Shown here: positions 1 through 64,000 of the stretch, in pieces | Numbering within the stretch: position 1 is the stretch's first letter | How the letters are laid out: each line of letters opens with the position of its first letter | Origin: Panorpa germanica | Lineage: Eukaryota > Arthropoda > Insecta > Mecoptera > Panorpidae | Direction of reading: 5' to 3' | Assembly (NCBI GenBank): GCA_963678705.1 | Contig: OY783214.1 | Location: 2,046,001 to 2,110,000, forward strand | DNA: 64,000 bases | The notes under the pieces: generated by a model | The model's database searches: none | What the model was told of the DNA's origin: nothing | What the model saw: the letters and a program-made list of their open reading frames with translations, nothing else | Position numbers and translations under genes: made by a program

Positions 1-119
1 TTCATATGTTTAAAATCGGTTACTCCAGCCGCATCAAAGTAATGTTGAAATGCTCTTTTCCATCTCCTCCATTCCTTACCACAATTTGCTTTATAATTAG
101 CTGGCAAAGAGTTGTAAGC
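1..119 (-). pseudogene. LTR-retrotransposon gag fragment, cut by window edge
   Basis: Read on the minus strand from 119 to 1, one frame is open. It carries the pattern Cys-Gly-Lys-Glu-Trp-Arg-Arg-Trp-Lys followed by Phe-Gln-His-Tyr-Phe. This matches the conserved start of retrotransposon gag domains, in which an N-W-x-x-W-x-x-x-F-x-x-Y core recurs. An upstream in-frame stop lies just right of 119, and the frame continues off the left edge. It is probably a dead insertion, but the rest cannot be seen. The family call is an inference from this short motif. Confidence 0.5.
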
Positions 120-799
120 CTAACAATTCTAAATGAGACATGTCTTAGCACTTTTAGGTTAAGTTATTTTCTTATTGTATATGCTCACTTTTAGGTTAAG
201 TTATACTCTTATCTCGTTCTAGTTTATCCTCATTTTAGTTCATCCTCGTCGCCATTGTAGCACATTTGACTATTACTTTAATTATTATTTTAACAATTAA
301 AATAAAACACCTTTTTCTATTAACGCACTGTCTTCGTAGAACGTCTATATTGTTCTAGATTTATTTACCAGTTCATCAAATTATACATATAGGTTTGTAT
401 CTTAGCTAACAAATAGTTTTGGTCATATTTATACAAACTACTAATTTGCTTTCCCATCTGTTAAATGTCATTAATCACAGACACTACTTACTCGTACTTT
501 ATTTATAGTTATTTGACATTGCGGTTTACTTTACAATAGGTCCTTTTTGTTGGGAAATACCAAATTGATTATGTGTGAAATGCCAAAATTAGAAATTACT
601 ATACTACTACCGAATTATGAAGTTACAGTTGGATCAGTTATCAGAGCAGAACTGATTATTATATTTAAAAATAGTGTTCTATTTTCTCAAAAGTATTGAT
701 AATATACATATTTTGCATTTTGAATTTAAATATTAACATGAAATTTATTTTGTATTTTGTATTTGAAATAAAAAAATGGAGGTGTTTGCATTTTGTATT
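120..799. other. AT-rich non-coding stretch
   Basis: No convincing exon, repeat boundary or RNA gene was recognised here. The ABCA exon that should follow 1820-1883 (it must begin with two bases completing a codon) was looked for between 1 and 1800 and not found with confidence. Confidence 0.4.
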
Positions 800-1040
800 T
801 AAATAGTTTTGGAAAGCATTTGGGCACATCTCTGCTACGTATTATATATGCTCCACGATTTATGACTAAGGAAGCTATTTACCATGATCTACATATACCC
901 AGGGTCAAAGACGAAAGTACAGCATCAAGTATAGAGACCGACTGGATGGCCATCTAACCACCCTTACGATAATAAGATAAGAAGACAGCGTAGGCTGAAA
1001 TGAAAACTACCAAACGATTTAGTAAACGACTAAAATATAC
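800..1040 (+). mobile_element. Jockey-type LINE, C-terminal ORF2 remnant
   Basis: A plus-strand frame reads L-R-I-I-Y-A-P-R-F followed by a short run ending D-L-H-I-P-R-V-K-D-E. This is the post-RT C-terminal pattern of jockey ORF2 (core: L-R-x-I-x-x-A-P-x-[YF]-V-x-N-x-x-I-x-x-D-L), which recurs at 4.2, 25.1 and 30.6 kb in this window. It is 5'-truncated and interrupted by stops. It lies in the region downstream of the last recovered ABCA exon. Confidence 0.6.
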
Positions 1041-1354
1041 TAAGTACTAAACTGTTCAAAATATTCACGTGTACATTCTCATGTGCACTTGGAAGGAATA
1101 ATACCATATAAGGATGTTCATTGCATATATACAATTCACTATTTTATTGTGATGTCATTAAGTCATTAAGTAAATATCCCAAGTGATAGATTGTAAAATT
1201 CTGGAAAGCCAATAAAAAAGAGGAACATTTGTTGTTATATTTCACTTATCTGACTCTGTTTTCCAAAAAGCCTGCCCTCTTACATAATGAAAGTAAACCA
1301 TGTACGATGGTTTAAGGCGCGTTTATGACCTAAGTGAATTACCTTTGTCCCCCG
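1041..1354. other. AT-rich non-coding stretch
   Basis: No gene or named repeat was recognised between the LINE tail and the SINE target duplication. Confidence 0.4.
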
Positions 1355-1363
1355 CCCCCATTC
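1355..1363. repeat. SINE target-site duplication, left copy
   Basis: CCCCCATTC is repeated exactly at 1636-1644 on the other side of SINE copy A. Confidence 0.7.
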
Positions 1364-1635
1364 TATTTTTTTTAATTTTTTTTTATTTAACGTCGGCCTA
1401 TTTCCGATGCTGAGTCTTATCACCGACGACCTCCTTCAATGTTGGCAGTATTTATGGTGTCGTGGCCTCATATATGTGGGCTACACCACTGCCTAATAAC
1501 TGTATGATTATGTATGACCATAATCAATATAAGTTCATAATAACCAAACCCAGAAAATATATATCTGGTCCGGGGATCGAACCCGAAGACACAGCAGTCG
1601 GCGTCAAGCATCAATGCTCTCGCCCACTGTGTCGT
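1364..1635 (-). mobile_element. tRNA-derived SINE (copy A)
   Basis: On the minus strand the head (about 1635 down to 1560) contains an A-box-like GGGCGAGAGCATTGATG and a B-box-like GGGTTCGATCCC, the internal RNA polymerase III promoter of tRNA genes. The 3' end (about 1400-1364) is an A-rich tail, seen as T-runs on the plus strand. The insertion is flanked by the 9-bp direct repeat CCCCCATTC at 1355-1363 and 1636-1644, a target-site duplication. The intact duplication suggests a fairly recent insertion. The head is SINE-like rather than a functional tRNA because no full cloverleaf is evident. Confidence 0.75.
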
Positions 1636-1819
1636 CCCCCATTCAATGAACGTAAGCTATTTTAAATAGATAACACCAAGTTATAAATGAAACCTAAAAC
1701 AAAATATATTCTGAGTAGCCTGATAGATCAAGAAGGGAACCAGCAGTATTGACTTAGCTTAAAATAAATCAAATGGAAACACCTTAATTAGTACTTAAGA
1801 GTTGCAGTACAATACTTAC

Positions 1820-1883
1820 CCAAATATTCAGCTTCTTCAAGGTTGTCCGTAGCCAAAATTATTGTTCGTGACGACGCCTCTAA
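1820..1883 (-). CDS. ABCA-like transporter, exon j (NBD1 H-loop region)
   Basis: This is the most downstream exon recovered. On the minus strand an AG acceptor precedes 1883 and a strong donor GTAAGT follows 1820. The 64-bp exon enters in phase 0 and leaves one base. It encodes 21 residues beginning L-E-A-S-S-R-T-I-I-L and ending E-E-A-E-Y-L. These match the ABCA segment R-T-I-I-L-T-T-H-x-x-[DE]-E-A-[DE]-x-L-G that follows Walker B. The switch histidine of the H-loop is aspartate here (A-T-D-N-L-E-E-A). The preceding exon (1976-2045) ends in phase 0, so the join is clean. The next exon was not found and may lie left of the window. Confidence is high for the family and moderate that the gene is functional. 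Confidence 0.85.
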
Positions 1884-1975
1884 CTACCAAGTTAATAAAA
1901 TAAATTAAACAATTTTTCAAAATAATTAGTATTTTAGAAATTGTAATTATCTAGTTTATTGGATCTTTGAGTTAC

Positions 1976-2045
1976 CAAAATTTGATTCCAGATCTCTTGA
2001 GTTCCTTCCGAAAAACCAGCTGTTGGCTTAAAATACAGAATCACC
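1976..2045 (-). CDS. ABCA-like transporter, exon i (NBD1 Walker B region)
   Basis: Acceptor TTACAG precedes 2045 and donor GTAACT follows 1976. The 70-bp exon supplies one base completing the lysine codon split from exon h, then 23 codons ending in phase 0. The segment reads V-I-L-Y-F-K-P-T-A-G and, eight residues later, W-N-Q-I-L. It lines up residue for residue with the ABCA Walker B/D-loop block K-V-V-x-L-D-E-P-T-[SA]-G...[IL]-W-x-x-[IL]-L. The Walker B aspartate is Phe and the catalytic glutamate is Lys. Length, phase and position between the signature and H-loop exons all agree, which makes a chance match unlikely. Confidence 0.85.
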
Positions 2046-3571
2046 CTGTAATTTTGACATAGTATTATTGATTTTTTTAATATTTTACTATATTTGGTAT
2101 GTATAGTATTATAAATATTATTATTCAATTTGTTGTGACGTAGCCGATTAGAGCACATGCTCAAATAGATTTCATTATTCTTGGTATTTTAGGATCCGTC
2201 CGATGCATGCGTTAAAGTCCTGGGATGCTTGCTTAAGAAAATGCATAAGAAGGAGAGATGGTAAGAAAATAAAGTTCTACTTATTACAAGTTATTTAGGA
2301 AAATTTAAAAAACACATGAAACAAAAAGTATTGGAGATATCATTTGTATTCTTTTTACTTTACATAGGGGTAACATTTAAAATTTTATTTAATTACTTTT
2401 TGAATATGATATCTTGAAGGTGGCCTCTGTTCTAGTCAATACATTTGTGGAGCCGAAATCGGAAGTTTCACTCCACTTTGTGCATGTCTGTGTTTGTGTT
2501 TGCAAAAGCAGCATGAGTATTGTTTCTATTGGACGATTGGTGTACACCAAGGATTTGAGATATCGCAAAATTCGCAGGACGCTTAGTCCGGCGAACGTCA
2601 TGAGGCAAGGTTTTCGTTAAAGACATCACAAATATATTGGACAAAGTGCCATTTTTAAATAGCGTGTATTAAGTTTTTGCAGTACATGGTCGTTACTAAA
2701 CTAATTGTACAAACATCGTTATTCTCTCCAAGGATTAATGTCGCGTTTCAAATAAGAAAGTTCTTGCAGCCTGTATAATAGTGTTTTATAAAAGTGATTT
2801 CTGAAACATTTCATAAAATTATGAATATATAATACGAAGATGATATGGTCCATATAAATAATCTAGTTTTACAAAATCAAAGACTACGACCGTATGTGGT
2901 ATGCAAGTTATATTTCAGAGAGCCGAAAATAATAACAAATTTCTATTTTGGTAGATTAATTTACTTTATTAATTTTCTTAGTCGTAGTTTAAAAATGTTG
3001 TGCTAGTTAATATACCGTTATAGTTGTTTATAGGTTGTAAGTATTTGTTCACATTAGTATTAGAATAAAACATATATTTATAAGCTATGTTTTATTTATC
3101 AAATTCAAATTCTAAGTTACACTGGCTTCTTTTTAGTTTTTGTTATTAATAATTCATGTAAGTCATTAATATTATTTGTTAGTTGGTTAATTATTTTAAT
3201 ACACTAATTTATAAATATTTTGTTATTCTTTATTTTACTTGTTTCGTTTGTTTTTTATTTGTTTTTGAATTTTTTTTGTTTTTTGAATTAATACCTTTAT
3301 TTCTTTCTTTTGCATTTTGTGCTTTTATGTTTTTTTTTTTTACTTTTGTGTCATAAATCTAATTTGTGGCTATGCCAATTGTATGCGACATAAATTAACT
3401 GTTACTGAAACAAAATAACACATACAGCTATTGTGGTGTTATTCTAGAAATTATCTAGAATTGTATGTAACAAATGTATTTAAATTCGCTTTTTTGTTTA
3501 GGTAATCATTCTTGAACAAGGTCGTTATGGTCACGAGGGAATGTTTCTATTTCTCATAAGCACTGCCTTAG
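2046..3571. other. Intron of the ABCA-like gene, left part
   Basis: AT-rich intronic sequence with poly-T stretches around 3240-3350. There are small open frames at 2389-2620 on both strands, but they have no recognisable domain and overlap a GT-rich patch. No mobile element could be assigned. Confidence 0.5.
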
Positions 3572-3669
3572 AAATAAACTTGTCATAAAATTTATACTAC
3601 AAATAGGGCACGTCCGGACAGGCTTATTATAAGTTTATACCTGGTATAAATTTTATAACAGGTTTATTT
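3572..3669. repeat. Short inverted repeat (hairpin or mini-MITE-like)
   Basis: The arms AAATAAACTTGTCATAAAAT (from 3572) and its near-complement ending GGTTTATTTG (to about 3669) differ at only a few positions and enclose about 50 bp. No clear target duplication was seen, so it could be a short MITE or a simple palindrome. Confidence 0.4.
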
Positions 3670-4139
3670 GTAAAGCGATTACATTTTAATTTTATAGTTA
3701 TTTTTAATGGTCCTATTTTATTTATGTTGAAATGTGTTGAAAGTTATTTGTGTCAACATAATTTTGGAGTTACTTGATATTTCAATTTATTATTTATAAT
3801 AGATTTAAATAATGAGTTCATTTGGATAAAATTGTGCTTTTATATTAAGTAAATATAACAAAAATATAGGTATTACGTAAAAGTATGTTACCTTGCACAT
3901 AGTGTGTTTTATGAGAACAAAATACAATCCCGGGATTATAGCCTGTATTCTGGTTTTGAAAATTCTAAGATGTAAAACTCCTAATTAACAAGAAGTGTTT
4001 CTACCAGTCAATTAAAATAACGTCCAGGTACTTAAATCAAATGAAGTAAAATTTTTGTGAATATACCTAGATAGGCGTCTTACACATATATTTATGAAAC
4101 ATAAGGCCTTAGGGCTACAAATTTGTAAGCTTAACATTC

Positions 4140-4490
4140 TCATTTATGGATAGAAAACAAATTTATAATATATAAATGTATACTTAAACAAGTATTAGCT
4201 TATGGGTTACAATTATGGGGAACATGAGCTAGCTCAAACGTTCAGATCTTGCAAAGATTCCAATCAAAAAACATTACGCATTATGCGCCATGGTATATTA
4301 CAAATGAAAGACTGCACCACGATCTTGTAATATATACAGTGAGACAAGAAATAACTACTCGAACGGTTAAATGCAAAGACCGAGTTGTGAACCATCCAAA
4401 TATATTGGTCACCAACTTAATGGGAGACAGGACTACCTTTAGCAGACTGAAGAGGAGAGCGCCTGAAGAATTAATAAAATAAATACGAAT
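4140..4490 (+). mobile_element. Jockey-type LINE, C-terminal ORF2 remnant
   Basis: The plus-strand frame reads L-A-Y-G-L-Q-L-W-G-T, a stop, then I-L-Q-R-F-Q-S-K and finally R-V-V-N-H-P-N followed by L-K-R-R-A-P. These are the conserved C-terminal blocks of jockey ORF2 after the RT domain (Y-G-[IL]-Q-L-W-G; Q-R-F-Q-[NS]-K; H-P-N). The last 77 codons (4249-4482) are open. The downstream LTR element begins about 120 bp after it. Confidence 0.7.
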
Positions 4491-4611
4491 TATAGCATAT
4501 TATAAAATATTTACTCATAGCAACATCCTGCAGTCGCATAGTAAAATAAATAAAAACAGTCACAAGATGCTTATAAAGAAAGGTACAAAATGTAATAAAT
4601 AATGATATAAA

Positions 4612-5480
4612 TGTGGGATTATTTTTTAAGATTAGTTTTAAGTGTAAATATAATTAGTTTTAAGAAATAGAAATATAAAGTAACCTGTAAATTAGGTTAA
4701 GAACTTGAATAATATTAGGGTAATATTATAATGTACTCTCGACACCAGATGCTTGCCATAACATCTGAAGAGGTGTGTGAACCCCGAAACTATCAAACAC
4801 AGACACTCGCTATAGTGTATGCTGACGAGTCATTACGGGCACATGTCGGCACAAGCAACAGTCGTGTTCAGAGTTAGTTAAAAATGGCGACAGAATGTAC
4901 ATAGGTTGTGCGATGTTGTTATTTGTTAGTTTAAATATTATTAACGGGTGTTAATATAATTTAATAAGTGTAACATTGTTATTAGTTGTAACATATGTTA
5001 GAGCTATGCAGCAAATGTAATGTTAAATACTAGGTTGTATTATCATTATAAAATCATTGTGTTGATAACTATGAACAATTGAAATTGCGTATTACGTGTT
5101 AACACGCAAAACACTGTGAAGAGACATTATAATCTAAGTATTGTATTTTAATCAAGTGTATTTTCTTAGTGAAGTTAATTACGATTAATTCGCTTTATTC
5201 AGATGTAATTGTATAATTTTGTGTAAATATTAAATGAACTATCAATATTCAAATCATGTGTTTGCTCGTATAAAAGAAACTATATTGTTATGTTATACTG
5301 CAAATTGATCGTCTCAACGGATAGTTGTAGAAATTACCTACAAATTGGTGGCTCATTTGGGATTGAATAGTTCTATGCTGCAAATTAGGATCTCAACAGG
5401 TGGTTGTATATTCTAACCTGCAAAGTGGAGTCTAAACCGGGATGGTATTAGATTCAAAAACTACTAATGTAGATATAAAA
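4612..5480 (+). repeat. 5' LTR of internally deleted LTR retrotransposon
   Basis: An 869-bp direct repeat that matches 7941-8809 with no indels and about seven substitutions (roughly 0.8%). It begins TGTGGGATT. A TATAAAAG box at about 5269 is a plausible promoter. The 3' ~200 bp contains several degenerate copies of a CAAATTGG-n-GG-CTC-n-ACCGGGAT-like motif. This motif also occurs, best conserved, just inside the element at about 5487-5510, where a primer-binding site is expected. No clear flanking target duplication was found. Confidence 0.9.
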
Positions 5481-5500
5481 GTCTATAAATTGGGGGCTCT

Positions 5501-5716
5501 CAACCGGGATAAGGGCGAAATCAAAAATATTCAGTTAAGATTATTTTTAACCTTAGAACCAGACTTATTGATCAACCGGGATAAGGGCGAAATCAAAAAT
5601 ATTCAGTTAAGATTATTTTTAACCTTAGAACCAGACTTATTGATCAACGGGATAAGGGCGAAACCAAAAATATTCAGTTAAGATTATTTTTAACCTTAGA
5701 ATCAGAACAGTTGACC
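5501..5716 (+). repeat. Three 72-bp tandem repeats in the element leader
   Basis: Units start at 5501, 5573 and 5645, each beginning CAACCGGGATAAGGGCGAAA (the third unit is one base variant). They lie between the 5' LTR and the gag start. The repeats duplicate the sequence directly downstream of the presumed primer-binding region and might affect packaging or priming. They produce a spurious open frame. Confidence 0.9.
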
Positions 5717-5774
5717 AGCGGAATCAAGAGGAAAACTTAGTGTACAGTTTGCTCATTAAAGTAATTGTACAGTA

Positions 5775-7898
5775 GTGAAAATTATAACAATGACACAAGA
5801 ATTAGACAATTTGTCAGTGGCAGAGTTACGACAGGAACTTAATTTTGTTGGACTTAGTCAGCGTGGGAATCGTGCTGAATTATTGTCAAGAATGAACTCG
5901 TTTAATAGCCGAGTCGGTGAACAGAATAATAGGTCTGTAAACAATAAAACAGTCAATAAAACTAATTATACATTTTTAGATTTAGAATTGGCTTTACCTA
6001 AATATGATGGGCTTAAAAATGTTAGATTATGGGTTAAACAATTTGATGATTTCTGTGACCAGGCAGAAATAGATACAAAATACAGATATTTGTATGCCAG
6101 GAGATTGTTGACTGATACAGCAAAACAATTTGTTAATTTCGAAACCAGGATAATAAAGTGGGATACATTTAAATCGTATTTGATTGAAGAATTTGATACG
6201 AGTTTAAATAGCGCACAGGTTCACAAAATGCTTGAAGAAAGGGTGAAGAAAACAGGTGAAAGTATTCGTCAATATGTGTATGATATTTTAGATATAGCTC
6301 GACAAGCAGACGTCGAAGAAGCAGCTATTATGGATTATATCATAGCAGGCATTCGCGACAGTGCAGCTAACAAAGTAATACTTTATGGAGCTGAGAATAT
6401 TGGACAACTTAGACGTAAGCTGGAACAATATGAAAAAATAAAAATGGATACCCAGGACTATGATAGGAGATCTAGGCCAGGTACCAAAACTAAAGTTGGG
6501 ACAACAGGTGAGAAGATTAAATGTTTTAATTGTGGTTCGTTATCACACTCATCTAAAGTGTGTCCTGATAAAGACAAGGGTTATAAATGTTTTAATTGTG
6601 GTAATTATGGACATGTTAGTCGAAACTGTAATACTAAAATAAAAACTGTTAAAGCGGAGCATAATGTTATGAAAGTAGAAATGATAAAATCAATTTGTGT
6701 TAATAACAGGAGTAATGTAAATGCTTTAATAGATACTGGTAGTGATTTATCAGCAGTGCGCGAAGATTATTTTAAAACATTAAAGAATGTTAAATTAAAT
6801 GACTCTGAAATAACAATACGTTGTTTGTCAAACTCTAGAGTAAATTCTTTAGGTAGAATTAAATTGGACATTGAAATTGATTCAGAACATTACGTAGGTT
6901 ATTTTGAAGTGTTACCATCTCATGCAATGCATATGAACATGGTGTTAGGATTAGACATTATAGCTAAAGCTAAAGTAGTTATTGATAAAACAGGTGTTAA
7001 ATTTCATAAACTTTATAACGATAAAGATGAAAATGAAAGTGAGGTTAAACAATTAATGACAATGAAAATAGACTATGGTGATAAAGAAAGTGATCTAAAC
7101 TTATCTCACATAAGCGATAAAATTGTTGTTAATAAAACACCTGAGTCAGTGGACAATGACAAACGAAAAGAGTTACGCAATTCTGAAAGTGAAAAGACAA
7201 TTACATTGAAAATTGATACTGCTATATTTTCTAGACCGCTTAGACTACCACCTGCAGATCGACTAGTTGTTGGAGAGCAGCTGGGTGAAGGGTTAGAAAA
7301 GGATGTCATACAGGCAGCCCAGGAAATGAACGACCTAGGTTGTGCAATGAAACAAGGCAATGTTCGTCTATCTAAGGATAAGGTAAAAGCAGCTAAGCAT
7401 TTTCCGAAGCCGAAGAAGACGCAACAAGCAAAGAATTATACAAGGAAATGTATAACAGAAAATGAATTGAAGATTGGAGTTAAAATGAAAACCAAACAAG
7501 ACACTGTTCGTTCCTCGAAGGATAAGGACAAAGCCGTTAAGCATTTTCCGAAGCCGAAGAAGACGATACAAGCAGAAGAAATACAAAATGAGTTTGTAGA
7601 AAAACGCAAGAAGCTGAGAGAAGAGGATAAAGGAATTATTCTAAAAATTCAGCAGGAAAACAGGACTAGCTACAATAGAAAATGTAAAGCACCAAGAAAG
7701 TATACACTGAACAGTTTGGTGGCCATACAACGAACACAATTTGCAACGGGAGCTAAAGTTAAAGCTAAATTTTTGGGACCATACAAAATAACGAGAATTA
7801 AAGGAAATGATCGTTATGACGTGGAGAAAGCAGAAGAGTGTGAAGGACCAATAAGGACTTCTACATCAGCAGACATGATGAAACCATGGGCAGGATGA
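5775..7898 (+). CDS. Mosaic Gag-protease-(deleted pol) polyprotein, 707 aa
   Basis: The first ATG is at 5775; an ATG a few codons on is also possible. In order it shows: an N-terminal SAP-like helix pair (residues ~5-45, L-S-V-A-E-L-R-Q-E-L...G-N-R-A-E-L-L); a retrotransposon Gag core (~60-220); two CCHC zinc knuckles (~249-262, ~272-285: C-F-N-C-G-x-x-x-H-x-x-x-x-C); and an aspartic-protease motif L-I-D-T-G-S (~317). Then come the first residues of RT (R-P-L-R-L-P-P-A-D-R), two copies of an RT-thumb-type segment S-K-D-K-x-K-A-x-K-H-F-P-K-P-K-K (~533 and ~582), and the C-terminal integrase tail. RT palm, RNase H and the integrase core are absent, yet the frame stays open. With near-identical LTRs this looks like a recently mobile non-autonomous element helped in trans. 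Confidence 0.85.
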   Translation: MKIITMTQELDNLSVAELRQELNFVGLSQRGNRAELLSRMNSFNSRVGEQNNRSVNNKTVNKTNYTFLDLELALPKYDGLKNVRLWVKQFDDFCDQAEIDTKYRYLYARRLLTDTAKQFVNFETRIIKWDTFKSYLIEEFDTSLNSAQVHKMLEERVKKTGESIRQYVYDILDIARQADVEEAAIMDYIIAGIRDSAANKVILYGAENIGQLRRKLEQYEKIKMDTQDYDRRSRPGTKTKVGTTGEKIKCFNCGSLSHSSKVCPDKDKGYKCFNCGNYGHVSRNCNTKIKTVKAEHNVMKVEMIKSICVNNRSNVNALIDTGSDLSAVREDYFKTLKNVKLNDSEITIRCLSNSRVNSLGRIKLDIEIDSEHYVGYFEVLPSHAMHMNMVLGLDIIAKAKVVIDKTGVKFHKLYNDKDENESEVKQLMTMKIDYGDKESDLNLSHISDKIVVNKTPESVDNDKRKELRNSESEKTITLKIDTAIFSRPLRLPPADRLVVGEQLGEGLEKDVIQAAQEMNDLGCAMKQGNVRLSKDKVKAAKHFPKPKKTQQAKNYTRKCITENELKIGVKMKTKQDTVRSSKDKDKAVKHFPKPKKTIQAEEIQNEFVEKRKKLREEDKGIILKIQQENRTSYNRKCKAPRKYTLNSLVAIQRTQFATGAKVKAKFLGPYKITRIKGNDRYDVEKAEECEGPIRTSTSADMMKPWAG

Positions 7899-7927
7899 TT
7901 ATAGCAACTGAGGATAGTTACTAGTCA

Positions 7928-7940
7928 GCAGAGGCCGAGA
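7928..7940 (+). promoter_or_regulatory. Polypurine-tract-like sequence before 3' LTR
   Basis: GCAGAGGCCGAGA sits immediately upstream of the 3' LTR start TGTGGG. This is the position of the plus-strand primer in LTR retrotransposons. Confidence 0.55.
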
Positions 7941-8809
7941 TGTGGGATTATTTTTTAAGATTAGTTTTAAGTGTAAATATAATTAGTTTTAAGAAATAGA
8001 AATATAAAGTAACCTGTAAATTAGGTTAAGAACTTGAATAATATTAAGGTAATATTATAATGTACTCTCGACACCAGATGCTTGCCATAACATCTGAAGA
8101 GGTGTGTGAACCCCGAAACTCTCAAACACAGACACTCGCTATAGTGTATGCTGACGAGTCATTACAGGCACATGTCGGCACAAGCAACAGTCGTAGTCAG
8201 AGTTAGTTAAAAATGGCGACAGAATGTACATAGGTTGTGCGATGTTGTTATTTGTTAGTTTATATATTATTAACGGGTGTTAATATAATTTAATAAGTGT
8301 AACATTGTTATTAGTTGTAACATATGTTAGAGCTATGCAGCAAATGTAATGTTAAATACTTGGTTGTATTATCATTATAAAATCATTGTGTTGATAACTA
8401 TGAACAATTGAAATTGCGTATTACGTGTTAACACGCAAAACACTGTGAAGAGACATTATAATCTAAGTATTGTATTTTAATCAAGTGTATTTTCTTAGTG
8501 AAGTTAATTACGATTAATTCGCTTTATTCAGATGTAATTGTATAATTTTGTGTAAATATTAAATGAACTATCAATATTCAAATCATGTGTTTGCTCGTAT
8601 AAAAGAAACTATATTGTTATGTTATACTGCAAATTGATCGTCTCAACGGATAGTTGTAGAAATTACCTACAAATTGGTGGCTCATTTGGGATTGAATAGT
8701 TCTATGCTGCAAATTAGGATCTCAACAGGTGGTTGTATATTCTAACCTGCAAAGTGGAGTCTAAACCGGGATGGTATTAGATTCAAAAACTACTAATGTA
8801 GATATAAAA
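7941..8809 (+). repeat. 3' LTR of internally deleted LTR retrotransposon
   Basis: The 869-bp partner of 4612-5480, same length and orientation. The pair defines an element of about 4.2 kb inside the intron between ABCA exons h and i. Confidence 0.9.
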
Positions 8810-9264
8810 ACCTACATGAATTACATATATAATATAACTAACGAAATATGTTATATTAAGAGAAACTCTAGAATCATTGCATAGATTATTAGGGCAATAT
8901 ATAAAAGTTTTGTTGGGGATAATAAGAAAACAGCATACATAAGTGCAGCAGAAATGATTTAGAAGATTGAGGAAGTGTGGTATGTGGGTGAAATAGACCA
9001 GGTAAGTGAGGAACTTGAATGATCGTGAGATTTTCGAAAGAAAATAAAGATAGTAGAATGTAGGGACTGTTGTTGCAGATAGGAAAGGAAAAATGGAGGA
9101 GTGAACGAAGCAAATGGATGGCGAAAGATTAAAGGAGAAACAGGAATATTAAAAAGAAGGAGAAAATTTGAAGTGTAAAGAAATATAATATTGTAAAAAG
9201 ATTATTAGGCCGTTAGTCGTATACGATGGAGAAACACCTTACATTACAAAATTTAGATACTTAC
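8810..9264. other. Intron with purine-rich stretch
   Basis: Purine-rich on the plus strand (about 8930-9180), resembling in composition the 3' part of the second LINE family at 15.6-16.2 kb. No domain could be read with confidence. Confidence 0.35.
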
Positions 9265-9419
9265 TTTGAATCTCCAGCACGGGATAACGCAATGTCGAAA
9301 TTTTTTTTATCCATGGTGTTAAGGCTCTCAAAGTAGTCGTTACGTTTCTTCTTCAATTCATAAAGATTAAGAAGCTGCGTGGCTGAATCCTCTGCATCTT
9401 TATACGTCTTTCCCTTTAA
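9265..9419 (-). CDS. ABCA-like transporter, exon h (NBD1 signature region)
   Basis: An AG acceptor precedes 9419 and the strong donor GTAAGTAT follows 9265. The 155-bp exon starts in phase 0 and leaves two bases (AA). It encodes L-K-G-K-T-Y-K-D-A-E, then K-K-K-R-N-D-Y-F-E-S-L-N-T-M-D, and ends R-A-G-D-S. This aligns without gaps to the ABCA block L-K-G-x...K-R-x...L-S-G-G-M-x-R-R-L...G-G-S-K. The ABC signature L-S-G-G-M is L-N-T-M-D here, so the ATP-sandwich contact should be lost. The preceding exon ends F-F-A-M, and with L-K-G restores the family's F-F-A-x-L-K-G. Confidence 0.85.
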
Positions 9420-9529
9420 CTTGGATAAACGTATTTCAATTAAAATAAATATTTTTACATAGTGATTATATTTTTCTTTTTTATTTTATTTTGACGTAAG
9501 CTTATTCGGCATACTCGCATAATATTGGG

Positions 9530-10290
9530 AAATAATTATGAAATAAATATAATTCGTTTAAGAAATAATTATTATCAAGAACCATGTATAAATAGGTTAA
9601 GAACATTGCTAATATTAGGCGATATTTGAATGAAATAAGCGCTGCTTTGTATATGAATTGTGAACGCAGCTAAGCCGTTCGCTCTCTCATACCTCGGTGC
9701 ACGAGTAAAAGAACTGATTTCCAAGCAGTTCACTAAGCGGTATATGCATATGGACACGCGGCAATCACTTATATAGTACAGTTCACAGAGCTATATGCCG
9801 TCATTTTACATTCAGGAAAATGTTATTAACTAGTTGTTAAAATCATGGTGAATTGTAAATTCAGTTTAACTTTATTATTAGGTGTAATATTGTTATTGTT
9901 ATCGCCGTATATAGTAATAGTTTTGCAAACAAATGTAATGTTAATATCTAGTTGTTTTATCATTGTGATTTGTAAAATCGGGTACTATTACAACTACGCA
10001 TATTGTTGTGATATGCAAGCGTTTGTCATATGGTTTACAAACAAATGTAATGTTATTTAACTAAGTGTTAATATCAATGTGAATCATTTTTGACATATTA
10101 ATGTAAATGTAATTGTTTTTTGTGAAATAATTAAATGAAGTACAATTAATTAAGGAGTTATATGTTAACCTATCCTTAATAAGAACTATATCGTATATGT
10201 GGGCTCAACTCAGGATTTATTTAACAACAAACTGCTATTAAACCACAGCAGGCAAATCTAACTCATACTCACCAAAGTGTAAGTGAGACC
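9530..10290 (+). mobile_element. Diverged solo LTR or LTR remnant, related to the 4612 element
   Basis: Several landmarks of the 869-bp LTR recur in the same order: TTAAGAAATA, AGGTTAAGAAC...AATATTAGG, repeated AAATGTAATGTTA...TAGTTGT, and the TTTGTG...TTAAATGAA near the end. At about 10200-10215 TGGGCTCAACTCAGGAT resembles the primer-site-like motif of the intact element. It is AT-rich and strongly diverged, and no internal coding region follows. The call is an inference from order and motif similarity. Confidence 0.5.
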
Positions 10291-10319
10291 CACATGCATG
10301 TAATTTACAAAATATGTTA

Positions 10320-10787
10320 TATTTCCACATAGCAACGGATCTACGATTTTTTCGAACTAGGCCAGAACTTTACATTGGCACCCCCCTCTTCCTCTACATT
10401 TCCCAAAAAAAAAATTATTTTTTTAACTAAATGTGTTCTTAGTGCCTTTCGGAATTTGGCGCCCTTATGAAGTATTACGCGCCCGGATCAAATACACCTG
10501 TTTTCTCACTTTAGATCCACCTTTGTTTCCCTATTCTTATTATCTTATCGATTAACTTAAAAGTTTGACACAAAGTTGCATTCGAATAAGCGCGTGTTTT
10601 TAAAGTAAAATGAAATTTTGACACAACGTTGTTGAATTCCAATTTGCGCGAGATTTTAAAAATTAAATTTATTTCTATCGGTCTTTCCAGTTAACGTAAT
10701 CCATATGTGTTTGTACGTGTCTTTTATTTACTTTCCCGTTCATTTCATATCACACTCAGCCAGCAAAGCGTGGCTGGGTTTAGCTAG
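10320..10787 (+). mobile_element. Possible Helitron-like (non-autonomous) 3' end
   Basis: At 10758-10775 a small hairpin has arms AGCCA and TGGCT, followed by GGGTTTAG and then CTAG (10784-10787) before a T. Helitron 3' ends have a GC-rich hairpin a few bases upstream of a terminal CTRR and insert between A and T. The 5' end is uncertain (a TCTACGA occurs at about 10331). No Rep/helicase is present. Confidence 0.3.
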
Positions 10788-10861
10788 TTATATATAAAAC
10801 AATGTCCCACTGGCCGAGTAAATTTTTATTAAATATGCGAAAAGAAAATATATTTCTTTAG

Positions 10862-11105
10862 TTAGTACAAACAGTTGATATCTGGAGTTGACAGAACTCA
10901 CTGTGCATATTGTTAAGTTATTAAAAACCAGATAAAAAGGAATAGACAATTTAAATAATAAACTTAAAATGTAATTTTTTTGATTTCAGGTAAGATAATA
11001 TGATTTAAGTTAAATAGTTTAAATATTACAATGTGTATGTAAAATACTACTATAACAGTCTGACTCTAGACCAACACATAAGTTTGATTGCATAAATTGC
11101 ATCTT
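10862..11105 (+). repeat. Dispersed repeat, copy 1 (partner at 54360-54590)
   Basis: Long similar stretches include GTGCATATTGTT-AGTTATT, GACAATTTAAATAATAAACTT, TTTGATTTCAGGTAAGAT, TATGATTTAAGTTAAA and ACACATAAGTTTGATT, in the same order and strand as at 54.36-54.59 kb. The family is unidentified. Confidence 0.7.
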
Positions 11106-11269
11106 GATTGGTCGCTTGAAATGTCGGCCAGCAAGAAGAAGTTGAGTTTTGGCAAGAGATGGAAGTCTAAGAAATCTAAATATGGGTAATAGGGTAGATG
11201 CTCTAGAACTTTATAGTGTAAAACTTTTAATTTTTATATCGACAAGTAACTTTTGTGAATAGAAAGCCA

Positions 11270-11410
11270 CTTTAGTAAAGTAATAGTGCTTAGAATCAAA
11301 GCATACAAAGAGAGAATATCTAAACATCCAAACAATTTGGCCAGCTGTCTAATGTCAAATAATTTTGTAGTACGCAGACTAAAGAAGGAAGTACCTCAGG
11401 AAGTAAATTT
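11270..11410 (+). mobile_element. Jockey-type LINE tail (copy 1)
   Basis: The frame reads R-I-K-A-Y-K-E-R-I-S-K-H-P-N-N-L-A-S-C-L, with R-R-L-K-K-E-V-P-Q just after. A near-identical block occurs at 13365-13490, so two insertions or a split element of the same jockey subfamily are present. Confidence 0.65.
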
Positions 11411-12049
11411 TGTTTTCTTCTGAGAGCCAAGTATGTTTCCATGATTTTTTGCATCCACCTTTGTAGAGATTATAAAGACGATTCTATCTGCAATCAATAG
11501 CCTCAAAGGTGACGGTCAAAATCAACGCAATTTCAAGCAATGGTTAATAAAATAACGGATAAAAGTACCCTAGGTGGCAGACTAGGATTGACCCTGGAAA
11601 ATTCACCCTCTTTGGTGGTCGGCCTCACGGTTTCTGGGGGCGGCTAACCATTCTGTGCTTGAGATAAAGTAAATACCATTTCAACTAAATTAACACTGAA
11701 AAATAAAAATAACGGAATATGTAAAAGATAAGTGGTCTCTTGACTTCTCTAAGAACAGACAACGTTTAATGTCATTTAGCGGCATTGGCATGACAGGAGA
11801 TGGTGAGTCTAGTAATACCATATATTACCCAAATAGTACAAGAGAGGAAGTTAGGACTAATCCTCCGTAAGTCATGACAATAGTTGGACTAATGTAACCA
11901 GCAAGAAAAGGCACGTAATAGCCCAGAGATGCCATTAAGAAATTTAATGCAAGCGAAGCTCAATAGATACTGGCTGAGTGCTCCAGTGCAAACGGAAAAT
12001 AGATTTTCTGCTCTCGATAATGAAAATATAAACAGACGAACAGAATAAA

Positions 12050-13560
12050 CAAGAATCCAAACCTGTCAAATTCTCGCTAATTTATGTTGATAGAGTAAGC
12101 AACATGCAACTCCTAACCAAACTGCTTAATGACATCACTGAAATCTAATATGAAATTAAAATCCTGCGAGCTGAGGAAGTTAAAATCCTATCAAAAACCA
12201 CTGAAGCTTACACCACTATAATTAAGGAGCTTCAAGAAAGAAGCACAGTGTTCTGTACATATTACCTTCAACAAGATAGAAGTTTTAAAGTGGTTTTAAA
12301 AAACATGCACCCCACAACAGATATTAAAGAATTGAAGACCGCAATAGAGGAACTGGAACACCAGGTAGGTAATATCTGAAATATTAAGGATAGGATAGAC
12401 AAAAAACCATTGCCACTATCTTTTATAGATCTCAAGCCAATATCTTATAATAAACAAATATATAATCCAAAGCACATTTTTAACTGCCGAAGAACCTTCA
12501 AAGCACTGAATGGAATGTGCCGCAAGTCATAACGATTCTCAAACCGAATAAAATTGCAGAAGAAACGAAATAATATATCAATCTTCTTCCGATAACCGCA
12601 AAAATATTCAAATATTGCTTTGATTCCGGATGCTTCCGGAAAACAACATAATTCGAGATAACCAATTTGGCTTCAGGTATAAACATGAAACTATTGAGCA
12701 GGTTCACAGGATAGTCAATAGAATTCATCAGACTTTTGATAGGAAGGAGTTTTACTCAGCAGTATTCTTAGATAATTTACAGGCATTTGCCCGTGTGTGG
12801 CATGAAGGAGTTCTTTGTAAAATTTAACAATTTAATTATATACAATTAATAAACAATTAATTATGACGAGAACCTTGCTGACGATACGACAATGTTGGCA
12901 TCGCATAATAATTTAGCTAATGCCTCGGCTATACTATAGGAAAATTTAGACAAACTTCCTTAATGGATGAAGGACTGGGGAATCAAGGTTTGCTAATCAA
13001 AATCAATACATGTCACGTTTACAACAGGGAAACTGCACTGCAGTTTGCAGGCTGACCATGTGAGGTACATGGAAATACACTTAGACAGAAGGCCTACTTA
13101 ATAGACGCACATATTTACAAAAAGAAAGCAAGTAGGCTAGCTGGGGAAGATGTACTGGGTGATAGGACGTAAGTCACAACTGAGAACTGAAAATAAACTC
13201 CTCATATGGTATTTACCTATAGGGTACTAAAATATAATAGGATTTAATATTTAAAAATACAAAGATTCCAATCTGAAATGCTAAGGATTTTCACGAATGT
13301 ACTATGGTTTGTAAGTCAAAACATAATACATTGGGATTAAGATATACCGACAATTAATGAATCCAAGTGCTTAGAATCAAAACGTACAAAGAGAAAATAC
13401 TTGAACATCCAAACAATTTGGCGAGCTGTCTAATGCCCAATAATTTCGTAGTACGCAGACTAAATAAGGAAGTACCTCAGGACCTATTAACCAACTAATC
13501 AAAATTTAGGATCAAATGAAATTGAGGAATGAGTTGTGGGAAACATCCCACACAAGGCAT
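12050..13560 (+). mobile_element. Jockey-type LINE, degenerate ORF1 and ORF2 pieces
   Basis: About 12250-12430 reads Y-Y-L-Q-Q-D-R-S-F-K-V-V-L-K-N-M-H-P-T-T followed by an L-P-L-S-F-I-D-L-K-P block. These are hallmarks of the PRE_C2HC region of jockey gag-like ORF1. At 12630-12827 an open frame carries the RT blocks N-Q-F-G-F-R and F-L-D-N-L-Q-A-F-A-R-V-W-H, with D-D-T remains near 12890 (T-I-R in the current frame). A C-terminal tail lies at 13365-13490 and a 3' end near 13560 carries ACATCCCACACAAGG. Many stops and frame changes show it is dead. Confidence 0.7.
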
Positions 13561-13704
13561 TTTATTATCTTTACATCTTTACACACTGTATGTCATTTAA
13601 GCAGGACAGATTGTAATAATCTATAATAATCAAATAAAGAAAATTAATAAATTGAAGAACAATCTTGAATATGATAAAACAAAAACTGGAAAATCAAATT
13701 AAAT

Positions 13705-14035
13705 GTTGCAGCGAACCGTAAGAGGAAGTCATTTTTCATCAGGACATTGCACCTAACCACAAAGCTGTGTTGAGAATGAAATATTGAGTGTGTTGACAAT
13801 GGTACATTTAATCTATTCCTCTGATTCAGCTTAGGATTCTCCTGAGGCTGTTTAGGATTCCATGTCTTCCCAAAACTTGTATTATTTCTTGGTGGTAAAC
13901 GTCTTGTCTAATCAAAAAGCGCGTGGGGTTGTAGGCAATTACTTTGCAGCATTTCTAGATATACTATATTAAGACATATTTTTTCCACAGGAACACCGCT
14001 GGAATAAATATATAAACAACATAGGAGATTATTAG
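13705..14035 (+). pseudogene. Mariner transposase C-terminal remnant
   Basis: The frame V-I-F-H-Q-D-I-A-P-N-H-K matches the mariner block containing the second catalytic Asp (F-H-Q-D-N-A-P-A-H). It is followed in shifted frames by the S-P-D-L-A region, an N-Y-F-A-A-F block and R-W-N-K-Y-I-N-N-I-G-D-Y, the family's C-terminal R-W-x-K-C-I-x-x-x-G-D-Y. Several frameshifts and stops are present. No inverted repeats were located. Confidence 0.65.
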
Positions 14036-14164
14036 TAGTTTTTGTTGAATTTTAGATTGTACATTTTTTTCTTACTTTTGTTATACTAAACTATATTATA
14101 GAATCTATTTTGATAACCACCAGATTTTAAATTATTTTTATAGTATATTAAATAAAAGTCATAC

Positions 14165-14319
14165 CATTGCAAAAAATATAAGCGTTTCCTGTAGAGTGAG
14201 ACCAGTCATAAACATTCCACTTAACGAAAAAAATCCAACTAAGTTTCTAACTCTGTTTATATCGTCCTTAACATATGTGCCCTGAACAGTGAGGATACCT
14301 TCATGTGGTAACCACATAC
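14165..14319 (-). CDS. ABCA-like transporter, exon g (NBD1 Q-loop region)
   Basis: Acceptor TTATCAG precedes 14319 and donor GTATGA follows 14165. The 155-bp exon brings two bases completing a glycine codon split from exon f, then 51 codons ending in phase 0. It reads M-W-L-P-H-E-G-I-L, then N-R-V-R-N-L-V-G-F-F-S-L-S-G-M-F and L-T-L-Q-E-T-L-I-F-F-A-M. This matches the ABCA stretch G-x-x-x-P-T-S-G...V-R...L-G-V-C-P-Q-H...L-T-V-x-E-H-L-x-F-F-A. In this alignment the Q-loop glutamine is Leu. The exon reads convincingly as part of the same gene because both phases fit its neighbours exactly. Confidence 0.85.
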
Positions 14320-14735
14320 CTGATAATGTGTTATAAAAATAAATAAATATGTAGACGATTTTCATGGTTAGTAATTCAGCAAATAGCGGGTGATCTAGTC
14401 ATCCGTCACAACAGTCACAACGTCACAATGTAATTTCGTCTATATTATCTGTTTAATATTTTAATGCATTATTTAAAATAATGATAATGATAATGCTAAC
14501 TGTAAAGAAGTTCCTTTTTGGAATATTTGCTCTTAAGTATAGCGGAACAATATGTTTACATCATATTACAATCTAGTCTATTAGACTGATATGCAATTTA
14601 ACGTTAACATAATATAAACATTAAAGGTTTTGCTCTTCAGCATACCTTATTGTATGATGTGAAATATTTAACTCAATGTGTAACCCAACTTTGAAAAAAA
14701 GTTAGTAGAAATAATAAATAAATTGATAATAGTTT
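14320..14735. other. AT-rich intron
   Basis: No element assigned before the dispersed repeat that starts near 14736. Confidence 0.4.
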
Positions 14736-14862
14736 ATATTTTGTTGAAAAAGTAATTTCTTTTAGTCAGTTTGTATGAAAAGTTATTTGTCGTTTTATGT
14801 AAAATTAATACAGATGACTTAAATATTTCAATTTAAAAATGGAATTAAAATTTGAAATGAAA
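14736..14862 (+). repeat. Dispersed repeat, copy 1 (partner at 56190-56300)
   Basis: Shared landmarks in order are TATTTTGTTGAAAAA, TTTTCTTTTAGTCA-TTT-TATGAAAA-TTATTT, and AAATATTT-AATTTAAAAAT-GAATTAA. Same strand at both sites; family unknown. Confidence 0.6.
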
Positions 14863-15429
14863 TTCCTGTCACACACAAGTAACAGTAATCGCTTGTGACT
14901 ACTGTTCGCACTGGATAAAATGGAATCTTAATATATAATGTATTTAGTAAAACATAAATTTAGATTCATTTCAATTTTAATTAAAGATAAAATTTTATAT
15001 GTTAAATAAAATAATATAATACTGTACTTAAACAAAATCTAGTAATATTAAATTGATTTTATTTTATAGTTACTTTAAAAGTCTTTATTTCTCGGTAAGG
15101 AATATTTAGGATTTTATTAACCTTAAAAAAATCTCATTAAATAGTTTTATGATAATAGTAATGGACAAAAAAGACTTATTTTTCAAAAGTATCAAAAATA
15201 GATCACAGGGTGTTTTACATGTACGTAAAATTATTTACATGGAGTCGTTAAGTTAGGATGTCTTATAAGTAAGCTAATGCGTAAAATATTAAATTAACTT
15301 CTCAAAATTAAGTAAAATAGGTAATATAACATTGTATGTGTCTTACTATTTAACACTATTTACTTTTATACTATTAAATTGTTCGAAGTCGGATTCAGAA
15401 CCGTGGTCGGATGTTTTTTTGCCGACACC
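14863..15429. other. AT-rich intron
   Basis: Nothing recognised beyond low-complexity AT sequence. Confidence 0.4.
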
Positions 15430-16260
15430 CACAAACACAACACAAATAATGGGACTGGTGGTAAATGCAAATGTGGTGTTAGAAATGGTATACGGTTGTG
15501 TGAAAAATATTTTCGGAATTTTACAAGAAAAAAAGTTTTGGTTATTTGACAGACTAATTGGAAGCATGATCCTGTATGAAGCGGAAATATAAGGATGGAA
15601 GATATGAAGAATGTTGGAGGCCAGAAATACAGGACAAATACTCCATAACTAAGACTCCACGATACTTAAAGGAAGGAGTGAAAATAAATACACATTGAGG
15701 AAAAAAGCAGAAATGAGAGGATCTAATGAGAGTGGTGGGTAAAAAAATCAGAAATGAAAAGTATTCAAGGTGGGAAAAACAGAGAAGAAGGTATTACGAA
15801 AGAGATAGCACGGTGGAGAAAAACTAAGAAAGGTACGAAATTTGATAAAGGAAAGAGATATAGAGGTCAAAAACAGAATACGATCAAGAAGATAAATGAA
15901 GCAAAGTACAACACCAAATATAGTTATGATCATGCAAGAAAATGCTCAATACCTGTAAAAACTGGGAAATGAAGAAAAGAAAATGAGCGCGAGGCTTAGA
16001 CTAAGGAATTTAGAAAAGGGCAGTAGATATTAGATTGCAGAGAAAGAAAAATTATGTAGTGTCTGACAAGCAAGTTGAAAAATAAGAATACTTAGAACAC
16101 AATAGAAGTTGAAAAGTGAAGTAGACTTGATAGAAATAGCAATAAGGAGGGAATATAATGTTAGTATAAAATTAGAAGTAAGCGAAGGAAAATAATAAAC
16201 AAGCGACAAATTGAAAAAATGAAGAAAAAAAAAGAATAAAAGACTAGATATGGACTTTTA
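15430..16260 (+). mobile_element. Second LINE family, 3' part, plus strand
   Basis: The frame at 15430-15592 ends W-L-F-D-R-L-I-G-S-M-I-L-Y-E-A-E-I, stop, G-W-K. This matches the post-RT block F-D-R-L-[IV]-x-S-x-x-x-Y-[GA]-x-E-I-W-G-W-K seen on the minus strand at 17.8 and 30.0 kb. A purine-rich, lysine/glutamate-coding tail (15600-16260) follows, broken by stops. This family is distinct from the jockey copies. Confidence 0.6.
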
Positions 16261-16546
16261 AGAATGAAAATGTTATATAATTAATTTTTTATTATTATTC
16301 ATTTACGTAATTAGAACTGGTCTAATGACCATCCAAAAATATGTATGGTATGTAAAATGAATTTAAAATGAAATGTAGTCTCTGAAATGAATGCGAAGCA
16401 ATGTAATGTATAACAGCAAATATGTTAAATTAATGATTACAACTTTAGTACATCAATATTACATAATAAGATCCACAATTTATAAAACCACATAATGTTT
16501 AATTGTCATGACTTCGAGTAATGACCCCAATATAATATAAACTTAC

Positions 16547-16657
16547 CACAAAATAAATTAAACATTGTTTCCAAGCATTCATCACTTGCAATTATGGCAG
16601 TAATCTCATTCGTATAAAATGTCATTGATAAATTCTTGATGATATATCTTCGCAGTC
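16547..16657 (-). CDS. ABCA-like transporter, exon f (NBD1 Walker A region)
   Basis: Acceptor TTTTTTCCAG precedes 16657 and donor GTAAGTTT follows 16547. The 111-bp exon gives two bases, 36 codons and one base. It reads I-I-K-N-L-S-M-T-F-Y-T-N-E-I-T-A-I-I-A-S, then D-E-C-L-E-T and N-L-F-C. The family equivalent is V-x-N-L-S-L-x-[FM]-Y-x-[GN]-x-I-T-A-L-L-G-H-N-G-A-G-K-T-T...L-x-G. The flanks are well conserved, but the P-loop itself is gone: the lysine is Glu and the glycines are Ala, Glu and Leu, with one residue fewer. ATP binding by this domain should be abolished or very different. Confidence 0.87.
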
Positions 16658-16884
16658 CTGGAAAAAATATCATTAGAAGATCTTTATTGAAAATATGTTT
16701 TTCTTTGTAATACCAAAATGACACATAGTTTCAACGTTACTGTATTATCATTTTGATATTATCAAAAGAATAGTGTGTTACTAATAACAAATGGTGGAAG
16801 GTGGGGGGAGGGAAACCGCTGAGAAGGACATGTTGGAATTGTGATTTATTTTTAAGAATATAAGGAGCTAATACTAATTCGGTT

Positions 16885-18060
16885 TTAAAACATTATTTTC
16901 TTATTTTAATGTTCTGCCATTTGGCATTACATTTTTGTGCTTTAACTCAATTATTTACATGTCGTTATGCTTAATTTAATTTTGATCCTTATTAAATCTA
17001 AACATTCTCACTCATTCCAAAGGAAAAAATATATATTTATAAATTTATCCTTATAAAAATAAAAACAAAACTGTTACTACTACTACTTCGCTCCTCCTGC
17101 TACTTTTCCTCCTTATTTTACTCTGCCTTATCTTTTCTCGTTCCTTTTCTCTATCTCCGCCATACACCTCTTCCCTTCACTGCCACCCTTCATTAACTGT
17201 CTATTATTATTTTGGTAAATACCTTTCTCTCATATAAAAACTTAATATGCTTCAATGTTTCTATCTTCGTTCACCCTGCATATCCTTTCCTCGCTACTTG
17301 CCCAGTATCTGTTTTCTTTCTCCTCGTTTCCAAATCTAAATCTGGCAATCCTTCTTATGTTTTTTGTGTCTTTTTCTCTTAAGTTTTGTGGTATCTTTCT
17401 CCCAAATCTTTTTATATCTTTCGTTCTAATTGCTGTTCTCAATTTTTTTCATTCTTTTTTGTTGTTTTATCTCTCTGTCACTTTCCTTAGCTCCTCTTTC
17501 ACACTTGTGCCTTCTAATTTTCTTTTGCCTGTCTCCTCTGCCGCCAATCCATTCTTTTCACAATACTCTCTTATCTTTTTTGAGCCTCCTCTCCCACTTT
17601 CTTTTCTACTCTCCTTCCTAATTTTTCCTAATATTTCGATTTCAGAGTAACTCATTTTCTCCCAGAACTTGACTGCTCTCCTTCCTGCTTCTACTTTTAT
17701 CTTGTCCCTTTTTAATTCCTCCATTATCCAACCCTAGTATCCATTTATTGTTTCTCTCCTGGATTCTTTCTAATTCCTCTTTCTCCTTCCTTCCCCATAT
17801 CTCTGTTCCGTACATCATCATACTCGTTATTAGTCTATCAAACATCAATAGCCTCTTCTGCATATCTGCACCAAACATATATTCTCCTATTTTTTACACC
17901 CTACTCATTGCTAAATCCGCCTTCTTTACTACCGCCCTTATCAGCACCTCTTCTCCATTGTTTTCTTTAAATGTGCACCCTAGAAACCAAATTCCTCTAC
18001 TTCCTCAATGGCATCTGTTTTAAATTTCCACTTTGTCTTTATCTTTTTTTCTACCTCTTT
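16885..18060 (-). mobile_element. Second LINE family, 3' part, minus strand (copy 1)
   Basis: On the minus strand, from 17878 downward, an open frame reads M-F-G-A-D-M-Q-K-R-L-L-M-F-D-R-L-I and then M-M-Y-G-T-E-I-W-G. It is followed by a long Lys/Glu/Arg-rich stretch. The 3' end near 16890 carries a segment (CATTTGGCATTACATTTTTG on the plus strand) repeated almost exactly at about 29307 in copy 2. 5'-truncated, with frameshifts. Confidence 0.7.
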
Positions 18061-18999
18061 TTGGAATACCATGATTTTTTGGTTTTAAAACATACAAAAT
18101 TGTTTACTTTGGGCCTTTAATGCCAAATATTATTTTATATTAATCTTGGCTAAAATAAAGGTTTTTTAAAATTTATTATGCACTCTAAACTTATAATTTA
18201 CTTCATTTGAGCCCTGTATTAAATATTGTGCAGTACCCTGTCACTGATCAAATCCAATTACCCTCCCTACAGTTCCCAATTTAGAAAAAAAAAACAATGG
18301 GCACTTTTTACTGTAAAACTTTTTACGTAAAAGATTGAGAGTGGAAATTTTCATTGCGAACATATTTCAAAACTCATAAATTGAAAACAGTAAAAATTAG
18401 GGGCTAGGTAGTGATTCAAATTTTGAATTGTGTAATAATTTATTACCTAATTAATAAAAAATTATATATTGAAATAAATATTCCCAAATTTAAAAAAGAA
18501 TTGGTCAAATAACGCATAAATTTAAAGAAATTAAAAAATTATATATTTTTCAAAAGAACGCGTATTTATTTATTAAACGACAATTATCCGGTATCAAAAT
18601 CGTATATATAGTATCTTCTAAACGGCGCCTTTAAAGATTTTCAAATTTTGATATTATATAGATGACGAATTCCTAAGACCTTCTATGTCCCTGAAATATT
18701 CACTAAATTTTGCTGGAAAAATTTGAAAATTCCAAAACAAACTTTTGCAAATATCTAAACTAGAAAAGATAAAAAACTAAAATTTTAGGTATGTATTGAG
18801 ATTATAATTAAGCACAATTTCCAATAATTGGAAATCAGAAATTTAAGATCAGTAGCGGCAAGAATTTCTGGAGGCAATGTTAGAATAGAGCTAGAATGTT
18901 AAAATTTCAGATGTGAGCTTATTCGTCAGTTTAATCTGTCCAAATAATAGTTCTGACATCATGTTTTAAAAAATAGTTGTTTACGAATGTGAAGGCCTC
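18061..18999. repeat. AT-rich repeat region with dispersed AGTAGCGGC motif
   Basis: Contains GATCAGTAGCGGCAAGAATT at about 18848, related to CTCAGTAGCGGCGCGAATTT at 22793 and, inverted, to about 31866-31890. TTTAGGTATGTATTGAGA at about 18785 also recurs inverted at about 31706. The stretch TTGGTCAAATAACGCATAAA at 18500 resembles 56160. It probably belongs to an unrecognised repeat family. Confidence 0.45.
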
Positions 19000-19029
19000 T
19001 TCATTTTGTTAAAATGTTTTCTAAGATTA

Positions 19030-19480
19030 AGTTTGAGCAAAAAAATTATAAAAAATCAATGAAGGCTAGATCTGATGAATTCGTGAATTTGTGCCACGTT
19101 TTACATTGCTCCTTCCAAATTGTTGTTGTATCTGGCTTTCTAATACTTAAATCGTCAATGAATGTATGACAAACACGTTCTTTTTGAATACCTACATCTT
19201 TCTAATATTTAATAATAACTTTGCTTTAATATTAACTTTGCAAAGTGTTGCTTAGTCCAGTTTTCCTTCGAGATGCACACAGCGCCTGCTTCTAACCCGA
19301 ATTCGACGGATGTCTAGCATTGTTTTCAATGTTAGTAAATATAGTTTTACGCCGTATTAAACAATCATTTAACAAAGCCGGTACGAATTTGTTTAAAGGC
19401 AACTGTCCAAAATTTTACGATACAAGTGATGGTGCAAAGTCCCCGGAAACAGCATCCATTACTTTTAAAAAAGCAATTGC
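19030..19480 (-). pseudogene. Unidentified protein-like remnant
   Basis: On the minus strand two stretches look coding: about 19205-19040 (contains H-T-F-I-D-D-L-S-I-R-K-P and I-W-K-E-Q-C-K-T-W-H) and about 19410-19290 (P-L-N-K-F-V-P-A-L-L-N-D-C-L-I-R-R-K). They are separated by frame changes. The look is that of a decayed transposase, but no family motif was recognised. Confidence 0.3.
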
Positions 19481-19546
19481 ATAACATATTACGCAAGAAT
19501 TTAATGATGTTTGATATTCAAAATTTTCTATCGATTTACCACAAAA

Positions 19547-19790
19547 GAGTCCACGGTAGTGCAGTGGTTAGTATACCTATCTACAATACCTAAGGTCGTG
19601 CGATCGAATCCATCGTACTCAACATCAAGGATTCTTCACATACCAAGAACAATGTGAAATATCGGGGGAAGTCTAACCACCAGTGAAGAAAATGCCCTAA
19701 CGCATGGCGGCGAGTAGAGGTGAAATAAAATAGGCTCCGCGACCACAAAAAAATTAACACAAAAATAAAAAAATTAAAATGTAGGAGAAA
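19547..19790 (+). mobile_element. tRNA-derived SINE (copy B)
   Basis: The head reads GTAGTGCAGTGGTTAGTA (A-box region, typical of tRNA) and about 40 bp later GTGCGATCGAATCC (B-box, GGTTCGAATC-like). The body continues to an A-rich tail at about 19745-19790. The head is of the same general type as the truncated piece at 57063 but differs from copy A at 1364. Confidence 0.7.
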
Positions 19791-19859
19791 AAGATAAAAA
19801 TTACGGAACAGGGGCCTAGAACCATAAAACCGTTACGTAGCGTAAGTGCTCGGGCAGGC

Positions 19860-22440
19860 TCCTATGGATCGTCACAAAGTTACTCCCCAGCGAGTTCGCT
19901 TAGGAACCAGGCCGAATCGTCTGTTCTTGCTACTGGAACAACAACAATAGGGAATGATAACCCATTCAGAAAAAATAATAAAATGAATAGGACACCACCC
20001 AAACAAAATCCATCTCGAAACGAGAAAACAAAGAAGATACAGGATTCGCAACAATTGCTTGCAAACAATAACCCTCAATCACAATAAGCCGAGACTGAAA
20101 TAACAGTAAGTCGGCTCCAAACAGAAAATGAAAGAAGTCTATTGCGCAGTCTACAAGTGGCTTTAAACGCCAATACAGACATGCAGGGAAAAACTGACTT
20201 GCTTGTAAAAAGAATTTCTTATATAGAATAAGTAATAAACACTTCTGATACAAAGAAGACTCAAGAAAATCCTACGGAAACTAATTACAAAAAAGAAGAA
20301 GAAGAACTGACCAGAAAAACAGAATGGATAGTTCAGAAAAACAACACCAGGAAGTAAAGCGAAAAGCAAATACTTCGCCTAATGTGTCACCGCAACAGTC
20401 ATCACCTAGGACAACCATCATTAGTACACCTATTAAAAGAAAACCGCATGCGCCTCCTACGATAACGGGCGAAATGTGTAACTACGATAGTATTTATATT
20501 ATATTGAGAAAGAAAAAGTGACATTCACAGCAAGAGTGCTAAATAATGGAGAAACTAAATTCAATGTACCTAAGAAAAGGCAATACAAGCTCTTACTCAG
20601 GTATTGGACAATATGAAACTAAAATGGTTTACTTATAAACATAACAGACGCGTCCAATAAGAGTGATAGCAGGCAGACTACACTCTGATTGTGCAGCACA
20701 ATCTATTATAAATGATCTCAAAGAGAAAAAATCGGACGTAATAGATGCTCTAAATGTACTACAGAGAAACACAAAGAAACCTTCACCACTTCACCATTCT
20801 TTATGCTCACATTTGACAATAAAGAAGACATAAAGACAATACTAAACGTTGTAGAAATTCTGGGGATGAGAATTAGAATGTAAACAATAAGATAATCAAC
20901 ACTAGTAGTTCAGTGTAAACGATGCCAAAGATTTGGACACACACATAAATTCGGCAACAGACAACCAAAAAGTATAAGATGTGCGGGTGCTCATCTGACA
21001 GCACAATGTAGAAAAGAGAAAGACGAACTACCAAAATGCATTAACTGCAACGAAAATCATCCCGCAAGTTATAGAGGATGCATTGTGGCAGTGGAAATAC
21101 GGAATAGATGAGGTACAAGAACGCACTTGTTTAAAGCTGAGTTACGCTTAAAATATGTACCTTATTACTGAAAGTCGCCGAAGTAATTATGCTTGCTAAA
21201 CCAGGAAAAATGCCAAACAAGAAAGCATCATACAGACAAATTTCGTTGCTTCCAATTAACGGTAAACTATGTAAAAAGTTACTACTAAAACGTTTAAAAC
21301 TGATAATAGACAGATAACAACTAATTCCAAATCATCAAGTTGGATTTTAAAGTAAACATTCTATCATCGATCAGGTACATCTAATTACCAACGTTATAGA
21401 AAAAGTTCTTGAAGAAAAGAAAATATGTTGTACTGTATTCCTAGCTGTCTCTCAGGCGTTCGACAGAGTATGGCATAAAGGCCAAGAATACAAACTGAAC
21501 AAAATGTTACCTAGACAATATTGTGAACTACAGAGTCAGAGTCAAAGTAGAAGATCAATTCTCAAGTATTAAAAATATAAACGCTAAAGTTGCACAATTA
21601 AGTGTACTAGGCCCCATCCTGTACACACTATACACCAGTGACATTACAACAAACAGTGTCACTATAATGGCATCTTTTGCAGATGATACGGCTATAATGG
21701 CGATAGCTAATAATATGCCAGAAGCAACCAAAAAAGTGCAAGAAGCCATGAACAACGTAAATGCATGGTAAAGGAAATGGAGGATTGCAATAAACAAAAC
21801 GAAATCGGTGCATGTTAATTTTACTAACAGAAGGACAAATTACTTTCCGGTACTAATAAATGACTAAGTTATTCCGTATGCGAATACAGCAAAGTATCTA
21901 GGAATGATATTAGATGCCAAACTTCGTTGGAAGGCTCATGTAAGAAAATGTACTGGCTAATGGGACGCAAATCCACTTTATCCATACATAACAAGCTAAT
22001 GCTGTATAAGCAAATATTGAAATCAGTTTGGACATATGGAATACAGCTATAGAGCTGTACTAAGAAATGCAACATCATATGCATTCAGACTTATGAAAAT
22101 AAAATTATGAGGATCGTAGTAAATGCACCTTGGTATGTCCGCAATGGCAATATACTTAGGGATCTCAAAGTAACTAAAGAAGCTAATTAAATTACAAAAA
22201 TTGCAAGAAAGAACGAGCAATGTCTCCAACACCATGTCAACGTGGAAGCGTTTCACCTGCTGCACACAGATGGACTGACAAGAAGATTAAAGAGAACTAA
22301 GCCATTTGAGCTAGTATGATGACCGACAGAAGAAGAGTATCAACAATAGTTAATACTATGACTTCAAAAATATTACCATTATTAAAATTAACTAGAAAAA
22401 ATGTTATTAAATAGTTTATATAAACTAGTTATAACAATAT
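19860..22440 (+). mobile_element. Jockey-type LINE, near full-length order but decayed
   Basis: ORF1-like coding from about 19870 includes three consecutive CCHC-type knuckles at about 20914-21080 (C-K-R-C-Q-R-F-G-H-T; R-C-A-G-A-H-L-T-A-Q-C; C-I-N-C-N-E-N-H-P). ORF2 RT remains run from about 21180. They include A-K-P-G-K, V-G-F and A-F-D-R-V-W-H blocks in changing frames, then an open piece at 21523-21771 with Q-L-S-V-L-G-P-I-L-Y and F-A-D-D-T-A-I-M, which is the catalytic F-A-D-D box. The C-terminal jockey tail follows to about 22340. Many stops and shifts are present. No endonuclease region was recognised, so an internal deletion of ORF2's 5' part is likely. Confidence 0.75.
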
Positions 22441-22486
22441 AATAGGTATAATCAAAAAAAATTAAAAAAATTACCACAAAAACTAC

Positions 22487-22610
22487 CAGCGTGATGACAA
22501 ACATTAAACAACCGTACAGCCTCTGTTGCACCAAATGCAGCTTTCTCTATATCTGCTTTTATCTTCAATCTGTGGTTAATATCAACCTTTAAAAAGAATC
22601 TCTCAGTAAC
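22487..22610 (-). CDS. ABCA-like transporter, exon e (TMD1-NBD1 linker and NBD1 start)
   Basis: Acceptor TTATTTTAG precedes 22610 and donor GTAGTT follows 22487. The 124-bp exon enters in phase 0, as the end of exon d requires, and leaves one base, as exon f requires. It encodes 41 residues ending A-F-G-A-T-E-A-V-R-L-F-N-V-C-H-H-A. This corresponds to the family's linker and first NBD strand (G-[IV]-x-[IV]-x-N-L-x-K). It was found by searching for an exon of the required phase in the 17-kb intron, and its end joins exon f so that the first NBD strand and the N-L-S-L block keep normal spacing. The N-terminal half is poorly conserved, as the linker is in this family. Confidence 0.75.
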
Positions 22611-23899
22611 CTAAAATAAGTAAAATACATTTCTTAGAAACCTAGAGTAAACATATTCAAAATAATAAGTATAATAAATAAATCAATAATTCAAATAAAT
22701 ATAAGTGAAGTTAATAACCTAAAATAACAAATTAAAAAAATTAAAACTATGTATTGCACATTTGCTATAATTGCGAAAAAAGAATTAACCTCAGTAGCGG
22801 CGCGAATTTGGACAAGCAAGGCTTTGCAAAAGAGCTCAATTTTGAAGTTAAATATATGGAAGATTTCTTTATATGGTCATTTATAGAAAGTGGAGAGAAT
22901 TAATAAAAACGAGCAAGACAGATTGCTATGACTAAAATTTACCAATTTTACTTCAATAGCGGTGGTAAATAGGGAGACTGAGATTATATCGCAAATATAT
23001 GAAAATTAAAATGTAAGTTTACGGTGAAACATTAGTTATGTAAATTAATTGCTGTAATTTTAAATTAGAAGTGCTTGAGCGAGAAGGAAGGCGAAGTTGC
23101 AGAGAGATTAAATTCAAAGTGCAAGAACGGGAACGATAAGAGCCGGAGTGGTAAGAAGCAGAGGCGCTTAAGTTAAGGATGATGAGCAATAAGACGCTGG
23201 GCACTATTAAAAACAGATAATAATTAGATTTACAGTATAATGAGTTAAAATTAATTATAACAAGGTAAAGGTAAAGGCACCTTATCGAACAACTGTTTAA
23301 AAATAATATTCTTATAAGGATCAAATTCAGTATGTAGGTATTTAGTAAAGTATTAATTATAAAAATAATTGTTAGGAGATTGGTACGCATGGGGCGTAAC
23401 TGCATGATTATTTAATTATAACACTGGAGCATGGCGAGAGAATTTGCTCTAAGAACCGACGATGTTTAGGGAAAGAGCATTACAGGGCTGCTGAGCATGT
23501 GCCGTGGTGCCGATGTGTAGCGGATGTACAGAGGTATTAAATTGAAAGTGCGGAAATGATAGAGCTTATATTCTGTGATTAGTGGCGCTCACGGGCGGGG
23601 CACTGGACATTGTTAAACATTTCAAAAGGATTCCACTAGCAAAATGACAATTTAAAAATAAAGATTTAAGATGAAAAGATTAAATATTTAAAGTTAAAGA
23701 AAGGTAGATTCAGTTTTACAAAATATAATATTTTAAAATTTAATAGTTACAAAAATAAAAGAAATAGAGCTTCTTTTGTCCAAGTTAAAAATATAAATAT
23801 CTCCATGTTGACCTTTGTTGAAAAAAAGGAGCATTCCTTTTTTTTTAAAGAAAATAATTTTAAGTTTTAAAAATAAGGTTAACCTTTTGTAAACCTTTT
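22611..23899. other. Intron with unassigned repeats
   Basis: Contains a CAGTAGCGGCGCGAATTTG motif at about 22795 shared with other sites in the window. The rest is AT-rich. A minus-strand 128-codon open frame at 23019-23405 is leucine/serine-rich low complexity and is not believed to be a gene. Confidence 0.4.
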
Positions 23900-24330
23900 G
23901 CTTAAAATTTAAAGTACGTGTGGAACAAAGAACATTTTAAAAAGATCCCACACGTAAAACAAAAGAAGAGATAGTTCTTTGTCTTAGGAGGAAAGTATAG
24001 AGATGTTTAAGGTAGACCTTTTCGAAAAGATACCACCAATCAGAAACAGAGAACTGACCCATAGGCTAGTTGTACAAGTATAAAAGCGAAAGCAAAATAG
24101 TGGATCGGGGAGTTGGAACCAGAAATTGATAAGAGTAACATGAGGAGTTAGTAAAAAGAATTAGAAAGAGTAATATCGAGAGTTAAATATTAGATTTAAA
24201 TAGTAACGTTGGTTTAAAGTAAAGAAGGTTTTTAATAAATAGTGCAAATTGCGTATTGAATTAATGTTATATTGAAGTTTGACATTTAAGTGACTGTAGA
24301 ATATTATTATTATTTATTATACTAATTGTG
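23900..24330 (+). repeat. Possible solo LTR fragment
   Basis: A TATA-like GTATAAAAGCG at about 24079 lies in a context with an inverted pair near 23920-23955 (CGTGTGG and CCACACG) and AATAAA-like signals downstream (about 24233). No matching second copy occurs in the window, so the LTR call is weak. Confidence 0.25.
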
Positions 24331-24429
24331 TGCCTTTCGGCTTTACAATCTACATTATAATATTTCTTAATGCATTACATATAAATTCAAACTTAAAACT
24401 AAACTTAAACTATTCTAGACTATTACTAC

Positions 24430-24940
24430 TTCGAACAGTACGTTCTGTTTCTTCTTTTCTTGATCCTCTCTTTATGTCTCCTACTCCTTCCTTATTCTGA
24501 CCGTTTCCTGCTTCTTCTTCCTTATTGCCTCTATCTTCATCTATCACCTCTTGCCTTCATTGTCTCCACTCGACAAACCCTCTATTATTATTTTTACTAT
24601 CCTTCCTGCCGTCTCTCTTTGTTTTCACTTCTCCACTTATCTCTATTACAGAAATAAACCCCCTATCTTTCCTATTTCCTCTTGACTCTCTTTCTTTACT
24701 ATTTCTGCTTGACTCTCTTCCTTTACTATTTTATTATTGTCTCTATCTTCGTCATCCACCTCTTGTCCTTATCTCCTCTCCGCAAATATTCTATTATTCT
24801 GAACTGAAGTTTAACTGTTTCTTCGCTACTTCTCTCTTTCTCCTGCTTCTTTTTACTGCCTCTTTTAGTACTGCCTCTCTCTTCATGTTCCCTATGCAAC
24901 CCAGCTACAAGCTTATTTATCGTGCTAGACGCTAAATTAA
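24430..24940. repeat. Pyrimidine-rich (plus strand) low-complexity tract
   Basis: Long CT-rich sequence with imperfect repeats of CTTCTTCTTCC and TTTACTATTTC types. In composition it matches the Lys/Glu-rich 3' tails of the second LINE family on the minus strand, and may be a decayed copy. The open frames here are compositional. Confidence 0.45.
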
Positions 24941-24974
24941 GGTGAAAAACACTTAGAAAAGAAAAAGGGAGAAC

Positions 24975-25420
24975 TAAACATAAAATACTGGAATATGCAT
25001 TAGCTAATTGGACGACGTTCTGAACTAAACATTGAAAACAAGCTGCTTATATATAAATAAGTGTTAAAGCCTGTGTTGTTTTATGGAGTGCAACTCTAGT
25101 GTTGCACTAAGAAATCGAAAATTAAATAAATACAAACGTTCCAAAATAAAGTTCTGCGACGAATAGTTAATGCACAGTGGTATATCTGCAATGACGAGAT
25201 GCATAGACCCCTGAAGATTAACACAGTCGGAGAAGAAATCAAAACTATAGCAGCAATGCACGAATTGAGACTTCGTAACCAAGAAAACATCGTCGTGACG
25301 CAAATGTTACTTGATACTAATGATGTTTGAAAACTACCCAGGACTAAACCCTCGGACCTAATAATCTAATCATTTAGAATTGTTCATTGGAGCAATATCT
25401 CCCACACCTTGTAATCATAG
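24975..25420 (+). mobile_element. Jockey-type LINE, C-terminal ORF2 and 3' end
   Basis: The frame reads L-I-G-R-R-S-E-L-N-I-E-N-K-L-L-I-Y-K, then F-Q-N-K-V-L-R-R-I-V-N-A-Q-W-Y and T-K-P-S-D-L at the C-terminus. The 3' untranslated end (25365-25415: ATTGGAGCAATATCTCCCAC) is repeated at about 28364. 5'-truncated with a few stops. Confidence 0.75.
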
Positions 25421-25539
25421 TCCATGCTACTTTATTTCTTTTTTCGTTTATCTTACATCTTATTCTATTTACTCGCTTTTGATTAAGTTTTTCATTTCAA
25501 CCGTTAGAAAACGGGGCATTTTCTACATTAAAAATTATT

Positions 25540-27800
25540 GATATAGATTTTTCATTTAAAAATGTTTTGAATTCTTTTGAGTTAATTCCCGGATATTGAT
25601 CGGTGAGAAGCATTCCAATTGTATCAAAATCAGTTACATTATTGATCAGTTTACCAAAATCATTAGCACTTTGTGTTTTAGAGGTAACAATATAGGCATA
25701 TCATGTAAAGTGATCCATTAGAAGGTGTAAATATCTTTTCGTCGATCGTGATCCTCCAAAACCTCCAATCGTGTCTATCGAGGCTATTTCAAAAGGTTTT
25801 GTGGCGGGATCTAAATGTGACATTAGACCATATTTATTCAGTCCTCTCATTTTATTTTGTATACATATCATACAACTTTTACAATCTCTTTAAATATTTA
25901 CTTATTTGTTTTCATGTGTTTTACACCTAGATAGCACATGTTTTCTTGTATATTTTATAAGTTCTTCACTTAAATCTTATGATAAAATAATTTTATCTGG
26001 TTTTCCAGCATTTTGTAGTAAACATTGTATGTTGATAATATATTGATTTATTATTTTGTATGTTATTATTATTTACCTAATCTGTAACAATATCATACTC
26101 TTTTATTATATTTACAATTTTTAATTGTTTATCTGTATCATCATTTGCATCCAATAATGGGTTCCTACTTAAACTGTCAGCTTATATATTTTCTTATTTA
26201 GCGTGTTCTCTTACTGGACGTACTGTATTATTTTGTAATGTATAACCAAGATATTTCACTGTAACACTTCTTTATAGCTTCTAACAATTGTGTTAGATGT
26301 TTAATGTGCTCGGAAAAATTCTTAAAAAATAGTAGGATATCATATATGTAGTTTACTGCAGAATGATTAAACTTATACTTTCTTAAAAAGTTACATAGTA
26401 TCCTTTGAAAAATAGCTGGTGATATCTTTAAACATGTTGATATCAACATGTTAACATGACCATTGATAATGCCGTTCCTGCGTTACAAAGGCGGTTTTCT
26501 TTCTATCTTCAATTCTTAGCGGAATTGACCAGAAGGCTGTATTGATGTCTAGTGTTGTAAAATATGTTGAGTTTATTGTCTTAATCACTAGATTGTCTAT
26601 CAATGGAAGTGGTCAAGCTCAAAGTACCACAATTTTATTTAGATCTCTTTAGATCTTTTTCGTTGTCTTCCTTTCTGAAAGCCAAAGTCACCAGTACCGC
26701 TAAAGGACTATAAGATTTTTTTCAAGTACCTTTGCTACTTGTTCACCTGTTTCCATTTTATCTTCAACTGAACATCTATTAGGCCATTTATTACAATATT
26801 TGTCCATGAGTAGATCTATACGTTCTTCGTATTCTCTGATCGTGCCAATGTCATATTTGTCTTTTGCAAAGATTGATTTATAAGTGTTTATAGGTTTGTG
26901 TATTTCTGACTTTTGTTGAATATTTAAATTGATCATATTTATTTTGAAATCTTCTTCCTTTATGTGTCCATTAAAATTTATTGCATGTGAATTTGTTGCA
27001 AATTTCACCTCCTTAGAAGTGTTTTTTTATCATCACCCTCTTTCACAGGACATATTGGTTCTTTTATTTGAATTTTTTTTTTGCTTTTGAGTTATTTTCA
27101 TATTTTCATCTTGATCCAATCTAAATTTCTTTAGGATATCCAGTGCAATTAGGAAACCATATTTAAATTCTTCTTCATCAATTATACAAACATATCAAAA
27201 AGTTTAATTTTAATAGTTGTCAAATTAAATGAATTTTTAACAAATTTTCACAATTAACTTTGATTTAATTATCACTTTTAGAATCATTCTCTTTAACTCC
27301 TTTCAGTTTTATTAATTTGGAATTAATTACTGAAATATTTGAGCCATATATATTGAGAATATATATGCTTCATGTTTCTAATTGTGCATTTAATAATGGT
27401 TTTACTTTAATTTATGGTGTTATTATTCGTTTTTTTTATTATTATACATGAGTTTAACATCTATCACTAAAACGTTTACAGTTTTTTAATATATTTTTTT
27501 ATGATTGTATTTTTCTGTCTATTTGAACCAGCATTTATTTCAGGATGGAACCGAATACATTTATTTAAATTTTTACAATTTTTACATGGTTTCGCTTTAT
27601 CAGACTTTCTTTTACCATCATAGGTATTTCATTTATTTTTGCTGAAGTTGTTTTCCTTGGCTGCATATTTATGTTTTCCAATTTCATTGTAGAGGCCTGC
27701 GGTAGATTTTACAGTTTCTCTATTAATTTTGTTCATAGTCGGGTAATCCCATTACAATAATATTTATCATTGTTTGGGTGTCGATATGCTTGTTGATCTC
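25540..27800 (-). pseudogene. Gypsy-like LTR retrotransposon, degraded gag-pol
   Basis: Read on the minus strand in order: a knuckle-like C-K-N-C-x-x-L-N-K-C near 27590; a pre-RT segment at 27008-26700 (S-I-F-A-K-D-K-Y-D-I-G-T and E-Q-V-A-K-V-L-E-K-N-L-I); RT at 26449-26228 (S-P-A-I-F-Q-R-I-L and V-N-Y-I-Y-D-I-L-L-F, where the catalytic box Y-x-D-D is Y-I-Y-D); and integrase core at about 25800-25560 (I-D-T-I-G-G-F-G-G-S-R-S-T-K and L-T-D-Q-Y-P-G). Stops and shifts throughout. No LTRs were identified at either side. Confidence 0.7.
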
Positions 27801-28249
27801 TATTAAGAGTGTTTGTTTTTTGTGGCATAATCCAGTAACGATCCAGTAATTGATATTTAAGTGAAAATGCATATCTCACTTATGACCAACCCTTATTGTC
27901 ATATGTTTCACAAAAGTTGTCCTTCCATACTGCCCATTGGGAGTTCACTGTCAATTTTATCAGCTGCATAAAAACTGAAACAGTACTAAACTCAGCTCAA
28001 ACCACACACCTGTTATCTTGACAGTAACAGAAAAAAGTACCACCTAGGCTAACTGGTTTTAATACAAATTGAGAAGGATTCTGGAAGTTTCTTGAAAATC
28101 TTATAAATATAAACAATCTTATATTCTATAATCTTTTAAATCCAAACAACTGGAAAATGAAGTAAAGCTCTTTACTACTAAATATACAGCAAGAACTTAA
28201 GGTAAACTAGGGAAAAATAACATATTATTCTCTGCGGAAAGCAACAAAA
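27801..28249. other. Intron, no assignable feature
   Basis: AT-rich sequence with no recognised element. It may include flanks of the gypsy remnant. Confidence 0.35.
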
Positions 28250-28420
28250 GGTATCAACAGACCGGTGACGCAACCACCACCTGTTAGGATAGTTTTTAAT
28301 GAGTTCAAAGACTTCGGAGGACTAAGCCTTTGGAGCTAGTAATTTAAAATTATGTAAAATTATTCATTGGAGCAGTCTTTGCCACACCGGGTAATTATAG
28401 GAATGTAAGCCACTAGATAA
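28250..28420 (+). mobile_element. Jockey-type LINE 3' end
   Basis: Contains ATTCATTGGAGCAGTCTTTG and a CCACACC-GGTAAT segment matching the 3' end at 25385-25420. Only about 150 bp of the element are recognisable. Confidence 0.55.
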
Positions 28421-28913
28421 TTATATCTACAGTATTATTGTAGTATTAAAAAAAAAGAAAAAAGTATCAACATTCTTCTATACCAATCTAGGCACTGCTT
28501 TTCTAGGAGACGATTTAATATCTCAATTTTCTCTTTATTCTGCAGAATCTTAAATTTTCCACAATCACTCTTACATTCACTAATTTATTGGTTAGCATTT
28601 GATGTTTTATTTGAAAAATTTTCTGTCAAAAACCTTTCTTCTCGGATTCTCGGTTGTTTACCGCAAGGCAATCAACTGACAAAAGCCGTGTTTCCTGTTA
28701 GACAAGCGCCCGGCAAAAGCAATGACTAAAATCCTCTCGGCACAAGGTACCCTCATATTCCCCGAAAAGACTAAATCGCTATATTAAAAGACGCAATACC
28801 AATTTCAACAACCAATCAGAATAAAAATAGTGTGACGATAAATCGGGAGTAGATGTTGCCAGCTATAAATCCGTTTTATCGTTACAATTTATCAATCTAT
28901 ATCTTATATCATA
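28421..28913. other. Intron, no assignable feature
   Basis: Includes a locally GC-richer patch at about 28660-28790 that may be LTR or gene-derived. No family was recognised. Confidence 0.35.
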
Positions 28914-28915
28914 TA

Positions 28916-29279
28916 CAGGGTGTCCCAGAAGTCAACGTCAAGTCGGAAGTGGGTCATAGGCCAAGTAATAACTGTTATCAGAAAAATATTTAAAAAAATC
29001 TAATTTGAATATTTTAAAAGTTATTGGTATTGACAAAAAGTGACAATTTCTTTCTAGCTGGAGCAGTTGGCTTTACGTTTTAGGCAAGAGCTTACAGAAG
29101 GTTATTAAAACTTACAGAGCTTATTCAGGATCACAAAACAATAATTTCTTTTTAAAAAAAGTTAAGATTTGTAGCAACATTAGTGAAAAGATCGTCACAG
29201 GGTGCAGATTTTCTCGATTTTCTTTTAAATGCCAATAATTTTTCTCTTCCAGCTTGACGTCGACTTATGAGACACCCTG
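28916..29279. mobile_element. MITE with ~27-bp terminal inverted repeats, TA target
   Basis: The left end CAGGGTGTCCCAGAAGTCAA and the right end, read in reverse complement as CAGGGTGTCTCATAAGTCGA, are inverted repeats extending to ..CGTCAAG with a few mismatches. TA dinucleotides flank both ends (28914-28915, 29280-29281). It is 364 bp with no coding capacity. Size, ends and TA duplication fit a non-autonomous DNA transposon of the Tc1/mariner-like class. The class is an inference. Confidence 0.85.
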
Positions 29280-29284
29280 TATAA

Positions 29285-30215
29285 TATTATATTATTTTAT
29301 TTTAATATTTTTGCCGTTTGGCACTACGTCCTTGTGCCCTAACTCATTTATTTACATATCATTGTGTTTAATTCAATTTTGATCCTTATTATATGTAAAC
29401 ATTCTCACTCCTACCAAAAGAAAAAAAAGTTATCCATATAAAAATAAAAGCAAAACTGCTACTGCTACTGCTTTGTTCCTTCTGCTACTCTTCCTTTTGT
29501 TTCTACTTTACCTTCCCATTCCTTCAGTTTCCTCGTTCTTTTTCTCTATCTTCGCCATCCACCTCTTCCTTTCACTGCTTCCCTTTAATACCTGCCCAAT
29601 ATTCTTTCGCTCATTACCTCCTTCTCATATGAAAACTTAATGTGTTCTAATGTTTCTATTTCCGTTTCGCACACCCTGCACATCTTTACTTATCTTAGCT
29701 CCTCTTCCACACTTGTACCTTCTTCTCTCTCGCCATTTCATTCCTGTCATAATATTCTTTTCTCTTTTTCGGAACTCCTCCCCACCCTTCTTGCTACTCT
29801 CCACCCTAATTGTTTTCGTCTTCACCTTTCGCCTTCAGCGTTACTCATTTTCTTCTCGAACTTGATTAATCTCCTTCCTACTTCTATTCTTATCTTGTCC
29901 CTCTTTAATTCCTCCATTATCATGTATCCCGGCTTGCACCTCTCCAACCCTAGTACCCATTCAATACAACCCTTCTGGATTCTTTCTAATTTCTCTGGCT
30001 CCTTGTACCCCCATATTTCTGTTCCGTATATCATCACACTCGTTATTAGTCTATCAAACATCAATATTTTCTTTTGCATATCCGCACCAAACACATCTAA
30101 TCATAATCTCAACTCCCTTCCATTGCTAAATCCACCTTCTTCACTATCTCCCTTATCTGCGCCTCTTCTCCATTGGTTTTTATTATATCAAAAAAAAATT
30201 TATATTTTAGCATAA
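29285..30215 (-). mobile_element. Second LINE family, 3' part, minus strand (copy 2)
   Basis: The minus-strand frame from 30094 reads M-F-G-A-D-M-Q-K-K-I-L-M-F-D-R-L-I, then Y-G-T-E-I-W-G and I-E-W-V-L-G-L-E. It is followed by a Lys/Arg-rich region to about 29640. The 3' end at 29295-29420 matches copy 1 (16890-17015). It begins directly beside the MITE. Confidence 0.75.
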
Positions 30216-30404
30216 GTGCACCTTGACAAATTTTTTTTTTATTTTTTTTAATTCTCATATTGTTTCAGCAATCTGCCTAAGTAGGCCATAAGCTTCTTAC
30301 ATGATTAATTAATTAAGACATGTAAGAGAAACATTCCAGTGAATGCCCTCTTGTTTTTATATACAATAAATTAGTATAATATATCATACATTGTACACTA
30401 TTCC
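30216..30404 (-). repeat. 3' UTR and A-rich tail of the following jockey ORF
   Basis: On the minus strand this is downstream of the stop at 30405 and ends in a long A-run (T-run on plus at 30226-30250). This is the expected 3' end of a LINE transcript. Confidence 0.5.
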
Positions 30405-31547
30405 CTATCGCGGACCTAAAGTTAGGTCTATTTGTTGATATCGCCTTAATCTGCGGGGTTCCCTGTTGTCACACACGTTCAGTTGATTCGCCAACGCATT
30501 GGGATGGTTGATTAATCTATCACTATATTTTGTGCTGGATAGGTATATTTCATCTTTGATGGATGCTATTGGGATGTCTTTCTGGATGACTTCGTTAGTG
30601 ACGTAGTATGGTGCATCTACAATGAGTCGTAGTACTTTGTTTTGAAATCGCTGGATTATGGCTATATTGGAGTTGCATGCAGTGCCCCAAAGCTGAATTC
30701 TGTAAGTCCAGATGGGTTTCAGAATGGTTTTATATATAAGTACTTTGTTGTCCAGAGAGAGTTTTGACTTTCGACCAATTATCCAATACATTTTCCTGAT
30801 TTTAAGACCAAGCTGCTTACGCTTTGTAAAAATGTGCTTTTGTGACATATAGGCCAAGAAAGATGGCTTAGTTCCTCTACTGCGTATTTCCTCGTATACA
30901 GTAATAATCACCGGAGAGTGATCTGATGACAAATATAAACAGGATTCCGCTTTACACTTTTTCGGGTCAACACCTTTAGTGATACAAAAATCGATCACAT
31001 CCGGAACTTTTTTTACGTCAGAAGGCCAGTAAGTTCGTTCGTAAGTTGAAATTGATCTTAGATTTTTAGCACTCATTGCTTTTACTAGTTCTTTACCCTT
31101 GGTATTAGTTATTCTCAAGCCCCATGTTGGGTGCTTGGCGTTATAGTCACCCCCTGTCAGAAATTTGTTACCCAGTGTTTCATAAAAGGTCACGTAGTGT
31201 TCCTTCTTGTTGTTGTGTTTTGGTGGACAATAAATTGGTGAGATTGTTACTGGGCTAACTTCATTTTCAATAGTAATACTGGTGGCCTGTAAATAATCCA
31301 TTGCAAACTTCTCTCTTTCATGATGTGCAATACTATCTTTTATAATTATTGCAGTTCCACCATGTGCCTTACCATCCGGATGTCTAGTGTGGTATATTTT
31401 ATATTTTGGAATACTAATGTAGTGCCATTCAGTGAAGTGGGTCTCTGATACCATCATGATATCTATGTCTTGGTCAATTAAAAAAGTTATACAGGTATCT
31501 ATTTTGTTTGTATCCAAGAACATATTTAAGAAATTATAGTTTTTCAT
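30405..31547 (-). CDS. Jockey ORF2 derivative: endonuclease fused to C-terminal tail, RT deleted (380 aa)
   Basis: One uninterrupted frame. Residues ~25-240 are an exonuclease-endonuclease-phosphatase (APE-type) endonuclease: M-V-S-E-T-H-F with the metal-binding Glu, G-G-D-Y-N-A-K-H-P-T-W-G, and L-S-S-D-H-S-P-V-I with the catalytic Asp-His. Directly after P-S-F-L-A the frame jumps to the post-RT tail (I-G-R-K-S-K-L-S...Y-K-T-I-L-K-P-I-W-T-Y, Q-R-F-Q-N-K-V-L-R, I-N-H-P-N-A-L). The whole polymerase (several hundred residues, with F-x-D-D) is missing, but the frame is kept. The N-terminus is also slightly short compared with the family's I-x-W-N-A-N-G start. It could encode an endonuclease-only protein, or simply be a young deletion. 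Confidence 0.8.
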   Translation of the reverse strand: MKNYNFLNMFLDTNKIDTCITFLIDQDIDIMMVSETHFTEWHYISIPKYKIYHTRHPDGKAHGGTAIIIKDSIAHHEREKFAMDYLQATSITIENEVSPVTISPIYCPPKHNNKKEHYVTFYETLGNKFLTGGDYNAKHPTWGLRITNTKGKELVKAMSAKNLRSISTYERTYWPSDVKKVPDVIDFCITKGVDPKKCKAESCLYLSSDHSPVIITVYEEIRSRGTKPSFLAYMSQKHIFTKRKQLGLKIRKMYWIIGRKSKLSLDNKVLIYKTILKPIWTYRIQLWGTACNSNIAIIQRFQNKVLRLIVDAPYYVTNEVIQKDIPIASIKDEIYLSSTKYSDRLINHPNALANQLNVCDNREPRRLRRYQQIDLTLGPR

Positions 31548-31559
31548 CTCTATATATTT

Positions 31560-31990
31560 GATATTTCTGGTTTATGTCCACAGGCGCCCTTGGAAATTTG
31601 CAGTTTTCTATAGCTTTTCTTTGATAACCAGCCTACTTTTAAAATTTGAATAATATAAATTTTATTTTTCCAGTTATAAGCAAATATGCACAATTAATGT
31701 CTCAATACATACCTAAAGTTTAATTGTTTTTAATTCAATATCTCTGGCTCTTACTGTTTCAACTTCTGCCGCAACCAGAAATTTGGGGTTTTTAATACGA
31801 AATTTTTATACTTTAAAAATTTTAATACTAAATTTAATCGCTGGAACTCTATTCGAAGATTGCCCCCAAAAATTCGCGCCGCTAATGAATAAAAATATTA
31901 GTTTTTTGTCCCAATTTTGTTCTCAATACTTTCAATTTAATTTATAGTTTAGTTCAATAGTTATATTGAGTTACGCGGTGTTGCCGTGCT
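31560..31990 (-). repeat. Dispersed AT-rich repeat with GCGGCGCGAATT motif
   Basis: The minus strand carries AGCGGCGCGAATTTTTGGGG, a GAATAGAG-TTC/CTAG block and TTTAGGTATGTATTGAGACA. All have counterparts near 18785-18900, but in a different order. Confidence 0.4.
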
Positions 31991-31992
31991 GA

Positions 31993-31994
<2 letters not shown>

Positions 31995-32067
<73 letters not shown>
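31995..32067. repeat. (TA)n microsatellite
   Basis: About 36 uninterrupted TA units. The open frame across it is a Tyr-Ile artefact. Confidence 0.95.
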
Positions 32068-32070
<3 letters not shown>

Positions 32071-33625
32071 ATTCAATAAAATACGATATATGTACTTGCC
32101 GTGGATTTGTATATTTCTTGCTATTACAAATATTAATTAAGTTAGGTAAAATAAAACGTGTCTCTTATTTATAATTTAGCACTCTTCGATAGAATATAAT
32201 TTTATTCAACAAAATCTAAATACCAAGTGATGGGAAATATTATAAATTACAAATATAACACTATCTAAATCTATCTAACTAATTATTGCATATATCTATC
32301 TCTCTCTAATACATTATTTCATAACCATCTCTTAACAATAAAATCTATGTCGTACAGGTTGTCGTAAATACATTTCTTAACATTCTTTTTGTCCATCTCA
32401 GGTTTAAATGAGGTTCACACAGTAATGAAATAGCTCACACTTAAAATAAGACGAGAGTCATGATTTCATTTAGGATTAAGCGAGGGTCATATAATAATGT
32501 TTAGTATGAGACGAGGTTTATTTTACTGTTTTTAGGAAAAAAAGAGGGGCAAAGATCCATTTTAGAATCAGGATAGGTCTAATATTTCGACACGGGTTAG
32601 GCTAAAAACTTTTAAAATACTATCTGCACACCTTAAAATAGATTTATTATAAACAGAACATAATATAAGAACCATAAGATGACACAATAAACTAAAAAAT
32701 AATATTGATAATAATATAAAAACTTAAAACTATAATTGGTTAATGTCAACAAATTGTAAGATCACTGACCAACACACATTTTGTTGACTGTAATTTCTCA
32801 ATTGATTGTTGGTAAAATTTGGTCCAGAATCCAGAATAGCCGTCGGATTTGATCTATCACATATAGAAGAAACACAGGTTAATTGATTTATGTAATTTGA
32901 TAAAAATGGTCAACTTCCTCTTTAGACAGCAAAGTGGACGTACAAAACTTCCTTGTGTTTTTATGTGTTTGGGCTAGTAGAGTTAAGCATCAGTAATGAC
33001 TTGATTTCTGACAATTAAACGCTAATTTTGGTCAACACATTGCTAAATTAACTCTGCTACCAAAAGATTAGGTAAAAAATTTTGGTGTAATCACTTTGTA
33101 ACCATCTTAGCGTCATCACTGGCTTAGCAAGATGCACTAAACGTAGACAACACACACTCTCTCGCGGATTGCACTATGCTATTAGGACGATCCAAAGATA
33201 TCAAAAAGTCAAGATCAAACAATCCTTATCCGATAAATATCGTGAGGGTATTTCTGTAACCGCACACAGACTCGTTGTAAATAAGAACATGACAACTGTG
33301 TAGGTCTTTTTGTTATATGAGCTATGCTATAAATATAACACAAAGACAATCGCATCGGTAGCGGTTATAAGGGATGTGTTTGTTAATTCTCCTAATAATC
33401 TAAGCCACAACTTTGTTGTTCATGGAGGAGATAAAACATTCTTAAAAATTTATCCAATTTAATTAACCTGCAACTAAATAAGTGGAGGTGCTACGAAATA
33501 AAGTCAGACATTTTATGGATCAGCATATAAAAAATAATCAAGATTACAGTTCTCCATTTTTCAAAAAAAATAAATTATGTCGTTGGCCAGTGGAATCAGG
33601 CCACATACATTTAAAACAAATAATA
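32068..33625. other. Intron with degenerate repeats
   Basis: At 32400-32600 a loose repeat of GA[CG]GAGG-TCA...TAATG pattern is visible. Near 33460-33490, TGCAACTAAATAAGTGGAGGTGC resembles an LTR end plus a TGGAGGTNCNAC-type primer site, so 32200-33480 may be an old LTR. I found no second copy. Confidence 0.3.
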
Positions 33626-33631
33626 ACTCAC

Positions 33632-33825
33632 CAAGTTTAAAAATGGGAAATACCATCGACGATTCTTACAAAAGGGCCTCGGATGTACTTTAGTAATATA
33701 GTAATGAACACAGAAGTAAAAGAAAGCGTTCAAAATGAAAAAAATGTAAATTTCAATCATACTGAAGTAATCTATGTGCAAAGGTTTATCGTTTGCAGTT
33801 ACTTCTGAAAAATCCAAATATCTTT
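33632..33825 (-). CDS. ABCA-like transporter, exon d (TMD1 last helices)
   Basis: Acceptor TTATTTCAG precedes 33825 and donor GTGAGT follows 33632. The 194-bp exon gives two bases completing a split codon, then 64 codons ending in phase 0. After D-F-S-E-V-T-A-N-D it has a hydrophobic helix (M-I-E-I-Y-I-F-F-I-L-N-A-F-F-Y-F) and then Y-I-T-K-V-H-P and R-R-W-Y-F-P-F. This matches the end of ABCA TMD1 (helix, then [YL]-x-x-x-V-x-P-G-x-Y-G-x-P-x-P-W-Y-F-F). The Trp-Tyr-Phe-Pro hallmark is conserved. Confidence 0.87.
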
Positions 33826-33994
33826 CTGAAATAATAGGAATCATAATTAAAAATCTCTTATTTATTAAAAATAAATGAAAAAGTAATGTGTGTTGATTTA
33901 TCGTTCGTTTACTTTTTACTTCAAACTTTAACAAAAAAAAATTCCACATTTGTATTATTTCCACAAAAACAAAATTCCGTGTAGTATAGTATTA

Positions 33995-34730
33995 GACCAG
34001 GGTAGATAATTTTAGAAACATAAACAAATTAAAGTAGAATGAAACCTATTGGAAATGGAAGGGAATACTACTAAAATGAAAGGAAAAATAAATTACGGTC
34101 GATCTGAGGTAGGGAAGGGGTAGGGGGTGAGGTTTTAAGGGTAAAAATCGGTAAATCTCGATTTCCGGCAAAACTACAAGTCCTATCGAAAAAAGTTAAA
34201 TCGCAAAGTTGTAGATAATAAAAAGATCAACAACTTTTGTATCTAAACTTTTTCTCCATAACCTCAAAATTCATGTAAAAAATCCAAAAAACCACATTTT
34301 TGATTTTTTATTTTTATCTTTTACAAAAAAATTTTTTTTTTCATGATATTTGGTGAAAACTTACCTCTTTATGTCCCAAACACACTGGAATTGTAAAGAT
34401 TTAAAATATTAATTTTTTCACCCTATTTTGACTCGATATCGATAAAATAACCCTAATTTTCAATCGAAAATTCTGACGTCAAAATATCTGATTTTTCAAA
34501 AAAGTCGGTGGGCTTTTTGTTCGTTAAAATCTCTATTTTCTGATGGTGTAAAAAAAAATATACATTACTATGGAAAATTTTTTTAGAAAATGCAAAAAAA
34601 CGAAAAATACTAAAATTCGAAATTTTTTTTTTAATCTTTATGTACAATTTTGAGGTATTCATTAAAATTTTTACTTTAATTACTCGAAAAACGTTAGGGA
34701 CCATGTTAGATTAATAAACAAAAAATTGCA
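33995..34730 (+). repeat. Left terminal inverted repeat
   Basis: Reverse-complement partner of 50973-51719. Both contain GAGGTAGGGAAGGGGTAGGG-like and GGTAAATCTCGATTTCCGGC-like segments in order (small differences). Confidence 0.9.
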
Positions 34731-34845
34731 AGTCGAAATGTACTACTATAATTAACAACTAAATAAGTTAATAAAGTTAATATTTAATATGACATCTACA
34801 AAACTTTGAGAAAACTGTCGAATTTTCTTTAAATTATATGCGTAG

Positions 34846-35919
34846 ATGCCTATTTATTGCTATTTTAAAAATATACCTATATACCTGAGTGACCTGAGTG
34901 AAGTCTTGTCTCTAAAAACGGTCCAATCTTCTGTTAAAGTAAACGGAGATATTATAGCAATTGATCCGTTATTGCTATTTCAAAGAATATCTCTAACGAT
35001 CGACAGTAAAAAAGATATGGAAACTTATTTACAATACGAGCTTGCACCTTTTCCATTATCTCTTTTTACCGAAAATGGCTTCAGAAAAAACGTTAAATCT
35101 CAGCTCTACGAATTATTTGTGAGTACGAATAGACCAACGCATTTTGACGGCATTGTGCATGTCGTCGACGGTGGATTTTTACTACACAAAGTAATTTGGC
35201 AGAAAAATGAAACGTTGGAAGAGATCATGAATATATATTTACGCTATGTAGAAAAACATTACGCAGCAGACAGCTGTATAGTTTTTGATGGGTACCATGA
35301 AATTGAAAAATCAATTACTGTGTCAACAGTACCAGCAGTTCATTCAACTAAAAAAGGAGAACGTAGTCGTAGAAAGACGTCAGACAATATTCCAGAGTTG
35401 AATTATCAAAACCATACAAAAATATCATTTTTGCAAGAAAAATTTTTATCTAATGAGAAAAACAAAGACAAAATAATAAAATCGTTAATGCAAGTAATAC
35501 AGTCAAAAGGATTTTCCTGTAAACAAGCTAAAGAAGATGCTGATGCTGACATTATTAAGACCTCGATAGAAATTGCCAAAGATACTAATAAAACTGTCAT
35601 TGTTGTAGGACAAGATATTGATCTTTTGGTCCTTTTGAATCAATTAAATTCTAATAATCATAAAATTTATTTTCTCAAGCCCGGTTCTGGAAATATAAAA
35701 GATCTTTTTTTCACGTCTAATAGTTTCAAATGTGAATCCGTCAAAAACATCGTTGCATTTCTGCATTGTTTTTCTGGTTGCGACACAACATCTGGATTTG
35801 CCGGAAAAGAAAAGAAAACTATCGTAAATTCATTATTAGACAATCAAAATTTGTCAAATTTGGCTAATATTTTTTTTAAAAAAGATATAAACAAAGAAGA
35901 TATAAAAAAAATGGATTGA
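34846..35919 (+). CDS. PIN-like nuclease-family protein of the TIR element, N-terminal part (357 aa)
   Basis: An in-frame TAG directly before ATG 34846 sets the start. Motifs suggest an XPG/FEN1-type PIN fold: I-V-F-D-G-Y (~150), an acidic E-D-A-D-A-D-I-I-K (~230), V-V-G-Q-D-I-D-L-L-V-L-L (~260) and F-S-G-C-D-T-T-S-G-F-A-G-K (~305). These acidic residues occupy metal-site-like positions. It ends in a stop after an A-run (35905-35912). The continuing frame (+1) carries on with related coding sequence into 36108-36515, so a frameshift splits the gene; one TGA at about 36063 also interrupts the second frame. Multi-copy insect proteins combining such a domain with a CXC region are known to me only as uncharacterised. 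Whether it promotes transposition is an inference. Confidence 0.65.
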   Translation: MPIYCYFKNIPIYLSDLSEVLSLKTVQSSVKVNGDIIAIDPLLLFQRISLTIDSKKDMETYLQYELAPFPLSLFTENGFRKNVKSQLYELFVSTNRPTHFDGIVHVVDGGFLLHKVIWQKNETLEEIMNIYLRYVEKHYAADSCIVFDGYHEIEKSITVSTVPAVHSTKKGERSRRKTSDNIPELNYQNHTKISFLQEKFLSNEKNKDKIIKSLMQVIQSKGFSCKQAKEDADADIIKTSIEIAKDTNKTVIVVGQDIDLLVLLNQLNSNNHKIYFLKPGSGNIKDLFFTSNSFKCESVKNIVAFLHCFSGCDTTSGFAGKEKKTIVNSLLDNQNLSNLANIFFKKDINKEDIKKMD

Positions 35920-36515
35920 AATTAATTAAATCTATTTATAAATGTAAAAAGGATAATATATCACTGAATCAATTAAGATTTCAAAAATTTCAATTGGCAA
36001 AAATTAAATCATCTTTCATATTGGCAAATCTCCCACCCACAGAAGGTGCAGCAGAACAACATTGATACAGGGCATATTATCAGCTTCAAACGTGGCTGGG
36101 TAATGAATTGACAGCAACAGATTGGGGCTGGAAGCAACATCAACATGGAATTATGCCCAAATTTACAGAAATGGAATTAATTCCGGAAAAATTGCTGAAA
36201 ACTATTTGCTGCAGCTGTGAAACTGGATGTAATAGTTTAAAATGTGGCTGCCGAAAACATGGTTTAAAATGCACAAATTTATGCTCAAATTGTGATGGTT
36301 CTGAACAATGCGCCAATGTGGAGAAAAAAATCTACAAGGAAGTTAATGATTCAGATGAAATTGCGGATGAAGAACCAATGCAGACCGAAAATAATGTTAG
36401 AGACGAAGACGGTGATGGTCTTGAAGACGTCGAAGATCAACTAGAATCAGAAAGGCCTGTCGAATCTAACGATCAAGAAATACCATCAAAAAGACAGAAA
36501 CTGATGAATAAGTGA
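35920..36515 (+). pseudogene. CXC (tesmin/TSO1-like) domain part of the same broken gene
   Basis: The open part is 36108-36515 (135 codons). It carries two cysteine clusters, C-C-S-C-E-T-G-C-N-S-L-K-C-G-C then C-T-N-L-C-S-N-C (36210-36310), the pattern of CXC/CRC DNA-binding domains. An acidic tail (D-G-D-G-L-E-D-V-E-D) and a basic end K-R-Q-K-L follow. The frame from 35912 to 36107 is also coding-like (T-W-L-G-N-E-L just upstream) but contains one TGA. The order nuclease-like then CXC suggests one original protein of more than 550 residues. Confidence 0.7.
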
Positions 36516-36692
36516 TTCGAATTGAATACTATGTTTTGATAAATACAAAGATTAATGCTTTTAGAAATAATATAATGTATAGTGTAATCATTAAAAAAAA
36601 TCTCTACTCAATAGTACGATTTACGTGTATATTTCTATCTAATGAGATTTTTTAATACATAAATGTAATGAAAATTTAATAAATCAACTTTT

Positions 36693-36697
36693 ATTAC
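36693..36697. repeat. BEL array target-site duplication, left
   Basis: ATTAC, repeated at 50862-50866 after the third LTR. Confidence 0.85.
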
Positions 36698-37225
36698 TGG
36701 AGAAGAACGACTTTAACAAATTTTGTCTTTGGACAAACCGTGTTTCGTCTTTCTTGTTGAAAAGTATTTTGTTGTCCTTAATTTATTATTTCGTTATAAT
36801 TTTTGTAAATTCATTTTAATAAGTTCTTTGTTCAACAAATGTTACCCTAATTCAACCAGATCAACCAGAATACAGCTAGCCACAATCCCTTCTCCTTTTC
36901 CTGGCCTATATAAGTGACTGCGCTGTTATCAGAGCAGTTCTTCTTACAGTTCTTCAGTCTCTTTACTTACGTCTATTAGCTACTTGTTACTTTGTTACTA
37001 TTTTATCATTATCTTATTTAGTTATATTTATTTTATTATTAAAGTTATTTTAAGTGTTAATCATTATTTATTATTATTCAAAACTTGTGAATTTCATATG
37101 ATTAAATAAATAAAGTGAATTATTAAATTAAAATTGAAATAAAGATATTTAATTTCCTGTGCTTGCCCTCAAGAATTTTCAACGAAGCGTAGTGCTGAAA
37201 ATACGCACGATCCTGCTTACTAACA
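36698..37225 (+). repeat. BEL/Pao LTR 1
   Basis: 528 bp, TGGAGAAG...CTAACA (TG...CA ends). Exact-period copies are at 43516-44043 and 50334-50861. Contains TATATAAG (36907-36914) and, about 25 bp on, CAGAGCAGTTCTTC as a likely start region. AATAAA-type signals lie near 37105. Confidence 0.95.
36907..36914 (+). promoter_or_regulatory. TATA box in BEL LTR
   Basis: TATATAAG in U3, repeated at the same position in LTR2 (43725) and LTR3 (50543). It would drive the genomic RNA. Confidence 0.6.
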
Positions 37226-38416
37226 TTTGATCCGTTCGAGCCGGATACAGGATTTTGGAGCTGAAAATTAATCCTAACCAGCGCATCAGTACATAAGGTC
37301 TCACAGATTATCCATTTAACATCAAGTCCTGTACGAATCGGATGCTGGATTTCTAATCAACTTACAATTGATCCAAGACCAGCATTTCATCCTACAAGAT
37401 CTCTTCAGGACAAACAACTATACAAGGTCCTTCGAGTTTTAACACCGTGAAGACTTTGAGACGTCACAGGAAATCACAAGTAGAAGATAAAAAGTCACAA
37501 GTAGAAGAAAAGAAGTCACAACGAAATCAATCGTATACTGAGACGTACGCGTAGAAACCATCTGAGGAATCACCACAGCTGCTGAATCATCCACACATCA
37601 GGCACAGAGTGGCGACCAATGGTAAAATAATCCTACCTTATTCTTTCATTATACCTTGTCCCGTTTGATATTGCTTCTTTCTTCGATCCAAGTACCTTTT
37701 TTTTTATGATAATTGGTAGATTTTTTTGGATCAGCATAAGAGATTGTTAGTTTATTGAACAAGACTTAAGTTATTTCACCAAATAACCACATTGATAGAT
37801 CTTAGCGGTTACATTGTAGATTCGAGTATCGGTTTTCTATTTTTTGCTTTCATATATGGCTTATTAAGCATTGATTCGATAGTTCCCATCTCAATCCTAC
37901 TTATTGCTTTGGAACATATGACAAAATTTTGTACTGTTCACGTGCACCCCGTGTTTTTTACATAGTCAAAATTTATTTATATTGTTATATTCGTTTTATA
38001 TAAAATCATTTAAACAAAAGGCTTATTATATTATCATCTTTAGTTTTTTGAAAATTGTTAAACATTCCAGATCACCCCTGGCACGCGTTTACAATTGTTT
38101 CTTTAAAGTATTGTATAATAACCTTGAGTTTAACAATAATGTTCCTTGCAGCATTGTAATATTTTTTCATTAGAATACTTACTGGTTTTAAATTTTAAAC
38201 TGCTAAACGTTTAATCATTTTGAATTACTTCAATCTTCCCTTTGTTAATTGTTATTCACATTTTAATTATTGGAATTTACATTGTACTTTATTTTCAATA
38301 ACTTTGCATTTTGATTAAGTTTTAAAATATATTTATCATTTGATAATATAATTTAACCTAAATAATTATTTTAGTATTTTGCCATCTTTTGTTTTGAAAA
38401 TCAATCGTTTGCAATT
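37226..38416 (+). other. BEL leader region, copy 1
   Basis: 1.19 kb between LTR and ORF. It starts TTTGATCCGTTCGAGCCGG, which lies where the primer-binding site should be and contains a T-arm-like TTCGA, but lacks the usual leading TGG. Small ORFs here are not supported. Confidence 0.6.
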
Positions 38417-41400
38417 ATGGTTAATCTAAAGAAGCTGAATGCCATGTTGCATTCTTGTCAAGCTAATTTAGAAATATATACTAAATTAATAAAGAAAGTT
38501 AACGTAAACGATCCATCCACGTATAATATCCAAGACATTAAAACGTATAAGAGAATTTGTTCCCCATTATTATCCGAACTTAGCAACATCTGTATAGATA
38601 TACAAGTAATGGTTGCTGATGATAATGAGGAAATGGCACGCATTGACCAAATCCGTGAAGAATTCAATATTAAATATTTAACTTTAGAATCAATATTCAA
38701 TGAAATATTGATCGATTCTAATCCACCACCCGTTTCTTTTGATTTGCGTTCAAACCACAATACCGACAATGACATTGAGCTACCCCGTATAGGCGTACCA
38801 GACTTTCATGGTGACATATCCGAATGGCATTCATTTAAATCAAGCTACGTAAGCTTAATACATAGTCAGAACAGGTTTAACAATTACAAAAAGCTCCATC
38901 TTTTGCGAAGCTGTCTAAAAGGTGCAGCTCTTGATATAATTACTTCTATAGAAATCGAGGCTAAAAATTATGAGTTGTGTTGGAATCTTATTCTCGAAGC
39001 ATATGACAATAAGAGAAAGATAATTTCGCATCATATAAAATCATTCTTGAACATCCCGAATCTGATTACTGAGTCCAGTGATAGTTTAAGAACCACAGCC
39101 GCCGCTATCAGAAAACATGTCAAGGCCCTTGAAAATAGCATTCCGTTAGAACACAGATGGAACCAACTCGTCACCGTATTGACATCACAAAAGTTAGACG
39201 CTACCACAAAGGCTCACTGGCAGTCTAGTCCGCAATCTAAAACAGATTATCAAACAGTGGATTCCCTCTTATCCTTTATGTTAGAAAGAGCTCACGAATT
39301 AGACGAACAAAGCGATAACTTTAAAATCGGTACGAAATCTAAATCTCAACGTTCATTAGTTGTAGCGCAGCACAACAAATGTCATTTTTGTAGTGATACC
39401 CATCGTGTTTACCAATGTAAAGCTTTCCTAAAATTGTCCATTTCCGCACGTATTAAAGAATGTCAAAAGCGCACGTTATGTTTAAATTGTTTGAGAAAAG
39501 GACACAACACTAAGAAGTGCCCTTCCACTTTCCTCTGCAATATATGCAACAAACAACACCACACGCTTTTACATTTAGCTACATCTCAATCTGATTCACC
39601 ACAGCCAAGTACTTCCAGTGACACATTCACTAGTCAAGTAGTAAACTCAGGGCACGTGTTACTTTCTACTGCTGTAGTTAAAGTTACCGATAGTAATGGT
39701 AAATCAATTTTCGCACGCGCTTTATTGGACAATGGAAGCCAAACTAGTTTTGTAACCAAACGATTAGCGAACAGGTTAAAGGCAACTTGTACACCCACGA
39801 ATGTAGCTATATCTGGTATAGGCAAAACTAAGACGAACATAACGTCTAAGATAAGCGTTCAACTCGAATCACTAGCTACTACTTATAAGACATCTGTTGA
39901 CTGTTTAGTTATTCACAAAATAACTGACAACATACCACATACGAATTTAGACGTAACTAGTCTGAAAATTCCCTCACACATTCAATTAGCAGACCCACAA
40001 TTTAACAAGTCTGATCGCGTAGACCTGCTGCTAGGAGCAGACATTTTTTGGAACCTTCTACGAGTAGGAAAGATACGTTTAATTAGTAATCTTATAAGCG
40101 TTCAGAAAACCACACTTGGTTGGATTGTAATAGGAACTAAAGCAGCTAATGGTAACGTACAATCATATTGTTATTATTCACAAATACAGAATCAACTTTC
40201 CAAGTTCTGGGAAATTGAATCTGTAGAAAGCTGTAGTCCACATACTGCGGAAGAATTAGCCTGCGAAGACCATTTTAAACGAACCACAATTCGTGACCCC
40301 ACTGGTCGGTTTGTTGTTACTATCCCTTTCAAAAAACCAACAACGCTATTAGGAAATTCTAAGAATAACGCTACAAAACGTTTCTTATCGCTTGAAAAGA
40401 AACTGTCATCAGACACTGAGTTAAGGAAATTGTATAATTCTTTTATGGAAGAGTATATTTCGTTAGGCCATATGACCCTTAATCCTGTCCAAACACCCAT
40501 GGACATTTCATACTTTTTACCGCACCATGGTGTGTTGAAACCAAGTAGTACCACGAGTAAACTTCGAGTAGTATTCAACGGTTCTATGCCTACCACAACA
40601 GGCATCTCACTGAACGAGCTACAGGCTAATGGCCCTACTATTCAAAGTGATCTCTTTACATTACTAACCAAATTTCGTTTATATACTTACGTCGTGATAG
40701 CAGATATAGCTATGATGTATCGTCAAGTGTTGGTAGATTCGTCGCAAAGAGATTTGCAGCAAATCCTTTGGCGTTTTAAGCCCGACGAACCATTATTAGC
40801 GTATCGGTTAAATACTGTTACTTACGGCACGGCAGCCGCATCATTTTTAGCTATTAGGAGCCTCACTCAGCTAGGCTATGAATCACAAGACATAAATCCT
40901 AAAGCAGCGGATTCAATATTAAACGACTTTTACGTTGACGATCTGATTACCGGTTCTGACGATTTAGCAGAGCTTTCGAACCGCTGTGTTGAAATTAATA
41001 CTATTTTATCCAGTGCGGGTTTTAAACTTAGAAAGTGGATAGCTAATTCACCTACTGTACTTTCAAATATGAAAAATGATAGGTCAGATAAGTTCTTTCA
41101 TTTGGATTTAGGCGACTCAAATCATTTAAAGACATTAGGCGTCAAGTGGAACTCAATCTCAGACGAATTTAAATACAACATCACTCCTATTACGGAACCT
41201 GATAGAGTCACAAAGCGCTCAATATTATCCATGGTGTCTAAAATCTTCGATCCTTTAGGATTATTATCACCCTGTATCATTCCCTTTAAAAAAATGATGC
41301 AAGAACTATGGTTATTGAAACTACATTGGGACGATGAAATTCCTTCAAGCTTACACGAGCTTTGGATATCATTATTAAGACACTTGCCTGATATTAATAA

Positions 41401-43534
41401 TATCTCTATCCCACGTATGGTATTTATAGTCGATTCTACCACTATAGAGTTACATGGGTTTTGCGATGCTTCCGAGCGTGCTTATGGTGCTTGCATTTAT
41501 TATAAGAGTGTAAATAAGCAAGGAGCGTCTAAAGTCTATTTAGTTCATTCCAAGTCGAAAGTAGCCCCTCTAAAAACATTAAGTATCCCTTGTTTAGAGT
41601 TGTGCGCAGCGTTAATTTTGGCTAGAATGACACAAAAGCTCTTAAGTATTACACCTAATACTGTATCTAAAGTTTTCTTATGGTCAGATTCAACTATAGT
41701 ACTTTCATGGCTTAAGTTATCACCTAGCACTCTAAAGGTGTTTGTAGCAAATCGCGTCGCAGAAATACAATCTAGCATGACAGAGCTTTATCAATGGCGT
41801 CACGTGCCCACACACTGCAACCCAGCTGATCTTATTTCGCGAGGTACGCATGCTAGTTTGCTAATAAACAATAATTTATGGTGGACAGGCCCCTCTTGGT
41901 TACATGAGTCCTCTGATTCATGGCCTGCAAGCAATTACAATGTAGTAGATATACCAGAAACCCGAGAAATCATCTTGTCTAATTTCTTGGTTACATCGTC
42001 CATAAATATATTTGGATTGTATTCAAACTTACGTACACTTAAAAGAGTTACTGCATATTGCTTACGATTTTCACATAATTGTAAAAATAGAGCCAATAAA
42101 ACAATAGGACCCTTGTCAGTATCGGAACTACAACATGCAATGTATTCATTGTTAAGATTGTCGCAAAGTGAACACTTTTCTAATGAAATAAGTTCTTTAA
42201 AAAGAAACGTACCACTGCACAATAGTAGTCAATTATTATCTCTAAATGCTTTTTTGGATAATAATAACATCATACGTGTAGGAGGTCGATTACAACATTC
42301 AAATTTTACTTTTGATAAAAAGCACCCTATTATATTGCACCCTAAGCACCCACTTACAAAATTAATTATGCAACATGAACATATAAGACTGTTCCATTCA
42401 GGTCCACAAGCTTTATTATTCTCTGTTAGAGACCAGTTCTGGCCTCTAAGAGGAATATCACTAGCTAAATCTATAGTTCATAATTGCATCATATGCTTTA
42501 AATGTAAGCCGAAAATGTCTTCGCCAATGATGGGTTCTTTACCCTCTGACAGAAGCGTTTTTGATTATCCCTTCAGGGTCACTGGCGTCGATTATGCTGG
42601 CCCTGTTATGATAAAGAATCGTTATGGTCGCGGTAGCAATTTAATCAAGTCATATATTTGTTTGTTTATATGTTTTGCTACTAAAGCAGTACACCTGGAA
42701 TTGGTAACTGAATTATCGACTCAATGTTTCCTGGCAGCACTTAATCGTTTTATTTCACGTCGAGGAAAGCCGTCGACCATATATTCTGATAACGGTACTA
42801 ATTTTATAGGAACAAACAATGTACTTGCTAAGTTTTTGTCAAATAAGTTGAATTCATCTAAACTGTCAATCTCTGCTTCTGAATTATCTATAATATGGAA
42901 ATTCATTCCGCCACGTTCCCCACATTTTGGTGGTTTATGGGAATCAAATATCAAGTCTACTAAGAGTCATTTAAAAAGGGTACTTTTTAATAGTCATTTA
43001 TCTTATGAAGATACGTACACATTCTTGACTCAAATAGAAGCAATATTAAACTCCCGCCCTCTCTATCCAATGTCATCAGATCCTAATGACCTTACTCCCA
43101 TCACTCCTGGACACTTACTTATTGGTCGTCAAATTACTAGCAACATGCCTGCAGCAGGTGCACCTGTTAATTTGAACCAGATGCAACGTTTTGCACATGT
43201 GCAAGAAAGGGTTCAGCAATACTGGAAAAGGTGGACGTCTGATTATATAAACCATTGCCAACAACGTAATAAATGGAAAACTTCAACCAACACGAAACTT
43301 CATATCGGATCATTGGTTATGATTCATGAAGACCATTTACCACCGACACAATGGGCAATTGGTCGAATCATCAAGCTGTTATCAGGAAGCGATTCACTCA
43401 CGAGAGTTGCTGTTCTGAAGACAAAGTTTGGAGAAATAACCAGAGCCGTCAGGCGTCTCGCCCCTCTGCCATTGGACAATCTTGATCTGCCCTCAGCACA
43501 TCAACCGGTGGAGCATGGAGAAGAACGACTTTAA
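38417..43534 (+). CDS. BEL/Pao Gag-Pol polyprotein, copy 1 (1705 aa)
   Basis: A single intact frame. Domains: DUF1759-type Gag (~120-260, G-D-I-S-E-W); zinc fingers (~321 C-H-F-C...; ~354 C-L-N-C-x-x-x-G-H-x-x-x-x-C; ~374); aspartic protease (~435, L-L-D-N-G-S-Q, with Asn where Ser/Thr is usual); RT (~715-960, L-R-V-V-F-N-G-S, I-A-D-I-A-M-M-Y, catalytic F-Y-V-D-D at ~838); RNase H (~1014 F-C-D-A-S, ~1062 E-L-C-A-A, ~1089 W-S-D-S); integrase zinc finger (~1319-1360); IN core (D in V-D-Y-A-G-P, D in Y-S-D-N-G-T-N-F, E in G-G-L-W-E-S, 50 residues apart as in this family); and a DUF5641 C-terminus (~1590-1690). The last five codons including the stop lie in LTR2. Looks capable of activity. Confidence 0.95.
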   Translation: MVNLKKLNAMLHSCQANLEIYTKLIKKVNVNDPSTYNIQDIKTYKRICSPLLSELSNICIDIQVMVADDNEEMARIDQIREEFNIKYLTLESIFNEILIDSNPPPVSFDLRSNHNTDNDIELPRIGVPDFHGDISEWHSFKSSYVSLIHSQNRFNNYKKLHLLRSCLKGAALDIITSIEIEAKNYELCWNLILEAYDNKRKIISHHIKSFLNIPNLITESSDSLRTTAAAIRKHVKALENSIPLEHRWNQLVTVLTSQKLDATTKAHWQSSPQSKTDYQTVDSLLSFMLERAHELDEQSDNFKIGTKSKSQRSLVVAQHNKCHFCSDTHRVYQCKAFLKLSISARIKECQKRTLCLNCLRKGHNTKKCPSTFLCNICNKQHHTLLHLATSQSDSPQPSTSSDTFTSQVVNSGHVLLSTAVVKVTDSNGKSIFARALLDNGSQTSFVTKRLANRLKATCTPTNVAISGIGKTKTNITSKISVQLESLATTYKTSVDCLVIHKITDNIPHTNLDVTSLKIPSHIQLADPQFNKSDRVDLLLGADIFWNLLRVGKIRLISNLISVQKTTLGWIVIGTKAANGNVQSYCYYSQIQNQLSKFWEIESVESCSPHTAEELACEDHFKRTTIRDPTGRFVVTIPFKKPTTLLGNSKNNATKRFLSLEKKLSSDTELRKLYNSFMEEYISLGHMTLNPVQTPMDISYFLPHHGVLKPSSTTSKLRVVFNGSMPTTTGISLNELQANGPTIQSDLFTLLTKFRLYTYVVIADIAMMYRQVLVDSSQRDLQQILWRFKPDEPLLAYRLNTVTYGTAAASFLAIRSLTQLGYESQDINPKAADSILNDFYVDDLITGSDDLAELSNRCVEINTILSSAGFKLRKWIANSPTVLSNMKNDRSDKFFHLDLGDSNHLKTLGVKWNSISDEFKYNITPITEPDRVTKRSILSMVSKIFDPLGLLSPCIIPFKKMMQELWLLKLHWDDEIPSSLHELWISLLRHLPDINNISIPRMVFIVDSTTIELHGFCDASERAYGACIYYKSVNKQGASKVYLVHSKSKVAPLKTLSIPCLELCAALILARMTQKLLSITPNTVSKVFLWSDSTIVLSWLKLSPSTLKVFVANRVAEIQSSMTELYQWRHVPTHCNPADLISRGTHASLLINNNLWWTGPSWLHESSDSWPASNYNVVDIPETREIILSNFLVTSSINIFGLYSNLRTLKRVTAYCLRFSHNCKNRANKTIGPLSVSELQHAMYSLLRLSQSEHFSNEISSLKRNVPLHNSSQLLSLNAFLDNNNIIRVGGRLQHSNFTFDKKHPIILHPKHPLTKLIMQHEHIRLFHSGPQALLFSVRDQFWPLRGISLAKSIVHNCIICFKCKPKMSSPMMGSLPSDRSVFDYPFRVTGVDYAGPVMIKNRYGRGSNLIKSYICLFICFATKAVHLELVTELSTQCFLAALNRFISRRGKPSTIYSDNGTNFIGTNNVLAKFLSNKLNSSKLSISASELSIIWKFIPPRSPHFGGLWESNIKSTKSHLKRVLFNSHLSYEDTYTFLTQIEAILNSRPLYPMSSDPNDLTPITPGHLLIGRQITSNMPAAGAPVNLNQMQRFAHVQERVQQYWKRWTSDYINHCQQRNKWKTSTNTKLHIGSLVMIHEDHLPPTQWAIGRIIKLLSGSDSLTRVAVLKTKFGEITRAVRRLAPLPLDNLDLPSAHQPVEHGEERL

Positions 43535-44043
43535 CAAATTTTGTCTTTGGACAAACCGTGTTTCGTCTTTCTTGTTGAAAAGTATTTTGTTGTCCTTAAT
43601 TTATTATTTCGTTATAATTTTTGTAAATTCATTTTAATAAGTTCTTTGTTCAACAAATGTTACCCTAATTCAACCAGATCAACCAGAATACAGCTAGCCA
43701 CAATCCCTTCTCCTTTTCCTGGCCTATATAAGTGACTGCGCTGTTATCAGAGCAGTTCTTCTTACAGTTCTTCAGTCTCTTTACTTACGTCTATTAGCTA
43801 CTTGTTACTTTGTTACTATTTTATCATTATCTTATTTAGTTATATTTATTTTATTATTAAAGTTATTTTAAGTGTTAATCATTATTTATTATTATTCAAA
43901 ACTTGTGAATTTCATATGATTAAATAAATAAAGTGAATTATTAAATTAAAATTGAAATAAAGATATTTAATTTCCTGTGCTTGCCCTCAAGAATTTTCAA
44001 CGAAGCGTAGTGCTGAAAATACGCACGATCCTGCTTACTAACA
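43516..44043 (+). repeat. BEL/Pao LTR 2 (shared middle LTR)
   Basis: Serves as 3' LTR of copy 1 and 5' LTR of copy 2. It lies exactly 6818 bp after LTR1. Confidence 0.95.
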
Positions 44044-45234
44044 TTTGATCCGTTCGAGCCGGATACAGGATTTTGGAGCTGAAAATTAATCCTAACCAGC
44101 GCATCAGTACATAAGGTCTCACAGATTATCCATTTAACATCAAGTCCTGTACGAATCGGATGCTGGATTTCTAATCAACTTACAATTGATCCAAGACCAG
44201 CATTTCATCCTACAAGATCTCTTCAGGACAAACAACTATACAAGGTCCTTCGAGTTTTAACACCGTGAAGACTTTGAGACGTCACAGGAAATCACAAGTA
44301 GAAGATAAAAAGTCACAAGTAGAAGAAAAGAAGTCACAACGAAATCAATCGTATACTGAGACGTACGCGTAGAAACCATCTGAGGAATCACCACAGCTGC
44401 TGAATCATCCACACATCAGGCACAGAGTGGCGACCAATGGTAAAATAATCCTACCTTATTCTTTCATTATACCTTGTCCCGTTTGATATTGCTTCTTTCT
44501 TCGATCCAAGTACCTTTTTTTTTATGATAATTGGTAGATTTTTTTGGATCAGCATAAGAGATTGTTAGTTTATTGAACAAGACTTAAGTTATTTCACCAA
44601 ATAACCACATTGATAGATCTTAGCGGTTACATTGTAGATTCGAGTATCGGTTTTCTATTTTTTGCTTTCATATATGGCTTATTAAGCATTGATTCGATAG
44701 TTCCCATCTCAATCCTACTTATTGCTTTGGAACATATGACAAAATTTTGTACTGTTCACGTGCACCCCGTGTTTTTTACATAGTCAAAATTTATTTATAT
44801 TGTTATATTCGTTTTATATAAAATCATTTAAACAAAAGGCTTATTATATTATCATCTTTAGTTTTTTGAAAATTGTTAAACATTCCAGATCACCCCTGGC
44901 ACGCGTTTACAATTGTTTCTTTAAAGTATTGTATAATAACCTTGAGTTTAACAATAATGTTCCTTGCAGCATTGTAATATTTTTTCATTAGAATACTTAC
45001 TGGTTTTAAATTTTAAACTGCTAAACGTTTAATCATTTTGAATTACTTCAATCTTCCCTTTGTTAATTGTTATTCACATTTTAATTATTGGAATTTACAT
45101 TGTACTTTATTTTCAATAACTTTGCATTTTGATTAAGTTTTAAAATATATTTATCATTTGATAATATAATTTAACCTAAATAATTATTTTAGTATTTTGC
45201 CATCTTTTGTTTTGAAAATCAATCGTTTGCAATT
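44044..45234 (+). other. BEL leader region, copy 2
   Basis: Repeats 37226-38416 at +6818 bp, apparently without change. Confidence 0.7.
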
Positions 45235-48200
45235 ATGGTTAATCTAAAGAAGCTGAATGCCATGTTGCATTCTTGTCAAGCTAATTTAGAAATATATACT
45301 AAATTAATAAAGAAAGTTAACGTAAACGATCCATCCACGTATAATATCCAAGACATTAAAACGTATAAGAGAATTTGTTCCCCATTATTATCCGAACTTA
45401 GCAACATCTGTATAGATATACAAGTAATGGTTGCTGATGATAATGAGGAAATGGCACGCATTGACCAAATCCGTGAAGAATTCAATATTAAATATTTAAC
45501 TTTAGAATCAATATTCAATGAAATATTGATCGATTCTAATCCACCACCCGTTTCTTTTGATTTGCGTTCAAACCACAATACCGACAATGACATTGAGCTA
45601 CCCCGTATAGGCGTACCAGACTTTCATGGTGACATATCCGAATGGCATTCATTTAAATCAAGCTACGTAAGCTTAATACATAGTCAGAACAGGTTTAACA
45701 ATTACAAAAAGCTCCATCTTTTGCGAAGCTGTCTAAAAGGTGCAGCTCTTGATATAATTACTTCTATAGAAATCGAGGCTAAAAATTATGAGTTGTGTTG
45801 GAATCTTATTCTCGAAGCATATGACAATAAGAGAAAGATAATTTCGCATCATATAAAATCATTCTTGAACATCCCGAATCTGATTACTGAGTCCAGTGAT
45901 AGTTTAAGAACCACAGCCGCCGCTATCAGAAAACATGTCAAGGCCCTTGAAAATAGCATTCCGTTAGAACACAGATGGAACCAACTCGTCACCGTATTGA
46001 CATCACAAAAGTTAGACGCTACCACAAAGGCTCACTGGCAGTCTAGTCCGCAATCTAAAACAGATTATCAAACAGTGGATTCCCTCTTATCCTTTATGTT
46101 AGAAAGAGCTCACGAATTAGACGAACAAAGCGATAACTTTAAAATCGGTACGAAATCTAAATCTCAACGTTCATTAGTTGTAGCGCAGCACAACAAATGT
46201 CATTTTTGTAGTGATACCCATCGTGTTTACCAATGTAAAGCTTTCCTAAAATTGTCCATTTCCGCACGTATTAAAGAATGTCAAAAGCGCACGTTATGTT
46301 TAAATTGTTTGAGAAAAGGACACAACACTAAGAAGTGCCCTTCCACTTTCCTCTGCAATATATGCAACAAACAACACCACACGCTTTTACATTTAGCTAC
46401 ATCTCAATCTGATTCACCACAGCCAAGTACTTCCAGTGACACATTCACTAGTCAAGTAGTAAACTCAGGGCACGTGTTACTTTCTACTGCTGTAGTTAAA
46501 GTTACCGATAGTAATGGTAAATCAATTTTCGCACGCGCTTTATTGGACAATGGAAGCCAAACTAGTTTTGTAACCAAACGATTAGCGAACAGGTTAAAGG
46601 CAACTTGTACACCCACGAATGTAGCTATATCTGGTATAGGCAAAACTAAGACGAACATAACGTCTAAGATAAGCGTTCAACTCGAATCACTAGCTACTAC
46701 TTATAAGACATCTGTTGACTGTTTAGTTATTCACAAAATAACTGACAACATACCACATACGAATTTAGACGTAACTAGTCTGAAAATTCCCTCACACATT
46801 CAATTAGCAGACCCACAATTTAACAAGTCTGATCGCGTAGACCTGCTGCTAGGAGCAGACATTTTTTGGAACCTTCTACGAGTAGGAAAGATACGTTTAA
46901 TTAGTAATCTTATAAGCGTTCAGAAAACCACACTTGGTTGGATTGTAATAGGAACTAAAGCAGCTAATGGTAACGTACAATCATATTGTTATTATTCACA
47001 AATACAGAATCAACTTTCCAAGTTCTGGGAAATTGAATCTGTAGAAAGCTGTAGTCCACATACTGCGGAAGAATTAGCCTGCGAAGACCATTTTAAACGA
47101 ACCACAATTCGTGACCCCACTGGTCGGTTTGTTGTTACTATCCCTTTCAAAAAACCAACAACGCTATTAGGAAATTCTAAGAATAACGCTACAAAACGTT
47201 TCTTATCGCTTGAAAAGAAACTGTCATCAGACACTGAGTTAAGGAAATTGTATAATTCTTTTATGGAAGAGTATATTTCGTTAGGCCATATGACCCTTAA
47301 TCCTGTCCAAACACCCATGGACATTTCATACTTTTTACCGCACCATGGTGTGTTGAAACCAAGTAGTACCACGAGTAAACTTCGAGTAGTATTCAACGGT
47401 TCTATGCCTACCACAACAGGCATCTCACTGAACGAGCTACAGGCTAATGGCCCTACTATTCAAAGTGATCTCTTTACATTACTAACCAAATTTCGTTTAT
47501 ATACTTACGTCGTGATAGCAGATATAGCTATGATGTATCGTCAAGTGTTGGTAGATTCGTCGCAAAGAGATTTGCAGCAAATCCTTTGGCGTTTTAAGCC
47601 CGACGAACCATTATTAGCGTATCGGTTAAATACTGTTACTTACGGCACGGCAGCCGCATCATTTTTAGCTATTAGGAGCCTCACTCAGCTAGGCTATGAA
47701 TCACAAGACATAAATCCTAAAGCAGCGGATTCAATATTAAACGACTTTTACGTTGACGATCTGATTACCGGTTCTGACGATTTAGCAGAGCTTTCGAACC
47801 GCTGTGTTGAAATTAATACTATTTTATCCAGTGCGGGTTTTAAACTTAGAAAGTGGATAGCTAATTCACCTACTGTACTTTCAAATATGAAAAATGATAG
47901 GTCAGATAAGTTCTTTCATTTGGATTTAGGCGACTCAAATCATTTAAAGACATTAGGCGTCAAGTGGAACTCAATCTCAGACGAATTTAAATACAACATC
48001 ACTCCTATTACGGAACCTGATAGAGTCACAAAGCGCTCAATATTATCCATGGTGTCTAAAATCTTCGATCCTTTAGGATTATTATCACCCTGTATCATTC
48101 CCTTTAAAAAAATGATGCAAGAACTATGGTTATTGAAACTACATTGGGACGATGAAATTCCTTCAAGCTTACACGAGCTTTGGATATCATTATTAAGACA

Positions 48201-50352
48201 CTTGCCTGATATTAATAATATCTCTATCCCACGTATGGTATTTATAGTCGATTCTACCACTATAGAGTTACATGGGTTTTGCGATGCTTCCGAGCGTGCT
48301 TATGGTGCTTGCATTTATTATAAGAGTGTAAATAAGCAAGGAGCGTCTAAAGTCTATTTAGTTCATTCCAAGTCGAAAGTAGCCCCTCTAAAAACATTAA
48401 GTATCCCTTGTTTAGAGTTGTGCGCAGCGTTAATTTTGGCTAGAATGACACAAAAGCTCTTAAGTATTACACCTAATACTGTATCTAAAGTTTTCTTATG
48501 GTCAGATTCAACTATAGTACTTTCATGGCTTAAGTTATCACCTAGCACTCTAAAGGTGTTTGTAGCAAATCGCGTCGCAGAAATACAATCTAGCATGACA
48601 GAGCTTTATCAATGGCGTCACGTGCCCACACACTGCAACCCAGCTGATCTTATTTCGCGAGGTACGCATGCTAGTTTGCTAATAAACAATAATTTATGGT
48701 GGACAGGCCCCTCTTGGTTACATGAGTCCTCTGATTCATGGCCTGCAAGCAATTACAATGTAGTAGATATACCAGAAACCCGAGAAATCATCTTGTCTAA
48801 TTTCTTGGTTACATCGTCCATAAATATATTTGGATTGTATTCAAACTTACGTACACTTAAAAGAGTTACTGCATATTGCTTACGATTTTCACATAATTGT
48901 AAAAATAGAGCCAATAAAACAATAGGACCCTTGTCAGTATCGGAACTACAACATGCAATGTATTCATTGTTAAGATTGTCGCAAAGTGAACACTTTTCTA
49001 ATGAAATAAGTTCTTTAAAAAGAAACGTACCACTGCACAATAGTAGTCAATTATTATCTCTAAATGCTTTTTTGGATAATAATAACATCATACGTGTAGG
49101 AGGTCGATTACAACATTCAAATTTTACTTTTGATAAAAAGCACCCTATTATATTGCACCCTAAGCACCCACTTACAAAATTAATTATGCAACATGAACAT
49201 ATAAGACTGTTCCATTCAGGTCCACAAGCTTTATTATTCTCTGTTAGAGACCAGTTCTGGCCTCTAAGAGGAATATCACTAGCTAAATCTATAGTTCATA
49301 ATTGCATCATATGCTTTAAATGTAAGCCGAAAATGTCTTCGCCAATGATGGGTTCTTTACCCTCTGACAGAAGCGTTTTTGATTATCCCTTCAGGGTCAC
49401 TGGCGTCGATTATGCTGGCCCTGTTATGATAAAGAATCGTTATGGTCGCGGTAGCAATTTAATCAAGTCATATATTTGTTTGTTTATATGTTTTGCTACT
49501 AAAGCAGTACACCTGGAATTGGTAACTGAATTATCGACTCAATGTTTCCTGGCAGCACTTAATCGTTTTATTTCACGTCGAGGAAAGCCGTCGACCATAT
49601 ATTCTGATAACGGTACTAATTTTATAGGAACAAACAATGTACTTGCTAAGTTTTTGTCAAATAAGTTGAATTCATCTAAACTGTCAATCTCTGCTTCTGA
49701 ATTATCTATAATATGGAAATTCATTCCGCCACGTTCCCCACATTTTGGTGGTTTATGGGAATCAAATATCAAGTCTACTAAGAGTCATTTAAAAAGGGTA
49801 CTTTTTAATAGTCATTTATCTTATGAAGATACGTACACATTCTTGACTCAAATAGAAGCAATATTAAACTCCCGCCCTCTCTATCCAATGTCATCAGATC
49901 CTAATGACCTTACTCCCATCACTCCTGGACACTTACTTATTGGTCGTCAAATTACTAGCAACATGCCTGCAGCAGGTGCACCTGTTAATTTGAACCAGAT
50001 GCAACGTTTTGCACATGTGCAAGAAAGGGTTCAGCAATACTGGAAAAGGTGGACGTCTGATTATATAAACCATTGCCAACAACGTAATAAATGGAAAACT
50101 TCAACCAACACGAAACTTCATATCGGATCATTGGTTATGATTCATGAAGACCATTTACCACCGACACAATGGGCAATTGGTCGAATCATCAAGCTGTTAT
50201 CAGGAAGCGATTCACTCACGAGAGTTGCTGTTCTGAAGACAAAGTTTGGAGAAATAACCAGAGCCGTCAGGCGTCTCGCCCCTCTGCCATTGGACAATCT
50301 TGATCTGCCCTCAGCACATCAACCGGTGGAGCATGGAGAAGAACGACTTTAA
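45235..50352 (+). CDS. BEL/Pao Gag-Pol polyprotein, copy 2 (1705 aa)
   Basis: The translation is identical to copy 1 along all 1705 residues, and the coordinates are offset by exactly 6818. The domain content is therefore the same: Gag, zinc fingers, protease, RT, RNase H, integrase and DUF5641 end, all catalytic residues present. The stop lies 19 bp inside LTR3. Identity means either a very recent tandem event or a duplicated stretch in the assembly. Confidence 0.95.
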   Translation: MVNLKKLNAMLHSCQANLEIYTKLIKKVNVNDPSTYNIQDIKTYKRICSPLLSELSNICIDIQVMVADDNEEMARIDQIREEFNIKYLTLESIFNEILIDSNPPPVSFDLRSNHNTDNDIELPRIGVPDFHGDISEWHSFKSSYVSLIHSQNRFNNYKKLHLLRSCLKGAALDIITSIEIEAKNYELCWNLILEAYDNKRKIISHHIKSFLNIPNLITESSDSLRTTAAAIRKHVKALENSIPLEHRWNQLVTVLTSQKLDATTKAHWQSSPQSKTDYQTVDSLLSFMLERAHELDEQSDNFKIGTKSKSQRSLVVAQHNKCHFCSDTHRVYQCKAFLKLSISARIKECQKRTLCLNCLRKGHNTKKCPSTFLCNICNKQHHTLLHLATSQSDSPQPSTSSDTFTSQVVNSGHVLLSTAVVKVTDSNGKSIFARALLDNGSQTSFVTKRLANRLKATCTPTNVAISGIGKTKTNITSKISVQLESLATTYKTSVDCLVIHKITDNIPHTNLDVTSLKIPSHIQLADPQFNKSDRVDLLLGADIFWNLLRVGKIRLISNLISVQKTTLGWIVIGTKAANGNVQSYCYYSQIQNQLSKFWEIESVESCSPHTAEELACEDHFKRTTIRDPTGRFVVTIPFKKPTTLLGNSKNNATKRFLSLEKKLSSDTELRKLYNSFMEEYISLGHMTLNPVQTPMDISYFLPHHGVLKPSSTTSKLRVVFNGSMPTTTGISLNELQANGPTIQSDLFTLLTKFRLYTYVVIADIAMMYRQVLVDSSQRDLQQILWRFKPDEPLLAYRLNTVTYGTAAASFLAIRSLTQLGYESQDINPKAADSILNDFYVDDLITGSDDLAELSNRCVEINTILSSAGFKLRKWIANSPTVLSNMKNDRSDKFFHLDLGDSNHLKTLGVKWNSISDEFKYNITPITEPDRVTKRSILSMVSKIFDPLGLLSPCIIPFKKMMQELWLLKLHWDDEIPSSLHELWISLLRHLPDINNISIPRMVFIVDSTTIELHGFCDASERAYGACIYYKSVNKQGASKVYLVHSKSKVAPLKTLSIPCLELCAALILARMTQKLLSITPNTVSKVFLWSDSTIVLSWLKLSPSTLKVFVANRVAEIQSSMTELYQWRHVPTHCNPADLISRGTHASLLINNNLWWTGPSWLHESSDSWPASNYNVVDIPETREIILSNFLVTSSINIFGLYSNLRTLKRVTAYCLRFSHNCKNRANKTIGPLSVSELQHAMYSLLRLSQSEHFSNEISSLKRNVPLHNSSQLLSLNAFLDNNNIIRVGGRLQHSNFTFDKKHPIILHPKHPLTKLIMQHEHIRLFHSGPQALLFSVRDQFWPLRGISLAKSIVHNCIICFKCKPKMSSPMMGSLPSDRSVFDYPFRVTGVDYAGPVMIKNRYGRGSNLIKSYICLFICFATKAVHLELVTELSTQCFLAALNRFISRRGKPSTIYSDNGTNFIGTNNVLAKFLSNKLNSSKLSISASELSIIWKFIPPRSPHFGGLWESNIKSTKSHLKRVLFNSHLSYEDTYTFLTQIEAILNSRPLYPMSSDPNDLTPITPGHLLIGRQITSNMPAAGAPVNLNQMQRFAHVQERVQQYWKRWTSDYINHCQQRNKWKTSTNTKLHIGSLVMIHEDHLPPTQWAIGRIIKLLSGSDSLTRVAVLKTKFGEITRAVRRLAPLPLDNLDLPSAHQPVEHGEERL

Positions 50353-50861
50353 CAAATTTTGTCTTTGGACAAACCGTGTTTCGTCTTTCTTGTTGAAAAG
50401 TATTTTGTTGTCCTTAATTTATTATTTCGTTATAATTTTTGTAAATTCATTTTAATAAGTTCTTTGTTCAACAAATGTTACCCTAATTCAACCAGATCAA
50501 CCAGAATACAGCTAGCCACAATCCCTTCTCCTTTTCCTGGCCTATATAAGTGACTGCGCTGTTATCAGAGCAGTTCTTCTTACAGTTCTTCAGTCTCTTT
50601 ACTTACGTCTATTAGCTACTTGTTACTTTGTTACTATTTTATCATTATCTTATTTAGTTATATTTATTTTATTATTAAAGTTATTTTAAGTGTTAATCAT
50701 TATTTATTATTATTCAAAACTTGTGAATTTCATATGATTAAATAAATAAAGTGAATTATTAAATTAAAATTGAAATAAAGATATTTAATTTCCTGTGCTT
50801 GCCCTCAAGAATTTTCAACGAAGCGTAGTGCTGAAAATACGCACGATCCTGCTTACTAACA
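50334..50861 (+). repeat. BEL/Pao LTR 3
   Basis: Ends CTAACA at 50861, directly followed by the ATTAC duplication (50862-50866). Confidence 0.95.
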
Positions 50862-50972
50862 ATTACTGAAAAAAATAGCAGTAGTCACATTTTTTTAATA
50901 AAATCCCCTTTAAATCGTATTTTCAATATTTACAACAACTATGTTTTCTGCGATATTTATGTTTAATTGGTT

Positions 50973-51719
50973 TGTAATTTTTTTGTTTATTAATCTAACA
51001 TGGAACCTAACGTTTTTCGAGTAATTAAAGTAAAAATTTTGATGAATACCTCAAAATTGTACATAAAGATTAAAAAAAAAAAATTCGAATTTTAGTATTT
51101 TTCGTTTTTTTGCATTTTCTGAAAAATTTTTCCATAGTAATGTATATTTTTTTTTACACCATCAGAAAATAGAGATTTCAACGAACAAAAAGCCCACCGA
51201 CTTTTTTGAAAAATCAGATATTTTGACGTGAGAATTTTCGATTGAAAATTAGGGTTATTTTTTCGATATCGAGTCAAAATAGGGTGAAAAAAATAATATT
51301 TTAAATCTTCAAAATTCCAGTGTGTTTGGGACATAAAGAGGTAAGTTTTCACCAAATATCATGAAAAAAAAAAAATTTTTGTAAAAGATATAAATAAAAA
51401 ATCAAAAATGTGGTTTTTTCGATTTTTTACATGAATTTTGAGGTTATGGAGTAAAAGTGTAGATACAAAAGTTGTAGATCTTTTTATTATCTACAACTTT
51501 GCCATTTAACTTTTTTTAAAAGGACTTGTAGTTTTGCCGCAAATCGAGATTTACCGATTTTTACCCTTAAAACCTCACCCCCTACCCCTTCCCAACCTCA
51601 GATCGACCGTAATTTATTTTTCCTTTCATTTTAGTAGTATTCCCTTCCATTTCCAATAGGTTTCATTCTACTTTTTTTTTTTATGTTTTTAATTATTTTT
51701 GACGGCTTCTACCCTGGTC
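50973..51719 (-). repeat. Right terminal inverted repeat of the PIN-CXC element
   Basis: Inverted copy of 33995-34730, with scattered mismatches and A/T-run length changes. It ends ..TACCCTGGTC before TA. Confidence 0.9.
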
Positions 51720-51721
51720 TA

Positions 51722-53249
51722 TATAGTGTAATACCTATTACGTTTGTGTAAGAAAATACGTTATTTTCTTATATTAGTGATTCTTGCTGATGCTACAATG
51801 ATCTAGCTATGCAAGTTCAAATTTTTTGTCATTTTTTTTTAGAAAATCTGCAAATATTTGTCTCGTATTTAATTTCCTGCTCTCGTGCCAAAATTTATGC
51901 AGCACATTCAAAACTTCTAATTTATTTGTTAGCACTGGATGGAGCGCATTATACCTGTTTCTATCGAACCAAATAGGAATTGAGACGATAAAGGGCTAGA
52001 GCGTAGAGTCAATTTTAGTTTTGTCATGCTGCGGGTAGTAGTTTCGTATTTTAAGGCACTGTGTGTCATACACTGTGCTACTTTAAGTTTATTAATATAA
52101 TAATATAATTTTTGTTTGTTTATTTAACTATTTATACTTTGCCTGTCAACTTGTTTCTAAGTGTAAGTTGATAAGTGTGTAGCAGACAATACAGCCTACT
52201 AATATAAGTAGACCTTTCGTAATGTTTACATCATTGTAGAAGATACAATACAATGTAATAGATACAAGGTTGTCATTATTTAAGAATATTCTACGCAAAA
52301 TTGTTTTCAAAACTTTTTCGAAAAATAAATGAAAAAAAATAATTGTATCGTCACAATTACCTTTCGTCAAATAGAAAGATTTTTTTTTACCCTTCATCGA
52401 AATCAATTGTATCCAGTGACATTTTTATTTTTTGTCTTTGTGAGAGTTGACAAGAAATCTTTCACGTAAAACAAATCAAATGTATTTAGTCAAAACTGTT
52501 CAAATTATATCAAAATATTTTTAAATACTACAGCTAACACCGTCTTTTATCTGTAATTGTCGATAATAACATAAATGTCAGTCAACAAAAGCCTGTCTGT
52601 AAACAACAATTATTGTGTTTTAAGGTTATAAGCCCAGTGCCAATTTCTTAATGTTTGTGTGAAAATATTTTGTTTAATTAAAATACGTTTTTAAGCTAAT
52701 TAACTTAAAGTTTGTAAGGCCATTGACTCGTGTCCTCTGATTTAAGTGAAATATATCGATTCGACATTATATGTGCAAAACAAGAAAAAGAACACATTTA
52801 GTTCTTTGTTCCGAGAAAAAATAGATAAAACTGATATTTTTTCTTTACAAGAAGAAATTAGTTTAACGTATTTGGTCTCAATTTATTTATAACTTCCTAA
52901 TATTGTTACTTATTAGCAAAATAAAATCTTAATCACTTGCGTTATTTAAAAAAAATCTTCAAATGGCATTAAAATAATAAATCGTTCAAATATCTTAATA
53001 TGCATCGACGAGCATCCCGGTAAATGTGTTCCACGGAACACCTAATATCCTCACCGTTTCTTAATTCTTTTGAATAGAATTTTATGTAAATACTAAATGT
53101 ATAGTGCATTTAATGATAATACAAAAGTTGTACTTGATTGTAGCGTCAAAAAGAATTATCTCTTTTTATACTAGTTCTTCCGAGATCCTGAGTGTTGTTA
53201 TGATTAATTATAATAATTACCAAAATAAGTGATAAAATTAAACGTTTAC
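51722..53249. other. Intron of the ABCA-like gene
   Basis: AT-rich, no recognised element. The hydrophobic minus-strand frame 52146-52406 lacks splice support and homology to ABCA and is left out. Confidence 0.4.
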
Positions 53250-53402
53250 CTCGTATGTCGTATGCATTCAATGTATGGAAAGCATAATGGAGAATTACGT
53301 TGGGGAAAATACAGGATATATATTTTATTATTTTTTGCTGTTTTGGATCAAGAGCTTCCATAAGAGCAATCACAGAAATGAACACAACTGCAGTAATAAT
53401 TC
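53250..53402 (-). CDS. ABCA-like transporter, exon c (TMD1)
   Basis: Acceptor AATTATAG precedes 53402 and donor GTAAAC follows 53250. The 153-bp exon contributes two bases, 50 codons and one base. It begins with a hydrophobic helix (I-I-T-A-V-V-F-I-S-V-I-A-L-M). Then comes I-S-C-I-F-P-N-V-I-L-H-Y-A, which is the ABCA consensus L-C-L-[LF]-P-N-x-A-L-x-x-G before a loop, followed by L-N-A-Y-D-I-R (family: [IL]-x-x-Y-E-x-R-G). Both phases match the neighbouring exons. Confidence 0.87.
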
Positions 53403-53961
53403 CTATAATTAACAACTAATATTATTGGCGTTATTCCAATTCTGTGTCTGAAGAGAATGGCCAAACGGAATATATTATTATTTTTAATAATGAAACCTTT
53501 ACATAAACTATTTACTTATTCCTTGCTGTAAAAGTCAACATAAGGATCAAGCAATCGTGTCGATTGATCTAATTTCTTTCTCTATGTTCGAATCACTCTT
53601 CATTGGGGTGGTTCTTAATTTCTAACATCTTTATTTTTACGGTCATTACTCCTAAGTATTTTTTAGCTGATCTAAAACTAAGCTCATGAACAAAGTTAAG
53701 TAATTCGTGTTCTTATAAATAGTGTGATTATCGTCATTTCTATAAGAAACTAGAATTCATTACAAATATTAGGAAAACCTTTGAAGAGTTTATTAAAAAG
53801 TACTAAAACGGAAAAGAATCATAATCATTTTTCTAACTTAGTTTTAGATCACTCAAAAAGTCTTATTGTGATTAAGATTGAGACCTTGAGATGGATTGAG
53901 AAAGAGAAGAACCACTCTACTCCATTCGCATCTACACATATACAAATTGAGTTATACTTAC
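53403..53961. other. Short intron between exons b and c
   Basis: 559 bp of AT-rich sequence. The donor of exon b is GTAAGT at its right end (minus strand). Confidence 0.7.
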
Positions 53962-54196
53962 TATTGCGAATTAAAGCCACCAGCGCAAACATGAAATTAA
54001 TAACTGCAATAAAGTATAGCACGAATAGTAAGTACAGCACCCAATAGTCAGCGTATTCAATTAGAGCAACTTTTGAAAAATTATTTTTTATGATCAACGG
54101 CAAAAAAATTGAAATTGTCAAATAAGGAAAGAAAATTCGGAAGAATCTTGTGCAGAATCGAAGATATTCTGGAACTCCGACAATATCCAGCATCTC
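53962..54196 (-). CDS. ABCA-like transporter, exon b (TMD1 helices)
   Basis: Acceptor TTGTTGCAG precedes 54196 and donor GTAAGTAT follows 53962. The 235-bp exon enters in phase 0 (78 codons plus one base). It starts E-M-L-D-I-V-G-V-P-E-Y-L-R-F, matching the ABCA hallmark E-x-M-x-[IM]-M-G-L-x-x-W-x-H-W. Two membrane segments follow (P-Y-L-T-I-S-I-F-L-P-L-I-I and V-L-Y-L-L-F-V-L-Y-F-I-A-V-I-N-F-M-F), as in the ABC2-type membrane domain. The Met-Gly-Leu core is Val-Gly-Val here. Confidence 0.88.
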
Positions 54197-54359
54197 CTGC
54201 AACAATCAAAGATCTGTTAGATATTAGGCATTCATCAAGTTTTGTTCAAAGTATATTTATTGATATGTAAAGAAATTATATTTCAAAGCTCGTCTGTCGG
54301 TAAAACAGTAACCATATACTTATGGACTTCATAGATGACGTTTGAGGAATAACGACCAA

Positions 54360-54590
54360 CACAGTTAATATTTGGAGTTGCCGGAACTTACAGTGCATAT
54401 TGTTGAGTTATTATAAAATTAGATAAAAAAAGAATTGACAATTTAAATAATAAACTTTAGATGTCATTTCTTTGATTTCAGGTAAGATAGTATGATTTAA
54501 GTTAAACAGTGTAATTATTATAATGTGTATGTAAATTACTAAAATACAAGGCCTTTATTTCAAAGCAACACATAAGTTTGATTAAAAATG
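54360..54590 (+). repeat. Dispersed repeat, copy 2 (partner at 10862-11105)
   Basis: Matches the landmarks listed for copy 1, on the same strand, with moderate divergence. Confidence 0.7.
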
Positions 54591-55568
54591 TACAAGTCCT
54601 AATAAAATTTAGATATTGTCTTATAGATATATGAATTTTTTATATAAAATATATTAAATGAATTTAATATACTCGTAAATTTCTTATGTCTATTTTAAAT
54701 AAACCGCTAGTAAATATTTTGATTTTACATTTTTATTTTTAACAACGAATAAGATAGGAATTTAGTTTTATCAGTATCAGTATCACAGCACAATTATCAG
54801 TATAGTATCTATTTCCTTATAAGATTTCATGAATGAAATCGGTTCAAGCATATCTAGTATTTTGATATCAGTAATTATACAGTATCATCTACAAATATAA
54901 CAGGTAGCCTACTTTCATGTTTCAGGTTGTCGTGAATATAAATCTTTGTGAAACACCGGCATCTATTGTTTTATCGTCATTGTCAATGTTGATTGGCATC
55001 GATTGTTCGTTCCATATGGAGGTATAGATGTTCCAATTGATAGGTAGCATGATAGTATCAGTCGAACCGTTTGTTAATAAATGTTAAGTACGGAAAACCG
55101 GTTGTTAAATTATTTTAATTACTGAAAGAATTGATATAGTGGTAATGGAACCCGTAATAGTAGGTTTCGTCAGGTTGGAAGATTCAAAAATGTGTCCATT
55201 CATTTCAATTGAGTTGGTTAAATTAAAGATGCAAAATGGCGAATCGATATTAATGATTTGATGAATTGTTTAAGTAATGTCGGATTTGGTAATAAATAGT
55301 TAAAGAAAAATTTTATAGCTGCTGCGATGAAGCAAGTTTAATGCTTGGTATAAAATCTGAAGTCACGGCTAGATGATTGAAATTGTTTTCCAAATGGTAT
55401 TGTGTGACATTGTCTAAATCATCGTTTTTAACTTATTTTCAACGATTAAATTAAAGACGTTAATCAAGTAAATTACGTTAAATCTTTCAAACATTAGATT
55501 TATGTGTTTTTTCATTAATCGAGTAAAAATCAGCTGGTGCTTAATACATCAAAAAATCTTGTACACGT
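54591..55568. other. AT-rich intron
   Basis: No recognisable gene or element. Short imperfect TCAGTAT repeats lie near 54770-54900. Confidence 0.4.
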
Positions 55569-55823
55569 TTATTTGCTTATTTGTTTATTTGTTTATTTGT
55601 TTATTTGTTTATTTGTTTAATTGTTTATTTGTTTATTTGTTTATTTGTTTATTTGTTTATTTGTTTATTTGTTTATTTGTTTATTTGTTTATTTGTTTAT
55701 TTGTTTATTTGTTTATTTGTTTATTTGTTTATTTGTTTATTTGTTTATTTGTTTATTTGTTTATTTGTTTATTTGTTTATTTGTTTATTTGATTATTTGT
55801 TTATTTGTTTATTTGTTTACGCG
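55569..55823. repeat. (TTTGTTTA)n microsatellite
   Basis: About 30 tandem 8-bp units with a few variants. Every plus frame is open (Phe-Ile-Cys-Leu-Phe-Val-Tyr-Leu repeats), which is an artefact. Confidence 0.97.
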
Positions 55824-56189
55824 ATTCGTATGGTACCTCGAAAACAGAATCGGCGATGTTTTTAAATAGTTCCCATTTTGTAGAGAAAAAAATTCTAAGA
55901 CTTTTTGCGTTCTCAGATTTTCCCCTGAATTTTTTGATAACCCGTAATTTTGGAAAAACAAAAATATTTTTTTCAACTTTTTGCTCTATAACTTTTAATT
56001 TGTAAAAGATAGAAAGTTGAAATTTGGCATGTGTATTACAAATTGGCATGTGTTATGTCGAGGGTAGAAATTGGGCTCGAAAGTTGAATTTTTATATATG
56101 AGCTAACTTTGGTACCTAATTTACAAATCGAAAAAAAATATCGCAAGTTTTGAAAAAAAGTTGGTCAAATAACGAATAAATTCAAAATA
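55824..56189. other. Intron adjoining the octamer repeat
   Basis: Unassigned sequence. TTGGTCAAATAACGAATAAA near 56161 resembles 18500. The octamer array may mark the end of a repeat element occupying this stretch. Confidence 0.35.
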
Positions 56190-56300
56190 TTTTTTTATTT
56201 TGTTGAAAAAAATATTTTCTTTAGTCAATTTATATGAAAAATTATTTTATTATTGAGCTAGTTAAATATTTTAATTTAAAAATAGAATTAACTATGAAAT
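56190..56300 (+). repeat. Dispersed repeat, copy 2 (partner at 14736-14862)
   Basis: Same ordered landmarks as copy 1, diverged, same strand. Confidence 0.6.
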
Positions 56301-56765
56301 ATAATTACGAATTATTTTATTGGACTTAAATCATATACGCCTAAAATACGTCGCTTTGCGACAGGGGTAAACTCTTGTTTTGATATATAATGCATCAGTT
56401 TCTTCCTGAAATCGTGTAGAGCTGTAGTCTCGAAGTAAGTCGTTACAACATTTTGTTTTAGTTTAGTTTTAGTCTTTTTAAATATTTGTTCTGTATGATT
56501 TATTATTAGTCTTTTTTTGTTGACGCTGCATGTGTTACCGTACATTTTTGTACCGTACCTTAATGTCGCTGTTATAATTCAGTGTTAGTTTCTTTTGACT
56601 CATATCAAATTAAAAAGTAAGAAGCTATATTCTGTCAAACTCTTGATTTAACCAAAACATATGAAGAACCAATAGACGGACATATAATAGCATAAATTTT
56701 AATAAAACTGCAAAGTATCCAACCATATACGGCCATAAAAGAAAACTGAACATAATAGATACAAC
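56301..56765. other. Intron between exons a and b, right part
   Basis: No element recognised. The minus-strand frame 56312-56545 has no identifiable domain. Confidence 0.4.
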
Positions 56766-56921
56766 CTCAACACCGCATTCGTAGTCGTAGTGCAGCTCCA
56801 TTAAGGATAGAATTAGCATTACACTGAGACCAAGTGTGAGGTAAGGGATGTAGTCTGAAATTACTTTGTCCCGGTTTTCATCGGTTGCGTAAATCGGATA
56901 CGGAAAGAGCTTGTACTCAAT
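56766..56921 (-). CDS. ABCA-like transporter, exon a (start of TMD1 helix bundle)
   Basis: Acceptor TGTTTTCAG precedes 56921. The proposed donor is GTTGTA after 56766, a weaker site chosen because it makes the join to exon b align perfectly. The 156-bp exon is exactly 52 codons, phase 0 to phase 0. It reads K-L-F-P-Y-P-I-Y-A-T-D, matching the ABCA motif [RQ]-x-F-P-Y-P-x-Y...D. A membrane helix (Y-L-T-L-G-L-S-V-M-L-I-L-S-L-M) then runs to H-Y-D-Y-E-C-G-V-E, equivalent to V-x-E-K-E-x-x-[LI]-K-E. The open frame continues past the donor into hydrophobic intron sequence, so read-through cannot be excluded. Upstream exons (first helix, large extracellular loop) are not in the window's visible part. 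Confidence 0.83.
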
Positions 56922-57062
56922 CTGAAAACACACAAAATAAATAATTTACTTATGAATAATAAAAGCGTGGATAATCGATTATTGGAGTGATTTATTTATT
57001 TTCATTTTATTTATTATTATATGCATTTAAAATAAATAGAATCTTAACTTATAAAAAAAGTC

Positions 57063-57125
57063 TTAGATGACTTAGTGGTTAGTGTGACTGCTTACAATAC
57101 TTAGTTATACGCATAAATCACAGCT
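57063..57125 (+). mobile_element. Truncated SINE head
   Basis: GATGACTTAGTGGTTAGTGTGACTGC matches the tRNA-like A-box region of SINE copy B (GTAGTGCAGTGGTTAGTA). The B-box and tail are missing or unrecognisable. Confidence 0.45.
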
Positions 57126-57482
57126 CTTTTTATTTTAACATTAATGTTTAATATTTAACCAAATTATAATTTTTAATGTATTTTATGTAATGTGCAATGC
57201 AATGTAATCCATAATCACATTGATTTAATATAAGCACTGTCTCGACAGTAAACACTGTCAGTTACGATAATAGATTTGTATGGAGAATTAATCTTTTGGG
57301 AGAAGATTAATACAAAAAAAGACAAGTAGTAATTTAAACATTGAACTTTTATTTGCACTTGTAATAATACACGTAAGCTTTGAAATTAAACTAATTAGAT
57401 GTGTGTTCGGTATAGTTGAACAACACAACTACTACGTTGATTATTATATTGAGACTGAGCTCCTGAGCAATGTGACCATGTG

Positions 57483-57490
57483 TTTATATA
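57483..57490 (-). promoter_or_regulatory. TATA box in provirus LTR
   Basis: TATATAAA on the minus strand, about 30 bp upstream of a CTCAGTCTCA initiator-like stretch. Confidence 0.45.
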
Positions 57491-57584
57491 GTATTATTTG
57501 TCATTTGATGACCTATAAGCAAATGGTTACTATGCAGGTGACAATGGTACGATGGTACGACTTGTTGTTGTCAATAGGTAATAT

Positions 57585-57712
57585 GAGTAATATTAGTCTT
57601 ATCTTAAGGTGATGAACATTGGAGTAATATTAGTCTTATCTTAAGGTGATGAACATTGGAGTAATATTAGTCTTATCTTAAGGTAATTAAATTATGCGAG
57701 TAATATTAGACT
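57585..57712. repeat. 37-bp tandem repeats in provirus LTR
   Basis: GAGTAATATTAGTCTTATCT... starts at 57585, 57622 and 57659 (exact 37-bp steps), with a partial fourth unit near 57698. Located in the presumed U3, so possibly enhancer-like. Confidence 0.85.
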
Positions 57713-57793
57713 CGTCTGGGTATTTATGATATATATGATATATATGTTGATGTTATACATAAGAAATTAATTCCTCCACCCTTACTTGAAAAC

Positions 57794-59315
57794 TTATAAT
57801 TGTGAATTTTCTTTTTCACTAGTACCAGTTTTTAACGATTCCAATTTCTTTTTAGTTATAGTTTTCTTTTGTTTTCTTTTGTACAATAGATAACTAATGA
57901 TAGTTACAATTATTATTAGGGTGAGTACATAAATGATTGTATTTATTTGTGAATAAACATTTGTATGTTTGAGTTGAATCTCATTCAAAGGGGTTAATTG
58001 TTTCAATTGGTTAATAAGATGGTTATCATATGTTAGTTGTTTAAAATTATCAATGGATATGTTTACATTGGTTGTATTATTTATTTTAATTGTGTTTGGA
58101 AATGGTATTGATTTCCAATTGATTTCACTGTGTTTCACTATTTTTCCACCTTGGTAAAATGAATCACTTTTTATGATACAGTGTTCTTGTAACTCGATCA
58201 TGTAGTTTCCTAGGATCTGCTCTTGTCTGGTTTTATCTCCGCAAATGAAGGTGATGAGGGTTTCACGGCTCGTGGAATAGATCCAGTGAGTGTCGTCTAT
58301 CTGTTGGAGGTTTTCCTTGAAGTCTGGTATCCTGGTGATATCGCATCTTGGTGTGGCTGTCGCTCGTATGAGTGGGACTATGCATGTTGATGTCTGCGTG
58401 ATACCTTGTTCTGTGAACTTATTACATGTGAACTGTCTAGTTCTAGTTTTAATACATGGGTCATTTTCAAAATAATAAGTAATATCATTAATCAAAATAT
58501 ATTTTGCCTCAGGAAAAATGATTTGGTAAGTATGATTTTTGAGTATGGGAAGAGGTTGTAATGCATACAGAGTAAATAACATTTCATGGGCTAATGGGAT
58601 GTTTATTATTATTATTATTTTGTGTTTATCTTGATATGCTTGTGTAACAATACTTTTTGTTAACTCATATTTGTCTTCTAAGTAGGGTATGACGTATTGG
58701 TTTTTCACTTGATTAGATATTTGAATTAAATCGTTATTTATTTCAGGTAATGTATAGATTGTTGAATGATGTTTATTCATTTGGAGAAATGTTAATGTTA
58801 AATCTAAATTGAGTAATTCGTCTAATACCAATTGTTGTGTTGATAAAATCTGGTGAAAGGGGAGTTCTAACTCTTGTTCATGGTGAGATTTAACTAGAAC
58901 GTTTCTAATTCCTACAGCTTGGGAAATAAAGTGATTTATTCCGTTTGTCAGTTTATTTTGGTTTTCTTGTATGTGTTGGATTGCTTCATTGAATTTATAT
59001 TCTTCAGTGGATAATACACTTGTTAATAAATTTAAGCGTTTTGCTTGTTGGTTTGAAGAATCAGTTAATTGTTGTTTTCTTTGAATCATTGCGATGTAAC
59101 TTTGGAATTTTAATTCGGGCATGATTCTACTTCCTTCATTTATTTTGGATAGTTTATTTATGCATTCGGTGAGTTTTAATCGATTCGTTAGTAATGGTCG
59201 GTAATCGATGATCTTGATTAACTTCCAATATTGCGTGATTTTATATGCGGTTCCGATATCGATGGGTAAAATGCCATGTTCGTTATTTATGACGGAGATG
59301 CTTCCACTTCTGCAT
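57794..59315 (-). CDS. Env-like glycoprotein of errantivirus-like endogenous retrovirus
   Basis: Open from the presumed splice acceptor (59316) to the stop at 57794. The first ATG in frame is at 59122 (442 codons), but about 64 upstream codons are open and resemble the N-terminal part of insect F-type Env proteins (G-I-L-P-I-D-I-G-T-A, W-K-L-I-K-I-I-D). Features: Asn/Gln-rich ectodomain with predicted helices (~20-120 after the ATG), several cysteines (~225-300), a hydrophobic membrane anchor near residues 399-421 and a basic, Lys-rich cytoplasmic tail. No stop or frameshift was seen. The role is a membrane-fusion protein of insect endogenous retroviruses; the assignment rests on position and layout more than on a catalytic motif. 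Confidence 0.7.
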
Positions 59316-62108
59316 CTGCAACAGAAATGTTTTTATTTATCAATTCCTTGATGTGTCTAAATAGGTGTTTACCAGTTTGTATGTTTTTAATAGTGGCTTT
59401 TCCATACATATTTAATTCTGTTATTTTATATGGACCTAAGTTCATAGATGTTTTTCCTTTTCTAGATGGTCCTCGTATATAAACGGTATCATCTATTTTA
59501 AACTTTGTAGGTGCTAACTTTATATTTATTCTTTCTATATATTTCTCTTTTTCTATCTGTGTTCTTTCGGCTATTGATGTTTGCAATATTTTTAATGCGT
59601 TTTGATGTTGGTTAATATTTTCTGTAGCTAAAATTCTTTGTTCTTCAAAGTCGGTTATATTTATATTAGCTCTTCTTTTACCAAAAAGTGCTTCGAAAGG
59701 TGTCATATTAATGGTGGAATGTGTTGACGAATTGTATGCGAGTAAACATTTAGTCATGATGTCTTCGGGTGACATGTTTGTTGTTTGTAGAATGCGGAAA
59801 TGTTCTATTAGTGTGCTGTGTAGTCTTTCTACTAAAGAATTTCCGGTATGATGATCTGGGGTCGTGAAATGAATTTTTACTTTATGCAAGGATAATAATT
59901 CTTTTATTGTATCACTTGTAAATTCTGTTCCACTATCTGATACAATGGTATTGGGTATTCCGTATAGGGAAAATAACTTTATTAGTACATTAGTTATGTC
60001 GTATGCATTTTTACTTTTGAGGTGTGATGCAGTGGCGAATCTTGTTAGTGCGTCAATGGTGGTAAAAAGATTTGATTTGCTATGTAAAATAAGTCTATAT
60101 GTACTTTCTCGAAAGCTTTTCGTGGTGTTGCTGTTATTTCCAGGAGTGCTTGAGTGGGTTTTCTCGTATACTTGGATGTTTGACATTCTACACAATTATT
60201 AATGAATTGTTTGGCATCATATTTTAATGAGGGCCAGTAATAAAGTTTTGTCAATTGCTTTATTAGTTCATTAGCGTTCCTATGGTTGGTTACATTAGTG
60301 TGATATTCATATAATAAACTGTTTCCTGTATCTATTTTTTCTATGTAACTAACTTGAGTGATACATCTGAATAATTTGTATCCTGATAATGTTCGTGCAT
60401 GTATTTTCACTAACATTCTATAGGTGTTATCTGTACAGAATATATAATATTTATTTTGTGGATAAAGGTGTTTTATCAATATAGTAGTTAATTGATCCAT
60501 TGGTGCTGATTTAGTATCTAACATAATATGTGTTATGTATTGGTTCTCTCGTTTAAACGTAGTGTGGTGTTTTTGTTTAAATCCTGTTGTAATAATTACT
60601 TGATGGTTGTGTAATTCTAGCGGAGTTTCACAAATAGGTATTCCGATGTCACTGTCTTCTTGTGAATGTTGTGTGGCGTCTTCATCAATTTCTATTTGGA
60701 TAAGTTGGTCTGCTTTTTGTGAGGTCACTTTTAATTCACTGAGAGGAATATTATCTTCTTCATCACTGGTTTCATCGGTGTTAACTATCAGGGATTGTTG
60801 ATCTAAGTTTTTATGAAATAATGCATTTATTTTAACACGAGAAAGTGCGTCTGCTACTACGTTATCCTTTCCAGGTTTATAATGGATATCAAAATCGTAG
60901 TCAAATAGTTTTACTTGATAGCGGGCTAACTTGCTTGAGCTATCTTTGTGAGTTTTCAACCATGCTAAGGGTTGATGGTCAGTAAATAGGTCAAATTTTC
61001 GTCCGTATAGGTAGTGATGAAAATGTTTCACTGCCCACACTATTGCGAGTAATTCTTTTTCGATTGTGGCATAATTACACTCGGCTGGGTTTAGCGTGCG
61101 CGAAGCATAAGCTATAGGATGGTCGTCTTGTGATAATAAGGCTCCTTAGGCGTAATTTGATGCGTCTGTAGTTAGTGAGAATTTCTTTGTTAAATCGGGT
61201 CTTTTAAGTACCGGTTCATTTATGAGAAGTTGTTTTAGTTTTTCATAGGCTTCTATATATTCTGGAGTTTGTTGATTTTTGACTCCTTTCTTCAAACATG
61301 CTGTGAGTGGTTTTGCAATTTTTGCATAACTAGGTATGAATTTTCTATAGAATCCGGTTAGTCCTAAAAAACTCTTAATCTCTGTAGTGGTTTTTGGAAT
61401 AGGGAATTTTCTTATTGCTTCAATTTTCTCAGGGTTGGGTTTAGCTCCGTGTTCTGTTATAACGTGACCTGGAGATGTTGTTGTAAACTAGTTCCAAAAA
61501 TAACGATATCGTCTAAATAAACGAGACATGTTTTTCCAATAAGTCCGTCAAGAACATGATTCATTAATCTCTGAAATATGGCTGGGGCATTTTTAAGGCC
61601 GAAAGGCATGCGCAAAAACTCATAATGACCATATAAAGTTAAGAATGCAGTTTTTTCGATGCTTTCTGGTTCGACTTCAATTTGATGGAAACCTGAATGG
61701 AGGTCCAGCAAAGTAAAGTAGTTTGCTCTTCCAAGACTGTCTAAGATATCTTGCATGTTAGGGATTGGAAATTTATCTTCAATTGTGATGTCATTTAATT
61801 TTTTATAATCAATGGCCATTCGAAACTTTTTCTGTCCCGATTGGTCATCTTTCTTTGATACAATGAGTACAGGATGATTGTATGGAGAACGTGATTTTCT
61901 AATTACTCCCTTTTCTAATAGGGTCTGTACCTGTCTATTCACTTCTTGTTGAGTGGTTTCAGGTAATCTATAATTTCTAGAAAATATAGGCTCGTGAGAT
62001 GTTGTGCGTATGGAACACTTGATGTCATGGGTAAATGTGAGTATTTCCTTCTCACGTGGAAATAGATCTTCGTATTTATTGAGTTATTTATAAAGTTGTT
62101 CCTTTTCT
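59287..62108 (-). pseudogene. Pol (RT-RNase H-integrase) of the provirus, broken
   Basis: Gypsy/errantivirus-type Pol in order from high to low coordinates: pre-RT (about 62090-61945), RT at 61942-61457 (I-D-Y-K-K-L-N-D, F-T-L-L-D-L-H-S-G-F, catalytic V-Y-L-D-D), RNase H (about 61200-60900, T-D-H-Q-P-L), integrase zinc finger (about 60310-60190) and core (60195-59800: V-S-D-S-G-T-E-F, then S-L-V-E-R-L-H), ending at 59287. Breaks seen: a stop near 62083, a small deletion with shift just after the RT catalytic box near 61470, a stop near 61148 and a frameshift near 60090. It cannot make a complete Pol. The rest is well preserved, so the damage is fairly young. Confidence 0.85.
59316..59317 (-). 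promoter_or_regulatory. Putative splice acceptor for subgenomic env mRNA
   Basis: ATTTCTGTTGCAG on the minus strand, inside the last codons of pol and just before the env frame. Errantiviruses make env from a spliced RNA, so this position fits. The donor was not identified. Confidence 0.45.
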
Positions 62109-63767
62109 TCAGTATTCAAGTTCGTCTTGAACTGTGATGCTATTTAAATGTGGGTTTTTTTCAACATTGTGATGTATTGGTATGATGGTTTTGGGTGTTT
62201 CTAATATGTTTTTAGGAATATTTATTATTGCTTTTATTTGTGATATCAAATCGTTTCCGATTAAACCATCAAAGTCATTTGAGAACTTGAATAGATAAAT
62301 CTTGGTGAAACCTTGTGTTTTGAATATCGGGAATATCGGAATCTCAGCTACCTGCGTATGCGTGGTAGTTTGATGTGGTGTTTGTATAACGAAACTTTCA
62401 TTTGTTATATATTCCTTGTAGTGTTTATATGCGAATTTGGGGTTTAGTATTGTTGTAGAAGATCCGGTGTCGATGAGTAGTTTCGCTTGTAATGATTTGA
62501 TGTATATGTATGGCAATTCATCGTTTTTATTTGTATTAATCATTATAAGTTTGGGTCTTATTGGTGGATCCAGTGGAAAATCCTCATTATCTTCTTTTTC
62601 AATAACATCTTCTTCTTGATAGTAATTAACACATTGATTTTCATGTAATGTTGGTTCATTGGGTTCGTATGAGTATTCGTCTGGCTCATATTGGGGTTCT
62701 GGTAACGGCAAGTGATGTAAGCGCGTCATTTGTGACGTTTCCATGGGTTCGTGCGGTCTGTTGTCCACGTTTCTCTGTTGCCATGGGGTCTGTTGTGTAG
62801 TACGGTTGTACTGCTGTTGTACTGGTCGTTGTTGTGTTGGTGGGTATGACCTTGGATGCCATGCGTTACGATTCGGTGGTTGTTGTGTTTGTTGTATTTG
62901 CGATGGTTTGTATGGAGGTTGGTTAGTAACTTGAGGTCTTGGCTGCTGATGCATCGTCTGTTGTGGACGTTGTTGATTGACAAATGGTTTTGATCTCCAA
63001 TTGTTTTCATGTTTGTTAACAGGTTTTTGAGGGTTATTGTATTTAACTGTTGTATTCTTTGGATTAACATTTCGTTGTCTATTGTATGATACGTTTTCTT
63101 CAGTTAATACAATTTTCCATGCATCTTTCATAGTTTGAGGATCTCGTGCTCGAACCTGGTTGCCAAAGCTTCCTCTTAATCCGATAACAAAGCGTTTCAA
63201 AATTACTTTAATAAAGAGTGTTTGTTTAGTATGTAATGCAATGGGTTGTAGCTCATTCTGTTGTATATATGCTAATAAAGCGGCTTGATGTTCCAAACAG
63301 CGATTATAATAATTTATGGGTGTTTCATTGTCATGTTGATAGAGATCAGAAACTTCTATGAGGAGAGTAACATCATCTCGTTGGTCTCCAAAGTTGTTTA
63401 TCAGAACTTGTTTTAATTCATTCCAGGTTGTGATACCTTTTCCCGTGACTACGGCTTCTGCTTCATGGGTGAGTCGTGTTAAAACAATTTCCGTTATGCA
63501 TTCTTGTATGTTTGGGTCACTCTCTCCGTACAGAGCTTGTACTTTTTCGACTTGTCTGATAAAATCAGGCAATTTCGCTGGGGTTCCGTCGTATCTCTGT
63601 ATGATTTGTAGATAGACGTTATCTATTTTTGGCGTTTCTGTTCTGGGGGGTCTGTATTTTTCTCTTTGACGATTTAGCTGGTCTTGTTGAATCTGAAGTC
63701 TTGCTTCGTTGTCTTCACATCGTTTATAAAGGCGTTGGATTTCGTCGATTAATGCATCTTGTGACAT
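62109..63767 (-). CDS. Gag-protease of the provirus (552 aa)
   Basis: Starts at ATG 63767 (M-S-Q-D-A-L-I-D-E-I) and ends at 62109. The N-terminal part has a coiled-coil-like stretch (~10-40). A Gag core (~50-230) contains R-Y-D-G-T-P-A-K-L-P-D-F and W-N-E-L-K-Q-V-L-I-N-N-F, followed by a Gln/Pro/Arg-rich region (~240-345) and an acidic segment. An aspartic protease motif L-L-I-D-T-G-S-S-T-T-I-L lies near residue 440 in the same frame. No CCHC knuckle is visible, as in several errantivirus Gags, the Arg/Gln-rich region probably binding RNA instead. Intact frame. Pol follows after a frame change. Confidence 0.82.
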   Translation of the reverse strand: MSQDALIDEIQRLYKRCEDNEARLQIQQDQLNRQREKYRPPRTETPKIDNVYLQIIQRYDGTPAKLPDFIRQVEKVQALYGESDPNIQECITEIVLTRLTHEAEAVVTGKGITTWNELKQVLINNFGDQRDDVTLLIEVSDLYQHDNETPINYYNRCLEHQAALLAYIQQNELQPIALHTKQTLFIKVILKRFVIGLRGSFGNQVRARDPQTMKDAWKIVLTEENVSYNRQRNVNPKNTTVKYNNPQKPVNKHENNWRSKPFVNQQRPQQTMHQQPRPQVTNQPPYKPSQIQQTQQPPNRNAWHPRSYPPTQQRPVQQQYNRTTQQTPWQQRNVDNRPHEPMETSQMTRLHHLPLPEPQYEPDEYSYEPNEPTLHENQCVNYYQEEDVIEKEDNEDFPLDPPIRPKLIMINTNKNDELPYIYIKSLQAKLLIDTGSSTTILNPKFAYKHYKEYITNESFVIQTPHQTTTHTQVAEIPIFPIFKTQGFTKIYLFKFSNDFDGLIGNDLISQIKAIINIPKNILETPKTIIPIHHNVEKNPHLNSITVQDELEY

Positions 63768-64000
63768 CTTGATTGCTTTTTCTTTTCACTTTTTATTTTA
63801 CACTTTTAATATATGCACTGAGTATGATTCAATGGGACAATATTTGGGCAAAATATAAATGAAAAATGACTTGCTGCGTGACTGTGAGTAGTAGTATTGC
63901 GGCGATGATAATTTTCATTGTTGTGAAGGTTATGGTGTTCCTCTATAGCGGGATACAGCTTGCGTTGATTCTGCGCCTCTATAGTGGGCTGCGTACTGCG
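63768..64000 (-). other. Provirus leader, cut by window edge
   Basis: The minus-strand region upstream of gag. CCTCTATAG-GGG occurs twice (about 63943 and 63977) in this GC-richer part. The 5' LTR and primer-binding site should lie beyond 64000. Confidence 0.4.

What the first reader, a model, noticed from the sequence alone, without database searches (positions are those of the whole stretch)
1820..22610. ABCA-family transporter with every NBD1 ATPase motif replaced but the fold and frame kept
Six phase-matched exons reconstruct a full-length NBD1. Family-conserved scaffold residues remain (N-L-S, I-T-A, F-F-A-x-L-K-G, P-T-A-G, R-T-I-I-L, E-E-A-E-Y-L-G), while all catalytic motifs are gone. 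The Walker A lysine is Glu and its glycines are lost. The Q-loop Gln is Leu. The signature L-S-G-G-M is L-N-T-M-D. Walker B D-E is F-K. The H-loop His is Asp. Random decay would have hit scaffold and frame too. Complete motif loss with no stop, frameshift or bad splice site suggests a selected pseudo-NBD, perhaps a lineage of insect ABCA proteins relying on NBD2 alone or working as a non-transport scaffold.
Basis: partly seen in the sequence, partly recalled or inferred. Interest (0 to 1): 0.87.

Follow-up and report, generated by a model that had tools for sequence, protein, structure and literature searches.

The report
Dead-engine ABCA transporter family in insect
An insect, probably a moth or butterfly, carries at least five copies of a membrane-pump gene whose ATP-burning parts have lost their working residues, yet natural selection keeps the protein intact, so it probably does something other than pumping.

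Summary
Observation confirmed. Six minus-strand exons splice in frame into an ABCA NBD1 (best PDB match ABCA4, E 8e-27) with every ATP motif replaced. The gene reaches far outside the window: 24 exons over about 219 kb, no internal stop, phases fitting. Four more copies exist: three on the same contig and a compact one elsewhere (57.5% identical, TMD1-RD1). All five share the dead NBD1. Against the compact copy dN/dS is 0.20 in NBD1 (0.10-0.34), 0.175 in NBD2, 0.21 overall; among the contig copies NBD1 gives 0.13-0.26. All 45 exon copies fetched are intact. So this looks like a selected, apparently lineage-restricted family of ABCA pseudo-transporters, not a pseudogene. 'NBD2 alone drives it' is unlikely; nucleotide binding at NBD2 without a pump cycle is the best guess. 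Two usable protein searches found no ortholog. Transcription is untested; ECD1, ECD2 and TM12 exons were not found.

The parts
1820..1883 (-). Exon E6: LEASSRTIILATDNLEEAEYL, end of NBD1, H-loop region
   Evidence: phase 0 to 1, AG/GT; matched in all four C11 copies and in C16
1845..1847 (-). H-loop His position, here Asp (Asp in all five copies)
1976..2045 (-). Exon E5: VILYFKPTAGFSEGTQEIWNQIL, Walker B/D-loop region
   Evidence: phase 2 to 0
2027..2032 (-). Walker B Asp-Glu position, here Phe-Lys (FK in the four C11 copies, YK in C16)
9265..9419 (-). Exon E4: LKGKTYKDAEDSATQLLNLYELKKKRNDYFESLNTMDKKNFDIALSRAGDS, signature region
   Evidence: phase 0 to 2
9309..9323 (-). ABC signature position LSGGM, here LNTMD (LNTMD/LNTME in C11 copies, LSLLE in C16)
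14165..14319 (-). Exon E3: MWLPHEGILTVQGTYVKDDINRVRNLVGFFSLSGMFMTGLTLQETLIFFAM, Q-loop region
   Evidence: phase 1 to 0
14222..14236 (-). Q-loop, GFFSL; the Gln position is Leu here (Ser, Pro, Pro and Leu in copies P, Q, R and C16)
16547..16657 (-). Exon E2: LRRYIIKNLSMTFYTNEITAIIASDECLETMFNLFC, Walker A region
   Evidence: phase 1 to 1
16566..16589 (-). Walker A position GHNGAGKTT, here ASDECLE-T with one residue deleted; Lys is Glu (Glu, Gln, Gln, Ser in P, Q, R, C16)
22475..22610 (-). Exon E1: linker between TMD1 and NBD1
   Evidence: phase 0 to 1
33632..33825 (-). Exon D: end of TMD1 (..NAFFYFCVHYYITKVHP..RRWYFPFLNL)
   Evidence: hmmsearch 2.9e-7
53250..53402 (-). Exon C: TMD1; placed by phase and order, then matched in C16 (39% identity)
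53962..54196 (-). Exon B: TMD1 (EMLDIVGVPEYLRFCTRFFRIF..)
   Evidence: hmmsearch 0.0032; paralog exons
56775..56921 (-). Exon A: probable start of the TMD1 core (IEYKLFPYPIYATDEN..); acceptor clear, 3' end uncertain, not counted among the 24 exons, no paralog exon examined

Best explanation
The window holds the middle of one member of an at least five-copy, apparently lineage-restricted family of ABCA-derived pseudo-transporters. SHOWN: parts of both transmembrane halves, both NBD-derived domains and both regulatory domains are kept in frame; NBD1 has lost its residues in all ATP motifs; NBD2 keeps a P-loop and the Walker B Asp but lacks Q-loop Gln, signature, catalytic Glu and H-loop His; the ratios of change indicate purifying selection on NBD1, NBD2 and the membrane parts; all five copies have the dead NBD1. 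INFERRED: the loss predates the split of the C11 and C16 copies, since they share the Walker A deletion and the new DECL, Lys and Asp residues. Since each ABC site pairs the Walker A of one NBD with the signature of the other, neither site can run a hydrolytic cycle, so the protein does not pump. The two NBDs are kept as structural lobes holding the TMDs and regulatory domains in an ABCA-like shape, and NBD2 probably still binds a nucleotide without turning it over. The likely role is non-pumping: a membrane scaffold or lipid/ligand-binding receptor, possibly nucleotide-sensing, or a regulatory partner of the canonical ABCA paralogs in the same genome.
For: 24 exons, 3932 coding bases, no internal stop, phases fitting. 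NBD2 motifs. Paralogs; 45 of 45 exon copies intact (15 of the 24 exons in each of three C11 copies; the other 9 not fetched). C16 paralog: 23 of 24 exons matched (B, C and L in part), none with a stop, same dead motifs. dN/dS against C16: NBD1 E2-E6 0.200 (0.099-0.339), NBD2 0.175 (0.103-0.271), all 1205 codons 0.208 (0.158-0.258). NBD1 among C11 copies 0.126-0.258; Fisher p 3.5e-9 for W-R, 0.038 for W-P. C11+C16 clade support 1.000 on a stem of 1.33. NBD2 Walker A Lys and Walker B Asp are kept in 5 of 5 copies. Canonical ABCA loci exist in the same genome.
Against: No transcript or protein evidence. No ortholog in other species in two usable protein searches. ECD1, ECD2 and TM12 exons and the 3' end of exon A were not identified, so the full protein is not shown. 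dN/dS of the six other exons is high in two C11 pairs (0.744 W-Q, 0.785 P-Q). NBD2 ratios among C11 copies (0.068-0.362) rest on few changes (2 to 15 per pair). In NBD2 the catalytic-against-scaffold contrast is only a trend (4 of 15 against 12 of 21, p 0.096). dS against C16 is above 1, so that ratio is rough. Codon scores of the true frame are better than the other frames but below zero (-0.059 bits per codon against -0.186 and -0.171). The fold was not modelled.
Confidence: 0.74

Rival explanations
1. Asymmetric but working transporter: NBD1 is a pseudo-NBD and NBD2 alone supplies slow ATP hydrolysis, as the first reader proposed (like ABC proteins with one degenerate site).
For: NBD2 keeps the P-loop Lys and LLDD in 5 of 5 copies and has dN/dS 0.175 against C16. 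Deviations from the consensus at the first site occur in several human ABC subfamilies, including a subset of ABCA (PMC7756269, passages).
Against: The site made by NBD2 Walker A would need NBD1's signature, which is LNTMD; NBD2's own Q-loop Gln, signature, catalytic Glu and H-loop His are also gone. PMC7756269 passages say that ABCB1 with both Walker B glutamates changed to Gln, Asp or Ala has the same residual ATPase activity.
Confidence: 0.12
2. Recently dying gene family: functional until lately, catalytic parts relaxed, now drifting without function.
For: No ortholog found; very long introns with transposable elements (gene about 219 kb); the non-NBD exons of pairs W-Q and P-Q have dN/dS near 0.75.
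Against: All 45 exon copies fetched and the 23 C16 exons are free of stops; NBD1 dN/dS is 0.13-0.26 between copies with dS 0.04-0.26; the dead motifs are shared by copies 57.5% identical, so the loss looks old and constraint followed it. At 0.02 neutral substitutions per site 93% of simulated 667-codon ORFs already carry a stop.
Confidence: 0.1
3. Artefact: wrong exon joins or alternative canonical NBD exons make an ordinary ABCA look degenerate.
For: Exons were joined without transcripts; exon A's 3' end and the ECD1, ECD2 and TM12 exons are missing.
Against: The compact C16 paralog has 23 of the 24 joined exons in the same order, including GH, K and R2a that were first placed mainly by phase. 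No canonical NBD exon was seen in the 234 kb.
Confidence: 0.04

Closest known systems
ABCA subfamily full transporters (ABCA3-like of Galleria mellonella P0001; own-genome C8:19.42M; Drosophila kikkawai P0010)
   Same: TMD-NBD-regulatory domain twice, WYFPF-like stretch before NBD1, DRIAI..G.L.C.GT.. start of RD1, RD1 and RD2; 23.7-25.1% identity over TMD1-RD1.
   Different: All NBD1 catalytic motifs and most NBD2 motifs lost; forms its own clade with C16 on a long stem.
ABC proteins with one degenerate nucleotide-binding site (such as ABCC1, ABCC7, ABCC9, ABCB2/B3; PMC7756269, passages seen)
   Same: Catalytic residues lost while the NBD is kept.
   Different: Those keep one canonical site (from the passages and recalled); here both sites lack residues for hydrolysis, and NBD1 lacks the nucleotide-binding motifs too.
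Pseudoenzymes such as pseudokinases and iRhoms (recalled, from no call)
   Same: Fold and purifying selection kept after loss of catalytic residues.
   Different: Different fold and pathway; analogy only.
Lepidopteran ABCA expansions (Plutella xylostella, 15 ABCA, 9 full and 6 half; PMC5039799, passages seen)
   Same: Tandem ABCA duplication in Lepidoptera.
   Different: The passages seen describe no ABCA with both NBDs dead; their sequences were not examined.

Membership tests
ABCA subfamily (by descent and architecture) | Sequence homology of TMD, NBD and regulatory domains to ABCA rather than other ABC subfamilies | tested here: met
   (ABCA4, 3, 1, 7 far ahead of other ABC proteins)
ABCA subfamily (by descent and architecture) | Two TMD-NBD-RD halves in one chain | tested here: met
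   order confirmed in C16; TM12 exon not found and no cDNA
ABCA subfamily (by descent and architecture) | Large extracellular domain between TM1 and TM2 | tested here: inconclusive
   probable N-terminal TM1 exon (weak hit, E 0.11) 53 kb upstream of exon A, but ECD1 exons not found
Active ABC ATPase | Walker A, Q-loop, signature, Walker B Glu and H-loop His forming at least one composite site | tested here: not met
   NBD1; NBD2
ABC transporter with one degenerate site | The second site is canonical | tested here: not met
   NBD2 lacks Q, SGG, E and H; NBD1 signature is LNTMD
Pseudogene | Stops, frameshifts or broken splice sites; dN/dS near 1 | tested here: not met
   (exons examined only)
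Maintained pseudoenzyme | Catalytic residues lost, fold kept, purifying selection | tested here: met
   the fold is inferred from alignment, not modelled
Maintained pseudoenzyme | Expressed protein with a non-catalytic role | not testable with these tools
   no RNA-seq or proteomics on hand

The most novel reading that the evidence does not exclude
A family of ABC full transporters in which both ATP sites are catalytically dead has been kept and duplicated as non-pumping membrane proteins: NBD1 a purely structural lobe, NBD2 a nucleotide sensor, the whole acting as scaffold, receptor or passive gated lipid conduit. It would be an ABC counterpart of the pseudokinases.
Probability: 0.55. Interest if true: 0.85.

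Novelty: new variant of a known kind. Interest (0 to 1): 0.78.

Why it matters
ABC proteins with one dead site are well known, but they keep one working engine. A selected, duplicated ABCA family with neither engine working would show that the ABC scaffold can be kept for something other than ATP-driven transport, and gives a ready system (a compact C16 gene of about 20 kb plus long duplicates) to test what an ABCA does without hydrolysis.

Tried and rejected
Tried without result: protein search padded with X but without the region option, so its words came from the first 500 residues, largely padding (942 candidates, no hit); scan of flanks with human ABCA4 NBD2 (the stretch with NBD2 had not been fetched then); a first codon-usage control whose training set held stops (discarded, redone); ECD1, ECD2 and TM12 exons (a TM12-like stretch at C11:1958458-1958303 has no convincing splice frame and is not claimed). 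Considered and rejected: pseudogene, exon mis-joining, canonical exon set nearby, NBD2-only engine (see rivals). The '1 TAG' that one search reports in copy R's last exon is not inside the exon as read (0 internal stops). For the alignments a regular expression found a canonical Walker A plus signature pair in 16 of the 17 proteins (not in P0014) and a second pair in 7; for the counts three near-duplicate references of NBD1 and one of NBD2 were dropped (13 and 6 left). The references include fungal and plant ABCA proteins.

Structure prediction was not requested: its rule admits proteins read letter for letter from the window or certain loci, and a spliced protein seemed outside it.

Papers: six searches listed no report that I could recognise from title or abstract start of an ABC transporter family with both NBDs dead; PMC6882327, PMC7756269 and PMC5039799 were seen as passages only, all others as listings.
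Full report
Observation. Best PDB relatives are ABCA4, ABCA3, ABCA1 and ABCA7 NBD1. Pfam ABC_tran stays under its cut-off (19.4 of 25 bits). Walker A GHNGAGKTT is ASDECLE-T, Q-loop Gln is Leu, signature LSGGM is LNTMD, Walker B DE is FK and the H-loop His is Asp.

Is the pattern more than chance? Among NBD1 columns at least 90% invariant in 13 reference ABCA NBD1s (from the hits, near-duplicates dropped), 2 of 16 catalytic residues are kept against 13 of 23 others (p 0.0077); at full invariance 0 of 12 against 7 of 13 (p 0.005). A neutral simulation shows that losing this share of residues costs about 45-48 stops in 667 codons; already at 0.02 substitutions per site only 7% of runs have no stop. 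The real exons have none, while the other two frames of the same exons have 97 and 98. Exons were chosen with an eye to open frames, so this control is strongest for those found by homology. A codon model trained on a canonical ABCA of the same genome (L032) prefers the true frame in 17 of 24 exons; its mean score is -0.059 bits per codon against -0.186 and -0.171 for the other frames, and 2 of 5000 random sets of stop-free windows score as high.

The gene beyond the window. The window is C11:2046001-2110000 of a 464 Mb assembly. Flanks were fetched and searched with an ABCA profile. 24 exons were placed, 3932 coding bases. The first has an in-frame ATG at C11:2155865, just upstream of the acceptor used in the count, so that acceptor may not be a splice site; the stop is at 1936750, giving about 219 kb. 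All 24 have AG before and 23 of 23 have GT after (the last ends in the stop). The listed junctions fit in phase, also across three gaps where exons are missing (ECD1 with exon A, ECD2, TM12), where a fit has a one-in-three chance. The introns in the window hold transposable elements.

NBD2. It lies at C11:1952738-1951983 and 1939011-1938850, outside the window. Walker A GATNSGKS and Walker B LILLDD remain; the Gln of the Q-loop is Tyr, the signature is LTSDL, the catalytic Glu is Asp and the H-loop His is Gly. The contrast catalytic against scaffold there is 4 of 15 against 12 of 21 (p 0.096), a trend only. In ABC proteins each site uses the Walker A of one NBD and the signature of the other (established knowledge), so neither site here has a full set.

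Paralogs. A search of the own genome with the assembled protein and cDNA of E1-F found three more copies on C11 (P on the + strand, 2216549-2454807; Q 1678790-1489429 and R 1330732-1148940 on the - strand) and one compact copy on C16 (3662397-3642734). For P, Q and R, 15 of the 24 exons were fetched: 45 of 45 have the same length, the expected splice dinucleotides (or stop) and no internal stop. For C16, 23 of 24 exons (all but the N-terminal one, which lies beyond the stretch fetched; B, C and L matched in part) were found in order, 39-73% identical, without a stop. This also supports exons first placed mainly by phase. C16 shares the dead NBD1 (SNDECLST, CPLQG, LSLLE, FYKP, ASDCFEEAEYL), including the deletion in the Walker A loop, and a dead NBD2 (GATNSGKT, CPEVS, VKSDL, LLDD, LTTN). 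P, Q and R share the NBD2 changes that lie in the exons fetched (Tyr in the Q-loop, LTSDL, LLDD, and Gly at the H-loop).

Selection. Nei-Gojobori against C16, 1205 codons: dN 0.289, dS 1.387, ratio 0.208 (bootstrap 0.158-0.258). NBD1 E2-E6 0.200 (0.099-0.339), NBD1 E1-E6 0.257 (0.160-0.399), NBD2 0.175 (0.103-0.271), TMD1 0.294, TMD2/ECD2 0.215, RD2 0.211; RD1 synonymous sites saturated. Among the four C11 copies, where NBD1 dS is 0.04-0.26 and not saturated, NBD1 gives 0.126-0.258 in 6 of 6 pairs (Fisher p 0.038 for W-P to 3.5e-9 for W-R, four of the six pairs tested). NBD2 gives 0.068-0.362 on 2 to 15 changes per pair. The other six exons give 0.350-0.785, highest in W-Q and P-Q. All 15 exons together give 0.260-0.418. 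Short intron flanks differ by 3.8-9.4% from the window copy, less than NBD1 dS in W-Q and W-R, so gene conversion or mosaic ages among copies are likely, and flank length (22 bases a side) is small.

Placement. FastTree on TMD1-RD1 puts C11 and C16 together (1.000) on a stem of 1.33, nearest to a Drosophila ABCA (P0010, support 0.815; 0.904 without C16), with tip branches of 0.33 and 0.40. Identity of the C11 gene to the ten database proteins and the own C8 gene in that alignment is 19-25%. Long-branch attraction is possible. The loss of the motifs most simply sits on the long stem, followed by constrained evolution. Two usable searches of 5.8 billion proteins found no close relative (15 hits at 20-27% identity, 2 plant ABCA hits); the family may be unannotated elsewhere or restricted.

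How it probably works. Shown: dead motifs in both NBDs, intact frames and order, ratios of change that mean purifying selection. Inferred: no ATP-driven pumping; NBD1 as a structural lobe; NBD2 binding a nucleotide, since its P-loop Lys and Walker B Asp are kept in 5 of 5 copies; a role as scaffold, receptor or partner of canonical ABCA proteins, several loci of which the genome also has (one read with the NBD motifs in place).

Known or new. One-site degeneracy is known, also in some ABCA (PMC7756269, passages). I found no report of a selected ABC family with both sites dead in six searches, which cover open-licence papers only and were judged from listings.

Noticed in passing
window 36698-50861: Two long + strand ORFs of 1719 aa (38375-43534 and 45193-50352) sit in a direct repeat: 7346 bases are identical at an offset of 6818, as in two tandem LTR retrotransposon copies sharing an LTR, or an assembly duplication. 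The family label BEL/Pao is recalled, not tested.
   Followed up: partly
window 57794-63785, - strand: Row of retroelement-like ORFs (62109-63785 with weak gag/protease matches under the cut-offs, pol-like pieces down to 59287 by eye, and a 512 aa ORF 57794-59332 with no Pfam match) resembling an LTR element with an env-like gene, in an intron of the gene.
   Followed up: partly
window 5760-7898, + strand: 712 aa open frame with SAP (2.6e-7) and zinc knuckle matches and a protease match just under its cut-off: a gag-like protein with a SAP domain in front.
   Followed up: partly
G000:C12:4820051-4823444, - strand: ABCA-like locus in two very long open frames (717 and 831 aa), so it looks poor in introns.
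   Followed up: no
G000:C1:531956-543389 and G000:C7:24346-36571: Two ABCA loci with the same or nearly the same scores on two contigs, 0.5 Mb and 24 kb from the contig starts: recent duplication or assembly redundancy.
   Followed up: no
G000:C18:12815001-12875000 (L023-L028): Tandem cluster of ABC genes with canonical-looking NBD motifs; the label ABCC-like is recalled.
   Followed up: no
C11 copies W, P, Q, R against C16: From exon B to the last exon the C11 copies span about 163, 238, 189 and 182 kb, the C16 copy about 20 kb, with the same exons; the introns grew about tenfold in the C11 array (or shrank in C16).
   Followed up: no
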